This document shows positions 1 through 64,000 of a DNA stretch of 64,000 nt, piece after piece. The stretch comes from Mesostigma viride. Taxonomy: Eukaryota; Streptophyta; Mesostigmatophyceae; Mesostigmatales; Mesostigmataceae. Numbering within the stretch: the stretch's first letter is position 1; the number at the start of each line of letters is the position of its first letter. Location: positions 20,204-84,203 of the forward strand of contig RPFO01000580.1 of NCBI GenBank assembly GCA_009746045.1, in the 5' to 3' direction. A model generated the notes under the pieces. That model made no database searches. It worked only from the letters and a program-made list of their open reading frames with translations, and was not told the DNA's origin. The translations under genes and the position numbers were made by a program.

Positions 1-535
1 CCCTGGACGGTACGGGACAGTACCTTGGAATCTATGTGTTATCTGACTGATGTCAGTTAGTATCTTTCGTAAGTTAGGGGTGTAAAGCATATATAGAGAG
101 AACCTTACCGGTTCATCTGTGTTCTGATTGGCTGAGACCTGTAGGATTGCGTTGGACTCCTCTGTGTCGGCGGGGACATAAGCTTTGCCTGTTTGTCACC
201 ATAGCCATCAGGCGGATACCCCCAATTATGTGAAGTTATTTCTAATAACCAAACATGCTCACTTCAGGCCCTGTTATTGGACAGCCATATCCGATAGACA
301 GGAAGTCTTGTGTCTGTATGAACAAGCAGAGAGACGCCCGACCAAAAGGGCCACCGCTCTCTATCGCGTAAGTACCGTCTCGTAGGAATGGCCTCTAGAC
401 GGGAAACGACCACCCTCTACGATTCCTGGAGAGTGCTAGGAATCTCCCCTGTCTCTTGGGGTTTGATAAGTCCGTTCTGTCTTTAATGACAGGAGGTAAA
501 AGATCTGTGCATTTAGTGGAGCAGAGACCACCATT
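1..535. other. No recognisable gene
   Basis: I see no convincing coding region. A TATATATAGAG stretch near base 100 looks like a TATA box, but nothing downstream is recognisable. The right part leads directly into minus-strand LINE coding sequence, so bases from about 483 may be the 3' side of that element. Confidence 0.4.
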
Positions 536-1261
536 TTATTCTGTTACAAACCCCACCGCCCTCGCCTCCAGGCCCAGACAGTCCAGCCAGGTCTGAATGT
601 GCTCGGGGCGTGCGATGAGGGTGGTGTCGTCCGCATAAATCAGGTCAGCCAGGCGGTAACCCGTGCTAACCCCGCCGTGCCCACGCTCGTTAAGGATGTC
701 CAAGCCTGGCTCGAACCCAGCAGTAAAGCGCGCACGTGCCTGGCGCATGACGTGGTCCACGACAATAATGAACAGGTATGGAGACAGGACACAACCTTGC
801 CACACCCCGTGGTGAAGGGGGAATGGTGGGGTGGTGCCTTCCGCAGTCCGCACTACTGCCTGTGAGCCCTCATACAGTCGGCGATTGGCAGCAATAAACG
901 CTGGTGGCACTCGGTTCAGAGCTAGGATGGCCCAAAGAGCCTCCCAGAGGACCGTGTCAAAGGCCTTGATATAGTCAACAAAAATGAAGACCAGCGGCAA
1001 AGTGTCAGGGCAAAGGCGACGCACCTCCTCCATCAACCGGCGCGCGACAAACACAGCCATGACAGTGTTACGACCACGACGAAAACCCATCTGAGACTCA
1101 CCCAGGTGTGGGTCCAGCGCGGCGCGGAGCCTCTGCAGCATCATGCGCATGAAGACCTTCAGCGCGGCGCTCTGGAGGCAGACACCCCGGTAGTTACCGG
1201 GGTCAGCAGCAGAGCCCTTCTTGTACAGCATGACGCGGATGGCCGTCTGCCACTCAGCAGG
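536..1261 (-). pseudogene. LINE ORF2 fragment, reverse transcriptase palm (family C)
   Basis: This is the reverse transcriptase part of a non-LTR retrotransposon ORF2. Visible motifs in order are NYRGVCLQSAALK, GFRRGRNT, FVDYIKAFDTV (catalytic Asp), GVWQGCVLSPYLF and LIYADDTTLI (the YADD catalytic pair). The reading frame is interrupted at its N-terminal side by the hAT-type element at 1262-2721; the preceding part of the same ORF resumes at 2722. The C-terminal half after the YADD region is missing. The family is the same as the copy at 20,111-21,502, which shares the segment around YADD nearly word for word. Catalytic residues are kept but the copy cannot be functional as it stands. Confidence 0.85.
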
Positions 1262-2721
1262 CAGTGTACAGCCATACGCAATACGCAATCATACGGGGCC
1301 CGTGGGTATGGTGTATAATACGCCATACGGGGTATAATACGCAAATCATACGGGGACTCTTGAAAATGCTGTTTTTTGCATGGTTCAGGGGGTTCTTCAA
1401 CATTCTGACCAATCAGGCATGTTTTTTTTGTGTTCTTGCAACACCACTTGCCTTTATTTAACACATCATCACATAATATTGCCGTTGCCGTCGCTGCATG
1501 CCTACAAATACAAGCATTGTACATCTGTTGTTATTAATAATGTCTGTAAATAGCACAAAATAACAAAGTTGTATGCACAATCAGTGCACACCTGAAAAGG
1601 ATAATAACACAAGTAGATATGCATGCACATTGACACTTGCAGTGGTATAGAGATCGCTGCCACCATTACTGTATGTTGAAGTTAAAAAACCATGCCATCA
1701 CTGCATGGAATGGCTATACTAGGACTGAAATACTGCACATGGTCAGTCGGCCAACTTGCCAAAAGTAATAAGACATTGTGCCAGAAACAGACATCTTGCC
1801 TACTCGTGGTAGGCCACCATGCAATATTGATCTACATGAAGCAAGAATCCATACGGGCTGCCAACAATGTGGCTAGCGTGCAGGATAGCATGCATGCCAG
1901 CAACCCGACCCAGCTTCCCTAAACCATTAACACATATGGTACGGTGGCTGGCTAGCAGCAGCCTGCATGGCTAAATAAGGCATTTATGTGCATCGCGAGT
2001 CACACCAAATACCCCGCAGCCTGCGACGTAATGCCTCCGGCGGCCTCTTGCACTCGCTCACTCTTGCCTCCTTCGCATACGTAGCGCCCATGATATGGCG
2101 GGTGCTAGCCTTGCTCGGGTGGTAGAACCCGAGAATTTTGCATCCAAAAGTGTGCACGTCACTGAGCTAGTAGTTACCTGTCGGCTGCCCTTTCTTGTTG
2201 AGAGTCTGTTCTTTCACGATGTGTGTCCAGACAGTCTCGAATACGGCCTGCATCTCGTCGGCCCCATTATCATCGTGTTCCATAGACCCACACCATCACC
2301 GTCGCTAGCCATGGTGCCTGGATGTCAATTGTGCTACGATTAAATGTTAGGTGCCAGATGCGCGCCCTTGTTGGCAGACAACATAACTTCGTCACCTAAT
2401 GTCCTCGTCCTTCGTCTCCTAGACCCTAGTCCGACACGCAGCAATCTGCAGCAATGCACGTACAGTCGTACATGCACGGCCAGCTTGGCACCTGCATCTA
2501 GTTCCGGCTCCACGTGCCGTCCAAAATGATGCCAGAAGCTACTTCGAACGAGGTTCATACGCAAAAAAATACGCAAAAAATACGCAAAAAATACGCAAAA
2601 AATACGCAATACGCAAAAAATACGCAGTGCGTATTTTTTTTCCCATTTTCATACGGAAATCTTGCGTATGGCGTATAATACGCGCCATACGGCGTATTAT
2701 ACGCCGTATGGCTGTTCACTG
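1262..2721. mobile_element. Non-autonomous hAT-type DNA transposon, 1,460 bp
   Basis: The element begins CAGTGTACAGCCATACG and ends with the inverse of CAGTGAACAGCCATACG, so the terminal inverted repeats match at 16 of 17 positions. It is flanked by the perfect 8-bp direct repeat TCAGCAGG at 1254-1261 and 2722-2729. An 8-bp duplication with CAGTG ends is characteristic of the hAT superfamily. Removing the element and one repeat rejoins the LINE ORF2 frame on both sides. Subterminal regions are rich in ATACGC units (1269-1355 and 2555-2715). No transposase is visible inside, so it would depend on an enzyme supplied elsewhere. Confidence 0.8.
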
Positions 2722-2927
2722 TCAGCAGGCGGAGGCTCGTCAGAAAGCAGGACACGGTTGCAGAACGCCAGCAGAAGATCCCTAACCGCCAGATCAGGGG
2801 TCTTCAGCAGCTCAGCAGAAAGGTGGTCGGCACCGACCGCCGCATCGTACCGCAGGCGAGCAAGGACGCCGTCCAGTTCCTTCAAAGTGAAGGGGGGGAC
2901 GACGCCGTCAGTGGCAAGGCAGCCCAT
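2722..2927 (-). pseudogene. LINE ORF2 fragment upstream of the hAT insertion (family C)
   Basis: About 68 residues that precede the reverse transcriptase core, including the typical FTLKELDGVLARLRYDAAVG and LLLAFCNRVLLSDEPPP stretches. It is the direct continuation of the fragment at 536-1261, separated only by the hAT-type element. The same region in the intact LINE at 10,609-13,512 reads FTELELSTAAKQLRFYAAVG. The 5' side is cut at the GCAGTAT sequence where another LINE copy inserted. Confidence 0.8.
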
Positions 2928-2934
2928 GCAGTAT

Positions 2935-3615
2935 TAATTAATTAATTAATTAATAGACACGTGACTGCGTCACGTGAGCATAAGTCCTCAGTGGGAGGGG
3001 AACATGGGATGGAATGGATGGTATAAGCTATCTAGGTCCTAGTAGTTACAGGGGTGTGGGCACCGCGGCCCGAATCGCTATGAATGCCATACTTGGTCAC
3101 ACGCGGAGCCCCCACAGGCTTGGGGGTGGTCTCCTTCATCACTACTTGCCATCTATCCTTGCGCACCATCTGCCTCCATATTACAGACAAACCAGGAGGC
3201 TGCCCGGGGGTGAGCCCGTCACGTCTAGTGTAGCACATGTCCATGCCGAGTCTATCACGAAAAGTCCACGGGTGGCGGCCCTGCCGCGCGCGGCCGGGGG
3301 CACGCCAGGTGAGGACATATCGCCCAGGCTGGGCGGGCTTGGTGCCAGCTAGTCTATCTGATGTATCTACCTGATCTGTGCGGGCCAGGTGCCCGGCTAG
3401 GCCCAGGCGCCTGTGCCTAATAATGTGGGAAACATAGGGCAAATCAGCGTACAAATCCTCTGACATTACTATGTGCAAACCAAGGGGGATGTTAAGGGCC
3501 TGGCGCAGCATCTTGGTGACGGCGCCGTCGAGTCGTTGCTCCAGCTCCTGCGTCAGTGTCCACGTCTCGGCGCCGTAGGTCAGGATCGTCAGAATGACGA
3601 CCTTGAAGAGGTCAC
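2935..3615 (-). mobile_element. 5'-truncated LINE copy (family B, RTE-like), minus strand
   Basis: This 0.68-kb segment is the reverse complement of the 3' end of the LINE at about 12,940-13,614, with very few differences. It carries the ORF2 C-terminus (YGAETWTL, RHRRLGLAGHLAR, RQGRHPWTFRDRLG), the CACGTGAC/GTCACGTG hairpin, and a (TTAA)n-type tail at its left end. It is flanked by GCAGTAT at 2928-2934 and 3616-3622, and the uninterrupted junction GCAGTATGCCCCTC is seen near 14,301. These are the marks of target-primed insertion with 5' truncation. Confidence 0.8.
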
Positions 3616-4480
3616 GCAGTATGCCCCTCAGAAAAACCACTGCCACCTTTCTTTCCAGCGCAATTGTTTGCCAAGAAACAAACTCAAGCTTGTGAGCCTC
3701 TAACCACAATGAAGCCTCTGCTAAGAAAGGCCGCGTCAATATTCACACAAAACTGAGTGCTGTTAGCAATCTCCTTCCAAGAAACCACTCAGCAAATCCC
3801 TGACAACTTGACGATATGCCACGGTCACGCTTTGACACATCCCAGCCATGCAACGTACATAAAAACCACTGAAAGGTGCCAGGAATCTGGCGATGCGCAG
3901 CACGGAATGGCATTATACCTGGCGCTAACTGCACGGACTTGGGGGTGGTCTCCTTCATCACTACTTGCGTTGCTATGAGGATGATGTGACGGAATGCAAT
4001 ATACGAGAATGCTCATAACTTTTGACTGAGGTCAGGATCGTCAGAATGACGACCTTGAAGAGGTCACGCAGTATGCCCCTCAGAAAAACCACTGCCACCT
4101 TTCTTTCCAGCGCAATTGTTTGCCAAGAAACAAACTCAAGCTTGTGAGCCTCTAACCACAATGAAGCCTCTGCTAAGAAAGGCCGCGTCAATATTCACAC
4201 AAAACTGAGTGCTGTTAGCAATCTCCTTCCAAGAAACCACTCAGCAAATCCCTGACAACTTGACGATATGCCACGGTCACGCTTTGACACATCCCAGCCA
4301 TGCAACGTACATAAAAACCACTGAAAGGTGCCAGGAATCTGGCGATGCGCAGCACGGAATGGCATTATACCTGGCGCTAACTGCACAGACTTGGGGGTGG
4401 TCTCCTTCATCACTACTTGCGTTGCTATGAGGATGATGTGACGGAATGCAATATACGAGAATGCTCATAACTTTTGACTC
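3577..4480. repeat. Tandem duplication, 452-bp unit x2
   Basis: Bases 3577-4028 and 4029-4480 are almost identical. Each unit starts AGGTCAGGATCGTC, which is the broken end of the truncated LINE copy, runs through a 0.33-kb repeat also present at 14,303-14,598, and ends ATAACTTTTGACT, the start of the 168-bp monomers. The duplication therefore happened after the LINE copy inserted. Short open frames within it repeat in pairs and are not genes. Confidence 0.85.
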
Positions 4481-4952
4481 CGGCCATGAAATTTCATCGG
4501 GTTGGTTGCATTAGACGCGTCTTTTGAAGACGAACACGCTGATATAATTTTCTACAGCTATCGCTCAATATTTCCGAAGATACCGGCACCGCCCTGCCCA
4601 GCAAATATCGCTGTTGCAATATACGAGAATGCTCATAACTTTTGACTCCGGCCATGAAATTTCATCGGGTTGGTTGCATTAGACTCGTCTTTTGAAGACG
4701 AACACGCTGATATAATTTTCTCTAGCTATCGCTCAATATTTCCGAAGATACCGGCACCGCCCTGCCCAGCAAATATCGCTGTTGCAATATACGAGAATGC
4801 TCATAACTTTTGACTCCGGCCATGAAACTTCATCGGGTTGGTTGCATTAGACTCGTCTTTTGAAGACGAACACGCTGATATAATTTTCTCCAGCTATCGC
4901 TCAATATTTCCGAAGATACCGGCACCGCCCTGCCCAGCAAATATCGCTGTTT
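4449..4952 (+). repeat. Three tandem 168-bp monomers upstream of LINE ORF1
   Basis: Three copies of a 168-bp unit begin CAATATACGAGAATGC at 4449, 4617 and 4785. They differ at only a few positions. The array stops about 12 bases before the ATG at 4965. Mouse and some other L1 elements have promoter monomers arranged in this way in front of ORF1, so a promoter role is a reasonable inference. Part of a further monomer is visible at 3997-4028. Confidence 0.8.
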
Positions 4953-4964
4953 TTTCAGCTCGAT

Positions 4965-6041
4965 ATGGCGGAATACGACTCATCCCAGCAATCACAAGCG
5001 TCCGCGGCCCTGCACCAACTCGCTGACGAAGCCATGGCGTCATTGGAAACACCCTTGCACGCTATGCCGGACGCCACTGTCAGCATCCAGCCGCTCCACT
5101 CCACCGCTCCGCCGAACAGCGACCTTGCCATGGATACCCGCGAGGAGGCCTTTTCTGCCGAGGACGCTGCCGCATTTTTACCTGGCAAATGGCCAGGCCT
5201 TAACGCCATCATGCGCCTGTCCCGAGCTGCCGCCCTCACCATCCTGCACCTGGCTGCCGAGAAAAAGTGCGAGATCCGGGACTGCAACCAACAGGTTACC
5301 CACCTGTCGGACTTTCTCCACGACGACCCCGACGACACTGACCTCTGCCTCGCAGTCTGGTGGACGTGCTCCCGTCTTTCCGACAGCGCCCTTGAGCGCT
5401 TTGTCATGGCCTCTCTGGACCTGGGAGCCGACCCCACTGTTGCGGCCGCCATCAACATCACCGCCAAGCAAGTCGCCAATACGTGCTTCGATCGCCTCCC
5501 TCCCCTCCTCAACGCTGCCCTCAACCCTGTCCACAACCACCTCGCCACCCACCACGCCCATTCCTCACACGCCGACACCTCCATCCACTCCGCCATCACC
5601 CACATTGCAGCAGGGCTGCAGCAGCAGCAGCAGCTCCTCCACCAGCTCCAGCAACAACTTGCCGCCTCCATAACTCCTGCCAAGACCACCTATGCCGCCA
5701 CGCTTCAGAACCCTACGGAGCTCATCAACGAAATCAAAACAGCCGTCAAGGCCAGCACAAGGGATGCTATGCACGAACCCATTCGCTCATGCAGTATTGT
5801 GGTACGTGGCGTCCCCTCGAACGTCAACGATGCACGCCTGGGCACCTACCTCCGGGGCGACCCCTTCCTGGGGAAGCTCGGCGTGGCCCAAAGCGTCGTC
5901 ATCAAAACGGCACGACGGCTCGGCGGCCCCACCGCCCCTGTCTTGGTGGAATTCCACCGCAAGGAGGACAAACTGCAGGTGCAGAAGGCCCGCCGGAACC
6001 TCCACGATACCCACATTGCATTACCGAAAGCCAGGCCTTGA
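4965..6041 (+). CDS. LINE ORF1-type RNA-binding protein, 358 aa
   Basis: The protein has a helical N-terminal half, a glutamine-rich stretch LQQQQQLLHQLQQQL near residues 220-235, and a C-terminal domain (about residues 260-358) that reads like an ORF1p RRM: CSIVVRGVPSNVNDARLG, then PVLVEFHRKEDKLQVQKARR. ORF1 proteins of LINEs coat the element RNA and act as chaperones. The start is the first ATG after the monomer array. No ORF2 follows: after the stop the sequence loses coding character, so the element is truncated 3' or is an ORF1-only derivative. Function is inferred from layout and the RRM-like segment only. Confidence 0.7.
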   Translation: MAEYDSSQQSQASAALHQLADEAMASLETPLHAMPDATVSIQPLHSTAPPNSDLAMDTREEAFSAEDAAAFLPGKWPGLNAIMRLSRAAALTILHLAAEKKCEIRDCNQQVTHLSDFLHDDPDDTDLCLAVWWTCSRLSDSALERFVMASLDLGADPTVAAAINITAKQVANTCFDRLPPLLNAALNPVHNHLATHHAHSSHADTSIHSAITHIAAGLQQQQQLLHQLQQQLAASITPAKTTYAATLQNPTELINEIKTAVKASTRDAMHEPIRSCSIVVRGVPSNVNDARLGTYLRGDPFLGKLGVAQSVVIKTARRLGGPTAPVLVEFHRKEDKLQVQKARRNLHDTHIALPKARP

Positions 6042-6973
6042 CCCCCAAGACGTCCGGCTTTCAAGTTGGAGTGTACCCCCGCGGCATCTAGCAATGCCGA
6101 CTAGTTTCAAGTGCGCACCAGTCAAAGTAGTTACCCTTCGCACAAACTCCAGCCACACATTTTCGTAACCGCCCTTTTGGCACCGCAGGAACTATTCTGT
6201 CTGATTCGGCCAGATTTCATCCAAGGAATCGGAAAGGAAAAACGGTGGAATCAGAAAAAGGAAAACGGTGGAATCATTTTCAGCCTGAACTAGTACAACA
6301 CTATCGTCCGTTCAAGTCCGGCCTCACGGCCCATGCGACGCCATGTCGACCCGCCCATGCTTAGCCTTTTTTGCGCTAGACTAAAGAAAAATGGTCCCGT
6401 TGCCTAAGCAAAAAAATGCACCTCAGCACCTGCTAGCCATGGTAAATTTGCTAGCGATGGCAGTCTGGGAAACTTACTAACCAAACGGCGAATCAATCCA
6501 ATCTCACGTTCAAAATGCCGCTTCCGTAGACATGTGTCGACTACTTTGTTTATGCGTGTGATTCAAACAAGCCAATTGTGAATTCCAGATTAGGAGTTAA
6601 GGTTTATGGCTGGCAGGACTGATATATTGCATGACGACACACCCTTTTTTGGCTTGAGACAGAAAGCTGTATATAAATTTCTTACATGAGATGTTTGTCA
6701 TGTTCATTTTGATTTTAACGCACAGCCCCCCATTCAGCATGTCGAATGGCATGCGCATGTGCTGGCCGGCAGCCACTGCCATGTCGCCGGATCAGACTGG
6801 CGTACAAACCACACAATCTTCTTGTTCACGCATGCTAACCACAACCATCGGTAAGCCGACGTTGTGCAGGAATTTTTTTTCATATGCCTTGGTTTAATAG
6901 TGGACGCTGCATCCCTGATTCGGCCGTGAAGCTTGTTGTCAGCTAGACGTTAGCAGCTGAGTGCCGGGCCGCC
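6042..6973. other. No recognisable gene
   Basis: No frame here shows recognisable protein motifs. The first 100 bases still look like the trailing part of the preceding ORF1 element. The rest is ordinary AT-balanced intergenic sequence. Confidence 0.4.
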
Positions 6974-7276
6974 CTATGTGGAATAACTTTCACATTGTCC
7001 ATCGGCATTAAAAGTTGAAAATTCCCTCCGATCGACCATGCCATAACAGGAAAATGCCATCATCTGTTGCAGTCCAGGCTTATATTTGCCACGATGTGGT
7101 GTGTGCCAGTTGTGCCACCTGTAATTTACATTACTAGGCTTGGTGTTCCTAGGGATTCCATTCATGGTGTTCCACTTAGTAGCCATACCAGCATGCCTTG
7201 CAGTTTTCACAATAGATAGCCTGCAGGCCATATCAAACCCAACTCCCAAGTTGTCCAGTAATGCATGTGGTACCAA
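6974..7276 (-). pseudogene. Possible KDZ-type transposase fragment
   Basis: A 100-residue open frame contains HALLDNLGVGFDMACRL followed about 20 residues later by a W..MNGIP stretch and H-N-W-H. KDZ (Kyakuja/Dileera/Zisupton) transposases have a comparable order: a YDIACRL-like segment, then an IP..HAYGH-like segment. The second half fits poorly and no catalytic residue can be assigned. If correct, it is a short remnant. It may equally be a chance open frame. Confidence 0.3.
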
Positions 7277-7370
7277 TGAACCTTACCTTGTACAGTAAAA
7301 TAAGTTATGATATTGGTTGATGTTGTGCACCCGTGCTTTCAATTTGTTTCATAATCCATGTGCCGTTCAG

Positions 7371-8281
<911 letters not shown>

Positions 8282-8573
8282 AAAGCGACACAACATAGCC
8301 CATGGCGGTGGCTGCTATCAACAAGCAGCTCTTGCCTCCATGCACAGTCAAACACCTGCATCTTCTTCAATGCAGATTATTGACATCTCTTTTGTATATT
8401 ATGTACAGATTATTTGCATTTGTAATATTATCTGTATACCAATGCAGTTTGCAACATGTAACCAGTGTTGCTAGTAATCTGGTAATGTGAGCCGTGTTGA
8501 TATCAAAGTGCTGCGATGCAAGTCATACATCAGAACTAAAGCGGCAACACTGGCTACGGACACAAAGAGTCAT

Positions 8574-8605
<32 letters not shown>

Positions 8606-9455
8606 CGTGCTTCGTGCATCGCGACTCAGGGCCTGACAAGCTGCGGCCGAGACCAATGCCGAACACACCCATGCTCAGAGCACATTGCGGATGCCAGGCA
8701 CACCGCGTTTGCCATGGAACACATGGGTAGACGCTTCGTAAACGTGACAACGAATGACCCGCTGAGATCCCCACACTTGCAAGCGCACGGGAAAGGCGGC
8801 ACACTTACGTTTCATAGATTAGCCGGGGCGAGATAGTAGCTCGTTTGCCTAGCCGTCATTAAGCCTATAGGCGTTCCAAGAAACGCATGAAATTTCTCTA
8901 CCAGTACCGGTGGCGCACTATCGGTCTATGATCGCAGAAACTTCTCTTGAAGGGGCCTTACACTGTCGTGCATGTAACCACGGAGCTTGAATGGTGGCAT
9001 GACAACGAAAGAAAGTTTTCCTTAAGCCCGACCTCCCCTCCCGCATTCCACTGGTGATATTACAGCTGTTATAATTCCTGGAGCTAAAAACATGCGGAAA
9101 ACATGCTGGGCGAGTCCTGTCAAAATTAAAAACCAACAGACTTAATTGACAGCGCCGTTTAAACGACAGCAAGAGCTTCCATGCCATCGAACACTGCCCG
9201 AGGTTGGTCTAATTTAAAGACTAAGCCTGCCGTCTCAGAAAAAAATGTTCTATGCTCGGAGTCCACGGAATCAGGAAGTCGGCCCGCAAGTGCCGTACAG
9301 ATCCGGTAGTGGCTCGTGAAGTGAAAGATTTGGGCAGATTTGGGCAGATCGGGTTTGGTCGATCCGGTCCTGGATCAGTCCGTACGCTGAAATTTGCGCG
9401 CCGTCCGTTGTACTTGAATTTTCAAGGGAAACGAATGTTGCCTCTTTCGGTAATG
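8282..9455. other. No recognisable gene; short CA repeat
   Basis: Nothing in this stretch resembles a known protein or RNA gene. A (CA)n microsatellite lies at about 8,585-8,605. From about 9,240 onward the sequence leads into the LINE that starts coding near 9,470. Confidence 0.4.
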
Positions 9456-9515
9456 CAATGACTGAGCATCGACGATTACTATACCCCGGAGCAGCTTGAG
9501 GCCCGGGCTGCCGCT

Positions 9516-9884
9516 TTGAACCGGCCGGAGGTCCACGAGGCTCGGGCAGCCAAGCAGGCCAACCCGCAACTACGGTGCAGCATCTATGCCCGCCTCTTTA
9601 ATGGCGTCTTCATCGTCCGCATTAACGGCCAGGACCTTCCTCCAATGACGGCGACCCCCATGGATACCGCCGTGCCAGCGCCCCAGCCCGGCCCTGCTCG
9701 GCCCCCGCCGTCACCGCCATCGCCACCGGCATCGACGGTCACCTGCTCCCCAGCACGTGTGGGGATCCGCCGGGGCAACTTCAGCTCAGGTATGGCTGCC
9801 AGGCTTGGCCGTCCCCCTAATAAATTCGTTCGCTTTGCACCTGAGCCGGAGCCCGCGCTGCGAACCCTTCTCTCCTATCAATGA
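9516..9884 (+). CDS. Small upstream ORF of LINE family B, 122 aa
   Basis: A short proline- and alanine-rich protein that precedes ORF2 of the LINE. It contains a proline run near residues 56-70 and no domain I can name. It may be the element's ORF1 or only the N-terminal part of ORF2. The open frame extends upstream of this ATG to a TGA at about 9,463, so a near-cognate CTG start is possible. Its stop overlaps the next start as ATGA (9881-9884), an arrangement compatible with termination-reinitiation. No function can be assigned from sequence. Confidence 0.5.
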   Translation: MNRPEVHEARAAKQANPQLRCSIYARLFNGVFIVRINGQDLPPMTATPMDTAVPAPQPGPARPPPSPPSPPASTVTCSPARVGIRRGNFSSGMAARLGRPPNKFVRFAPEPEPALRTLLSYQ

Positions 9885-12800
9885 CGACGCTCGCGGCCCC
9901 GCGGCTCCGCGGCTCTAGCAGTGGGATCTGCCTAACTCCCCTTCCCGCCCCTTTGCCTTCGCAGCCCTCGGGCTGTCGGAGAGAGAGCAACGGGTCGGCA
10001 GTGAGCCAGGTTAGCCCCGCCTCGCGCGGCCGCCTCCGAAACCTCCTCAGACTGCACGCATTTCTTATGCGTGCAGACGCAAACTCATTCTACCTGGCCA
10101 CCCGAGCCAACCGTCGGCGTCGCCTCGACGCGTTGGCAGGAAGAATCGAAATGGTGATTGAAAGCATAAGTCCCCAACCCGCCCCCCCTACCCCACCACC
10201 TCCACCCCCACCCCCATCACCACCCTGCTCCATCTCCGCCCCCACCCCCGCCTGCACCCCCCTTTTCGGTCAACGCGCGCCCTTGGTCATCGCCACCTTC
10301 AACGCCCGCACGCTCCAGCCCGACGCTGACCGCTGTCACTGCCTGCGCAGTGACGACTGTCAGTGCCATCGAGTCTCCAATCTTATTGGTTTCTGCATCG
10401 ACAATAATATCGCCATCCTGGGAATCCAAGAACACAGGCGCACTGCATCGGCCCGCGGATCAACTGCCCTTGTTGCTGACGACATCGACGGCTGGCGGTT
10501 CTACTACGGAGGCGGCGACGGCACCGGGAACGGGGGCGTCGGTCTCCTCTGCTCCCCGCTCGCCGTACGCCACATGGGCGAACCCCAGCTGGTCAACGCT
10601 CGCTCCTCGTGGCCACTTTTCATTCGATGGAGGGCCACTCGACCTACGCCCTGACGGTGGGCGTTGGTTACGCACCCCACTCCGGCCACCCAGAACAAGA
10701 CCGCAAGGACTTCTTTGCAGCGCTGGAGAACCTGGCGAACGGCATCCCTGGTCGCAACTACCTCGCTCTGCTGCTGGACGCCAACGCCACGCTACCACCG
10801 GGTACTGGCGGATGTCAGCACGCCCCCAACGGTACGGTCTCCAATGCCAACACCGAACTTTTTGCTGATTTGCTTACGACATGCGATTTGGTCACTGCCA
10901 ACACCCGCTTTCCACATAGTCCAGATGCTTTGGTCACACACACCTCGCCAACTGGCACTGAACGCTGCATTGACTATGTTGTAATGCGCAAGCGTCATCA
11001 AGGATCTGTACTAGCTGCTCGCTCGCATGTGATCCCCCTGGTGCGCTCCGATCATCGCATCGTCACCGCCCGCATCCGCCTGCGATTCCCCTCGCCCTTT
11101 CGTAAGCACGTGGCACCACCTGATTTGCGCACACTTCAGTTGCTCGAGAAATCTGACGACGCTCTGGAGGACTTCCCTGAAAAACGCGCCCACAAGCGCG
11201 CCGCAGAGGCGTTCGTCGACGCGCTGGACATCCCGGCCAGCCACGCCCAGCTGTTCGCTGCCGGCCCGGCATCGGCCCTTCGGCACCTCGCTGACAAGCT
11301 GCCCGCGGCCGGGGCCCTACTGCCCCCCCGCCGCCCGCCCCGCTTCACCAGCCTGCACCGGCTCCCCGCCGTCATCCAGGCCCGGCAAGCCCTGCGCGAC
11401 AACCGCGACCCCGCCCGCTACGCCCGCCTCAAAGCCGATTACCACTCGGCCATCCGGCAGGCGACCAAGGAGCAGGAGGACCTTCATGTCCGCGAGTACT
11501 TCGCCCACCTCAAGGACCAGCACGGCAAGTACGCCTGGACCCGCCTGCGTCACGCCCAACGGCCCGCCGGCGGCGCGCAGCCGGCGCCGCGGACGCTCTC
11601 TGGCTCACCGCAGCAGCAGCTCAACCAGTGGTATTCCTCCCAGTCCCGGCTGCTCGGCGCCCCCCCGCCGCCTCCGCCGCTTGGCCCTCTGGCGGCCGCA
11701 CGCCTGGCAGTAGCACCGGCGGACGTCCCTGCGCCGCCCACGCCACCCGCCGCTGAGCAGGACTACACGTACCCAGCCCTGACGGAACCCCTGGCCCACC
11801 CCAACGAGCTCCCGCCGTTCACCGAGCTCGAGCTGAGCACCGCCGCCAAGCAACTCCGCTTCTATGCTGCCGTTGGACCTGACCAGCTCCCAGCCCCGGT
11901 GATTAAGCTGACGGCGCTCACGGGGTTCCTGCTTGACGTCTGCAACCGGATCCTGCTTGCCGACGCGCCGCCGATTCCTGAGTGGCAGCACAGCTACCGT
12001 ATTATGCTGTACAAAAACAAAGGTTCCCCTGACGACCCCGCCAACTACAGAGGAGTCTGCATCCAGAGCGCCGCACTTAAGTTGTTCATGCGCATGATCC
12101 TCAACCGCCTTCGTTCTGCTCTCGACTGTCACCTTGGGGAAAGTCAAATGGGCTTCCGTCCTGGGCGCAACACCGTCATGGCCATCTTCGTCGCGCGTCG
12201 CCTCTTCGAGGAAATCGCTCTCCTGCAACCTGGTGAGTTTCCCGCCATCCTGATCTTCGTCGACTTCATCAAGGCTTTTGATTCTGTCCTCTGGGACGCT
12301 CTATGGGCTGTACTTGCTCGCGCTCGCGTCCCCACTCCCCTGATTACCGTCATCCGCACGCTGTATGAGGGGTCCACCACTTCGGTGCGCACTCAGCACG
12401 GCATAACCCCGCCCTGCCCACTGCAGACCGGCGTCTGGCAGGGTTGCGTCCTGTCGCCGTACCTGTTTATTATTGTAGTGGATTATGTTATGCGCCAGGC
12501 ACGTGCTCGCTTTGCTAGCATTGCAGGCCGTGCCCCTGGCCTAGCGATCACGAACGAGCTTGGGGAAGGGGGGCCGACTAACAAGCAGAATTTACTAGCT
12601 GACCTCATTTATGCCGACGACATCACGCTCATCGAGAAGCCGGAGTCTGCCCAACTTTGGCTGGACTGCCTGGCGCTCGAGGCTCGGGCGGTTGGTCTAG
12701 AAATCAGCCCCAAAACGGAGGCCCTGGCCCTCGGCATGGCAGGGCCCCCACCCACACTCCGCCTCTTAGACGATGCCGAGGTCAACTACCCTACTTCAGG

Positions 12801-13512
12801 CCGCTTCAAGCTGCTCGGCAGTTGGCTTCCTGACTGCGAGGACGACATGACGACACGGATCGGCATGGCGTGGGCGCACCTCCATGACCACCGCCGCTGG
12901 TGGAGCAACCCCGCCCTACCCCGGATCGTCAAGCGTGACCTCTTCAAGGTCGTCATTCTGACGATCCTGACCTACGGCGCCGAGACGTGGACACTGATGC
13001 AGGAGCTGGAGCAACGACTCGACGGCGCCGTCACCAAGATGCTGCGCAAGGCCCTTAACATCCCCTTTGGTTTGCACATTAGTAATGAGGATTTGTACGC
13101 TGATTTGCCCTATGTTTCCCACATTATTAGGCACAGGCGCCTGGGCCTAGCCGGGCACCTGGCCCGCACAGATCAGGTAGATACATCAGATAGACTAGCT
13201 GGCACCAAGCCCGCCCAGCCTGGGCGATATGTCCTCACCTGGCGTGCCCCCGGCCGCGCGCGGCAGGGCCGCCACCCGTGGACTTTTCGTGATAGACTCG
13301 GCATGGACATGTGCTACACTAGACGTGACGGGCTCACCCCCGGGCAGCCTCCTGGTTTGTCTGTAATATGGAGGCAGATGGTGCGCAAGGATAGATGGCA
13401 AGTAGTGATGAAGGAGACCACCCCCAAGCCTGTGGGGGCTCCGCGTGTGACCAAGTATGGCATTCATAGCGATTCGGGCCGCGGTGCCCACACCCCTGTA
13501 ACTAGGACCTAG
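9881..13512 (+). pseudogene. LINE ORF2: AP endonuclease + reverse transcriptase (family B, RTE-like), one frame change
   Basis: This encodes the replication enzyme of a non-LTR retrotransposon. The first part (9881-10,654) is proline-rich and then shows endonuclease/exonuclease/phosphatase motifs FNARTL and LGIQEH. The second frame, open from 10,609, continues with GYAPHSG, LLLDANAT, CIDYVVM and SDHRIV, the last carrying the catalytic His. The reverse transcriptase follows: NYRGVCIQSAALK, FVDFIKAFDSV, GVWQGCVLSPYLF and LIYADDITLI. The C-terminal region (YGAETWTL, RRLGLAGHLAR) resembles RTE-clade elements. The endonuclease is split by a frame change between about 10,600 and 10,654, so the copy is either damaged or contains an assembly indel. 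Otherwise it is the most complete LINE in the window and the likely parent of the copy at 2935-3615. Confidence 0.85.
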
Positions 13513-13567
13513 ATAGCTTATACCATCCATTCCATCCCATGTTCCCCTCCCACTGAGGACTTATGCT

Positions 13568-13614
13568 CACGTGACGCAGTCACGTGTCTATTAATTAATT
13601 AATTAATTAATTAA
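13568..13614 (+). other. LINE family B 3' end: hairpin and TTAA-type tail
   Basis: The element ends with a perfect 8-bp stem CACGTGAC / GTCACGTG around a GCA loop (13,568-13,586), then TCTA and about 25 bases of TTAA units. The inverted copy at 2935-3615 has exactly the same ending, which shows that the microsatellite tail belongs to the element. Such 3' hairpins are often recognised by the element's own reverse transcriptase, which is inference here. Confidence 0.75.
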
Positions 13615-13615
13615 C

Positions 13616-14226
13616 TGCACGGAAAGAAGCCGAAAACTTGCGTTGATAACCCATAGGCCATAAAGGAAGCGAAACATTCATAGGGTCACGTTGATCACAC
13701 GATCGTACCATTACCGATATTGTCCTTCGCCCAGCGGCGCAAGAAAGAACAACCTTCCATGGAATAATAAGACGCGCATCCCGCGAGCCTGGAGAGTGTC
13801 TTACCGATCATGACGGAAATCTTGCCGAAACCCAGCAAATTTTTTAAAGCTTTACCAATAACGATTGAAACGCATCCTTGACGCTAGGTAAAGCCCATAA
13901 AACCTGACAATCACCGCCGCCAGCGTGCATTCTAATTTATTCCTCTCGACGAAAACATCAGATTGGACCCCCGTGGCGATGGTCATCAATAAAATCATCG
14001 ACACTGCAAAAAACGCGAACTCCGCTACAAAGTAGTATGATTTACTCATCGTCTTTAAGATTCGCTCAGTTTCTCTGCATTCCGCGAGCTATCTTTTTCT
14101 ACTCTGCCTGAAAGCACGTCGCCATGGCCAGCTCCGGTAGGGGTGCGCGCCCCGTGCACCACTTTTTCACGGTACGGACGGGTACCGCGAATTTTTCGGC
14201 GCCAAAATATTCGCGCCGGGACCGTC
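13616..14226. repeat. 0.6-kb repeat, copy 1, with a 65-codon open frame
   Basis: This block is repeated at 15,617-16,228 with only a few changes. It holds a minus-strand open frame at 13,852-14,049 (65 codons) with hydrophobic stretches such as FAFFAVSMILLMTIATG. In copy 2 the fourth codon of that frame is a stop. The GC-rich upstream part on the minus strand (14,100-14,220) looks like promoter or leader sequence. The block could be the 5' end of a host gene carried along by retroelements, but no gene can be named. Confidence 0.6.
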
Positions 14227-14228
14227 CC

Positions 14229-14282
14229 CTTAATGCTCCGTGACTCCCCAACGGGAGCACGAGTCTAATTAATTAATTAATT
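14229..14282 (+). mobile_element. Very short LINE 3'-end insertion (family A tail)
   Basis: About 35 bases (GCTCCGTGACTCCCC onward) are identical to the 3' end of the ORF1-only element at 25,857-27,799 and are followed by a TAAT-repeat tail. It looks like an extremely 5'-truncated insertion that kept only the hairpin and tail. A similar remnant lies at about 16,257-16,297. Confidence 0.6.
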
Positions 14283-14302
14283 ACGCGCAGTTCCACCCAT
14301 GC

Positions 14303-14598
14303 AGTATGCCCCTCAGAAAAACCACTGCCACCTTTCTTTCCAGCGCACTTGTTTGCCAAGAAACAAACTCAAGCTTGTGAGCCTCTAACCACAATGAAGC
14401 CTCTGCTAAGAAAGGCCGCGTCAATATTCACACAAAACTGAGTGCTGTTGGCAATCTCCTTCCAAGAAACCACTCAGCAAATCCCTGACAACTTGACGAT
14501 ATGCCACGGTCACGCTTTGACACGTCCCAGCCATGCAACGTACATAAAAACCACTGAAAGGTGCCAGGAATCTGGCGATGCGCAGCACGGAATGGCAT
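14303..14598. repeat. 0.33-kb repeat, third copy, split by the 1-kb element
   Basis: This copy matches 3619-3914 and 4071-4366. It breaks at GGAATGGCATTAT, where the element at 14,599-15,592 inserted, and continues from about 15,593 with ACCTGGCGCTAACTGCAC. The two uninterrupted copies near 3,905 and 4,357 give the empty site. Confidence 0.8.
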
Positions 14599-15592
14599 TA
14601 TTAATTAATTAATTAATTAATTAATTATCAACATCACTCCGTTGGGAGTAGATGTAGCACATAGCCCTGAGAAGGGGCATATGGCTTTTAATACATTCTA
14701 GGCTACTTCATGCAAGGGTGGGAATGTAAGCTACCCCTGCTCTAGGTGCACCAAGGCACCTGCACCCTCATGGTCTATCACGCTATGCCCGGGTAAGGGG
14801 GGAGCATGCCTGTGAGGGAGGAAGATCATCATGGCTATACAAGAGCTAGGACATGGCTTCTCGACAGAGAGCATCTCTCTGCATGGCATAGCATGGCTAA
14901 ATTCACATCCATGGCATTATTCTTTTCTCAGACGCCGCAAGCGGCTCGAGAAGACTCTCTTCACCCTTGACGACGACTTGACCCTGGCACAGCAACAACG
15001 GCGACGGGAGCTATGGTCGACCTACCTCCAGCTCCGGCAGACCAAGGCGGGCCAGCCGGTGTACTGGAAGGGGGCGGACATCTACGTCGGCCACAAGCCC
15101 TGGCAAGCGACCCCCTCGACCACCGCGGCCCCAGCAACTCCAGCCCCAGCCTAGGGGAATACAGCAGTAGTGTAGAATAGTTAGACAGTGGCCTTGTACA
15201 TGCCCGCCTACTACAGGCACTATACCAGCTGAGGCCTAGCCTTTTTACTCATGTACATGTGTGCCTATGATGAGCCACACTCCAGACGATGCCTAGTTTT
15301 ATTTAGTAATGCTGTGCCCATGCAGAGGGCTGCTCTCTGCTGAGATGCCACGCTCTAGTTTCTGTATAGCCATGATGATCTTCCCCCTCACAGGCATGCT
15401 CCCCCCCTTACCCGGGCATAGCGTGATAGACCATGAGGGTGCGGGTGCCCTGGTGCACCTAGAGCAGGGGTAGCTTACATTCCCACCCTTGCATGAAGTA
15501 GCCTAGAATGTATTAAAAGCCATATGCCCCTTCTCAGGGCTATGTGCTACATCTACTCCCAACGGAGTGATGTTGATAATTAATTAATTAAT
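14599..15592. mobile_element. 1-kb element with about 215-bp inverted arms carrying an ORF1 fragment
   Basis: Bases about 14,629-14,843 are the near-perfect inverse of 15,362-15,584. Both outer ends carry the hairpin ACTCC-CAAC-GGAGT and then a TTAA-type array. The element is flanked by a duplication of up to 11 bp (AATGGCATTAT), and the empty target exists twice nearby. Inside is a LINE ORF1 C-terminal fragment. Two readings are possible: a Mutator-like non-autonomous element with a captured fragment (long arms and 9-11-bp duplications fit), or a retroelement whose 3' end was duplicated in inverse orientation (both arms end like LINE 3' ends). No transposase is present. Confidence 0.65.
14925..15154 (+). 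pseudogene. LINE ORF1 C-terminal fragment inside the inverted-arm element
   Basis: About 76 codons read RRRKRLEKTLFTLDDDLTL, then QQQRRRELWSTYLQLRQ and PVYWKGADIYVGHKPW before a proline/alanine tail. The same block closes the 462-residue ORF1 at 26,263-27,651 (RRKRLHDLTWTLDDDLTP, VYWRGGDLMINHKMW). The N-terminal part is absent. The flanking inverted arms suggest that it was captured or truncated. Confidence 0.75.
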
Positions 15593-15616
15593 TAATGGCA
15601 TTATACCTGGCGCTAA

Positions 15617-16228
15617 CTGCACGGAAAGAAGCCGAAAACTTGCGTTGATAACCCATAAAGGAAGCGAAACATTCATAGGGTCACGTTGATCACACGATCG
15701 TACCATTACCGGAATTGTCCTTCGCCCAGCGGCGCAAGAAAGAACAACCTTCCATGGAATAATAAGACGCGCATCCCGCGAGCCTGGAGAGTGTCTTACC
15801 GATCATGACGGAAATCTTGCCGAAACCCAGCAAATTTTTTAAAGCTTTACCAATAACGATTTAAACGCATCCTTGACGCTAGGTAAAGCCCATAAAACCT
15901 GACAATCACCGCCGCCAGCGTGCATTCTAATTTATTCCTCTCGACGAAAACATCAGATTGGACCCCCGTGGCGATGGTCATCAATAAAATCATCGACACT
16001 GCAAAAAACGCGAACTCCGCTACGAAGTAGTATCATTTACTCATTGTCTTTAAGATTCGCTCAGTTTCTCTGCATTCCGCGAGCTATCTTTTTCTACTCT
16101 GCCTGAAAGCACGTCGCCATGGCCAGCTCCGGTAGGGGTGCGCGCCCCGTGCACCACTTTTTCACGGTACGGACGGGTACCGCGAATTTTTCGGCGCCAA
16201 AATATTCGCGCCGGGACCGTCCCCTTAA
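15617..16228. repeat. 0.6-kb repeat, copy 2
   Basis: This is nearly identical to 13,616-14,226, but lacks an 8-base GCCATAGG-like stretch and has a stop codon early in the small open frame. It ends in a long TTAA-type array (16,228-16,256), another retroelement-like junction. Confidence 0.75.
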
Positions 16229-17032
16229 TTAATTAATTAATTAATTAATTAATTATTGTGCTCCGTGACTCCCCAACGGGAGCGCGTGTATAATTAATTG
16301 CAGACACGTGTGTAGTACTCCTACACACAGATCTCGAGTGATTTATCTAGTACCAAATCCGAAAGGCTTGCATCACTCCCCGGACAGGAGAACTTTTGCG
16401 GATGACTGTAGGTGTAAGTTGGCGATGCCATGGTAACCGGAGACGTCCGTCCTATAGTCAGCAAAATTGGTGCGAGAGGTCCCCAGTTCGATTCCGGTCA
16501 GATTCATTTGCAGATCGCGTTTTTCCGCGTTTTCCGCGGCCCGGCACTGACCGCAAATGGTTTTCACCTTTGCGGAGTGTCTGATCAGAATAATTAATTA
16601 ATTCCTTCCGTAGATCGCCATCACCCAAAGGTATGCACCCATTCCGCCTATCTCATTGAGAATGCTTGCGGGGCGCAGTCATGTGCTTATTATTTTTAAC
16701 AATTAATTTGATCCAGACGTCCATCTCACTCCATGGACCCGGAAGGCATTAATTACTTGAGTTACACGTAGACTGCGTCACGTGGTATGGCTAGTACCAA
16801 GGCAGGCTTGGCCGGACTCCTATGGTCCATAGTCCCCTTGAGACTCACAGCTGTCTTTAATTTTCTATTGCTATACACTGGCCCTGACAGGGGATAGGCC
16901 TGCTAGGCAAGACAGTCCTAAAGAAGCCCTGTCCAACCTAGTACTGTACTTGCAGCTGCGACCGAGATCAAAGGTATTCGATTTAAGCCCTGGAGCCACT
17001 GGGAATGGATCAAACCAAACATGGCCCCGTGC
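16229..17032. other. TTAA arrays, retroelement tails and a tRNA-like B box; no gene
   Basis: TTAA-type arrays occur at 16,228-16,256, about 16,290 and about 16,590-16,604. A hairpin-plus-tail remnant of LINE family A lies at 16,257-16,297, and a TGCGTCACGTG stretch near 16,774 resembles the end of family B. At 16,482-16,497 the sequence AGTTCGATTCC matches an RNA polymerase III B box, but I cannot fold a complete tRNA around it. A tRNA-derived SINE remnant is possible. Confidence 0.45.
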
Positions 17033-17680
17033 CTACATCTTGGAGAACGACTGCATCTCCTCCTGCGCTGCCTTGACGAAATCCAGCGAGCCAATGTGAT
17101 CCACATAGGCCTTCAGGTTGGGGTAGTGGCCCATATCAATTTTAAAATATGGCATCCAAGAAAGCACCACGTAGAGATAGGCGTCGGCAACAGTAAAGGT
17201 GTCCCCCATAAGGTACTTCTGGCCCGGTTGGATCTCGTGCTTGGACAGATAGTCCAGCTTCGACTTCATCTTCGCCTCGGCGGCGGCGCGCATCTCGGCG
17301 GACAGGCCCGGGTTGAACAGTTGCCCGGCGCTCGAGTGGACTTCGCTGGCGATATAGTTGAGCTTCGATTGCAACACGTAGCGAGGGATGGAGCCGGCCG
17401 CGGGGGCCAGGCCGGAAGACGGGTTTTGGTCGGCAAGCCATTGCAGCACGGCGGAGCCCTCGTTGAGAAGGGTGCTGTCGTCCAAGGTAAGGCCCGGGAC
17501 GTTGCCTTTCGGATTCACGGCGTAGTAATCTTCTCCCTTTTGGGGCCCGGACAGGATCTTGTGGGTCGAGATGTCGACCAAGTTGGCAGCAACCGACTTC
17601 CCCAAGATTCCGGCTTTGTACGCCGAGATGTAGCTTGCCGCACCGCACGAAGTGGGCGTAAAATAAAGCTGGGCCACCAT
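17033..17680 (-). CDS. Glutathione S-transferase, bacterial beta-class-like
   Basis: A 215-residue soluble enzyme that would conjugate glutathione to electrophilic compounds in the cytosol. The N-terminal thioredoxin-like domain starts QLYFTPTSCGAASY, with a Cys at the place used as the active-site residue in beta-class enzymes. It continues with NPKGNVPGLTLDD (the cis-Pro loop) and LNEGSAVLQWLAD, which contacts the glutathione glutamyl group. The all-helical C-terminal domain includes GDTFTVADAYLYVVLSW, the conserved N-capping box region. Length is typical of the family. I chose the ATG at 17,680 because the family begins at MVAQLYF and the context CAACCATGG is good; an in-frame ATG 30 bases upstream exists. 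There are no introns. Resemblance to proteobacterial enzymes hints at ancient transfer, but several eukaryote groups have similar genes. It is the only ordinary host gene visible. Confidence 0.88.
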   Translation of the reverse strand: MVAQLYFTPTSCGAASYISAYKAGILGKSVAANLVDISTHKILSGPQKGEDYYAVNPKGNVPGLTLDDSTLLNEGSAVLQWLADQNPSSGLAPAAGSIPRYVLQSKLNYIASEVHSSAGQLFNPGLSAEMRAAAEAKMKSKLDYLSKHEIQPGQKYLMGDTFTVADAYLYVVLSWMPYFKIDMGHYPNLKAYVDHIGSLDFVKAAQEEMQSFSKM

Positions 17681-17710
17681 GGTTGAAATCAAATTGAAAG
17701 GGCAAAGCAA

Positions 17711-18472
17711 GAGATTCGAGGAGCGGTGTTGACTTGCAAACAGTGACGAGCTCGCGAAACTTACCCCGATGTGCTCATCTTATAGAGTGCGCGGCGATGC
17801 GTCACGAAAAGACAAAAATGCCATGACCGGCTGACGCTGATTCTCACAGGACACATTGACGTGACCAGACAACAATGATCCGGCAGCCTCGTTTGTCGCA
17901 GCCAAGAAGTTCCGTTGATGTTCCCATGTCCCGCAGACTGTCGGGTCAACCAATCCAGCCAGTCTAGATATCGCTCGACTAACTTTGCCTAAATATCCGA
18001 AGAATCAGGTCGCCATTTCCTAGGGTAATCTTCGTGACTAAATTAGCAAACTTACGTGCCCACCCGTGCCACGTGGCTTGCTAGATACTAATGGTATGCA
18101 GCGGTTGGGCGATGGGCAGTTGCGCCGCACAAGTCAGAACTCATAACTCATGCTCAGCAGGCTGCGGTCTGCACTCTTGTTGTGGTAGTTGTGTTTACCC
18201 ACGCCGCACATGGGCAGCAGAGATTTGGAAACGGCCTGGAAACTGGGCCACAGCACGGAACAGCATGCCAGGTCTGCACACTGCAGTCAGGGAAGCCAAC
18301 TGTAGTGACTGTACTACAGTTACCGGATTCGCCTGTGGCGCGGACTGTTGGGCACTAATTGGCACGTCTTGGCACGCCTGACGCCGCTGCGCCAGAGAGT
18401 GGGTTTGGCGGGAAGCAGGGCACATCAATTGTGCCACGACGTTACCGTAGTGACTTCTAGAGACCTCTAGAG
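17711..18472. other. Probable GST upstream region; no other gene
   Basis: The first few hundred bases lie upstream of the glutathione S-transferase gene on the minus strand and should hold its promoter, though no clear motif stands out. The remainder up to the small transposon has no recognisable coding sequence. Confidence 0.4.
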
Positions 18473-18788
18473 TACCGTAGTGGCTCTTATATGTGTACGC
18501 TTAATTATAGTACGAGGGCTTTTAGCGATTTTTGTTACGCGTACGGGGTTTGGGGGATTTTTTCTTAGTGTACGTAGGTATATCGTCATAAGGGTATACC
18601 GTATGAGGTATATTTGGGAGGCAGTACCCTATGAGGGACAACATATGGAAGCCCCTCATACGTATATCGTAGCATCTGAGGGCGATATCTTGGGATGTAC
18701 GAGGCCGGAAGGAGGTTTTTTTTCGGCCTGTACGGGGTCGATTCGTGCATAATTAGGCGTACTGATATAAGACTGAGCCACTACGGTA
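18473..18788. mobile_element. Small inverted-repeat element (Tc1/mariner-type MITE candidate)
   Basis: TACCGTAGTGGCTC at 18,473-18,486 is the exact inverse of 18,775-18,788. Similarity continues inward (TTATATG.GTACGC on the left, GCGTA.TGATATAA on the right). If the outer TA is the target duplication, the repeat is CCGTAGTGGCTC flanked by TA, as in Tc1/mariner elements. The interior is 0.3 kb and has no transposase; an open frame crossing it is probably chance. Confidence 0.6.
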
Positions 18789-19810
18789 GCGGTACATCGC
18801 TGTCGCACGCAAATCGAGACGTTTTGAGTTGGACCATTTCACGGACGGAAGCAGGCGCGAGGAACTTTGTAAGGCCTGATGGAGGCGATGTTCATCAGAC
18901 TCTTGCACGGAAAAAAGGTTACAATAGCAAGATAATATAGTGTGTGTTTTGCATAGTACTAACCGCAATGGAATCTTTCCATTCCGCCATGGAATCTTTT
19001 ACTCTTAGCAAGCTGCCCAGCGGTTTGGCCTCAGCCGCCCACTTCGATGAGGGGCCCAACCTGGACTTTAGGTTTTGAGTTGAAAAGTTAATAATCGTGT
19101 GGAGAGCCGGGCGGGTAGTGCGATTGATCGCTCAACTAGTAGGGGATGCGGGACCCTTGCATAATTCATGGTCGGCGGTTGTTGGTGGGAGAGTCGCTTA
19201 TGAGAATTGATGTCTTTTCATGTGAGGCGTGCAAGCACTCACCTCAAGTGCACGGTTTACTTTCTAATTCGCACGGTGTTGAGCTCACTACTGGGCTGGG
19301 GAAATTCAAGTTATAATATTGAATGTAGGACGCAAGAACGCAAACTCAGTCAATGGATACTTTGAATGCAGGTGCTCAGATATGGACGGAATCCTTCTAT
19401 TATTTATTCATCACATTCACATTTATTCCCAACGTCCAGTCAATGTTCCAACGTTCCACTGGCTAGCCGCCGACGCCAGCCCACCAGCGGGCCGTACGTG
19501 GGCACCGGGTGCAGACCGTTGGCGCGACGCTACAGTCAGCCCGTCATCTGCCGTCTAGTCGTCCTGCGTACGGTACGCTGGTAGTCATGCCCGTAGCGTA
19601 CGGTACTCCCCAGCTAGACTAGTCTAGTCCTGCTGACACTCGTCACATTATCATGGTACAGTACCGAGTGTACCTTCGTATATATGTAGCTAATTAGGAC
19701 ATATTAGGCTCGAAACACACGCCCTGATCAAGCATGCTGTTTCCGGCCCCACCATCTAGGTCATCAGATGATCTAGTCGCTCTACACTACGGCTTCGCAA
19801 GGTAACCCCC
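18789..19810. other. No recognisable gene
   Basis: Both strands lack recognisable protein motifs here. Short CGTACGGTAC-type palindromic stretches occur near 19,490-19,615, and a TTAA array begins at 19,811. Confidence 0.4.
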
Positions 19811-20088
19811 TTAATTAATTAATTACCCCCGTAAGCCAGCCATAATTTCAATGCACACGGATACACATTTCCATCACCATTCATCTTCATCATCCTGAAC
19901 AACTCGAACACGCGGACAAGATAACGGCCCAGGCTCGAGCTATACCATGGTCCGGATTCTCCCGATTTCTGGCCTGCGCTGGTTGTCTCCTTGATATTGT
20001 GGACTCGACTAGCTAACATTCCTACTATTTGACTGTTCCAACTGGTACAAACTTGACTATACCAGTTCGGGCTCACAAGTTCATCCAC
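19811..20088 (-). mobile_element. Short LINE-like 3' fragment with TTAA-type tail
   Basis: The minus-strand open frame contains NIKETTSAGQKSG and ends just before a TTAATTAATTAATTA array at 19,811-19,824. The same NIKETTSAGQKS phrase appears at about 40,204 next to another LINE fragment. Tail position and shared phrase suggest a 5'-truncated LINE insertion, but the source family is not seen in full. Confidence 0.4.
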
Positions 20089-20502
20089 AACTAGCTAGTT
20101 TGAGAAAGAGCATATGGCGGGGTTAGACCTGGCTACCGCCTAGCCGCCGACCTGATTTATGCGGATGACACCACCCTCATCGCGCGCCCCGAGCACATTC
20201 AGACCTGGCTGGACTATCTGGGCCTGGAGGCGAGGGCGGTGGGGTTGGAGATTAGTGTCAAAACTGAGGCAATGGTGATTGGGGCCTCCAGTACACCGCC
20301 GCTGCCGCGCCTGCCCGATGGGACGACGGTCCCGTTCCGCGATCGCTTCAAGCTGTTAGGGAGCTGGCTCCCTGACACCGCCGACGATGTGGACACCCGC
20401 ATCGGCCTGGCCGGCCTGGGCTCGGCTTCGTTCGCTCAACACCTACTGGCGCTCCAAGGGCCTGGGCGACCACCGCAAGCGCATGCTCTTCAAGGTGACT
20501 CC

Positions 20503-21147
20503 TCGTCTGTCAGGGGTGAAGTTCACCCTGTGTGCCCAACTGCCTGCCGTTAATATATTTCATATAGGCCATCCATTGTAAACGGAGGTATTAGGGTTGC
20601 GTCCCTAATAATCGCACCCGCCTGCCGTATTTGTGGCCATAATTAATATCGGCAAAGTATTATGCAGTGTTGGGACAGTGAGCACGTGTCATGTTACGGC
20701 TCATGATTTGGTCACGGAGTGACTAAGATATTAGTGCCGAAGCTACGAGAACCGGCACATTATATCAAGACTTGTACGTTCAGGGTCCTACGACCTATAG
20801 CTAGCGTACTATTCAGTCGTACTACTCGACTAGAGAGTGTTAACGGAATCTGGCTTGCGTAACGCATTCTCAGCACATTTCAGATAAGCTACGCAATCTT
20901 TGTGCCAGCCTGTCGAGCACTCACACTTTGTGCACCTTTGTGCATAAGAGGAAGACGCAACCTACGTTGCACTTACCTAAGGTCTGAGCCATGAGGTATG
21001 GCTGACGCTTATGGTCCCCACCCGGGAGCCACATCATGGTTTTGGTGGACAAACGGTGGTAGTCCGGGATTTAATATGCAATGATAATAAAGCGTAATCT
21101 TTAATTGTCACTATCGTTTTCGACCTACAAGTCTCAATATTTCTGAC
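20503..21147. other. Unidentified insertion in LINE ORF2
   Basis: The LINE frame is open up to about 20,502 (MLFKV) and picks up again at about 21,148 (DIVLTVLTYG). In the intact family B copy these two parts are adjacent (DLFKVVILTILTYG). GAC is found at both edges, which could be a 3-bp target duplication. No inverted repeats, coding motifs or clear splice sites are visible. Confidence 0.5.
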
Positions 21148-21497
21148 ATCGTCCTCACGGTGCTCACGTATGGCGCCGAGGCGTGGACAATCACACCCAC
21201 ACTGGCAGCTAGGCTAGACGGCACCGGCCGTTTACAGGATGCTCCGGCAGGTCCTTAACGTAGGGTTTTCCAAGCGCCCACGGTCATCAGTGTCTTTGTA
21301 TCAGGGCATGCCTCGTATTTCGGACGAGATTAGACAGCGTAGGATAGCATTTGTAGGACACCTTGTTGCTCGCACTAGCAAGGTCGACACCGCCCTTGGT
21401 CTGGCAGGCCCGCAGCGGCTTGGCCAGCCAGGGCGGCACATTCTGACCTGGCCTGGCCCCAAGGACATCCCCAAAAGGGTAGGGAAACATTTCACGA

Positions 21498-21502
21498 ACT
21501 AC
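21498..21502. other. Target-site duplication ACTAC, left copy
   Basis: ACTAC here and at 39,059-39,063 flanks the LTR retrotransposon exactly. Joining the flanks through a single ACTAC restores the LINE frame (HFTN-YVQML). A 5-bp duplication is the usual size for Ty3/gypsy integrases. Confidence 0.92.
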
Positions 21503-22073
21503 TGTTACGTCGCGTAACAATTCGTTGTAGTTACGGACGTAAATTAGGTCTTTTGCCTCGGTTGTCCCTAGGTTTACGTGTAGCTCCTACCGGGACACTA
21601 TTGTCCTCGTAACAGTACCGTGGTACATTGGGTGCCTTTGGGGCGCCGCGCCGCGTACTTTACTAGTGGTCCTGATCCTTTGGTAGAATGTAGTGGACCA
21701 GCGTGCATCTGTAGATGTAGTGGACCAGCGTGCATCTGTAGGCGAGGGCCATGTCGGCCCGAGCGTGTTGGACCGTTGGTGACCATTTATGCACGTTCTA
21801 CCCCTCGTGTGTGCACTCGGCGTGTGTTAAATGAATTAACACATATAGGCTTGGGTCACGGCAGTGTAGTGTGTTTCCTTCCTCTATTCCTGGAGTAAAC
21901 GGGTTTTGGTAAATGGTTGTATGGCGTATTACAGTAACACATACGTTAATGCATTGAGATCAGCTCCGTCACGTTCGTCTTTCGCTAGGGGTTTGAGTAG
22001 AGGAGGCCTGACCAGTTTAGGTAGTATCAGGCCCATTAGAGGTAGAGGTGGAGGTAGATATCCGGACGTAACA
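21503..22073 (+). repeat. 5' LTR of Ty3/gypsy-type element, 571 bp
   Basis: The LTR begins TGTTACGTC and ends with its inverse GACGTAACA, the usual TG...CA form. It is almost identical to the 3' LTR at 38,488-39,058: I see only one G insertion, one shifted base in the last 20 positions and a few substitutions. This implies a fairly recent insertion. A short internal repeat (TAGTGGACCAGCGTGCATCTG, twice) lies near 21,692-21,738. Confidence 0.93.
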
Positions 22074-22074
22074 A

Positions 22075-22094
22075 TGGTTCCGGAGGAACTTTCG
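22075..22094 (+). promoter_or_regulatory. Candidate primer-binding site
   Basis: TGGTTCCGGAGGAACTTTCG starts two bases after the 5' LTR. A TGG start matches the CCA end of a tRNA, as expected for LTR-retrotransposon priming. The tRNA cannot be named from this alone. The sequence is also partly self-complementary (GTTCC/GGAAC), which might point to self-priming. Confidence 0.45.
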
Positions 22095-22602
22095 TAGGTA
22101 GAGAACGAGACGACGGTCCTTGCACATACGCCTTTGCAAGACCCTTCCGCGTCCAGGGATACGAAGACGACACTTCTTGACAGGTAATGGGCGGGTCGCC
22201 TTCAAGCTGGAGAGTAGTGCTGCCCGGTTCGGGACACGCTCTACCTAGATGCTAGACCTGCTCGCAGCGGATAAACCCTTTCGTAGATAGCCTGTCCTTC
22301 GCCTTGTTTTCCTGCTTACTGTTTCGTAGATAGGGGATTATTACTGTTCGGATCGGCCAGCGTGAGACGATTAGCGTCGCAGTACCTACACCTTTTTCCT
22401 TGTGCTGCTGTTTTATTAGACGGCCGCACCCGCAGAGATACGGGTCGCTGTTTAGGACGAGCGCTGGACTATTCGGTCGCTGATTTAGGACGAGCGCTGG
22501 ACAATTCCGCCCTCATGCTGCTTTCGGTGATCCAGATCGCCCAGATAAGTCGCCTACCCCTTCTTCTAGCGTGACGTCACAAGACCCACCAGGTGCGTTA
22601 CC

Positions 22603-22827
22603 ATGAGCCAACGTCGTGTTTTTACTGCGCCTTCCCATTCATCCAGTGACAATAGCTTAGCTAAATATTACGTAGTTATTACCCCTCAATGGTCAGCCAT
22701 TTTCCTCTCTTGGTCAGATGCTAGGAAGATAGTGCAAAATCGTACATATAATGTAATTAGGTATAAGAAATTTGTTACCTTCGAGGAAGCCCAACAATTC
22801 CTTATAGACCATAGTGTATCAGATTAG
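22603..22827 (+). CDS. RNase H1-type hybrid-binding (viroplasmin-like) domain protein
   Basis: The 74-residue open frame reads KYYVVITPQWSAIFLSW, then DARKIVQNRTYNVIRYKKF and TFEEAQQFL. This fits the small N-terminal domain of RNase H1 and of caulimovirus protein VI: an initial YYVV strand, a W..A/c..V helix, a central KKF and a final EEA..FL helix. The domain binds RNA/DNA hybrids. A Ser/Pro-rich sequence follows in another frame to about 22,995, so the original protein was probably longer and has lost frame near 22,825. It stands alone before gag, with no RNase H catalytic domain attached. Position suggests an accessory protein of the LTR element. Confidence 0.6.
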   Translation: MSQRRVFTAPSHSSSDNSLAKYYVVITPQWSAIFLSWSDARKIVQNRTYNVIRYKKFVTFEEAQQFLIDHSVSD

Positions 22828-23117
22828 GCCTACACGTACGTTCTACTCCTCATGGTCGCCCTCCTGTAGAAGCTCTAGATTTTGCTACCCCTCCTTCGTC
22901 TCCCCCTAAGCGGGCTGCATCCTCATCTAGCTTAGATACTCCTCTCACCTTAGAATTCGGTTCCCTATCCATTACTGTTGTTAAAAAGGATTGATTTAAA
23001 TTGTTTCCTTCTTTTAAGCATTAAAAGCTTTTTCTTTTCTTTCCTTGCCTTAAATTAGGCCTTGTCCTTTATCCTTGTTGCTTTCAGTTAGATTCCTAAT
23101 CATTTACTTAATTAAAA

Positions 23118-24806
23118 ATGGATCCAGTGGGTGGTAACATGTCGCCTATACCTACCAACACTCCTACTATGAGTAATAATAATAATAATACTAACAACCA
23201 TAACAACAATCGTGGTAACCGACGGGACTCACTTGAAACGGTGCACCATCTCACTCCTCAAGGTAATCTTCGTACCTCACCTCCTTCTCCTGTTACTGGT
23301 GGTCGCCGTCGTCCCTCACTTACCCCTCCTACCTATGAACAACGTATGCATCAGATTTAGTGATGACCCTTCCCTTACCCTGAACCAGGCCCCTGCCCCT
23401 CCTGCAACCTTGGCTCAACCCCCAGCAGGTCCTCACTAACTAACAATGTTCTAGGCCTCCTTCCCACCCTGTGCCTTCCATGCCTGCTTTTAACACGGGT
23501 CGTGCCTCTGCCCCTGTCGGCCTTCTGGGCGCCCTAGTGCAGTTCCCTTTTACCCACCTGCTTCCTGGTCCTACCCTGAGACGGCCTATGAGGCAGCCCA
23601 GGTCCCTACCCGTGTGGCTGATTTAGAAGTTAATAGTGATTTCAGCACCATGCCCTAGATGATAGAAATTATGATCATTTTGCCTACTCCTCTCTTCGTG
23701 AGCAATATACTGTCCCCTTCTCTTATGGGCACCAGCCTGAAACGGTGGCCCCTTCTAGACCCCTACCCAAGACTTTTCCTCTTCCTTCCTTCTATCCCGC
23801 TTATGTAGCAGTGGAAGATAGTGGCCCTATGGGAAAAACTGACTCTTCTAATCCCCCTAAGCCCCCTGCTCTTCCCCTCTTTGCTAACCTTCCCAAGCTG
23901 GATGTCAAGTCTACCCCTCAACAGTTTTTCACCTTTATTATGTTGCTTACCCAGAACACAGAGTCGTGGCAGAATCATAATAGATGGCGTCTCTCTGATG
24001 CTGTATTAGTTCCTCACTATCTTACAACCTGCATTACTCCTGAGCTTGCTAACCTCATTCAGTGTGAGTCTTTGGCCTCTCATGCCTACCCTAACTCTGT
24101 AGCAGAATTGTTTAAGCGTTTAGAGAACCATTTAGTCCCTCCTGATTCAGATTGGCAGGATAGATTAGCCTTTGGTACCTTGCAGCAGGGTACTAAATCA
24201 TTTAAGGAGTATATGAAAGAGTTTGATGCTCAGATGGTACGAATTAGGGATTTGTCGGGTGCAGAAGTACGTGCTCGCTTCCTCCAAGGCCTCAGTAGAC
24301 CCTTATTACGTGAAGTCAAGCGCCAGTTCTCTGCCTACCGTTTTACTGATCTGCCCCTCAAGCATGTGCGCCAGCATCTCTTGCGTGTAGCAGATTTCTT
24401 CACCACCCTTCTCTTCCTACCCGTTCCCGTATTAATAATATTATCCTTACCCCTGAGGAGGAGAACTCCTATGTAGAAGAATTAGATATCTGCGTTGCTG
24501 ACCTTCAGCCTTGATGTCTCTCATATCACATGCTATCATTGTAAGGAAGTAGGTCATCTTAAACGTGAGTGCCCCAAGTTCCTTTCGGGTGCTCCCCCTC
24601 ATCCCGACGCTCGCCCTCCTCGTACCCCTCAGCGTGCTCCTATTCGTCCTACTTCAGGACGCATTCCCTCAGCTACCCCTAGTAGGCTGAATGCTGTGCA
24701 GGCAGGACCCCAGGGTTCCCCTATGATAATCAGGCTCCCGCACCCTCTTCGCTCCCTCGTGACCCTCCAGCAGTGGCTTTTTCGCCAGGGTCTTCTTCGG
24801 GGTTAG
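23118..24806 (+). pseudogene. gag: gag of the LTR element, with frame changes
   Basis: Gag forms the virus-like particle that surrounds the element RNA. The N-terminal part (23,118-23,360) is Asn- and Pro-rich. The capsid-like part (23,745-24,476) has the Retrotrans_gag flavour: WQDRLAFGTLQQGTKSFKEY followed by F...M..I and ARFLQGLSRPLLREV. The C-terminal frame (24,495-24,806) has a zinc knuckle CYHCKEVGHLKREC (CX2CX4HX4C), a nucleic-acid-binding motif of nucleocapsids. At least three frames are used, so this copy cannot make one Gag without repair or frameshifting. Confidence 0.8.
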
Positions 24807-25032
24807 TTCCTATGGATTTGGGGGGGAGGGGGAACAGTAGGCCTGTCAGCCGGGGGTAACCTGGACAGGTCCTTAGATAGTACCCCAGATAAAAATTTTT
24901 GCCTGCCTGTTTTTATAACCTCTGTAGGAGCTGAATCTTCCCTACCACTACGTGTGCGTCCTCTTATGTTCTTGAATGGTGGTTTAACCGTCCCCATACT
25001 GTTGTAGACCCTTTCTTGCATGCTGATGAACT

Positions 25033-25856
25033 TTGAATGTCTCTGTGTTGGTAGATAGCGGTGCGGCTAGCTCCTTTGTGAGCGAGGCCCTAGTTAGGCG
25101 TTTAGGACTAGTCCCTACCCCTCACACCAAACCTGTCACTGTTCATTATGCTGATGGTCGCACCAGTCATTCCCCGGGTACGGTGTCCCTTCCCCTGGTC
25201 ATACAAGGACGTACTGTCAACCTGACGGCCACTATAGGCCCTATCACTACCGCTGATGTATTACTAGGATTAGATTGGCACCAGGATAATAAGATTACTA
25301 TTAATTATGATACCATGGTCATTTGGTTTCCAGATAGCTCTTACTGGGTACCGGAACGTCATTATAGATTGGAAAATTTATCCTTGGTAGATATTACTCC
25401 TCCTACACCTGTTGATCCTCCTGTAAGACCTATACCTGAAGTATTAATGTCCAATGATGAGTTGCGTTCTGAACTAAAGGAATATGGATATTTATTATGT
25501 ATGTTCCTTCAGTTAGAAGTACAGGAGATACCTATCACTAATAATAGTGTGGATATAGATATAAACACAGTGGATACAATAGGAGTGGGATTTACTGAAA
25601 ATGAAATAGTAAGATACATGGCTGTGATAGATTCCTCAAAGGTTTTTGAAGAAAAGACTCCTTCTTATCCTCCTCCTCGTTCTGTTTTACACCGTGTAGT
25701 TATCAAGGACGGTGCAGTTCCTACGCACTCTCCGATGTATAGAATGGGCCCTACCGAGTTAAAGGAACTAAAACAGATTTTAGTGTCACTATTAGAAGCA
25801 GGATTGATAGAGCCTAGTAACTCTCCCTACTCAGCTGGTGTCCTGTTAGTTCCTAA
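25033..25856 (+). pseudogene. pol: pol N-terminal part: aspartic protease, first copy
   Basis: The frame starts with VLVDSGAASSFVSEALV, where DSGA is the active-site triplet of retropepsins, followed by VLLGLDWHQDNKI, the usual second protease signature. It continues into the linker and start of the reverse transcriptase (VVIKDGAVPTHSPMYRMGP, LLEAGLIEPSNSPYSAGVLLVP). At LVPN it is cut by the 1.9-kb ORF1-only element at 25,857. The next bases of pol are at 27,812. A second, slightly different copy of the same region lies at 31,871-32,949. Confidence 0.85.
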
Positions 25857-27799
25857 TTAATTAATTAAACTCGTGCTCCCGTTGGGGAGTCACGGAGCAC
25901 CGAAGTGCTTTTAATCCCTGTGTGTGCACTACAGGAGAAAGGGCAGAGACCCCCAGTCTCCTTCATGCCAAAGGCATGCCACAGCTGCAATCGGGCGCGG
26001 CTAGCTAAAAGGACAGGCTAACGATCCGGCAAACTGTGGGTGCAATAAGACCCATGTGAGCATATCATAGCAAGGAGCGTGGGCAAGTAATCTGAACATA
26101 GCCAGGGCGTAGCATGGCTGTACTAGGACTAGGCTATGGCTGGTTGTGTACCGTGCGTTGGCGGCACGTGACTAGGTGTGTTGGCACAGCTAGGCAACAT
26201 TCTAGGCATGGCTGCCTTAGCGGCAGTGACGCCAATGGTTACAAGCTAGGGCTATTGCTATTCTAGCCCGCTGGGGGCGTCCACATCTTGTGGTTGATCA
26301 TCAGGTCCCCGCCCCTCCAGTACACCTTGGGCTTCTGGGGGTCCTGCTTATGGCGGAGGTATTCCGGCCACAGGTCGCGTCGCTGCTGTTGCTGAGCGGG
26401 GGTGAGGTCGTCATCCAGCGTCCAGGTGAGGTCGTGCAACCGCTTGCGACGAGAGAGGAACCGCTGCTTATCCTCAGGGGAGGAGAAGGTGAGTAGGACT
26501 GGTGGGGGAGCCGCCTTGTCCCGTGAGTGGGGAAGGCGGTGGCACCCACGCAGTTCTACCTCACCTACCAGGCCCATGAGGGTAAGAAGCTGGTTCTTGA
26601 GCTCGTCAGCAAGAGAGGTTGACGTCTCACCTGGCTTCTGGGGGAAGCGACGTAGCACCACTCGGCACTCGCGGCGAGCGCGATCGGTGACCTCCCGTTG
26701 CTGGGCCTGGCGGTGGTCCTCCAGCTCCTGGAGCTTTGTGGCGATGGCGTCGGTGGTGGAGGCGGTCGCTGACCGCAGCAGGTCCGCGTAGGAGAGCGGC
26801 GGGAGGTCGCCAGCATCCTGCCGGGGTGGCTGGGATGCAATGGTGGCCGTCTGCTCCGCTATCTTGGGGACCTGTGTGGCCAGGGCCTCGGTGTGGGCGG
26901 TGATGGCCTCAAGCTTCTTCAGGAGCACGCCACACTTGCCCTCCACCTGGTTAAGGCGAGAGACAAGTGCCGCATGCGTTTCCGAAGCTTGTGCCGCGGT
27001 GTGCAGCGTCGTGAACTGGGGCTGGAGCTTGTGGACGACCTTGGTTTCCACGTTGGAGACCCGGGCCTCGACCGTGTTGAGCGTGGTGTTCAGCGATGTC
27101 AGCTGCTCGGCCAGCGGCCAGGTCACGTGCTCCTCCAGCACTGCGCGGATGTCATCCTTGCAGAGGGAGGAAGCCGAGGGGGCTGCCGGCTGTGCGGGGG
27201 CTGGGGTGCGGAGCGTGCGGGTGATGTCGATGAGGCGGAGCTGGAAATGGCTGGTCAAGATAGCCAGGCGTTGTTGTGCTTCGTTCATAGCATAGAGCCA
27301 GGACATGTCTCCATCGTAGTCAATAGCCCCCTTCACGAAGAGCTTCCGCTCCTGTTCGAGGAACTGGAGAACCTCAATGCATTCCTGCGGCGACAATTCT
27401 TGCCACCCGGTGAGGGAGAATCCTCGGTCGCCGGGGAGGAACTGGCGCCATTTGCGAGCGTGGCAGGGTTTCTTGGGCTCAGGCGAGGCGCTGGGAGATG
27501 GGGCTGCTGGCGGTGGGTTGGCAGGCCCAGACGGCTGGTTGGCGGGTAAGCCTGGCGGCGGAACAATGGCGAGGGCGAGAGGGTTGGGCTGGGCGCTGGG
27601 AAGCTGTGCCAGCTCCTTTTCCAGCCCTCGTTTGGCTTTGGTAGTCGTCATAGCTGGTCACGTGCGTAACTTTGTCTATACTGCGTGGCAGCCGTAACCG
27701 TTTATACTGGCAAGTGCGTCTTAGAAAGGCGCATCGAATGCAAGTGGTCTGACCGAATTTGGGGCTCAGACGCAAAAGATCTGAACTCCGCCGTCAGCC
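25857..27799 (-). mobile_element. ORF1-only non-LTR retroelement (family A), complete insertion
   Basis: The 1,943-bp insertion sits in pol and is flanked by the perfect 12-bp repeat GTTAGTTCCTAA (25,845-25,856 and 27,800-27,811). The undisturbed pol sequence at about 32,598 has this string once. On the minus strand it has a leader, one ORF, a 0.4-kb 3' region, a hairpin GTGCTCC...GGAGCAC and a TTAA-type tail. A long target duplication and a tail are marks of target-primed reverse transcription. There is no ORF2, so another LINE must have supplied the reverse transcriptase, as with mammalian HAL1 elements. Confidence 0.82.
26263..27651 (-). CDS. LINE ORF1-type protein, 462 aa
   Basis: This is the only coding region of the family A retroelement. 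The N-terminus is proline-rich. Residues about 70-170 contain FSLTGWQELSPQECIEVLQF. Residues about 190-270 have spaced hydrophobics and repeated T..S..N..E typical of a coiled coil. The C-terminal domain has CRVVLRRFPQKPG, ELRGCHRLP, VLLTFSSPEDKQRFLSRRKR and DLTWTLDDDLTP, which is the ORF1p layout of an RRM followed by a C-terminal domain. Such proteins trimerise through the coil and bind RNA. The frame is fully open. Its C-terminal block also occurs at 14,925-15,154. Confidence 0.75.
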   Translation of the reverse strand: MTTTKAKRGLEKELAQLPSAQPNPLALAIVPPPGLPANQPSGPANPPPAAPSPSASPEPKKPCHARKWRQFLPGDRGFSLTGWQELSPQECIEVLQFLEQERKLFVKGAIDYDGDMSWLYAMNEAQQRLAILTSHFQLRLIDITRTLRTPAPAQPAAPSASSLCKDDIRAVLEEHVTWPLAEQLTSLNTTLNTVEARVSNVETKVVHKLQPQFTTLHTAAQASETHAALVSRLNQVEGKCGVLLKKLEAITAHTEALATQVPKIAEQTATIASQPPRQDAGDLPPLSYADLLRSATASTTDAIATKLQELEDHRQAQQREVTDRARRECRVVLRRFPQKPGETSTSLADELKNQLLTLMGLVGEVELRGCHRLPHSRDKAAPPPVLLTFSSPEDKQRFLSRRKRLHDLTWTLDDDLTPAQQQQRRDLWPEYLRHKQDPQKPKVYWRGGDLMINHKMWTPPAG

Positions 27800-27811
27800 G
27801 TTAGTTCCTAA

Positions 27812-28149
27812 GCCAAATGGCAAGTTTCGCCTAGTTACTGATTATAGGAAGTTGAATGATATTACTGTGAAGTCTAAATACCCTCTACCTCGTATTGATG
27901 ATATATTTAATAAGGTTAAAGGTTCCACTTGTTTCACAGTACTGGATTGTGCGGATGGTTTTTGGCAGTTGCGGATAGCTCCTGAGGATTGCCATAAAAC
28001 CGCCTTTGCTACCCCTTTTGGTCATTACCAGTTTAGAGTAGCGGCTATGGGACTCTGTAACTCGCCTGCCTCTTTTCAAATGTTAATGAATGAAGTGCTT
28101 AGACCTGTTATGGGAAATTCTCACCTTCCTCAGGTGTCCTCTGATTTAA
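27812..28149 (+). pseudogene. pol: pol fragment, reverse transcriptase (first copy), cut by piggyBac
   Basis: This continues the frame broken at 25,856 with PNGKFRLVTDYRKLNDITV, CFTVLDCADGFWQLRI and GLCNSPASFQMLMNEVL. At the TTAA of 28,146-28,149 it is interrupted by the piggyBac element. It is identical in my reading to 32,609-32,949 of the second copy. The YLDD catalytic box lies beyond the cut and is present only in the second copy. Confidence 0.85.
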
Positions 28150-31100
28150 CCCCTAAATGGTCTGAGATCCTGCCGATAAATCGGCTGGATCTTCACAATT
28201 TTGCAAACCAGATGCCATCCAACCTACCCATATCCAATGGCTGTCCTTGGGGGCCAAGCATGTCCATGAGTTGCCCTTCGGGTTGGTATATCACAACCTC
28301 ACATATATGCAGGGTAGGCCATGTATAACTGCCGTCAAAGTCAGGGGGGTCAAGACGCGCGTTTTCATTTTTGGTAGAATGTGCATTTTGAATTATGTTA
28401 TAAGACCTAGGCACCTACCACTTCAGGGATGATAAACAAATAGTTGCTGAACAGTTTGAGCCATTGGGGTCATCATTTGGGTGGGTATACCAGCAGTTAC
28501 ACCCTGTACCCCCAGCAGCCCATAAACCGGCCGAAACTGTCATTTTTACATAATGCATCATTTCTCATGGTTGCCACCATTATTGTGAGTCCAATGACTC
28601 AATTACTTGCATACACATAATGCATGAATATCCCTGACAGTTTGGACTGAATGTTTGCAATAAAAGTCTTTATTATGCTGGCAAAGACATGCGTAATTAC
28701 GAGTGGGTGCTGGCACACGCTGGGACACAAGGGTATATCCCCACCCTATTTATTATTCCCCCAAGCTCAACTGTTCAGCAGTTGCAACCAAGGTGGCCAT
28801 GTAAACTAAACTGGCTAGAGTAATGCAAACACTGCATGCTTGACTGCCATTTACAAGCACTAGTGGGGCTGTCAGCTATCAAGCTACACGTGAGCCACAC
28901 CACCATGCACATGACACCACATGCTATTCCATACAGCAATCAAACCATCATGCACTACCAAACAGGGCACACATGCTAAACTGAAAAAAGCAACACACAA
29001 GCATGTCAAGAGGAGCCACTAGTGTGCAAACTGGCTATGGTGTGCGATAAAATATAGCATGACCTGCTGGCCTATGGGGAGGTAGGCTTCTACTTCTTCT
29101 TCTTGTTCTTGTTCTTGTTGATGGGGCAGTGGGCCTTCAGCCAGGCCTTCCTAGCATTCCCTTGCAGGGTGGAACCAGGCGTTGCCCCTGCGCGGGTCTG
29201 CCTCGTCGCCAACCACTCCTTCCCCCTCTCGCCCTTCTGGGTGAGTGGCTTGGAGTGCCTGGGGTCAGGTGCTGGCTCCCCCTCGATCTCGTCCATCCCT
29301 GGCACTCGGCCTGAGTGGAAAATCTGGAAGCAGGGGTACTCCACGCTGCTGCACAGGGCAATGTCACACTCTGGGCACCACGAGCTTGTGCGCTTGCGAT
29401 CGCCGGTGGTGGTTGTGGCAGCGCAGACCGCGCAGTCGGCCTCGACCGCGAATGGAATGCGCTGGGCCTGGTGGTTGCCATCAAACCGTCCCTCCCTGAG
29501 TGGGATGAGGGTGAGCTGCCTCACAGGGGCAGGCGCCCCTGGCCACTTGTTGCTGCCCAGCTGATCTGCCAGCAGTGACAGGAAGGTGTAGTGGCTCATG
29601 CAGGACTGCGAACGGTTGACGAAGGTCATCAGCAGGTATGCATTGGTGATGGCGTTCACCAGGTGGGCCCCAAAGGCCCTGTGCCACCACACCTTGCTCA
29701 CCAGGGCCTTGCCCACGTCGTATTCGGCAGCCAGCTGGTCAAACAGGTCGACTGCTTTGTAGCATGACCAGTAGTTGGGGACGGCTGACGGTGCTGGGAC
29801 GTTCACCCTGGCATTGCCACGCCCGCCATGGCGGTCCACCATGATCTCCTGCAGGCCATACCCCTTCTGCAGCAGGTACACGAGCTTGCGGTCCATCCAC
29901 ACAAGCGCCTGCAGCCCCGTCTCCTCGTGCACTGCCCACGCGTAGAAGCCCTGCTTGAGTGCCTTGCCCTTGGGGATGAGCATCTTGAGCTCAGCCCAGG
30001 GGATGCCCCTGCGGTTGGGCACAACCGTGCCGACCACGTTGTGGCCCTGCTCATGCAGCCACTCCACGGCTGGCCGGCTGGTGTACCACCTGTCCATGGC
30101 CACGTCCATGGAGTGGGGCAGGGTCTCCCCAAGGAGCTGCACGACCTTGAGCGTGTGCTGCTCCTCCGGCAGCTTGTCGTAGGTGTGGTAGTGCCACAGG
30201 TAGCCGCTGGGGTGGCCACACGCAGAGTACCCCAGGATGTGGAAGGGGGCTGGCTTCAGTGGGTTGAAGCAGCGAATCATGCAGTATTTGTGGCCGGTGC
30301 CCACACAGCGCTCGTCGATGGCGCACTTCCCCCCGAGCGTGCAGTACTTCTTGTACGCCTTGTTGAGGTGGATCTCGAGCCACTCGAACTGGTAGAGGCG
30401 GTACTCGCGGGAGTCGGTGTTGGCTGGCTTGAAGGCACTGTCCCTGAAGTGCAGGAAGCGTGTGATCTGCTGGAAACGCTTGAATGGCATGGCGTGCTGA
30501 AGGCCCGGGGCTGTGGCCATGCCCACCTTGCGGTCAACGAAGTAGAGCTGTGCGTTAGGCAGGCGCCCAAGGCCCATGGTAACCAGGATGCCCAACCACT
30601 TGGCCAGCTCATGGATAGTCAATGGCGTCCACTCACGTGCCCCGGGTGGCAGATTGGCAAGCTTCATGTTGGCATACCTGTTGGTCTCCTCCACAATAGG
30701 GCCCAGCACATCATCTCGTGTCCACAGCAGAGCAAAAATGTCGACAGGGCTCTCCTGGTACTTTGTCTGGTTGCCGCCAGGCAGCTTGGCCTGCTCAGGA
30801 AGAGGCATGGCAACGTCGACGGCAATGTTGGTCGACAGAGACTGCACGTGGTAGTCGGGTGCTCCCAACCCCAAAACCCACCCTCGTGCAGGATTCGAGG
30901 CACTTCCCTCATCAGCAGGCTCATCGTCGCTTAGCACCGGATCTCCCACATCCTGCTCAGGCATGTCCTCCACGCCATCGCCCTGCCTTTGCAGATGTTC
31001 CTCCTCTTCCGGGTCAGATTCCGCATCGCGCGCGCCCAGCGATCGCTTGCCTTTCTTCTTGCCCACAGCGATCCTCTGGCGCCGGGAGGGTAGATTGGCA

Positions 31101-31870
31101 GCTTTCTTGGCTCGTGAACGCTTGCGCTTCTTCACCGGGGACTCCTCGATGTCCTCCTCCTCATCCTCGCCGGCATCCTCCTCCTCCTCCTCGTATTCCT
31201 CCTCAGACCCAGCGTCCGACTGCTCCACCTCCTCCGCCTCAGGGGTCGCCTCCCGCGCCTCTGCCGGGCCAGGACTTTCATCAGCACCATCCCCCACATC
31301 GTCAGCAGCCACCAGGTACTCAAAAACCTGGTCCTTCGTGAGTGGGAGCGGCCTTTTATCGCCATCAAACAAGCAAAATGCCTGCGATTTGTCTCGTGTC
31401 ACCCGCGTTACTGTCCCTGGTATGCGCACATTCGCATAATTTTCACCATATTTATCCTCTGCCCAGTCAGCCCCGAACAGGACCGCAGGAACGCTAACTC
31501 TAAGGCCCCTAACGAGCCGCCCTGAGGCTGCCATTGTCGTGGGCGCGGCCGCCATGCACGGGCTGTCACACAATAAAATCACGTGCGAACGTGATTTTTG
31601 CGGCGTACGTCGGTACCGACTGCACCCAAAAGTACCCAAAAAACCCTGTACCCCCCCACCTTTGACGGTCCAGAACATGGGTTAAACTTTGTCAAAAGTA
31701 TGCAAACCCATATACTGTGCTTTAAAGTATTTTATAAACTTTCGATCTTCTCAGCTAAGCTTTTCCTAATTCTCAATAGTTTTCGCGCAATTTGGCCGCC
31801 CGAGAAGGGGCCGATGCATCGGCTGGAACTCGATTTTTGGCGGAAAATCGGCCGCAAGACCATTTAGGGG
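28150..31870 (-). mobile_element. piggyBac transposon, 3.7 kb
   Basis: CCCCTAAATGGTCT at 28,150 is the exact inverse of AGACCATTTAGGGG at the right end. Further inward both ends show GCCGAT/TCGGC-like stretches. TTAA lies at the left border, the obligatory piggyBac target. On the right the expected TTAA is missing: the element joins TACCCCTCACACC, an earlier part of gypsy pol. One full-length transposase ORF is inside. The right junction therefore comes from rearrangement and not from plain insertion. Confidence 0.85.
29090..31555 (-). CDS. piggyBac transposase
   Basis: An 821-residue nuclear enzyme that would cut and rejoin DNA at TTAA sites. The N-terminal third is acidic (EEEYEEEEEDAGEDEEEDIE) with basic patches KKRKRSRAKK that may direct it to the nucleus. 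The DDE_Tnp_1_7 core shows all three catalytic Asp neighbourhoods: CAIDERCVGTGHKY, VAMDRWYTSRPAVEWL and KAVDLFDQLAAEY. The C-terminus has a Cys-rich finger (CAVCAAT..., WCPECDIALC, PCFQIFH) as in piggyBac proteins, then a lysine tail. I chose the ATG at 31,555 (MAAAPTTMAAS); an in-frame ATG at 31,678 lies close to the transposon end and gives a less protein-like start. The frame is fully open, so the enzyme may be active. Confidence 0.88.
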   Translation of the reverse strand: MAAAPTTMAASGRLVRGLRVSVPAVLFGADWAEDKYGENYANVRIPGTVTRVTRDKSQAFCLFDGDKRPLPLTKDQVFEYLVAADDVGDGADESPGPAEAREATPEAEEVEQSDAGSEEEYEEEEEDAGEDEEEDIEESPVKKRKRSRAKKAANLPSRRQRIAVGKKKGKRSLGARDAESDPEEEEHLQRQGDGVEDMPEQDVGDPVLSDDEPADEGSASNPARGWVLGLGAPDYHVQSLSTNIAVDVAMPLPEQAKLPGGNQTKYQESPVDIFALLWTRDDVLGPIVEETNRYANMKLANLPPGAREWTPLTIHELAKWLGILVTMGLGRLPNAQLYFVDRKVGMATAPGLQHAMPFKRFQQITRFLHFRDSAFKPANTDSREYRLYQFEWLEIHLNKAYKKYCTLGGKCAIDERCVGTGHKYCMIRCFNPLKPAPFHILGYSACGHPSGYLWHYHTYDKLPEEQHTLKVVQLLGETLPHSMDVAMDRWYTSRPAVEWLHEQGHNVVGTVVPNRRGIPWAELKMLIPKGKALKQGFYAWAVHEETGLQALVWMDRKLVYLLQKGYGLQEIMVDRHGGRGNARVNVPAPSAVPNYWSCYKAVDLFDQLAAEYDVGKALVSKVWWHRAFGAHLVNAITNAYLLMTFVNRSQSCMSHYTFLSLLADQLGSNKWPGAPAPVRQLTLIPLREGRFDGNHQAQRIPFAVEADCAVCAATTTTGDRKRTSSWCPECDIALCSSVEYPCFQIFHSGRVPGMDEIEGEPAPDPRHSKPLTQKGERGKEWLATRQTRAGATPGSTLQGNARKAWLKAHCPINKNKNKKKK

Positions 31871-33518
31871 TACCCCTCACACCAAACCCGTCACTGTTCA
31901 TTATGCTGATGGCCGCACCAGTCATTCCCCGGGTACGGTGTCCCTTCCCCTGGTCATACAAGGACGTACTGTTAACCTGACGGCCACCATAGGCCCTATC
32001 ACTACCGCTGATGTATTACTAGGATTAGATTGGCACCAAGATAATAAGATTACTATTAATTATGATACCATGGTCATTTGGTTTCCAGATAGCTCTTACT
32101 GGGTACCAGAACGTCATTATAGATTGGAAAATTTATCCTTGGTAGATATTACTCCTCCTACACCTGTTGATCCTCCTGTAAGACCTATACCTGAAGTATT
32201 AATGTCCAATGATGAGTTGCGTTCTGAATTAAAGGAATATGGATATTTATTATGTATGTTCCTTCAGTTAGAAGTACAGGAGATACCTATCACTAATAAT
32301 AGTGTGGATATAGATATAAACACAGTGGATACAATAGGAGTGGGATTTACTGAAAATGAAATAGTAAGATACATGGCTGTGATAGATTCCTCAAAAGTTT
32401 TTGAAGAAAAGACTCCTTCTTATCCTCCTCCTCGTTCTGTTTTACACCGTGTAGTTATCAAGGACGGTGCAGTTCCTACGCACTCTCCGATGTATAGAAT
32501 GGGCCCTACCGAGTTAAAGGAACTAAAACAGATTTTAGTGTCACTATTAGAAGCAGGATTGATAGAGCCTAGTAACTCTCCCTACTCAGCTGGTGTCCTG
32601 TTAGTTCCTAAGCCAAATGGCAAGTTTCGCCTAGTTACTGATTATAGGAAGTTGAATGATATTACTGTGAAGTCTAAATACCCTCTACCTCGTATTGATG
32701 ATATATTTAATAAGGTTAAAGGTTCCACTTGTTTCACAGTACTGGATTGTGCGGATGGTTTTTGGCAGTTGCGGATAGCTCCTGAGGATTGCCATAAAAC
32801 CGCCTTTGCTACCCCTTTTGGTCATTACCAGTTTAGAGTAGCGGCTATGGGACTCTGTAACTCGCCTGCCTCTTTTCAAATGTTAATGAATGAAGTGCTT
32901 AGACCTGTTATGGGAAATTCTCACCTTCCTCAGGTGTCCTCTGATTTAAAGGATCCTTCCTTCTCCTCTGTTTCTTTATCTGAGCATGACCGTTCTTGTG
33001 CTCAAGCTTACTTAGATGATATTCTTATTTACTCTCCTGATTTTGAAACGCACCTACGTGATTTAAAGAAAGTATTAGAAATAATGGCTGAAAATTCTTT
33101 GTGGGCGCGCCGTGCTAAAGTTCGTTCGGGTAGGAGTGTCCCATTTTTAGGGCACGTTCTGTCAGATGCCGGGGTCGCTACCGACCCGGATAAAACTAAG
33201 TCAATTCAGGAATGGCCTACTCCTACCGACGTTAAAGGTGTACGTAGTTTTCTAGGAATTGCTTCTTACTATAGGCGTTTTATCCCGCGTTTCGCAACTA
33301 TAGCAGCCCCTATTAATCATTTATTAAAGAAGGATATCCCCTTTGTTTGGAGTAGTGAATGTCAGTCGGCTTTTCAGTGTCTAAAATCCCTACTCCTTTC
33401 CCCTCCTGTACTCATCCTACCGGATACTACTAAACCCTTTGTGGTAGCTACAGATGCTAGTAAGGTAGCTATAGGGGGTCCTTCTCCAGGATCAGGGTCA
33501 GGGCTTACAGCCAATTGA
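31871..33518 (+). pseudogene. pol: pol second copy: protease end, reverse transcriptase, start of RNase H
   Basis: The segment begins in the middle of the protease (VLLGLDWHQDNKI at about residues 26-38 of the ATG-initiated frame at 31,938). It runs through the whole reverse transcriptase: FRLVTDYRKLNDITVK, LDCADGFWQLRI, AMGLCNSPASFQ, AYLDDILIYS (the catalytic YLDD) and FLGHVLSDAGV. It then reaches RNase H (PFVVATDASKVAIGG) and stops at 33,518. The first 700 bases differ from copy 1 at about eight positions, and the following part is identical. The protease active site is not included, since copy 2 starts downstream of it. Confidence 0.88.
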
Positions 33519-33534
33519 GTATATCTCTAGGACA

Positions 33535-34086
33535 ATGCTCCCTGCGGAGCGTAACTATCCCGTACACCAGCAGGAACTCTTAGCGGTGGTGTATTGTTGC
33601 CACGCGTGGCAGCACTTTCTTAAAGGTGCTCAATTTGATGTCTGCCTGAATGAACCCTGTGAGCTAGATCCTTATAGGTTAGTTATCCAAACGGATCACC
33701 GTCCCCTTACCCATCTTCTCTCCCAACCCAACCTTACCCCTCGGCAAGCGCGCTGGATGGAATTTTTAGCACAGTTTTCCCCTTTTAAACTTCAGTATGT
33801 TAAGGGTGTAGATAACATAGTACCAGATGCACTCTCTCGTCGTGCAGATTACTCCTTTTTCGAGGACCTTGATGTTCTCAATACTACTCTAGTTCCTACT
33901 ACTATGGGTGTAACCCCTTATGGTGAACTACCTGATGATGAATCCTATGCCTACCTCTTTCATACAGCTGTTCGCATGCCTGATCTCCTTTCTCACGTAG
34001 GACTCTCTCTCCCGTGTGAGGCCCTTCCCGTGGCCTCGGTGGGGGGGAGGGGAAAAATAAAATTTCTATACCGCTTAGCCATATAG
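33535..34086 (+). pseudogene. pol: pol RNase H part, shifted frame
   Basis: The frame reads NYPVHQQELLAVVYCCHAWQ, LVIQTDHRPLTHLL and FKLQYVKGVDNIVPDALSRR, the standard ending of a Ty3/gypsy RNase H domain, with catalytic Glu and Asp visible. It is separated from the preceding part by a stop and a frame change at about 33,515-33,535. After the domain there is a linker and then a G-rich polypurine run. Confidence 0.85.
34041..34057 (+). promoter_or_regulatory. Internal polypurine tract, possible central PPT
   Basis: GGGGGGGAGGGGAAAAA lies between RNase H and integrase. A similar tract is at 24,820-24,835, and the canonical one abuts the 3' LTR at 38,477-38,487. Internal tracts can prime second-strand synthesis in some LTR elements; that role is inferred here. 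Confidence 0.4.
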
Positions 34087-34196
34087 CGACTAGGTCAGGA
34101 AAGTCTTATGAAAACATAGTCCCTCTAGGACCTCCCCTTCTCTTTGGCAAGGCGGTAGGAGATCTCTTTAAACCTGTTCTGGATACCTCTGTAGCG

Positions 34197-35473
34197 ATGC
34201 CTACCTCTGATCTTGAACGTCTTATTAGTAGATTTACGGCCACTGAGCCGGAAGCATTAGCTGCCATTGCTGCACATCCCCAACAATTAGGCAAGCACCC
34301 TTGTAAATTTGTAGGTGGGTTTTTATATGTGCAGATAGCAGATTCTCCCCCTCAATGGCGCCTGTATGTCCCTCCTATCTGTCGCTCCTCCTTGCTCTTT
34401 GAGTTGCATGACTTAGCTGCTCATCAGGGTGGTAAACGGGTACGGGACCTAGTAGCCCGCTCTTATTACTGGCCTTCCCTTTATAAGGATGTAGATGAGT
34501 ATGTTAGAACTTGTCAATCTTGCCAGGAGATGAAACCCAATAACGTAGGACAGATAGCAGAACCTAGGACCTTGCCTGACCCCATCATGCCGTGGGATTC
34601 TATCATGATGGATTTTGTAGGACCTTTTAGAAAGAATGATAGGGGCAATGCCCAGATCCTTGTGTTCATAGATCGTTTTACTCGTATGTGCCATCTCGTG
34701 CCGTGTCCTTTAGAACTCACAGCACGTGATTGCGCACGCCTATACCTCAATAATGTATACAGATATCATGGTTTGAGTAGGCAGTTTATTAGTGATAAGG
34801 ATAAGTTATTTACCTCAGATTTTTGGCAGCAGTTTTTCGCTGCCATCGGTACCAAGGTTACCTACGGTACTGCCTACCACTCCTCCTCCTCTCATTTAGT
34901 AGAGCGTCTTAATAGGGTAGTGGAAGAAGCGCTTAGGCACTATGTGAATGGCTCGGGAAGTGATTGGGAGGATTATTTATGTTTAGTAGAATTCTCCCTC
35001 AACAATTGCCCCAGGCTGCGCATGGATATACGCCCTTCTTCCTAGATACTGGTAGACAGCCTCTTACCCCTACCTCTCTCTTAGCTAGTCCTCTACGGGA
35101 CAAGGATGATGTGTCCCGAGATACTGTAGAAGGTGTACAGTCCTTACTAGATAGAATGAAAACTGCTCATGACCACGCGATCTCAGGGTACCAAAAAGCT
35201 CAGTCTAAGTACCTTGCTAGGTTGCGTGCCTCCTTAGATAGAAGAGCACCTGAGATAGAAATAGGAGATCTAGTATTAGTAGAAGGCCCCCGTGTTGGCC
35301 GTTTTGCTCATAAGTTTGAAGCAGAACTTAAGGTCAAACTTAGGCCCGCCTTCTTAGGACCCTTCCATGTTTTGTCTAGAGTAGGAAATTTCTATATAAA
35401 GTCGATATCCCTACCTCTTGGCAGACACATTCGAACACCTTCCATAGAGCCAGCTGAAACTGTACCACCCTAG
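34197..35473 (+). pseudogene. pol: Integrase of the LTR element, one frame change
   Basis: The integrase inserts the element cDNA. The zinc-binding HHCC part is ELHDLAAHQGGKRVRD followed by CQSCQE. The catalytic core has SIMMDFVGP (first Asp), ISDKDKLFTSDFW (second Asp) and SHLVERLNRVVEEALR (Glu). The usual DGQTER string is replaced by SSSSHLVERLNR, which is unusual. The frame changes at about 35,000 and continues to 35,473 with YQKAQSKYLARLRAS, EIGDLVLVEGPRVGRF and KLRPAFLGPFHVLSRVGN, a GPF/Y-like module. The chromodomain follows in a third frame. Confidence 0.85.
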
Positions 35474-35720
35474 TACGTTCGCTGGTAGAGAGCTAGCGCC
35501 TGCCCCTTTAGAGCATAACCCTGACACTGGGGAAGTAGAAGACGAAGTAGAAAGCATCGTGGCCCATAGAGATATCAAAAAGGGCCGCGGTACCCAGCGT
35601 CAGTATAAAGTGAAGTGGATGTATGCTCGTAGTGAAGTAGATAAGGTCTGGTATACGGAGAGTGAGCTAGATGGGTGTAGTCGCCTGCTGCAGGAATATA
35701 AAACCCTGCACAAGCTCTAG
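35463..35720 (+). pseudogene. Chromodomain at the C-terminus of the integrase
   Basis: In the third frame the sequence gives EVEDEVESIVAHRDIKKG, then QRQYKVKWMYARSEVDKVWY and ESELDGCSRLLQEYK before a stop at 35,718. This matches the chromodomain pattern E-VE.I..hR...g..qYkVkW.....D..W..es.L..c..ll..y. Elements with this module are called chromoviruses, and the module can steer insertion to particular chromatin. It was originally fused to the integrase; an in-frame stop at 35,445 and frame change near 35,463-35,473 separate it now. Confidence 0.8.
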
Positions 35721-35796
35721 TTGTAGACCTTCTCCTCTCTTATGTTATGTCTGCTGTCGACGGGTGGTTGGTTGTCCCCTCCCCTCCGCAGCCGTC

Positions 35797-38117
35797 ATGT
35801 CAGAGCCTACCCCTCCGGCTGAGAGCCCGCTGCCGTCCCCGCCCCTACCGGACCCTGAGCTGTACTTCGAGGCCCTTCCGGGCCGCTGGGTGTCACGGTC
35901 CAGTTTTCCGGGTGGCATCGTGCAGCCGGCCCTCCAGGCCCAACATGCGGGTTTAGTCAGGGCTGCTCTCTTCGGGGTCACGTGGTACGGTCCCTCCCCT
36001 GCTGAACCGCACCAGCTTGTTTTGCACGGGTTCGACGATGCCGGGCACTGTTTGTTAGGATGTGGCTCCAGCTGTCCAGCCTTGGGACAGATAGCTGCGG
36101 TTCTCCAGTGCCCCGGGTGTTTTCCTACCTTTCTACCCCTGTGGGCCGCTCCTGCCTACGGGATGTGTTCCCCTGGCTTCCGGCCGAGGGTGATGCGGAA
36201 ATAGATGAGAACCCCTGCGACCTTCTACGGGCAGTAGAGTTCATGGAGATAGCAGACCAGACAGCGGGCGTAGGATTGGGCGACCCTACTCCTACGGACG
36301 CGCCGGTAGAGGCACAGTATTCTCCTGAGTATTCGGCCTCCCCTGCGGCGTCCTCCTCTTCAGTGTCGGCGCCTTCCCCTGTCCCGTCTTCACCGAGGTC
36401 GGTCCTGTGCGCATCGGTGGAGCCTACCCCTTTGGGCTCTGGTCGTGAGCCTGATCCTCTTTCGGCGACAGTTTCTGCGATGCAGGCGCAGATCCAGTCC
36501 CTGACGGCGGCCTTCGGGGCCTTCATGGCGGCCCAGGCGCACGCTCCAGCCACGCCAGGTGGGGTGTCTGCCGCAGCTGTGCCCCCTTCCCCTTCGGTCG
36601 CCTCGACGTCTACGGGTCCGTCTGTGCCGCGCGAGCCCTCGGCGGCTGCGGCTCCCTCTGTTGCTGCGGCTCCTACGCCTTCGGCTACCTCTGCGCCTGC
36701 TACTGACGTACCTGCGCCTCGGCGCGAGTCCGCCGTCCCAGCGGCCGCGCCCGTCGCCGCCGCGTCCGAGCCGCCCACCACGTCAGCGCCGCCCTCGCGG
36801 GGTTTCTTCAGCGACCCGGGCGGTCTTCCCAGGCTTTGGGAGGGCGGTCCTCCGCAGAGGATCCCGGTGCCTGACTGGAGCTTGGACGGTAACCAGTCGT
36901 ATGCCGGATTGCCTGTCCCCACGGGCCCTATTTTCAACATGTGGCCTGGTGGTGCTCCGCCCCCAGAGACCGGCGCGCCAGTTGCGGAGGCGGGTCCGTC
37001 GCGACCCCCTGCGGCATCGGGTCCGACGCGGCCCCCTGTTGTACCGGCGCCGTCTGCGTCTGTGCCGGTTCCTACCCCTTCGTCGGCCCCTGTCCCTTCG
37101 GCCCCGCGGTCTTTGGCTGCGGTTGTTCGGTCCAGTGGCTCTGACCCGCGCGCCACCCGCGCTGCCGATTCCCTTCGGGAGTTGTCAGAGGGCGATCGGG
37201 ATCGGGCCCCTTCTGTGGTGCATGCGACTCCGGAGTCGCGCGACACGCCTGTCTTTGGGTACGGTATGTCTGCGCTCGCCTGCCGCCAGTGTGACCTGCC
37301 GCGCGCCTCCGCCGAGCTTGCCATTTCGCCCATGTCCTACGGTTCTCTCAGGTGTGTCGGGCGCCGCGGGACCGTGGCCTACCAGTTGAGACTGATCGGC
37401 CTCCTTTCGACATGGTTATTTTAGCTGATCCGGTGTTCCAGGGTGAGATCCTGGTTCGGCGCGTCCTGTATCGCTGGGCTAGGCGCCACAATGACTTGGA
37501 CACCTACGGCGGGTTCCAGTGGGCTTACCCTCCGCCTCTGGGCATTATGGCCTCAGATGCCCTTACGGTAGAGTTTCCTGCGGTGCCGGGTGCCACGTAC
37601 AGCACGGTCCTTCAGCCCATCCTAGAGTGGGATGCCCGTCGTCCAGCGCCCATCCCGGGCCAGGGTTTGGACTCTCGGGTCATCCTCCTCCCCGGGCTAG
37701 CGACTACCTCGAGACGTTCGGGTCGCGACAGTGTGCCCGTCGGTGGCGCTCCCGTGAGATTCGGCATATCCGGTTGTGGCCGTCCAACGTGGAGCCCCTG
37801 GTAGATCTGTTTTCCCGACGGGTATGCGCCCTCGGATCCGGTACCATCGCCTGCTCCTGCGGGCTCTCTGCCTGATCGCGGTAGAGCCTTTCCTACGCCT
37901 CTTTGCCTGTGGTTTCCTGGACTGGGCCCGGGGCCAGGTCGTTCTTACGCAGCATAGGTATTACTGGGCCTTCCTGGGTCTTTTTCCTGACGGCGTGTGG
38001 GCCGATGTTTTCCTCACTGTAGATAGGCACGACAATGCTGAGGATGTGTCTCACTACCAGGCGTACCTGGATGTCCTGCTGGCCTCCCGTGGTACCTACC
38101 AGACGGATGGCCATTAG
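35797..38117 (+). pseudogene. Extra ORF between pol and the 3' LTR, unknown function
   Basis: A sense-strand coding region of about 2.3 kb follows pol. It begins MSEPTPPAESPLPSPPL and continues with ELYFEALPGRWVSRSSFPGG. It then has a very long Pro/Ala/Ser region (about 36,250-37,250). It ends with an ordinary folded-looking part: GEILVRRVLYRWARRHNDLD, TYGGFQWAYPPP, LRLFACGFLDWARGQVVL and HRYYWAFLGLFPDGVWADVF. Four open frames are needed to read it, so it is broken. Codon use is GC-rich, unlike the AT-rich gag and pol around it. I see no transmembrane or envelope features. It could be an acquired host gene or an additional structural protein. Confidence 0.6.
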
Positions 38118-38476
38118 ATAGAGGGCCTTAGGCCCGACCTGAGGGTGTTGTCCCTCCGGTATATAGAGTCGCCCTCACGTTCTGGCCAGTTGACTGGTCG
38201 TTCTTGGTCCTTGGTACTGATTTGTTTACTCTGTGTGTCCTGCCCAGTGCCGTTCCCCCCGGCAAGGACTTTGTTCCAGGCAGTTAGGGGAACCTACCAC
38301 CAGGCTTGGTGCTGGCTAACCCTACACCTCCCGGCGTGGTGGTGGAGACCGAGTTAATACGTTGGTGCCTTGTATCTTGGATGGTCTGCCGATTGTGTTG
38401 GTGTGTGCTGGGTGCATTAGGTTTCCTACCCCTTGTTTTCCTCCCTGTGCGTAGGGAGAGGGCTCCCTACCTTTGT

Positions 38477-38487
38477 GGGGGGGGAGG
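38477..38487 (+). promoter_or_regulatory. Polypurine tract before the 3' LTR
   Basis: GGGGGGGGAGG ends directly at the first base of the 3' LTR, the standard position for the plus-strand primer of LTR retrotransposons. Confidence 0.85.
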
Positions 38488-39058
38488 TGTTACGTCGCGT
38501 AACAATTCGTTGTAGTTACGGACGTAAATTAGGTCTTTTGCCTCGGTTGTCCCTAGGTTTACGTGTAGCTCCTACCGGGACACTATTGTCCTCGTAACAG
38601 TACCGTGGTACATTGGGTGCCTTTGGGCGCCGCGCCGCGTACTTTACTAGTGGTCCTGATCCTTTGGTAGAATGTAGTGGACCAGCGTGCATCTGTAGAT
38701 GTAGTGGACCAGCGTGCATCTGTAGGCGAGGGCCATGTCGGCCCGAGCGTGTTGGACCGTTGGTGACCATTTATGCACGTTCTACCCCTCGTGTGTGCAC
38801 TCGGCGTGTGTTAAATGAATTAACACATATAGGCTTGGGTCACGGCAGTGTAGTGTGTTTCCTTCCTCTATTCCTGGAGTAAACGGGTTTTGGTAAATGG
38901 TTGTATGGCGTATTACAGTAACACATACGTTAATGCATTGAGATCAGCTCCGTCACGTTCGTCTTTCGCTAGGGGTTTGAGTAGAGGAGGCCTGACTAGT
39001 TTAGGTAGTATCAGGCCCATTAGAGGTAGAGGTGGTGGTAGATATCCAAGACGTAACA
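38488..39058 (+). repeat. 3' LTR of Ty3/gypsy-type element, 571 bp
   Basis: This LTR has the same length, ends and sequence as the 5' LTR with only a handful of differences. It is followed by ACTAC, the second target duplication. Confidence 0.93.
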
Positions 39059-39243
39059 ACTACGTACAGATGTTGCTGGATGACCTACTGGTCCCAGCCC
39101 AGTTTGAATACCGCATCCACTCTCTCTCCCTTCTTTGGACTGCCATGCAGAACAAGACGCGGTGGCAGAAGATTGTCAAGGCTCACACGCCCGACCCTGT
39201 GGGCAAGCCCCCTCCCCCCAAGAGGAGGAGGCGTTTTGACGAG
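39059..39243 (+). pseudogene. LINE ORF2 C-terminal end (family C), beyond the LTR element
   Basis: The frame cut at 21,502 resumes here as YVQMLLDDLLVPAQFEYRIH and ends KPPPPKRRRRFDE before a stop at 39,244. The basic proline-rich tail is a reasonable end for an RTE-like ORF2. The perfect rejoining across 17.5 kb proves that the LTR element inserted into this LINE. Confidence 0.88.
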
Positions 39244-39910
39244 TAGGGCAGTTAGGATTTTTCTAGACTAGATTAGCGTTTAAAGGATAGTTAGATTACG
39301 CGGCTCTCCCCTTTCCACCACCCATCAAGGAATATGTGCTACATGATCTCCCAACGGAGGCATGTTATAATTTAACTTAATTTAATTTTAACTAGCTAGT
39401 GATGCATTATTGAACGCCTTAATTGGGACTTTAATAGCCGGTGGCAAAGCCAGGGCTAACTCTTGCTGGTCCAAAAGGGGCTTGTTGTTCTAGCTGTGTA
39501 AGCTAAAGACGCCTTGTTGGCATTTTTCCCTTGTTGGGAGTCGAACCTCATTGTTGGCTCATGCAGCCATTGTTTGGCCATCTATCTATTTTACAGCAAA
39601 AAAAACGAGTCCATTTGCAGCGAAAGATGTTTCCTCCGCATATATAGCCCAAATATTTGACATGGTAGGTACCGAGCTAGCGAGTCGCTGGTCCGCCGAT
39701 GTTGTCCATTTGGACAACGACCCACGTAACACGTAAGTGTCCCATGTAATTCCGTGACCTCTGGCGTAAGTGACGTAACTTAAATTGGTCCGACGGTCCA
39801 GGGCAGACCCATTTGAAGTGAATGAAAATGTTAAGGCCGGTCCTGAAGGTAATTGTGCCATAGCCCAATACCTCGTGCATAAATACCTCGTGCAATCATA
39901 GAGTTGTCAC
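39244..39910. other. LINE family C 3' region and unassigned sequence
   Basis: The LINE 3' region runs to about 39,390 and includes CTCCCAACGGAG (39,341-39,352) followed by an A/T-rich tail. The rest, to 39,910, shows no recognisable gene. Confidence 0.5.
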
Positions 39911-39973
39911 GTGACTTTTGCTGACATTTTTACGGTTGACCGCGTGCATACGAGATATTTCATTGCATTAATT

Positions 39974-40130
39974 TCGGACGAGATTAGACAGCGTAGGATA
40001 GCATTCGTAGGACATCTTGCTCGCACTGGTCAGCCAGGTAGACACCGCCCTCGGTCTGGCCGGCCCCCTGCGGCTTGGCCAGCCAGGGCGGCATATCCTG
40101 ACCTGGCCTGGCCCCAAGGACATTCCTAAG
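39974..40130 (+). pseudogene. Short LINE ORF2 fragment (family C)
   Basis: About 50 codons, SDEIRQRRIAFVGHLAR followed by a frame change and GRHILTWPGPKDIPKKVGKH, repeat the C-terminal segment at 21,327-21,493. Both ends are abrupt. It then runs into the foldback repeats. Confidence 0.7.
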
Positions 40131-40159
40131 AAGGTAGGCAAACATGTCATGACCTACCC

Positions 40160-40910
40160 ACAGTCGGCCGAATTAACTTGGGTGCTCGAAAGTGGTGAAT
40201 CCGCGCAAAATATCAAGGAGACAACAAGCGCAGGCCAGAAATCCGCGCAAAATATTGTTCCGGCCCGATTTGCCCTGGCAGTGGCAAAAAGGTTCCGGCA
40301 CTATTTCACCAGCCTAACTAAAACCTGGCCTCGTGGAGGGGGAGTCGAATAGACCTGGAGACAACCGCCTACTAGGCTAGTGCACGCAAATGATATTGCG
40401 CCAGAACTGTCTCTGGCAGGTTTCGAACCCCTGACCTCCAAGGTGCACAGGTCTTAGTTAGGTGAAATAGTGCCGGAACCTTTTTGCTACTGACGCAAAT
40501 CGGGCCGGATTAACTTGGGTGCTCGGAAGCACTTGGTGAATCCGCGCAAAATAGTGTTCCGGCCCGATTTTCCTCAGTGGCAAAAAGGTTCCGGCACTAT
40601 TTCACCGGCCTAAATTAACTAAAACCTGGCCTCGTGGAGGGGGAGTCGAATAGACCTGGAGACAACTGCCTAGGCTAGTGCACGCAAATGATATTGCGCC
40701 GGAACTGTCTCTAGCTGGCAGGCTTCGAACCCCTGACCTCCAAGGTGCACAGGTCTTAGTTAGGTGAAATAGTGCCGGAACCTTTTTGCTACTGAGGCAA
40801 ATCGGGCCGAATTAACTTGGGTGCTCGGAAGTGGTGAATCCGGGAAAAATAGTGTTCCGGCCCGATTTGCCTCAGTGGCAAAAAGGTTCCGGCACTATTT
40901 CACCTAACTC
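40160..40910. repeat. Foldback/SINE-like repeats with RNA polymerase III B boxes
   Basis: A module containing GGCAAAAAGGTTCCGGCACTAT, its inverse GAAATAGTGCCGGAACC, and the body ACCTGGCCTCGTGGAGG... occurs about two and a half times (bodies near 40,321-40,480 and 40,623-40,780). On the minus strand each body has GGGGTTCGAA, a polymerase III B-box-like sequence. Short inverted arms around a tRNA-like body suggest tRNA-derived SINEs trapped in foldbacks. The module has no coding capacity. Confidence 0.6.
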
Positions 40911-41113
40911 CCCACCACGGCAGCGGCCGGACAGTGATGTCTCCTACCGCATGGTGCCCGGTGGCGGACCCAGCTCCCCGGCAGCGTGGTGAAGCTGTCG
41001 ATGCCGAGAAGTCCGCCCCACTGGGGAACAGGCGGGCACCTGGACAATTAACGAGGCCGAGGTTTCCCCAGACCTCACGCCACCCGCCCCAGGGCGCCAG
41101 GTGGAAGAGGAAT

Positions 41114-41275
41114 CCTCTTCTTCGGAAGAGGGGAGGTGCCGCCATCTCCTACATAGGAGAAAGGCGCCCTCCGGCCAGACGAGGTCTTTTCGTCTGGCAA
41201 CACGTCCGTGGGAAGAGCGCTGGCAGGCATGACGCTCAGCGCGGACCCGGCGCCTGCGTCTCAAACAGACGCAGG
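41114..41275. other. Cluster of four perfect hairpins
   Basis: Four uninterrupted stems occur within 162 bases: 41,114-41,131 (7-bp stem with a TTCG loop), 41,146-41,159 (6 bp, CA loop), 41,175-41,197 (8 bp) and 41,253-41,275 (9 bp). Such a series is rarely accidental. It lies 0.45 kb upstream of a LINE ORF2 fragment and could be a structured 5' leader of that element or a small structured RNA. Confidence 0.6.
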
Positions 41276-41603
41276 TGAGGTGTACGTTGATGGATCATTG
41301 GGGCCAGATCCCATTCAAGCTGACCGGTGCGGAATGTACCCATCTTTCTGCCATTCGAGGGCTGGTGGCTGCGTGCGGAGAGCAAGCTCGGAGACCAGAT
41401 TGTCCTGATCGACCACGTTCGTGGTGTTTGAAGTGATGCAAACGCGGCTTTGGGACTTAGCCGATGGCAAAGCCACTGCATGGCTAACTCATACCAATGA
41501 TATATTAATTAATATATTTCATATAGTTGTCTTACTTAAAATAAGTCATCTGTGGGATTGTGGACATATTATGGTATGGGGTGGGTAGCTATCTAGCTTC
41601 TAG
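41276..41603. other. No recognisable gene
   Basis: Between the hairpins and the LINE fragment I see no clear gene. The first 170 bases are open in one frame (PFKLTGAECTHLSAIRGLVA) without a family I recognise. An ATTAATTAATAT stretch near 41,503 resembles the other retroelement tails. Confidence 0.4.
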
Positions 41604-43115
41604 TTGAAGGCGGCATGCATGCATGCCAAGACCTCACCCCTCCTTCAGTTCATGTTGTGCTCAATCTCACCAGTGACCATGCCGAGCGAAAATAACATCC
41701 ATGCACGTACAACTGGTGTGAATTATATATATCTCGAGACTTGGGCGCGCCTCAAGGACCCCCAGACCAAAGGGCTCCTCCTGTGGTTTTGCGCCCACCC
41801 GCGGGTGGTTCACTGGCTCCGTGGCGCTCCCCCCCACTTGGTGCGGCTTGCCGCAGAAGGCCATGACGAGCGCATTCAGGCCGCCTTGCAGGTGCTCCTC
41901 CCCGGCCCTAGCCTGCCAGCTCACTCCATGCGCTTGGCCACCCTCCCCTGCCGCATGGGCGGGTGTGGGCTCACCCGCGCCGCCCGCCTCGCCCCCGCCG
42001 CCTTCCTTGGCTCTGTTGCTCAGGCCTGGGCGGAGATCCGCCGGTTGGTCCCCAGCGCCGTCAGCGCCATTCCCGACTTGGTCACCCCATCCCCCTTCCC
42101 CTTTGTGCAGGCTGTGCAGGATTCTTACCTCGGGATCCAGCAGGCTTGCGACCTCGTCCGCACCGCTCAGGCCGTCCACCGTCGCCTGCCCCGGGGCACG
42201 CCCGGCGTGTCTACTGTCGTCAGTCCTAGTGTCTTCCCTGCCTGCGTTCATGAAAAACAACAAAAGACCTACGCGGGTATACTACACTGTGCCGACTGGA
42301 TGGGTCTGCATGCGAGCTTGAACGATCAGGGGAAGGCTTGGCTTCACTCCGTTTCCCTTGAGGGGAGCGTGGGGTCCGCATTCCTGCGCGCCCTCCCCAT
42401 GAGCCCTTTGTTCACGCTGGTTCCGGCCCTTTACGCCATCGCTCTCCGCCACCAGCTCTTTGCCCCGCAACCTCTCATCACGGCGGGTGCGTCCTGCGGC
42501 AGCTGCGGGCTTGCTCTGGATACTACTGGGACGCACTACATCGCGTGCATGGGTGGCCAGCAGAACCAGAACTGGTTCCTCTATCTCCATACCGCTCTCC
42601 TCCGGGTGGTGTGTGCCATGGTTCGGTCGGTCTTTCCCCACTCCACCATCAAGTGCGAGGACGCGGATGGGGCCGCCCTCTACTCACCCAACCACCGCCC
42701 CGACATTACCGTGCTTGACTACGACGGGCAGGGTTGCCACCTGCTCATCGATGTCTCCGTGGCTCGGCCGCTTTCCGGTCGCCACATCCTCCGGGCGGCT
42801 GTGGATGCCGGCGCTGCTGCCACTGTGGCTGAGCGCGACAAGTTTGCCTCCTACGGCAATGTGGGGCCCCACCGGGTCATCCCCTTTGTCCTTGAGGAGT
42901 TCGGGGCCATGGGCCCCAAGACAGCGGAGTTTTTCCACGAGTGCTGCCAGCGCCGTGAAGACCGCCTCGACCTCGAGGGTCAGACCGCCCCGTGGTCTGC
43001 CCGCACGTGGTCCTCGTATTGGCGGCAGCGCCTGTCACTCGCCCTCACTCGCACCGTGGCTGATGTGTTATTCCGCCGCACCCGGGCCGACTTTGTCGCG
43101 ACCCATGCGGTCTAG
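41604..43115 (+). pseudogene. LINE ORF2 C-terminal part with CCHC and restriction-like endonuclease
   Basis: LINE-like sequence probably starts near YLETWARLKDPQTKG (about 41,730); the first 40 codons may be flank. The enzyme end shows a finger CGSCGLALDTTGTHYIAC (CX2CX9HX3C) and then RPDITVLDYDGQGCHLLIDVSV, the PD...D pattern of the restriction-like endonuclease. After it comes AERDKFASYGNVGPHRVIPF. This domain type nicks the target in R2/CRE/NeSL-type LINEs, which differ from the AP-endonuclease LINEs elsewhere in the window. The reverse transcriptase is absent, so this is a 5'-truncated copy with an open frame. Confidence 0.8.
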
Positions 43116-43323
43116 ATCCCTTCCAGGCCTGCATGGTGGGCCGGCAGCGCTGTTGCTGCGTGTAGTTTTGTGATGTCTAGTTAGTTGTACCTTGTGCCGC
43201 TGGCGTGATCCGGCTTGGATGTCTGTGTCAGATTACTATTAATTTCTTCAGGGTTATTCTCCCAGTTATCGGGTTTTTCCTTATGTTGCATGCCTATCTC
43301 ACCTCCGTAATCTATCATTCTCA

Positions 43324-44590
43324 ATGAATATATATTATAATAATATAATTACTTACAGCAGAGTGAAATCACTCAAACCAAAGCAAACGCCCAGCTATAA
43401 ACCTCTATACAGAGCCATGTCAAAGCTCTATACTACGATAAGACCAATGGAAACTCCTAACGGGAGGAACCTAATAACCCTGCTGCACCGCAAAATCAGC
43501 CCGCGTACGGCGGAGCATGATGTCAGCCATGGCCCGAGTCAGCGCCACCGACAAGCGCTGACGCCAATATGACGTCCAGGTCCGCGCCGACCATGAGGCC
43601 CGCTGGCCCTCCAGGTCCAGCCGGTCCTCCCGGAGCCGGCAACACTCCTTGAAGAAGGCGGAGGTCAGGGGCCCCATGGCCCCAAACTCCTCCAGGACAA
43701 AGGGCACCACACGATGGTGCCCGACGTCGCCGTAGGCCAGGAGCTTGGCCCGCTCCGCCCGGTCCGCCGTGTAACCTGCCGTGAGGGAGGCCCCAGCCAC
43801 GTGGCTAAGAGCCAAGGGCCGCGCCACCGAAACGTCAATAAGCAGATGCCGGCCACCCCGGCCCCTCAAAGTCCAGCACCACGATGTCAGGCCGGTGGTT
43901 GGGGGAATAGAAGGCAGCGCCATCCGCATCCTCGGACCGGATGTTCGCGTGGGGGAAAACCGACCGAATCATGGCGAGCACCACCGTCAGGAGGACAGTG
44001 TGCAAATACAAATACCAATTCTGATTCTGTTGGCCCCCCATGCAGGAAAGGTAGTGAGTCCCCGTGGGATCCAGCGGCTGCCCACAGCTACCACAAGGCC
44101 GCCCGGCCGGAACAAGAGGCTGCGGGGCAAATAGCTGGTGCCGGAGCGCCACCGAGTAGTGGCTGGGAGCCAAGGCGAATGGGGGGGCCATGGGAAGAGC
44201 ACGAAGGTACGCCGAGCCCACACTCCGCAAGGAAAGCGAGAACAGCCACGCACGTCCCTGGGCGTTGAGGTCCGCGAAAAGAGCAATCCAATCAGCCGTG
44301 TGCAGAATACCCGCGTAGGTTTTCTGGTGTTTATCGATGACGCGAGCAGGGAATGCGGCGGGAGATTGAACGGAGGCGACCGAGGGAGTGCCGCGAGGGA
44401 GGTGGCGCTGTACGGCCTGAGCGGCACGGACGGGAGAACAGGCCTGCTGGATCTCAGCATAGGCCTCCTGGATGGCAGTGACGAAGGGCAAGGGGTTGCT
44501 GGGGTCCAGGAGGTCAGGCGCTGCCGTTGCCAAAAGGGGCAGGAGCCGGCAGCTTTCCGCCCACGACTGAGCGACGGAGCCCAAAAATGC
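43324..44590 (-). pseudogene. Second restriction-like-endonuclease LINE copy, minus strand
   Basis: The coding part runs from about 44,584 to 43,471. It has the same finger (CGSCGQPLDPTGTHYLSC) and nuclease motif (RPDIVVLDFEG...LLIDVSVARPL) as the plus-strand copy, with moderate divergence. A frame change at about 43,850 splits it. Its 3' region (43,324-43,470) contains TGATTTCACTCTGCTGTAAGTAATTATA, a tail block that recurs five times to the right. Confidence 0.8.
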
Positions 44591-46140
44591 TGAATATATA
44601 TTAAAAATATAATTACTTACAGCAGAGTGAAATCACTCAAACCAAAGCAAACGCCCAGCTATAAACCTATATACAGAGCCATGTCAAAGCTCTATACTAC
44701 GATAAGACCAATGGAAACGCCTAATGCTGAATATATATATGACGTTTGCTTTGGTTTGAGTGATTTCACTCTGCTGTAAGTAATTATATTTTTAATATAT
44801 ATTATAAATATAATTACTTACAGCAGAGTGAAATCACTCAAACCAAAGCAAACGCCCAGCTATAAACCTCTATACAGAGCCATGTAAAAGCTCTATACTA
44901 CGATAAGACCAATGGAAACGCCTAACGGGAGGAACCTAATAGCCCTGCTGCACCGCAAAATCAGCCCGCGTACGGCGGAGCATGATGTCAGCCATGGCCC
45001 GAGTCAGCGCCACCGACAAGCGCTGACGCCAATATGACGTCCAGGTCCGCGCCGACCATGGGGCCCGCTGGCCCTCCAGGTCCAGCCGGTCCTCCCGGAG
45101 CCGGCAACACTCCTTGAAGAAGGCGGAGGTCAGGGGCCCCATGGTCAGGGGCCCCATTTTAATATATATTAAAAATATAATTACTTACAGCAGAGTGAAA
45201 TCACTCAAACCAAAGCAAACGCCCAGCTATAAACCTATATACAGAGCCATGTCAAAGCTCTATACTACGATAAGACCAATGGAAACGCCTAACGGGAGGA
45301 ACCTAATAGCCCTGCTGCACCGCAAAATCAGCCCGCGTACGGCGGAGCATGATGTCAGCCATGGCCCGAGTCAGCGCCACCGACAAGCGCTGACGCCAAT
45401 ATGACGTCCAGGTCCGCGCCGACCATGGGGCCCGCTGGCCCTCCAGGTCCAGCCGATCCTCCCGGAGCCGGCAACACTCCTTGAAGAAGGCGGAGGTCAG
45501 GGGCCCCATGGCCCCAAACTCCTCCAGGACAAAGGGCACCACACGATGGTGCCCGACGTCGCCGTAGGCCAGGAGCTTGGCCCGCTCCGCCCGGTCCGCC
45601 GTGTAACCTGCCGTGAGGGAGGCCCCAGCCACGTGGCTAAGAGCCAAGGGCCGCGCCACCGAAACGTCAATAAGCAGATGCCGGCCACCCCCCTCAAAGT
45701 CCAGCACCACGATGTCAGGCCGGTGGTTGGGGGAATAGAAGGCAGCGCCATCCGCATCCTCGGACCGGATGTTATATATATTCATTGAGAATGATAGATT
45801 ACGGAGGTGAGATAGGCATGCAACATAAGGAAAAAACCGATAACTGGGAGAATAACCCTGAAGAAATTAATAGTAATCTGACACAGACATCCAAGGATCA
45901 CGCCAGCGGCACAAGGTACAACTAACTATACATCACAAAACTACACGCAGCAACAGCGCTGCCGGCCCACCATGCAGGCCTGGAAGGAATCTAGACCGCA
46001 TGGGTCGCGACAAAGTCGGCCCGGGTGCGGCGGAATAACACATCAGCCACGAATATATATTAAAAATATAAATACTTACAGCAGAGTGAAATCACTCAAA
46101 CCAAAGCAAACGCCCAGCTATAAACCTCGAATATATATAT
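44591..46140. repeat. Rearranged tandem and inverted pieces of the same LINE 3' end
   Basis: The block GCAGAGTGAAATCACTCAAACC... followed by TATAAACCT occurs near 44,620, inversely at 44,740-44,790, and again near 44,820, 45,190 and 46,080. Coding pieces of the endonuclease LINE are attached at 44,936-45,157 and 45,303-45,785 (minus). Bases about 45,780-46,040 are the inverse of about 43,050-43,330. Junctions fall in AT-rich TATATATA stretches. The arrangement suggests repeated template switching or break repair, or an assembly problem in a repeat. Confidence 0.75.
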
Positions 46141-46452
46141 AGCCCCTCATTGAGTGATGGGGTCGTGTGGGGTACCGGGGAGCCATTCTTGAGTGATGAT
46201 GGTTGAGTGATAAATTGAGTGATAAAATATTGGATTTCGTAATTATTTACTGAAGCATGTGTCAGTTGTGATTCCAGACCCTTGCCAGTATTGACTCAGA
46301 TTGTAACGTGGCTCATTTCATTGTCAGGCTCGGAGTTGCCACGGCCATTAGAAAGCTATGCCAGGGTTTGATTGATACCAAAGTTGCTAACAATGTCGTA
46401 ATACAACCAAGCAAGTTCGTATCAGATCAGGCAACCCATGAAAGGGGCGTGC
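46141..46452. other. AT-rich boundary with short TTGAGTGAT repeats
   Basis: Within 46,148-46,230 the string GAGTGAT occurs five times. No coding region is visible. This stretch separates the retroelement debris from the virus-like block and may contain the left boundary of the integrated element. Confidence 0.4.
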
Positions 46453-47019
46453 TCAAACGTTAGCTGTGTAGCCTGATTGCTGCGACCCGAATGCGAGGTT
46501 CTGCCTCTTGTTGGCGAAATCGTCCTCGTTATCATTCTCGTCGAGCTCCCGTTTCTTGTCGTTTGACCCGCTCTTGTATGCTGCAAACCCTCTCCTGGCA
46601 TCTGACCACGCGTTGATGAGGGAGAAAGCGGATATTCCGGGCTGGTGCTTCGACTTCTGGAAAGATTTCATGAAATCCTCGACCTTGTCTACGCAATCGG
46701 CGCATTCGTCAAGGCGTTTCCATTCGCACCGTTCTTCGAGCTTCCTCGGCTTGGCTGACCCCTTTTCGTAGACCCATTCGACAAGGACCTTTGGAGTTTT
46801 CCTGTCAACGGCATCGTAAGCAGCATCGTGGACTTTTAGCACCTCGCAGGTCGGCGAGTAATCACCGGCCTCGCCAGATGGTGCGACAATGCCTTCTAGT
46901 TGTTCAGAAAGGCGAGAAAGCTTGTTTTCAATTGCCGTTTGCTTGTCACAAATTTCGTCAAGTGTTTTCCCTATAAACGCAAGCGCTTTCTCACACGGCC
47001 CAGCATTTCGTGACGCCAT
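46453..47019 (-). CDS. Hypothetical protein, 188 aa
   Basis: I do not recognise this protein. Residues about 10-45 could form a short coiled coil (ICDKQTAIENKLSRLSEQLE). The middle is rich in Cys, Glu and Lys (KLEERCEWKRLDECADCVDK). The C-terminal quarter has basic and acidic patches (DKKRELDENDNEDDFANKR) like a nuclear localisation signal. The start ATG at 47,019 has context GCCATGGC on the other strand. It lies downstream of, and in the same direction as, the primase-helicase gene, so it may be the last gene of the viral minus arm. Confidence 0.5.
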   Translation of the reverse strand: MASRNAGPCEKALAFIGKTLDEICDKQTAIENKLSRLSEQLEGIVAPSGEAGDYSPTCEVLKVHDAAYDAVDRKTPKVLVEWVYEKGSAKPRKLEERCEWKRLDECADCVDKVEDFMKSFQKSKHQPGISAFSLINAWSDARRGFAAYKSGSNDKKRELDENDNEDDFANKRQNLAFGSQQSGYTANV

Positions 47020-47271
47020 GGCTATCTGTTAGCATTCACTAGACTGCAGGTTGGTTCATAATGCATTCCGGCCATCATATCAAAATTTTAGCAAGGTCAC
47101 GTTACGTCTGCTTGCATCGACCAGTGCTGCGTGAGTGTCATGCGTTTTGTCAGTGGCTGATGGAGGTATAAGGGCGGTGGTAAACTTGGCTTGTATCCCC
47201 GGTACCGGCGCGGCGCTTGGCTGGCAGCGAAAAACACAAGGTCTCTTCAACGTGCGAGGTGTGTGTGTGTG

Positions 47272-47336
47272 AATAGGCAAAATTGCTCAGAGATTTTAAA
47301 GGTAGTTCTATACTTATCTGAGCAATTTTGCCTATT
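47272..47336. other. Perfect 20-bp inverted repeat with 25-base spacer
   Basis: AATAGGCAAAATTGCTCAGA at 47,272-47,291 is the exact inverse of 47,317-47,336. It sits in the 0.48-kb gap between two minus-strand genes. Possible roles are a replication origin, transcription end or a mark of the element boundary. A (GT)n run precedes it directly. Confidence 0.75.
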
Positions 47337-47496
47337 CTGACAGAACCATCAACCATCACCACAACCACGCCACACAACAAACACACGCCTCTAAAAAACC
47401 CTGCACCGTCGCATGAGAGGAGCGGGATGGCTTTTGGTGTCACAGCAACACAAAATATCTAATACTATACCACGAGACGCGGCGTGATGGGTCTAT

Positions 47497-50400
47497 CTAT
47501 CTGAAATGATAGCCCTCGTCCATGCTTCCATGCGTCTCGTCCTGGTGGCGGAGTGATGCTAGTTCGGCCTCGTTGCCCCACCAGCCAGGCTGATACCTCT
47601 CGCAGAAGTCGAGGACACCAGCCTTTGATATTTCTAGGTCCTGCTCCTTCATATGGTACATCCGCGTGCCGCCTGCTGAAATGTTGAGTGTGCTAGCGAG
47701 TAGGGTGTTAATAAGGCTCGAACACTGAGCAAAACTCAGCGTCCCGCCAGCCCCCTTTGCCCTCCTCTGATACCCAAACACCGCGCGCATGAATGTTTGA
47801 CTCCCCATGATCTCGCGATCGATCCTATTCCCAATCTCGATCGCCTTGTCGCGAGGGATCGTCATGGTCCTGGCACTCTCGCGATCTAGGACGAACTCCT
47901 CTATCCCACTGCCCTTTAATAGATGTAGAGCAACCGCGAGAGTCTTCGCGTCACGGCCTGTTTTGTATTCACTGAGGTCAAAGAGCGAATGAGTCTTCCT
48001 CATTGCCTCAAGGACGTTCGCAAGGTACCCATCCTTGCCCAGTTCTGTCGCTCGCGAGTGCTGCCGGACAGCTCGGTAAACCGTCCGGCATTTATCCTTC
48101 TCGAGGAGCCCGGCAAGTTCCTCATCTCTACGTTCTCGCGGGATCTGGTAACTGAATTCCACGAGCTCGTAGACGTTCTTCAGCCTCTTCTCGAATGCTG
48201 TAAGAATCTCGCCTGCGTCACATCGATCCTTCAGTGCGACGTATTCTTCGTGCTCCATGATATAAACGGCACGCCCCTCGTCAGTGTCCTCTCGCTTTGG
48301 TAGTGGTGGGGCGTCGGTGTGATCCACCTTCTCGTCCGCCCTTTCCATCTTTACGTCATAATCCTCTGCTAGCATCCTGATCAGATTCGGCTTGAAGTGG
48401 CTGCGAGAAACTGCCACGTCCTGCAGGTTGCGACAGAAGAGGTTGAGGAGTGGCGAGCTTGGGTCGAATTTCCTCTTACCATCTTCACCCCACGAAGCAA
48501 TCACATCGGCGTTGTCCTTCGCCATCAGGTTCAGAAACTTGGCCTCTGTGTCGACCGTCGTCTTTTTTATCTGGTCAAAGTTGGTGTCAAGCCTCGACAG
48601 AGGTGTAGTAGAGTCTCGATAGATGATTGTCATCTCCCCCTTGCACAGGTGACGGACACGGAACATCTGTTGCAGCATGGTCGTGTATTCGGCGTATCCT
48701 GGGGCGTTGATAAAACCAGCCACCATGCTGTCGAAAGTGTGCATAGTATACGAGACTCCGACGGTGATGGTCGGCGAAATAATGAGAAAGTCGAGATCAG
48801 CCCATGCCGAATTAGCGCCGCTTTCTAGATCCTTTTTTGGCGTGTCCTTGGTGTACGATTTCCACTTCTTTGTGGACAAAATGTCCTTCAAGCCCTCGCA
48901 TACGGCCGGAACAGCCCACGCCGCGGACATTGGACAGAACAGCTTCTCCCCGGCATGCAACCGCCTCTTGCACTCAGCAACAATCTCCGCAACAAAGACC
49001 GCTTTCCAACACTTCTTAGAATCGATGTCGACCCACTTCAACACGCGATTAGTAGGGCGCTTAAACGTGTTCATAGATGCCCTGATCCCGTCAACTGGTC
49101 GGTAGTGCGCGATGTAATTGTAGACCTTCGCTGTAATGGTCGCGTCAAGCGCTATAAGCACCTTGGCGCGCTCCAAGATCTCGATAAGACGCACAATGAC
49201 CTCTCGCTTGTTCTTGAGATGGAGACCCGATAGCGCTGTCAATGTGTTGTAAATCTCGTCCATGATCACGACGTCAAAACTCGAGCTGGCGAGACGAAGG
49301 ATGGAGTTCAGAACGATGAGCACGCGGTCGTCCTTGATATACCCTCCGCGATTGTCCAGATAGTGGCGGAACCGCGGGTCTTGGGAGAGGATCCGGAACG
49401 CGGAATCCTCCCAGACGATACACTTCCCCACCTCGCCGAGTGCCTTATAATTACGGTCCTCTTCCTTCGAGAGACTGATGTTGGCGACGATGCACAGTAT
49501 GCGAACATCAGGGATCCTGCGGACAAGCTCGTTCACCATCTCTCGGACACGTTCTGATTTTCCAGTCCCACAGTTCGACTGGACAAAGTGGGTGACTTTG
49601 TGACCCTTGTCGCGGCCTCTGATAACCTCGACCAGACCGTCGACGTCAAAAGGCTTGATCTTCTCTGTGCAGTACGTCTCGCCAAACGGGACACTCTCCG
49701 CGACGAACTCGCGCCTGTCCATGATACACTCCGCGTGCTTGGGGCCCTTCTTCCAACACGAGTAGGTGACCCTTCCGTCCGAGTACTCGCACACCCTCGG
49801 GCCGTGACCAGCGCTCTTATGGGGGCGGTCCTTCTTGCACACGATACAGGGCACTTCTGGGTCGACGGTCCAGCGGGACATGTAGTATGTCCGGCCGTCC
49901 TCCCCGGCGTGCTCCTCGACATTGATGATCCGACTACCCGGCGAAACCTTCGCCATTGCCTCGATTGACCTCGCGATTTGCTCGCTGCCCGCCCCGTGCC
50001 CGCGAGGACTATACTGGGACGCCTTTTTGCGTTCCGAGCCTTTCTGGGCGTACCACGAAGCCGGAGCGCTTACTATCTCGGCGTCGTCGAGATTGTTCGT
50101 GGGGTAGACGATGGCCGAGTGTTCGCGAACGTCGTCAGACCCCTCGCATATCCTGAGACTCGCGAGAGGGTCTGTCTCCCCGAGTTTGTGCATTCCGACG
50201 GCTCTGAAGCACCAGTCCTTACCATAGATGTGATCATCGACCATTAACTGGACCTCCTTGTCGTCGTAGTATTCGCCGGGGTTAGCCAACATCTCTTCAA
50301 TGTTTTGCTCCATGTACGCCGAAGCGTGCTCGGTGCTTAGAAGCATATTGGCGTCAACGTAGAGCGACGAATCGGGGTCTAACAAATGCTCGCGGATGTA

Positions 50401-50943
50401 GCGAGTGAATGTCTGACACCAATACTGTCTCGCGTCGATGTCAGCCAGTGCCAGCCCGCGGACAACGATATGATACGAAATCTTGAGGAAACCATCCTTC
50501 TCGCGTGTCGCTGTCGAGACGTTATATTGGAACCGTTCTGGCTCGATCCCTAGAACATCGAACACGTACGCATCGTGAAGTCGCTTGAAATGGCGCGGGT
50601 AGTTGATACGCTCGCAATCCCTTCCCACGCGGTCGTCGAGATCGACGTATGCCCACGACGGCTGGTCGGGGCGGATGATCTCGTTCAGTGTCTGAGTCCG
50701 GACATTTCGCGTGCATTCCTCGCGAATTGCCGCGAATTCTTCAGCGTCTCGGTAGTGTGTGTACTCTTTCGGTCCGCGCCCGATATCCCGGGCAGCAATG
50801 TAGGAATGCCCGGCCTCGTTTGCGGCCTCGATGCAGCGGTCCTTCGGCCCCTTGCCGTCGACCCTCGACCCACCAAACCACGTTCGACCGTGGACGGTTC
50901 TGGTCAATTTCGCTCCAGTGTAGACGGACGCGGTCATGATCAA
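47497..50943 (-). CDS. Primase fused to UL9-like superfamily 2 helicase, 1,148 aa
   Basis: This is the replication protein of the virus-like element. The N-terminal part (about residues 85-260) resembles an archaeo-eukaryotic primase of the herpesvirus UL52/PrimPol kind: SWAYVDLDD (metal-binding Asp pair), KISYHIVV (S-x-H) and KDWCFRAVGMHKLG. A zinc-binding module follows (CIVCKKDRPH ... CWKKGPKHAEC). The helicase part has Walker A SNCGTGKS, Walker B VVIMDE, DATIT, and ISPTITVGVSY with QQMFRVRH near the end. This order matches the herpesvirus origin-binding protein family. It would unwind DNA and make primers during genome copying. The frame is open throughout. The usual D5-type helicase of many related viruses is not seen. 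Confidence 0.8.
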   Translation of the reverse strand: MIMTASVYTGAKLTRTVHGRTWFGGSRVDGKGPKDRCIEAANEAGHSYIAARDIGRGPKEYTHYRDAEEFAAIREECTRNVRTQTLNEIIRPDQPSWAYVDLDDRVGRDCERINYPRHFKRLHDAYVFDVLGIEPERFQYNVSTATREKDGFLKISYHIVVRGLALADIDARQYWCQTFTRYIREHLLDPDSSLYVDANMLLSTEHASAYMEQNIEEMLANPGEYYDDKEVQLMVDDHIYGKDWCFRAVGMHKLGETDPLASLRICEGSDDVREHSAIVYPTNNLDDAEIVSAPASWYAQKGSERKKASQYSPRGHGAGSEQIARSIEAMAKVSPGSRIINVEEHAGEDGRTYYMSRWTVDPEVPCIVCKKDRPHKSAGHGPRVCEYSDGRVTYSCWKKGPKHAECIMDRREFVAESVPFGETYCTEKIKPFDVDGLVEVIRGRDKGHKVTHFVQSNCGTGKSERVREMVNELVRRIPDVRILCIVANISLSKEEDRNYKALGEVGKCIVWEDSAFRILSQDPRFRHYLDNRGGYIKDDRVLIVLNSILRLASSSFDVVIMDEIYNTLTALSGLHLKNKREVIVRLIEILERAKVLIALDATITAKVYNYIAHYRPVDGIRASMNTFKRPTNRVLKWVDIDSKKCWKAVFVAEIVAECKRRLHAGEKLFCPMSAAWAVPAVCEGLKDILSTKKWKSYTKDTPKKDLESGANSAWADLDFLIISPTITVGVSYTMHTFDSMVAGFINAPGYAEYTTMLQQMFRVRHLCKGEMTIIYRDSTTPLSRLDTNFDQIKKTTVDTEAKFLNLMAKDNADVIASWGEDGKRKFDPSSPLLNLFCRNLQDVAVSRSHFKPNLIRMLAEDYDVKMERADEKVDHTDAPPLPKREDTDEGRAVYIMEHEEYVALKDRCDAGEILTAFEKRLKNVYELVEFSYQIPRERRDEELAGLLEKDKCRTVYRAVRQHSRATELGKDGYLANVLEAMRKTHSLFDLSEYKTGRDAKTLAVALHLLKGSGIEEFVLDRESARTMTIPRDKAIEIGNRIDREIMGSQTFMRAVFGYQRRAKGAGGTLSFAQCSSLINTLLASTLNISAGGTRMYHMKEQDLEISKAGVLDFCERYQPGWWGNEAELASLRHQDETHGSMDEGYHFR

Positions 50944-51132
50944 AGATGTATACCTGTAGCTTAGATTTTTTTTTTCTGGCCGAAACGAGACTGGTTTTTT
51001 TTTCTGATTGGAAGGAAGTGGATTTTATTAATCAATAATACAATTCAACTCTCTCGATAGCCGAAAAAACCCGGGACTTTTATACGTAGTATAAAAGGGC
51101 GACAAACAATTTTCAGATAGCGACAGAATCAA
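50944..51132. promoter_or_regulatory. Upstream region of the primase-helicase gene
   Basis: This AT-rich gap contains runs of T at 50,967-50,977 and 50,995-51,003 and TCTAAGC on the minus strand just upstream of the primase start. It also has ACTTTTATACGTAGTATAAAAGGG, a partial inverted repeat (CTTTTATAC/GTATAAAAG) that resembles paired TATA boxes. Confidence 0.45.
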
Positions 51133-52387
51133 TCAAACGTCTTCATCGTCCATCTTTCTTGCTTTCTCCAGAGTCGCGGGATCCAATTGATCGTTCCGCT
51201 CATACCGGATCGCCATCGCCGGGGAATGTGCCATGCCCCTTGCATATTTGATCCGTTCTGCGGACGTCGCTCTTTTCACGAACGCCGTGACGAACGCCCG
51301 CCGAGTGTTGAGGATTCCGTGATAAGTCGCGCGGTATCGCTCGCCAAACGCGGATTTGCTGATATGTCCCCGTCCTCTGCCGGCCGGGAATAACCATTTC
51401 CCGTTCGTCGAGCGGGCTTTGAGGATTTCCCGGAACGCTTTCATCGACGGCGGGACGACGAAATCGATCGGCCGAGGTCTTTCGCCGTCTTGTGGTGTCG
51501 AATACGAACCGGTTCTCGGGGACGATGAACGCGTTCTCATGTGGTCCTATCTCGCTCTCATCGTTTACGAATTGACATCGTGAAGTTGTACCGAGTGGGG
51601 GAGATTCTTTCCGCTGAGGTAAGGTACCCCATCAATTTTCATCGCTGTTTGGGTCTGCGATGGACTGTGGATCGATTGGAGCGTCTTGAAATCGTGAGCT
51701 GGAGGCACATTCTCGCTGACGTACGCGTCGATGGTCAGTCGCCCTTCCTGTTCAACTGCCTGCTGGTTTTTATAGGCCTCGACGACAGTTGCCGGGAGCT
51801 GGCGAGACGATGGGAAGATTTTGTTTATTCCGTTTATTGCAGCCGAGAGATTAGCGCGGGCCGTTCTTGCTCCTGTCGCGTCTCCCTTCTTCATGTTCTG
51901 AATCGTCGTGATGACCTTATCGACGTCCAGGAGACACGTGACGGGCTCTGTCCGGCTGCATCCAAGAGCGTCTAGGATCTGTCCAACGCGACCAACGTAC
52001 TGCTTAATCGTCGACACCGTCGCTCCTTTCGCCGTCTTAATGACCCTGTCTCCTTGCACGGTAGCTACGGGCTGGTTCTCCGGCCTGACTTGCTGGGCGG
52101 TCTCCATGACCTCGGAGAGGCTCCATAGCTTGCTCGTGGGTGCTCGCGAGACCGGGCGAGTGTCCGCGGACTTACAATCCTTCTCGGGGAGGTCCGCGTT
52201 CTTCCGGATCAGCTTTACCTCGTCGCAGTCTGTCCCGTGCTTCTGGAGCCATTTCTCGGTAGGCATCCAAGCGTCTTTCTTGGCCATCGCGCGCATCACT
52301 GGAAGCTGCACGGTCCGGGTGTTTCTGCCGGTATCTAGCCTGTGCTTCTCGTCGCATGCGGAGTTCGTCCGCTGTCCTTGAAACCAT
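51133..52387 (-). pseudogene. Tyrosine recombinase (integrase), frame-broken
   Basis: Tyrosine recombinases insert circular or linear DNA at short attachment sites. The N-terminal part starts at 52,387 (MVSRTADELRMRREAQARYR) and changes frame near 52,305. Residues of the frame 52,311-51,565 include STIKQYVGRVGQILDALGCS and LSAAINGINKIF, which look like the SAM-like core-binding domain. After a stop at 51,565 another frame carries NAFIVPENRFVFD. The last frame (51,540-51,133) has TRRAFVTAF, MAHSPAMAIRYER, which provides the conserved Arg, His and catalytic Tyr neighbourhood of the C-terminal domain. At least three frame changes separate these parts. The recombinase explains how the element entered the host chromosome. 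Confidence 0.65.
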
Positions 52388-52467
52388 GAGACTCGTATAT
52401 CCTTATGCAGAGAAATTAATTCGAGTGTGAACGAGCGTTTATTACAAAAAATGATAAATAGGTCGTT
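52388..52467. promoter_or_regulatory. AT-rich spacer between recombinase and AT-hook genes
   Basis: A short AT-rich gap that includes GAAATTAATTC and A runs. It should hold the upstream signals of the recombinase gene. The next 130 bases to the left of the AT-hook coding region hold a 7-bp hairpin at 52,535-52,551 (ACCGACC/GGTCGGT). Confidence 0.4.
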
Positions 52468-52998
52468 TTATTGCAAAAAAGTACGATTTACTTGCTTCCA
52501 CCGGGATTCGAACCCGCGTCTTCGCTTCGGAGGAACCGACCTTCGGTCGGTGGGACACTCCCTGGTTAGGTAACTTCGATAGCTTCCGCGGCCGCTAGAG
52601 CGGAATTCCACGGAAATTTCCACATATAAACGATTATTACAGTTTCGACTTCTTCGGCCTGCCCCATGGTCGTGTCGGCCTGTCGCGGGGTCGATGTTAT
52701 GAGTCCGTGGCTTCGTGTCTTTCGACCCAGCCGGTCTCCCGCGTTTCTTAGGGGTATGAGGAACTTTTTCCTTTTTAATTTTCGGTGCCCGGGGAGATTT
52801 TGGCGGAGGAGGAGGATTTCTCGGCTTTCGTTTGGACGCGATGATGGACATCAATTTCTGTCGACATTCGTGCCCGATTCCGGTGTGTGTCGGCGGGAGC
52901 TCGCCGTCATATCCACACTCTCGCACGAACGCCGCCAACCTCTCGTGAGTCTTCGAGGAGACCCTGGCCCCGGTCAAGTAACGAACGAGCGTCGACAC
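52468..52998 (-). pseudogene. Basic AT-hook-like protein, probable frame change near its end
   Basis: The N-terminal 60 residues look folded (MSTLVRYLTGARVSSKTHER). A proline-rich basic linker (NPPPPPKSPRAPKIKKEK) follows, then KKRGRPAGSKDTKPR, an AT-hook core (RGRP) that binds the minor groove of AT-rich DNA. The open frame runs to 52,468, but after about 52,665 the adjacent frame gives WGRPKKSKL and then a stop at about 52,638, a better ending with a second hook-like GRPKK. I think that is the real C-terminus and that one base has changed. It may bind viral DNA or regulate transcription. Confidence 0.5.
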
Positions 52999-53164
52999 GT
53001 TAAGGATGAGCTCTCGCCTATCAAGCCTGCGCTGGTACGAACTCTTCGGGGCGCTTTCTCCTCGATCCGGATGGATGGGAGAGATGGCGAAGACTCGTGG
53101 AAAGCATTAGGGTAAGCCTGCTTCAGATCCATTCGCGTGTATATAATAGAACACAGATTATTTT
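52999..53164. other. Short spacer, no gene
   Basis: About 165 bases between the ATPase end and the AT-hook gene start. No recognisable coding sequence. It should hold upstream signals of the AT-hook gene. Confidence 0.35.
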
Positions 53165-54038
53165 TTGATCACGAGGAAGTGGTCGAAATTTTCCGGTATC
53201 GTTTCTCGTCGTTCGGTTCGTCGTTGTCGACGGCAAGGAAATCATGAGGCGAGTCTTTCGTCGCATATTCCCACAGCGCAAGGAAATCCTCGGGCGATGT
53301 GTGTCCTGAGCTTTCCTCAGCAATCTGTCGCGAGGCTCGCCGGTCCTTCGTACGAAACAAGACGAGGAAAGAGACGTTCGCGCGCACTGACCGGGGAACC
53401 CCGGCGCTCGAGAACGATTGGTTCACATAGACCATCGATGTCAGCAGATGGCGATGTTTGAACGCGAAACTCGCGACAGGCCCTTTCGAATCCTGGCGAT
53501 AGTTTTGACCCAGCCATGTCATCTATCAAAATGACGGACGAGGGAGGACCGTACCTGAATCGCGTCTCGGGCTCTTTGAATTGGAGTCTGTCGAGGGTCA
53601 GGTACATATTGAGGTCCATGTGGTCCTCGCTTTTGTCGCCATCCAAGAAGTCCTTCTTGAATTTCTCCCATACAGCCATGTCGCGTTGGTACTCTTCGTA
53701 CCCGTCAGGTCCTTCTTGATGTCCGCCACCATTATATTGAAGTCGTTGTCTGTGTACGTTTCCATGGACATTACGGGTGTCGGCAGGAGCTTATACTTCG
53801 GCTCTGTTGTCGCGGATCCCGAGATGAGGTATAGTTTATCAAAGCTATGGGCATCAAAATACGCCTTTAGCATGTTGATAGCTGAGGTGGTCTTCCCAGT
53901 CCCGCGCATACCCACGAACGAGGCGATAAAGTGCAATCGTGGTGCGTTGGCCGGGACCTGGCGAGCTTTTGCATATCTGACCTTCAAATCCTTATTCGCA
54001 AGTGGGGTCTCTATATGGATGCTATGAATGACCGTCAT
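53165..54038 (-). pseudogene. Genome-packaging ATPase (FtsK/HerA, A32-like), two frame changes
   Basis: The enzyme pumps viral DNA into the capsid. The first frame (from 54,038) has FVGMRGTGKTTSAINML, Walker A, then LYLISGSA. The second frame has KKDFLDGDKSED and SSVILIDDM, the Walker B strand with its Asp pair. The third has FKHRHLLTSMVYVNQSF, with the Gln of the sensor motif, and VRANVSFLVLFRTKD. This order and the KHRH signature are those of the A32-type ATPases of double-jelly-roll viruses. The frame changes lie near 53,715 and 53,510. The coding order is otherwise complete, so the gene was lost recently or the assembly has two indels. Confidence 0.8.
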
Positions 54039-54059
54039 TTTATTACAATAGGATAGATT

Positions 54060-54512
54060 TTAATCATCGTTTAAGCTGGCTAGTAATTGCGCGCGGATTG
54101 CGAGCATCTTCTGCTCATACGGCGTAGTTGTCCGCACGTCCGGCAGTGGATTCGCGGCCCGTTGACGCTCCTCTTCCTCGACCTCGGCCTTCGGCTTTCT
54201 CCCGCGACGTGGGCGAGGCGTTTCCGAGGGAGTTGCCGCGACTTCTTCGGCGGCCAACAGGCGTTCGATTCGATATTTGTTCTTCTTTTCCTCGAGTTCG
54301 AGCTCGACCAGACGCTGTCGTTGTATCTCGAGTTCCTTCTCCAGAACCTTTCGCTTGGTAATCTCCGCTTCTCGCTCCTCCTGTCGCTTCTTCGCCCGCT
54401 CTTCGTTCCGTTTCTGCATGTACGGCCGCATCTTCTCGCGGAGTGCCGCACGCTGCTCTTCCGTCAATCGCTTGCCTCTCGGGCCTTTCGGCGGGTGAGG
54501 CGGGATGTACAC
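54060..54512 (-). CDS. Coiled-coil protein with AT-hook-like tail, 150 aa
   Basis: The N-terminus (MYIPPHPPKGPRGKRLTEEQ) is basic. Residues about 25-85 form a long charged helix (QEEREAEITKRKVLEKELEI, then QRQRLVELELEEKKNK), almost certainly a coiled coil. Residues about 95-110 (PRPRRGRKPKAEVE) contain an AT-hook-like RGRKP. I do not know a family. It is the first minus-strand gene left of the divergent promoter region. A role as a scaffold or DNA-bridging protein is only a guess. Confidence 0.55.
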   Translation of the reverse strand: MYIPPHPPKGPRGKRLTEEQRAALREKMRPYMQKRNEERAKKRQEEREAEITKRKVLEKELEIQRQRLVELELEEKKNKYRIERLLAAEEVAATPSETPRPRRGRKPKAEVEEEERQRAANPLPDVRTTTPYEQKMLAIRAQLLASLNDD

Positions 54513-54631
54513 TGTATTGGGGTTTCCTGCTGTGGCGCGGGATCTTCCTCGACGTCGACAGAGGTCTTGGGCGAATCCGGAGCTTCGGGAACCTGGTCCA
54601 TGGGTGCTATACTTTTAATCTTAGATAATTC
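54513..54631. promoter_or_regulatory. Divergent promoter region between the two arms
   Basis: This is the only place where the minus arm and plus arm point away from each other. It is GC-rich on the left; on the right it has CTATACTTTTAATCTTAGATAATTC just before the plus-arm start. That AT-rich TTAGATA/TATCTAA motif resembles the one in front of the major capsid gene. Confidence 0.5.
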
Positions 54632-57600
54632 ATGACACCATGGTCGTTATATATAAGCTCAAATTCGTCCGGCTTCAATATCGCAACAGGACTAGTGGAA
54701 GACGGGGTAGATGAACGAATCGCGGACGTCGAGAGCGATGTGCAAGCTCTCCAGCTCGCGGTTCACCCGTTCGACAGGCACATCACGATCAACGGGGTAC
54801 GATACATGTACCCGGAGCACCGACAAGGCTCCGACTCGGCGATAATCATTCCGACTGGACAGTGACCAGCAATGGCGAGTCGAGTGGCATGCTTGAGGTC
54901 GACGGCGGAATCGTCGCTGGCTGGATCCGGATCTCGTCTCTATGGCTGATGGACCAATATTCGCGCATGTCCCAGATCGTCGCGGATCGTATTCTGACGC
55001 GCGAACAGATCGACTGGCTATTCGATCAACACGGCGTCGGGTATACGGCCCTTCCTGATCCGACCGCGACGTTTGTGTTAGAGTATGAAGACGGAACACT
55101 GTCCGCGCCAGGAACCACGTTCACAGTCTCGAACAATCAAGACATCCGTATTCGGCTTCCCTACACGGTCACCGGAGGCAGTAGCAGCGGAAAAAACGTC
55201 TACAGCGTCCAGGTCCTCGGCGCGCTCGACCCCGTCGTTATGAGTCAAACGGTAGACGGTCCATACATCGATGACATCCATTTCGGAAGCATGAGCCATG
55301 CCTACTTCGGCAAACTGATGAGCTACGAGCAAATCGGGTTCGCGACTACGAGAGACTTGAACAGAATACAGCGGATGCCCTACAGTATTCACATCACGCG
55401 CACGTACTCCCCGTTAACGGCCTGGGACGTCGGGCGGATCGACCAGCCGACTGAGAGTTACTGGAAAACGACTGCGCCTTACCAGACATGGGTCGTCGTT
55501 GGCGACGGTGGCGCGCCTCCTCTCACGCTAGGAATCAAAAACACGACGCCGTGGGCTTACCAACGGAAGCTGCCTATCTCGTGGAAAGTCGACAATGTCG
55601 CGTTAACCGACGCGGCGGGTAGTTTTCGGCTTGACGTGGACGGGGGACTACGCGGAGAGGACGCGGTCACGTGCACATTGACGCCGGCGGATCATGGGAA
55701 GCTCGTGTCGGCCGATGTGACGATCTACAACGACGCGACGATGACTACGTCTGCCACTCAGCGAAAAATGGCCGTCGTGGGCGTGGTGAAGACCGATCCG
55801 CTCGTCCCGGCAATACGGGCACCGAGCCGTTTCTTCTCGACGTCCGCGCCGGCTCGTATAGGTGTGCAGATGTACGCGGATCATGCCATGGGGTGGGGGG
55901 ATAGCACACAGACCCCGGCAGATTACGAGGTCTTTGTGGACTGGGTCAGTAAAGGTAGTGTCACGGGAGCTGGAATGGTGAGCTGTCTTCTTGGTGACTC
56001 TACGATGCGAGAGGTTCAGGTCGTCCCGCGGTTTGTGTGCCCGAGAGATTCTCCAAACATCACCGGAGAGAGTGTGACTGTCACTGGTGCGGTTGTCACG
56101 TTCAACAGCCTCGAGCGGTTTTCTCGGGACACTGCGACAACTCTACAGCCGTCACATCACCAATACAGATACACGCCCGTTTCGTCGAGTTTCCACGCGC
56201 TGTCTGTGGATAATGTCACGCCACCTGACAAATGCGTCGTGTTTACCGACGAAGAGGTCGACGGCCCGTTCCTAATATGCTTCGAGCTCGTTGTACCGTC
56301 AGGCAGCGCATTCGTCTCGCTCTCGGACCATAACGACATAACCGGGAAGTACCACCCCTCTTTCACAGACGGTCATAATTGCTGGCGAAACCAAGGAACA
56401 ACCGACAATTGGTGGTCGGCGTGTGGCGTGAGTATAGACAAGACAAACGGAACGATCAGTCTGTATCAGAACCGGAAAGCGGCGACACATTATACGTTGA
56501 ACGCGACGTGGTCAAGCAGTACGCGTTTTTGGGTTGCGTTCCGGCGACGGTCTGACGGAATCGTCGAGCGATACATCTCGTATTTTCCTCCTGACCGTCT
56601 GAGCAGTATGACTAAGCTAGCGAATTCCGTGTCAGGCATCTTTACAACCTCGCCGACTGGGATCGTAGCCCCGTACACACCTGGTCAGGTGAGGCTTGTT
56701 TTTCATTTGGACAGTGTCAACCAGGCGATTTTCAACGCATGCGAATTGGCTGATGATACGACAGACGCCGAATTCGTTTCCTTGACTACTACGAACCCGA
56801 CCGGTCTCTACCTTTCATCAGGCGATACGATAACTCTCACTCACAGGGGCACGTCGCCGCGTGAATGTAGCATATTAGGCAATTACATGACGTCGTCGCT
56901 CGTCCCAGGCGAAACGAATCTCTACCGCGCGCAACTCACGGCGTCAAAAGACAACGTCATCCACGCCGTTTGTGAATTCCCGTCATACAACCACGCGACA
57001 CCGCTCACCAGTTATTCGGTAAAGGTGTATGGCGTGCTTCCGGATCGCCCCATGATAAACCGGTTCGAGGTCCGTCTACTATACGATGACGCCTTACTAT
57101 ACCGCATCAACGAGCGACCTATCCAGTTGTCTAAAGGCCCGGACTGGGAGAATGGGGTCTCGACGATCGGTCACGGGTTCGTGGGTGATATTCCGTATGT
57201 CCAATTCTCTGTGCTGATGCCGACTCCGTTTCGCTACGAATTCGGCCACTTGTTCACAGCGACGTTTGAGGTTCGATCTTCGTCGCTTGTCGGCGGTCCT
57301 GACGGGATTTTCATGGATCTGTCGATGGCTCGTTTCTTCGGAGAGGGGCCGACAGAAATTGGGCTGATCACGGCGCTAGACGAGTGCGCGTATACGGATG
57401 CACGAGAGGCGAGACGAGTTTCGTTTTCTATCCGTGGACTGCGGACCATTGCGTACGATTACATGCAGCCCGAGCTCTGGGAACTTGGTCCTCAGGGCAT
57501 CATGAGTTTCCGCGACGACGATGGGAATCTCGTCCCTCCCGCGACGACGCTAGATAAGTTCTACTGCCGCGTGCAGTTCACACACGGAGCGCCGCCCTTG

Positions 57601-57876
57601 CTGGAGATCGGGCACCCGTACAGATTTCTCGCAAGTGCTCTCGACTTCGTGTATCAGCCCGGGAGCTCGTGCAGACTCGTCGTGGGTCCTTCGTGGCGTG
57701 TCGCACCCGGATTCGACGAGTCCGACGGAGTCTACGAAATACTACTGCACGTCGACAAGACGCTCGGGTCCGGCAGCGCAGTCGCGTACATCAAGCCGCA
57801 AGTCGAGCACTGTCGCTCGAGATCAGGGGTAGCGGCTAGCGGAGAGATCTTCGCGGCGGTGACCTGGCTCGTTTAA
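54632..57876 (+). pseudogene. Very large beta-rich protein, putative virion surface protein, one frame change
   Basis: The coding region starts at 54,632 (MTPWSLYISSNSSGFNIATG, then GVDERIADVESDVQALQLAV, a short helix). It changes frame near 54,850-54,862, where the long frame has no ATG and would need a GTG start; the two frames read as one protein of about 1,080 residues. The rest is dominated by short beta strands with many Thr, Ser, Val and Gly, few charged helices and no transmembrane segment. One part (about 56,260-56,600; PFLICFELVVPSGSAFVSLS ... WRNQGTTDNWWSACGVSIDK) resembles a lectin-like or SPRY-like sandwich. Large proteins of this kind are commonly fibres or attachment proteins. 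No family is recognised. Confidence 0.5.
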
Positions 57877-57904
57877 AATCTTTGAGATATGTCAAGGACA
57901 CACC

Positions 57905-58225
57905 ATGCCGCGAAAGACATCGAAACGATCAGCTAAGAAACCGTCCAAAGCCCCGCGCAAGCCCCGAGCGCCTCCGAAGAAGGCCGCGACGACCGCGCTG
58001 ACGAACTCGATTGTCATCCACTCGCCCCACGTTACCCGTCCCGCGAAAAGGGGAAAGGTCGCCGAAGTCCGTGGGTTTAAGGACGCGATGTTGTTGGCGG
58101 CTCTCGCGTCGAACTCTCGCCCTGTAGTCTACCCACCATTGTCCGCCTACGACCAACCGGCCTCCGTTCCGGCTCCAGAACCGGCCGCTGCCTCGGCGCA
58201 GGGTCTGACGAACCTCTCCGCGTAG
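57905..58225 (+). CDS. Small basic protein, candidate DNA-condensing core protein, 106 aa
   Basis: Residues 1-30 are almost only Lys, Arg, Pro, Ser and Ala (KPSKAPRKPRAPPKKAA). They are followed by a conserved-looking centre (HVTRPAKRGKVAEVRGFKDA) and a Pro/Ala-rich tail. Its small size, positive charge and place among virion genes recall DNA-packing core proteins of adenovirus-like viruses. That is an analogy and not homology I can show. The next open frame follows after 5 bases without an ATG. Confidence 0.5.
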   Translation: MPRKTSKRSAKKPSKAPRKPRAPPKKAATTALTNSIVIHSPHVTRPAKRGKVAEVRGFKDAMLLAALASNSRPVVYPPLSAYDQPASVPAPEPAAASAQGLTNLSA

Positions 58226-58230
58226 AGATC

Positions 58231-58455
58231 GTGGGATCCGCGCCTCCGCCAGCTGCTAGAGACCCCGTTGCTAGGACGCCGCCTCGTCCCAGAGTGCGAG
58301 TCGCCAACGTGACCGATAGAGTCAATTGCACGGTCCCGGGCTGCAAAAATACGTTTGTCGATAGTCGGCGGTTGGATACTCACCTACGAGACAAACATCA
58401 CGTGACTGAAGGTGTCCCTGTGGCGATAAAGGGGCCGGTCCGAGCTCGCGGATAA
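58231..58455 (+). CDS. C2H2 zinc-finger protein, start unclear
   Basis: The frame contains NCTVPGCKNTFVDSRRLDTH followed by LRDKHH: C-X4-C-X12-H-X4-H, a single classical C2H2 finger. There is no ATG: the frame opens with GTG at 58,231 and remains open a little upstream, overlapping the basic protein. Either it is the C-terminal end of that basic protein after a frame change, or it is expressed by frameshifting or a non-ATG start. Single fingers of this kind occur in small DNA-virus proteins and may bind nucleic acid. Confidence 0.5.
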   Translation: MGSAPPPAARDPVARTPPRPRVRVANVTDRVNCTVPGCKNTFVDSRRLDTHLRDKHHVTEGVPVAIKGPVRARG

Positions 58456-58491
58456 ATTTTCTAAACAGATCATAAAACGATTTCGGTGCGA

Positions 58492-58787
58492 ATGGAGCTG
58501 TCAGATGCTGAGATGCTGCAGAGCCCAGTGGATGATCTTACCCCGACGTTCCTCGCGATTTCCTGGAATCGGCGATGTTCTATTGCAATAAGCCGCTGAC
58601 TGGGAAGGAAAGGCGACAGCTTAAACGTAGCGCGCGAGGTCTCGCTGGTGGCGAGGGAAAGGTTGTGGTCCACGGCAGGAACGAGATTAAATCGGAACTC
58701 ATTGTAACAGAGAATGAGGGATCACGTACAGGAGTGCCGGACGCTGACCCTAAGGACCGAGAACAGGACAAGGGGCAGTCTTCATGA
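58492..58787 (+). pseudogene. Hypothetical protein, probable frame change
   Basis: An ATG at 58,492 opens MELSDAEMLQSPVDDL and stops at the TGA at 58,600. The overlapping frame from about 58,540 reads YPDVPRDFLESAMFYCNKPL, then TGKERRQLKRSARGLAGGEG and KVVVHGRNEIKSELIVTENE to a stop at 58,785. The two parts look like one protein of about 98 residues with a lost base near 58,540. The family is unknown. It fits the packed plus arm: 35 bases after the zinc-finger frame and 6 bases before the next gene. Confidence 0.45.
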
Positions 58788-58793
58788 TCCTAC

Positions 58794-59542
58794 ATGGGAT
58801 ATCCCGGCCGGGTTGCTCGAGATTACCACGACGTCGGGCTGACCTTCTCACAATCCCATTCGAACAGACGCACATCAACCAACCAACGCTCATTCGAGGT
58901 GGTGATGCAGTCCGCCCACACTGTCTCGCTCCACTGGATCGTGGACGACGATCGAGAACAGACACAATATCGAGGCGGTCTTGCAGACCATCGACAGTTC
59001 GTTCGGGTCACGTACGACCGCGCGAACAGTCTGTACACTTTTGCGGCCAGTTCGCCGTTCCAGCTACGAGTCGGCGAGTCCGTCGGGCGTGTCCTGGGAC
59101 TTGTCCCGGGCGTTCACGCGTCCAACGACCAACACGTAATAGTGAGCAATCGACCGGCTACGAACGGACGCCTGAGGGCCGTCTACGTGTACGCCGACAT
59201 CGTGCGGGGAATGTAGTGTCCGCGACTCACGGGGCTGTCTACGGGGGTTTGTTGGCGTGTTGCCCGAACCTTAGCAAGTTCCTAGAACCGATCGTGTGGC
59301 AGGCGCAGACTCCGCTCTGGCAGCATATGAGGGACTCCCCGCGCGGGATCAGTCTCCGCCTGCTGGACGAGGACGACGTGCCGGTCCAGTTGTATAGTGA
59401 CTGGGTCGTCCAGCTCAGTTTCCGGATATCGCCACAGAAGCGATGGGCGTGGAGTCGCGAAGATCGCGAGCGTCCTGCGGTACATTGGCGCTTGGCGGGG
59501 AAGTCCTGCCGGCCAGAAAGATATCTCAGCGTTCTGTTATAA
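58794..59542 (+). pseudogene. Probable penton-like minor capsid protein, one frame change
   Basis: The first frame (58,794-59,216) contains NSLYTFAASSPFQLRVGESV and GRVLGLVPG and ends AVYVYADIVRGM. The second frame continues with GAVYGGLLACCPNLSKFLEP and GISLRLLDEDDVPVQLYSDWVVQLSFRI. The pattern F.l..SPF.L...vLGf ... YVY.DIV ... I.l.D..g.pv......w.v.L.fRI is shared by a virion protein of adintovirus/polinton-like elements that is encoded beside the major capsid gene, as I recall the family. The frame change lies at about 59,205-59,220. It would form the five-fold vertices of the capsid. The position directly upstream of the capsid genes supports the call. Confidence 0.6.
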
Positions 59543-59558
59543 ACGACGACGAGGACGA

Positions 59559-59843
59559 ATGAAGCTCGACTTTGGAAAGGTTGTCAACACCGTGCGAAAG
59601 ATCGGACACGTAGCCGGAGACGCTATCCGGAAAGTGGGACATGGCGCGCGACTCGTGAAAGCGGCCGCTGGTGCTGCCGATTCGGCTCTCGGGCATGTCC
59701 CGAGCAAGTTGATCGAGGCGTCCCCGGTCCTCGGGACGGCTTACCGTGTCGCGAAAACAGGGTTGGACGCGTTGTCTTCCCTCGAACGTAAAGTAGACGC
59801 GCACAAGGCCGCGAATCCGCTTCTGGGCCAGTTCCTCCACTAG
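59559..59843 (+). CDS. Small helical virion-type protein, 94 aa
   Basis: The start at 59,559 (MKLDFGKVVNTVRKIGHVAG) is chosen because the previous gene ends at 59,542 and the upstream open frame is probably chance. The protein alternates hydrophobic and basic residues (DAIRKVGHGARLVKAAAGAA) and should form amphipathic helices; it ends ANPLLGQFLH. Its size, amphipathic character and location just before the major capsid gene recall membrane-active minor capsid proteins such as adenovirus protein VI. That is inferred only. Confidence 0.5.
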   Translation: MKLDFGKVVNTVRKIGHVAGDAIRKVGHGARLVKAAAGAADSALGHVPSKLIEASPVLGTAYRVAKTGLDALSSLERKVDAHKAANPLLGQFLH

Positions 59844-59881
59844 CCAGAATATTATCTAACTAACTGGTATACAACGCTCTC
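59844..59881 (+). promoter_or_regulatory. AT-rich upstream region of the major capsid gene
   Basis: The 38-base gap reads GAATATTATCTAACTAAC before the ATG at 59,882. TCTA in an AT-rich setting is the late promoter core reported for mavirus and its giant-virus host. Similar TCTAA-containing stretches precede other genes here. This is a candidate only. Confidence 0.4.
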
Positions 59882-61126
59882 ATGGCTTCCGACGGCAGTT
59901 GGTACAATCGCGCGATCCCGAAGTCGATGCAGTACCTCATTAAGACGCTCGGTCAGCACTCTACGTCCCGCGTGCAGCTCTCCACGCTATCCGCGAACTC
60001 CGGCATCAAGCAGGGGTCCGTGGTGGCTGTCCGGCTGCCTACCCACGGGTTTGCCGACCTTCACTCGTTCGCCATGTTCTTTCAAGCGACCCCGGCTGCG
60101 ACGGCCGGGTTTTGCAAGTTCCCCCCGTACACGTCTTCGCTCATTAGGCGGCTCGAGGTGCTGGTTGGTGGACAATCTGTGGACTCGATCAACGATTACG
60201 CCCAGCTCTTTAACACATTGTTGTCAGTCCATGGAGGACAGGGTTTTGTCAACTCTCAGGCGCCTGCCGGATGGTCTCTGAACGACCCGGCTAACGTGAC
60301 ACTTACAGCAAACACAGCACAAGAAGGTATTATTGACAATTGGCTCGGGTTCTTGTCTGGTGACCCTCGAATCATCGACCTCAGTCTCTTTCCACCGATC
60401 GAGATCCGGATCACGCTAATGGATGGCGCTGTGATGATCCCAGGAGCTGCTAATGCCGGTGCAGGTATTGCGGCCGGAACTGGTCTCGGGTTTCAGCTGG
60501 ATAACATCCACTTCTCCATCGACACGTACAGGTTCCAGGAGGACGTCTCCCAAATCTTCGCGGCTCGGTTGGCTGAAGGTGGCACGTTGCCGTTCAAGTG
60601 GAAGACCTGGCAATCCACCAAACAGACGATTCCCGGAGACACCTACAGCATCAAGGCCACCCTATCGTCAGCATCCGCGTCAAAGTTGTTGGCCATCCAG
60701 GTAGCAGCAGCGGCCGATGTGTCAAACGCGCGATACAACACCATGTTCGCGCACACCGCCGACGCCCTCACCGGGTTCCAATTCGACATCAACGGCAGCA
60801 ATCAGACCCCGGCGTACAGGATGGGCATCACAGAGGCATGGGTGAACCTGGTTAGCGCCTTCAATGACCAGGGGAACAGTCTGTCATGCGCAAGATCGGC
60901 TATCGCTCCGGATACATGGTCCACTAAAGATTTTGTCATGGCGTGTCACCTGAACATGCCATGTGCCGGCGCTGAGTACCAGAGTGGCCTCGACCTGCGG
61001 GGTACTGCAGCGGTTGTGACTTTGCGCGTTGACACCGCGGGTGCGGATCATATCTCGTACATCTTCGTAGAAATGGAGTCTAAGATGGACGTCGGAGCCG
61101 GACGGCAGGCGGCAGTCTATCTGTAA
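59882..61126 (+). CDS. Probable major capsid protein (double jelly-roll), 414 aa
   Basis: This would be the shell protein of the virus-like element. The N-terminal domain has GSVVAVRLPTHGFADLHSFA and then SSLIRRLEVLVGGQSVDSIN with DYAQLFNTLL. That combination, a strand ending in RRLEV..gGQ.vd.i..Y..l.n.ll, is typical of double jelly-roll capsid proteins of polinton-like viruses and adintoviruses. The second half has IDLSLFPPIEIRITL and LDNIHFSIDTYRF, strands and loops suiting the second barrel, and ends DHISYIFVEMESKMDVG. There is no transmembrane segment. At 414 residues it is somewhat short for the group. The frame is fully open. No similarity search could be run. Confidence 0.7.
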   Translation: MASDGSWYNRAIPKSMQYLIKTLGQHSTSRVQLSTLSANSGIKQGSVVAVRLPTHGFADLHSFAMFFQATPAATAGFCKFPPYTSSLIRRLEVLVGGQSVDSINDYAQLFNTLLSVHGGQGFVNSQAPAGWSLNDPANVTLTANTAQEGIIDNWLGFLSGDPRIIDLSLFPPIEIRITLMDGAVMIPGAANAGAGIAAGTGLGFQLDNIHFSIDTYRFQEDVSQIFAARLAEGGTLPFKWKTWQSTKQTIPGDTYSIKATLSSASASKLLAIQVAAAADVSNARYNTMFAHTADALTGFQFDINGSNQTPAYRMGITEAWVNLVSAFNDQGNSLSCARSAIAPDTWSTKDFVMACHLNMPCAGAEYQSGLDLRGTAAVVTLRVDTAGADHISYIFVEMESKMDVGAGRQAAVYL

Positions 61127-61166
61127 AAATCTCTGATAGTTACTGTAAAGCGCTCGATGGAATATC

Positions 61167-62330
61167 TCAAAGATCGCGATATACCGCGAATCCGTTTAGT
61201 AGAGTCACTTTGATTTTCGACACACCGTCGATAGCTGATAAAGGCACGGCGATGGGGTTGCCAGGCAGGAAAGGACCGCTGATGGAGCCCAAGTTTCAGT
61301 ATCCTTTGCCAGGTTCTAAAAAATAGTGTCATTGTGTAGTATGTCAGCAGCATGTCTTTTGATTACGGTGTCTGTCCTGCTTTGATTAATAAAAAGAAGC
61401 GCGTTGTCGCGCCTTCCATAACATATAACATTAACGACAAACCGGAACATATCCTAGCGCGTCTCAATTAAAGTGAAGCGACGTTTCAGTCCAGCCGGTC
61501 ACGGGGTTCGCCTTAGACGATATCGTTCGTAGTCAGACGGGGCCATTGCCACTGCCGGCAGCGGGGCGTCGTCATCATTCCAAGTGCGCCGCCAACGACG
61601 CATTTCGCGACTACAGTGGCGTCGGAGCGGCGGGCGGTGGAGTCAACTTTGAAGGTGCACGGAACAAAGCCTCGACTCCATCTGGTCCTTCACGTACTCC
61701 AGCCCCTCCAACGGTGACGCCTCGCGCGACCGTGCGGACGGGGCTCGACGCCATCCCTCGACACCCGTTGAGTGAACGCCACGTTCAGCAGGTCCGTCAC
61801 GGGGTTCGCGTTGGCCGATATCAACGGTGACAACGGGACAGCGCCAACCTGAAACCGGCAGCGGGGCGTCGTACGCCTTCCGGTGACGCCGACGACCCGC
61901 TTACAACGGCCACGAGTGTCAATCGTGGGCGCTGGAGTTGTCGCGGAGCTATCGATGGACGCAACGTGGCTTCCACACACTGTCATCTCCGTATTCCCTC
62001 AGCCACCGTCACGCTGGTCGACTCCGCGGGGTCCACTTCGCCTGGAGTTTCCATATCCGCGAGGCGGACTTTCAGTCGAGCAGTGACCGGTTTTGCATTG
62101 GGCGACATACACGGTGATAAACGGGAACAGCTTCCAATTTTGGTAGGCAGCGGGCGTCGTACACGTTCAACGTGAGGCGACAACGGCCAAATTCCGCCAC
62201 GTCCTTCACATCGCGCAGGGGCCGCGACAGACACCAGTTGTTCGGGACGGCACTCAGCTTTGAACTCGCTATGTTCACGTTTACCCCATACACCCCGCCA
62301 CGATCCGGCTCTGTATGCGTGGGTAGACCA
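61167..62330 (-). pseudogene. Decayed minus-strand repeat protein, about 290-bp repeats
   Basis: The minus strand contains pieces of a protein in several frames. The last piece (61,295-61,167) reads SISGPFLPGNPIAVPLSAID and KIKVTLLNGFAV before a stop. Further pieces give PLISANANPVTDLLNVAFTQ (about 61,830-61,770) and CMSPNAKPVTARLKVRL (about 62,110-62,060). At DNA level the blocks start near 61,501, 61,799 and 62,086. Repeats of about 97 residues rich in beta-type sequence suggest a fibre-like protein. It points toward the capsid gene and ends 41 bases after it. Many frame breaks make it a pseudogene. Confidence 0.5.
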
Positions 62331-63660
62331 AACGACTCTTCGACGCCTTAGCAACACATTTTTACCACTCGCCACGACTTCGGTAGCGGGGTATGGAAGG
62401 ACAGAAGGGGACCAGCATTACTGTGCTTCACCACCAATGCGCCGACCATCGCGATACCAGCTTAAACTCTAAAGCGGCTCTCGTTCAGTAAGCAGGTTTA
62501 CAGTTTGGCTTGTACGGGCGTTCCAGAGCGACGGGTTTTTTTTTGGGGTCGTCCGCGAAAACACTAATGATTCGTCGCGCAAAATCAAACACCCGAGCGT
62601 TTACCCTCCGCGGGTCAGTAGTAGGTTGAAAGGTCTTTGTTGTCGGGTGCTCAAAGTAATTACGGACTGAGCATCTGCAACAACGCGACGATTACGAGTT
62701 TTATGCGCTTTGGGGTACGGGAGCCATCACGATCTGCACGAATGCAAGTTTTACTGACGGCCGGGCGGCACGTGATGGCAGTGTCGTGTGACCTAGGAAG
62801 CACGCCAAACGTCCATTCACCAGATTTTGATGGTAAAGAGTGGTGGGGCGTACACCAGGTACGCGCGGTACAGAATCAGGAAGGATCTGTGTTGGCGCGG
62901 ATATAGATTGGAAGCACTCGTAACTGGGGACGGAATGGACGGGAGATTCTGAATCTACAGCACGCAAGACGCGGCTGAGCTCGAACAGATCCGAAGGCTT
63001 ATCTAGTGCAGCAAATGGGGCACGCTGCCGCCATACCCCAACGTAGATAGCCGGTTGACACTATTATCTCCCGTTAAATGTATAACAAAGCATGGGACTA
63101 TCGCGTATTTCTACCGAGCATCTTAGACTCTGAGAAGGCCACAAGAGTTCGACGAAACGACTATGCGGGCCGTGGTTTGTCGTAAAGCCAGAGCTAGGAG
63201 GTCCTGTAATCGGACGAGACTGGGCGTGGAGGAGCACACGCGGCTTATCTGGCCAATGTCGAAGGCCGCGGCCAATTAAGACTAATCGGAATAGTTTCGC
63301 CGGAAATTTTACGGGTGGGGTCGCATCAACGTAAAGACGAGGTGGCGTTAGGTCTGACGAATGCTACGGAACTGAGGCGACAATCCTACATCATGATAAA
63401 CGATCAGCAGCTATTTCACAATCTCGGAGACCCATACTGTTCCGAAACGGAGGCGGCGTTTGACTATGGCGGGATGGTTCATTTGGACCCGCGGCTCGAG
63501 CGACGCTGCTACGAGTCGCCTGATGCTCCGCAGACAGCTTTCTGTCGCTCCCCGATTCGAGAAATCCGACAAGGTTTGACATCGTGTAAATGCCATCACA
63601 AGTAGACAGGATTAAACGCGTAACGACTCAGTGTAAAAGGTGCACTGTTAATCGTATTTG
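62331..63660. other. Probable decayed coding sequence, no recognisable gene
   Basis: The composition resembles the viral block, and several short open frames exist (for example 62,637-62,906 and 63,315-63,605 on the plus strand). None has recognisable motifs or repeats. The plus frame at 63,315 contains INDQQLFHNLGDPYCSETEA, which is protein-like but unidentified. Confidence 0.35.
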
Positions 63661-63825
63661 ATTAATAATTATCTTACATGATCTTATAAAAAACGTTTCC
63701 AACATGTTCTACCATGATGCATCCTCATTGCATCGGGCCTGCAAACGGGCAGTGGCGGGCTAATCCGAGCGGCACGCGGCGGTCCGTTAACGCCGCGGAG
63801 TCGCGCGAGTTTCTTGCAACGTCGC

Positions 63826-64000
63826 CGGAAGCCCGATCCGTACGAGGATATTCAATTCGAATTAGACCAACTAGACGATTCACGCATCTTCTCGCTCGGC
63901 TGCTTGTGTGCGCTTGGAGACGAGCGATTCTGGACGAAATTATCAAGGGCCGTGCGAGGACTTGGTCGTTGTATCCATAATGCCGGACTTTGCGTCAACC
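63826..64000 (+). CDS. Partial open frame running off the window
   Basis: One plus frame is open to the last base and reads KPDPYEDIQFELDQLDDSRI, then FSLGCLCALGDERFWTKLSR and GRCIHNAGLC. It looks like true coding sequence because of its hydrophobic and acidic pattern. No ATG is visible in this frame; a possible start MFYHDASSLHRACKRAVAG lies at about 63,703 in another frame, so a frame change is likely. The family is unknown. Confidence 0.35.

Follow-up and report, generated by a model that had tools for sequence, protein, structure and literature searches.

The terminal part of the analyzed stretch of Mesostigma viride DNA (64,000 nucleotides, the window), from 46.13 to 64.0 kb, very probably represents one degraded copy of an endogenous polinton-like (PLV) DNA virus of about 18.4 kb. 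Viruses of this kind are already known; the replication gene and the structure of the ends are unusual. The original prediction, that a protist genome holds an endogenous DNA virus of the double-jelly-roll type, was backed by the capsid fold match, packaging-ATPase motifs and tyrosine-recombinase residues, and further by terminal inverted repeats, copy number and purifying selection. The element is not a chance arrangement, because 40 copies at 80 to 100% DNA identity were found (40 scored of 268 candidates, the window itself included) and the capsid gene is under selection.

Gene content and state of the window copy

The two divergent arms proposed earlier were borne out and meet at about 54.6 to 54.7 kb. 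The left boundary, formerly placed at 46453, was relocated to about 46131 to 46142, where the 75-nt 3' end of a LINE (46052 to 46127) directly abuts the virus. The element also continues past the end of the window, which is the contig end and cuts this copy about 0.5 kb short of the right terminus; the remainder of the last small gene lies beyond it as well. The features are as follows.

42540..46127, minus strand: LINE-like retroelement fragments and other repeats adjoining the virus, outside it
46131..46237, plus strand: outermost part of the left terminal inverted repeat, a TA tract followed by AGCCCCTCATTGAGTGATGGGG... and four TTGAGTGAT repeats
46453..47019, minus strand: 188-aa open reading frame inside the left end, no family match
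47271..47337, no strand: perfect 20-nt inverted repeat with a 27-nt AT-rich spacer, left terminal repeat region
47497..50943, minus strand: replicase, 1148 aa, primase-like N-terminal motifs and UL9/CyRepA1-type SF2 helicase
51133..52467, minus strand: tyrosine recombinase, at least two frames in the window, open over about 420 aa elsewhere
52471..53106, minus strand: small basic protein, no assigned function
53169..54059, minus strand: FtsK/A32-like packaging ATPase, three frames in the window, 294 to 305 aa open in other copies
54060..54614, minus strand: charged, probably coiled-coil protein, last left-arm gene, weak Pfam Metal_resist match below cut-off
54715..57876, plus strand: long virion-surface candidate, first right-arm gene, no family match
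57863..58225, plus strand: small basic protein; counted from the first Met, other copies have 190 aa
58754..59539, plus strand: penton (minor capsid) candidate by position and size, at least two frames in the window, 285 aa open in other copies
59331..59843, plus strand: small protein immediately ahead of the capsid gene
59882..61126, plus strand: major capsid protein, one open frame of 414 aa
61477..62172, plus strand: remnants of an Ig-domain gene (three bacterial-Ig-like Big_12 domains), open over about 560 aa elsewhere
63210..63605, plus strand: remnant of a 170-aa gene, no assigned function
63714..64000, plus strand: beginning of the last small gene, which precedes the right terminal repeat, placed by eye from copies C1568 and C1548

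Judged from its structural model, the 414-residue protein is a capsid protein whose N-terminal domain is of the double-jelly-roll type. The capsid-like fold expected of it appeared as a jelly roll in the N-terminal half, whereas the C-terminal half was modeled at a pLDDT of only 31.8 (mean of the whole model, only 42.5); of the two jelly rolls named in the earlier refuting condition, the model shows the first. The closest solved structures in the PDB comparison were double-jelly-roll capsid and scaffold proteins, led by ASFV p72 and faustovirus. Structural matches in BFVD were weak (TM-scores of 0.39/0.36 in the top row), with a medusavirus protein second and a Tetraselmis viridis virus S1 protein also matched; the matches with E of 0.001 or better also included non-capsid proteins, e.g., a plant-virus movement protein. 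No Pfam capsid match was obtained for the window protein, and Capsid_N matched weakly (0.035) in one of the six members of the capsid alignment, not the window's. A Mesostigma gene model that fuses the capsid gene with the small protein before it reproduces the same adjacency.

Other virion-side genes were found in part as predicted. The penton-like gene lies beside the capsid gene with 285 aa in other copies, but it is split in the window, and no significant family or PDB match was found for it. The long open reading frame of the surface protein is present, but the claimed 1,080 residues are the length in copy C1048, compared with 1004 aa from the first listed start, or 1053 codons from stop to stop, in the window. 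Features overlooked earlier include a 561-aa Ig-domain gene and the 170-aa gene, both split in the window, the small right-end gene and, in the left terminal repeat, the four TTGAGTGAT repeats and the palindrome.

On the left arm, the packaging-ATPase motifs were located on the minus strand at 53.2 to 54.06 kb, but spread over three different frames. Walker A, ILIDDM and KHRH were invariant in all four ATPase copies compared (two C-terminally incomplete), and the copy in C1890 had a terminase-like PHROG match (6.6e-4); no Pfam match above cut-off and no PDB match below E 0.49 were found. Tyrosine-recombinase residues were identified, but the recombinase gene is split in the window; the protein had no Pfam, NCBIfam or PDB match, and the best PHROG value, for a relative, was 0.045. 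The 188-aa left-end frame occurs in C1568 and C1048 (cut there) and is missing from the C1548 copy. The primase/UL9-like replication protein predicted at 47,497 was upheld by a profile match and by N-terminal primase-like motifs. Pfam Herpes_ori_bp (8.1e-16, 57.7 bits against a cut-off of 20) identified the SF2 helicase core of a UL9-type origin-binding helicase, the PDB search matched a replication origin-binding protein (2e-5), and the replicase of C1548 matched CyRepA1 at 5.8e-22, under the curated cut-off of that model.

The window copy is regarded as degraded because its ATPase motifs are distributed over three frames and neither the recombinase nor the penton-like gene is continuous; the Ig-domain gene is also broken across frames, and open versions of all four occur in other copies. 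Being broken, this copy itself is therefore unlikely to act.

Copies, selection and terminal repeats

The proposed search of the host assembly yielded both further copies and terminal repeats. A named Mesostigma protein found a full match in this assembly (100%, 488/488 residues), in keeping with M. viride as the host. Capsid genes occupy at least 136 places in the M. viride genome and are under purifying selection (dN/dS of about 0.1), and 93 of 101 scored copies contain no stops. Back-to-back virus insertions were seen. The counts may include segmental duplicates or redundant contigs, since identical capsid genes recur and one flank is common to C794 and C1587. Conservation in a divergent element was higher for the ATPase (87%), penton candidate (80%), capsid (91%) and surface protein (77%) than for the recombinase (42%) and replicase N-terminus (35%); the Ig protein stood at 57%. 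Gene modules are exchanged among virus lineages within the genome.

The terminal inverted repeats of C1548 measure 613 bp at 99%, and the paired ends lie 17.9 to 20.1 kb apart in six hand-paired copies (C1548, C794, C1432, C998, C1535, and C1568). The TTGAGTGAT repeats of the window start at 46150, 46189, 46203 and 46215. A TA run was present at 27 of 27 ends examined. At the C1106 junction, the neighboring 170-bp satellite lacks a TA tract, so the tract may be part of the virus end rather than a pre-existing target; no unoccupied site spanning both flanks was recovered.

Classification and known relatives

Among the groups named in the original prediction, the polinton-like viruses fit. Adintovirus or polinton membership was not sustained, as no PolB or retroviral-type integrase was detected at the Pfam level among the proteins scanned, a scan that left out the last small right-end gene and that a very divergent PolB can escape. 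For the virophages, the comparison covered Pfam families, among which the proteins scanned had no protease or capsid match. The capsid sequence was matched by only 7 of 7,992 scored database candidates, namely, three Mesostigma gene models and four other proteins, whose contigs reach up to 18.0 kb; an undescribed group is therefore possible on sequence grounds. No relative was found in three scans of IMG/VR. These copies may already be counted in a large survey of protist genomes, an excerpt of which reports PLV capsids from streptophytes (PMC10120064).

According to excerpts of the literature (PMC4642659, PMC10120064, and PMC12220804), the Mesostigma virus shares with PLVs (the PgVV/Gezel-14T and TVS groups and endogenous protist PLVs) the double-jelly-roll-type capsid, packaging ATPase, penton candidate, terminal inverted repeats, tyrosine recombinase, size of 15 to 30 kb, many integrated copies and module exchange. 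Unlike those described there, it has a UL9/CyRepA1-type replicase, not TVpol-S3H, AEP-S3H or PolB, and an Ig-domain protein, and its capsid matches only the Mesostigma models and the four other proteins at the sequence level. The pairing of a primase with a UL9/CyRepA1-type helicase is reported as rare in cryptophyte PLVs (PMC12220804). By domain description, the Prim-S2H PLVs of that source, Rhodomonas lacustris cluster C2 and MELD virus BK066479, likewise combine a primase and an SF2 helicase; for cluster C2, a retroviral-type integrase is given in 71% and a tyrosine recombinase in 15.8%, with 20 Prim-S2H elements. The same domain order with a UL9-like helicase is reported in part of PMC11253617 for mimivirus (R8), ASFV (F1055L), Ostreid herpesvirus 1 and some yaravirids, from which the Mesostigma virus differs in genome size, gene set and integration. 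The PLVs of Cymbomonas tetramitiformis are likewise green-algal, with more than 1,500 capsid genes and some with a tyrosine recombinase, but carry PolB or TVpol-type polymerases in the excerpt of PMC10675990.

Proposed life cycle and alternative readings

Virus DNA would be packaged into an icosahedral particle by the capsid, penton candidate and ATPase. For integration, the recombinase would act where the virus ends are joined. Together these ends would make up a near-perfect palindrome, GGGGCT-ATATATAT-AGCCCC between TTGAGTGAT repeats; this route is favored, with modest confidence. The perfect terminal-repeat palindromes with AT-rich spacers are a candidate replication origin, which the helicase-primase would open before a host polymerase takes over, with no protein priming at the ends; replication of this sort is suggested tentatively. 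The wider proposal, that a PLV lineage abandoned protein-primed replication, with the UL9-type helicase-primase opening the terminal palindromes and the recombinase integrating a circle or resolving hairpin-like termini, is doubtful at present.

By analogy with telomere resolvases, the TA tract and inverted arms of the same virus could be hairpin telomeres resolved by the recombinase, with integration incidental. The palindrome at the joined ends, the TA run at every end examined, its absence from the neighboring satellite at one site, and the lack of a protein-primed polymerase at the Pfam level would suit hairpins, but the recombinase had no resolvase family match and no free genome was seen, and this reading is considered unlikely. 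A transposon descended from polintons that is confined to the cell, spreads through the host genome only by means of its recombinase and carries capsid genes as leftovers would account for many copies in one genome, back-to-back insertions, the empty IMG/VR scans and the broken genes of the window copy. It is nevertheless very unlikely given the purifying selection and mostly stop-free capsid copies, the better conservation of structural genes and ATPase than of recombinase and replicase N-terminus in the divergent element, and the four other capsid relatives on contigs up to 18.0 kb.

Descent from the mriyavirus/giant-virus side (Nucleocytoviricota), as a small integrated member, is very unlikely. 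The AEP-SF2 replicase architecture of mimivirus R8, ASFV F1055L and some yaravirids (excerpt of PMC11253617) and the ASFV p72, faustovirus and medusavirus capsid matches point in that direction, but fold ranking cannot resolve ancestry, a tyrosine recombinase is present, and a mriyavirus was rejected on size (about 18 to 20 kb versus 35 to 45 kb reported for mriyaviruses) and on the absence of VLTF2, VLTF3, HUH and RuvC Pfam matches among the proteins scanned.

As an endogenous PLV, the element is one of a large family of integrated DNA viruses, most of whose capsid genes are open. Their host is a streptophyte alga that branches deeply, near the base of the lineage leading to land plants, and the family offers natural variants with swapped structural and replication modules. 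If the origin reading is true, a switch from protein-primed to origin-dependent replication would be directly testable in these viruses, and small double-jelly-roll viruses would use a herpesvirus-like origin logic.

Extent, gene content and state of the window copy

The window (C1710:20204-84203) was taken from an assembly of 440 Mb in 2,243 contigs, and its end coincides with the contig end. The left end of the element, placed at 46453 in the original prediction, was shifted by comparison with other copies to 46131-46142, where a TA tract is followed by AGCCCCTCATTGAGTGATGGGG. In the copy on contig C1890, the counterpart of window position 63997 sits 506 bases before the opposite terminus, so the full window element would measure about 18.4 kb. 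The end-to-end distance was 17.9 to 20.1 kb in six pairs of ends, paired by hand. The terminal repeats, proposed earlier as a check, were found in the C1548 copy as inverted repeats of 613 bp with 99% identity. Both gene sets of the predicted two-arm layout were found:

Left arm, minus strand: 188-aa ORF (46453-47019, in some copies only), 1148-aa replicase (47497-50943), recombinase, small basic protein, ATPase, charged protein
Right arm: long surface protein, small basic protein, penton candidate, small protein, capsid protein (59882-61126, plus strand), Ig-domain protein, 170-aa protein, last small gene

The predicted ATPase and recombinase genes are present, as is a candidate for the penton-like gene, but in the window copy they are split, the ATPase gene over three frames and the recombinase and penton candidate each over at least two. 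Of the Ig-domain and 170-aa genes, just remnants are left there, and open versions of all five genes were found in other copies. Some frame breaks in the window copy could be assembly errors. In the copies that carry it, the 188-aa ORF is flanked by the outer terminal repeat on one side and the palindrome on the other; it was not found in the C1548 copy and had no family match. Three domains of the bacterial Ig-like family Big_12 (L011:6094-7782 and L020:8166-9860; 1.3e-29 and 5.7e-31) are encoded by the gene following the capsid gene, and its product is a possible virion decoration.

Replicase and terminal palindromes

The replicase matched Herpes_ori_bp (8.1e-16) and replication origin-binding proteins in the PDB (2e-5), which are probably herpesviral, as PMC12543377 suggests. 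The replicase of the C1548 copy matched CyRepA1 with 5.8e-22, under the cut-off of the model. No Pfam family matched the N-terminal 431 residues, in which the positions DLDD, S-x-H, and CFR-x-VG-x-HK are retained in a 37%-identical relative. We take these to fit archaeo-eukaryotic primase motifs, consistent with the earlier call of a primase/UL9-like protein. Primase-SF2 proteins are described from mimivirus, ASFV, Ostreid herpesvirus 1, and some yaravirids in parts of PMC11253617, and among polinton-like viruses (PLVs) from 20 Rhodomonas elements and one MELD virus in parts of PMC12220804.

The sole perfect inverted repeat in the window element with arms of at least 10 nt and a spacer of 10 to 40 nt was located at 47271-47337, compared to 100 random sequences with matched dinucleotide composition, in which hits averaged 0.83 (10 nt), 0.03 (12 nt), and 0 (14 nt). 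In the window and 13 pieces, the arms were fully complementary at 12 of 12 places with the outer motif, the outer arm letters being fixed by the search pattern and the inner letters free. The inner letters occur in two variants, AAAATT and CTTTTT, altered on both sides together. The second, divergent element on contig C1568 has a separate palindrome pair of its own, with TGCTCA common to both. The C1548 palindromes lie within its terminal repeats, and the window palindrome within the interrupted left repeat. We infer that the helicase binds the terminal palindromes, which would form a candidate origin.

Element ends, integration and neighboring repeats

At all 27 ends examined, a run of TA abuts the conserved end sequence, and inside it lie four TTGAGTGAT repeats in 26 cases and three in the remaining one. 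The outermost 110 bp are visibly alike between elements whose recombinases are just 42% identical. If the virus ends were joined, ATATATAT would lie at the center of a palindrome that could plausibly serve as a tyrosine-recombinase site. According to PMC12220804, target duplications are absent from most cryptophyte PLVs that carry a tyrosine recombinase, and these viruses are believed to circularize. The TA tract may be either the integration target or part of the virus; on contig C1106, the satellite beside a virus end lacks this tract. This 170-bp satellite array occurs at C1468:3528547-3530815 and C1106:2672507-2672764, directly adjoining the virus end at the latter.

Fragments of a LINE-like retroelement occupy window positions 42540-46127, including three 132-nt copies of the LINE 3' end (44593, 44794, 45161) and, at 46052, a remnant of 75 nt. 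The target duplications at 44593 and 46052 contain a TA tract, as judged by eye, so that LINE and virus ends meet at the same sequence type. The LINE end adjoins virus ends at several other genomic places. At L017:2597-2910, part of C1568, two back-to-back virus elements share one short junction in which a LINE remnant lies, and similar adjoining ends lie at C667:1440454-1440676 and C1945:773254-773482.

Capsid copies, selection and probable module exchange

Searches of 5.8 billion proteins, with about 7,990 candidates scored per search, yielded seven capsid relatives, the same in the repeat search. Three are Mesostigma gene models and the other four lie on contigs up to 18.0 kb; scans of IMG/VR found zero relatives. 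The Mesostigma viride gene model P0002 matches the assembly in two places (100% over 488/488 residues) and appears to fuse a small protein with the capsid; such a fusion would account for the stops in its match. The further copies anticipated in the host assembly are numerous: 101 capsid places were scored of 530 candidates, 93 of them without a stop, and a second capsid lineage added 35 places, counted by hand among 133 matches (88 of 658 candidates scored), giving at least 136. Because identical capsid genes recur, some of these places may stem from segmental duplication or from redundancy among contigs.

Eight capsid genes form 28 pairs, of which 24 differ; in these 24, dN/dS was 0.071 to 0.121, with dS above 1.6 in many of them. 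In 65 pairs with dS of 0.1 to 1.5, from 19 distinct genes of 30 loci, the median was 0.124 (range, 0.071 to 0.201).

Compared to the first C1568 element, the window DNA is 99 to 100% identical across the bulk of the replicase gene and 98 to 100% in the surface gene beyond its start, whereas the capsid gene is merely 71 to 73% identical. The window capsid protein instead shares 91% identity with its counterpart in the second C1568 element, which is divergent in other respects. Against this second element, protein identity, measured on open copies, was 87% for the ATPase, 80% for the penton candidate, 77% for the surface protein, 57% for the Ig protein, 42% for the recombinase, and 35% for the replicase N terminus. 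These contrasting values suggest an exchange of both capsid genes and replication modules between lineages.

Protists, green algae among them, are reported in PMC10120064 and PMC10675990 to harbor endogenous PLVs, whose capsid genes can number up to thousands in a single genome. The former, a PNAS survey, mentions streptophyte capsids in one part, so the Mesostigma copies may already be counted there. The endogenous PLV is thus a known kind of element, and what is variant in Mesostigma is the capsid lineage, the replicase type, and the terminal palindromes.
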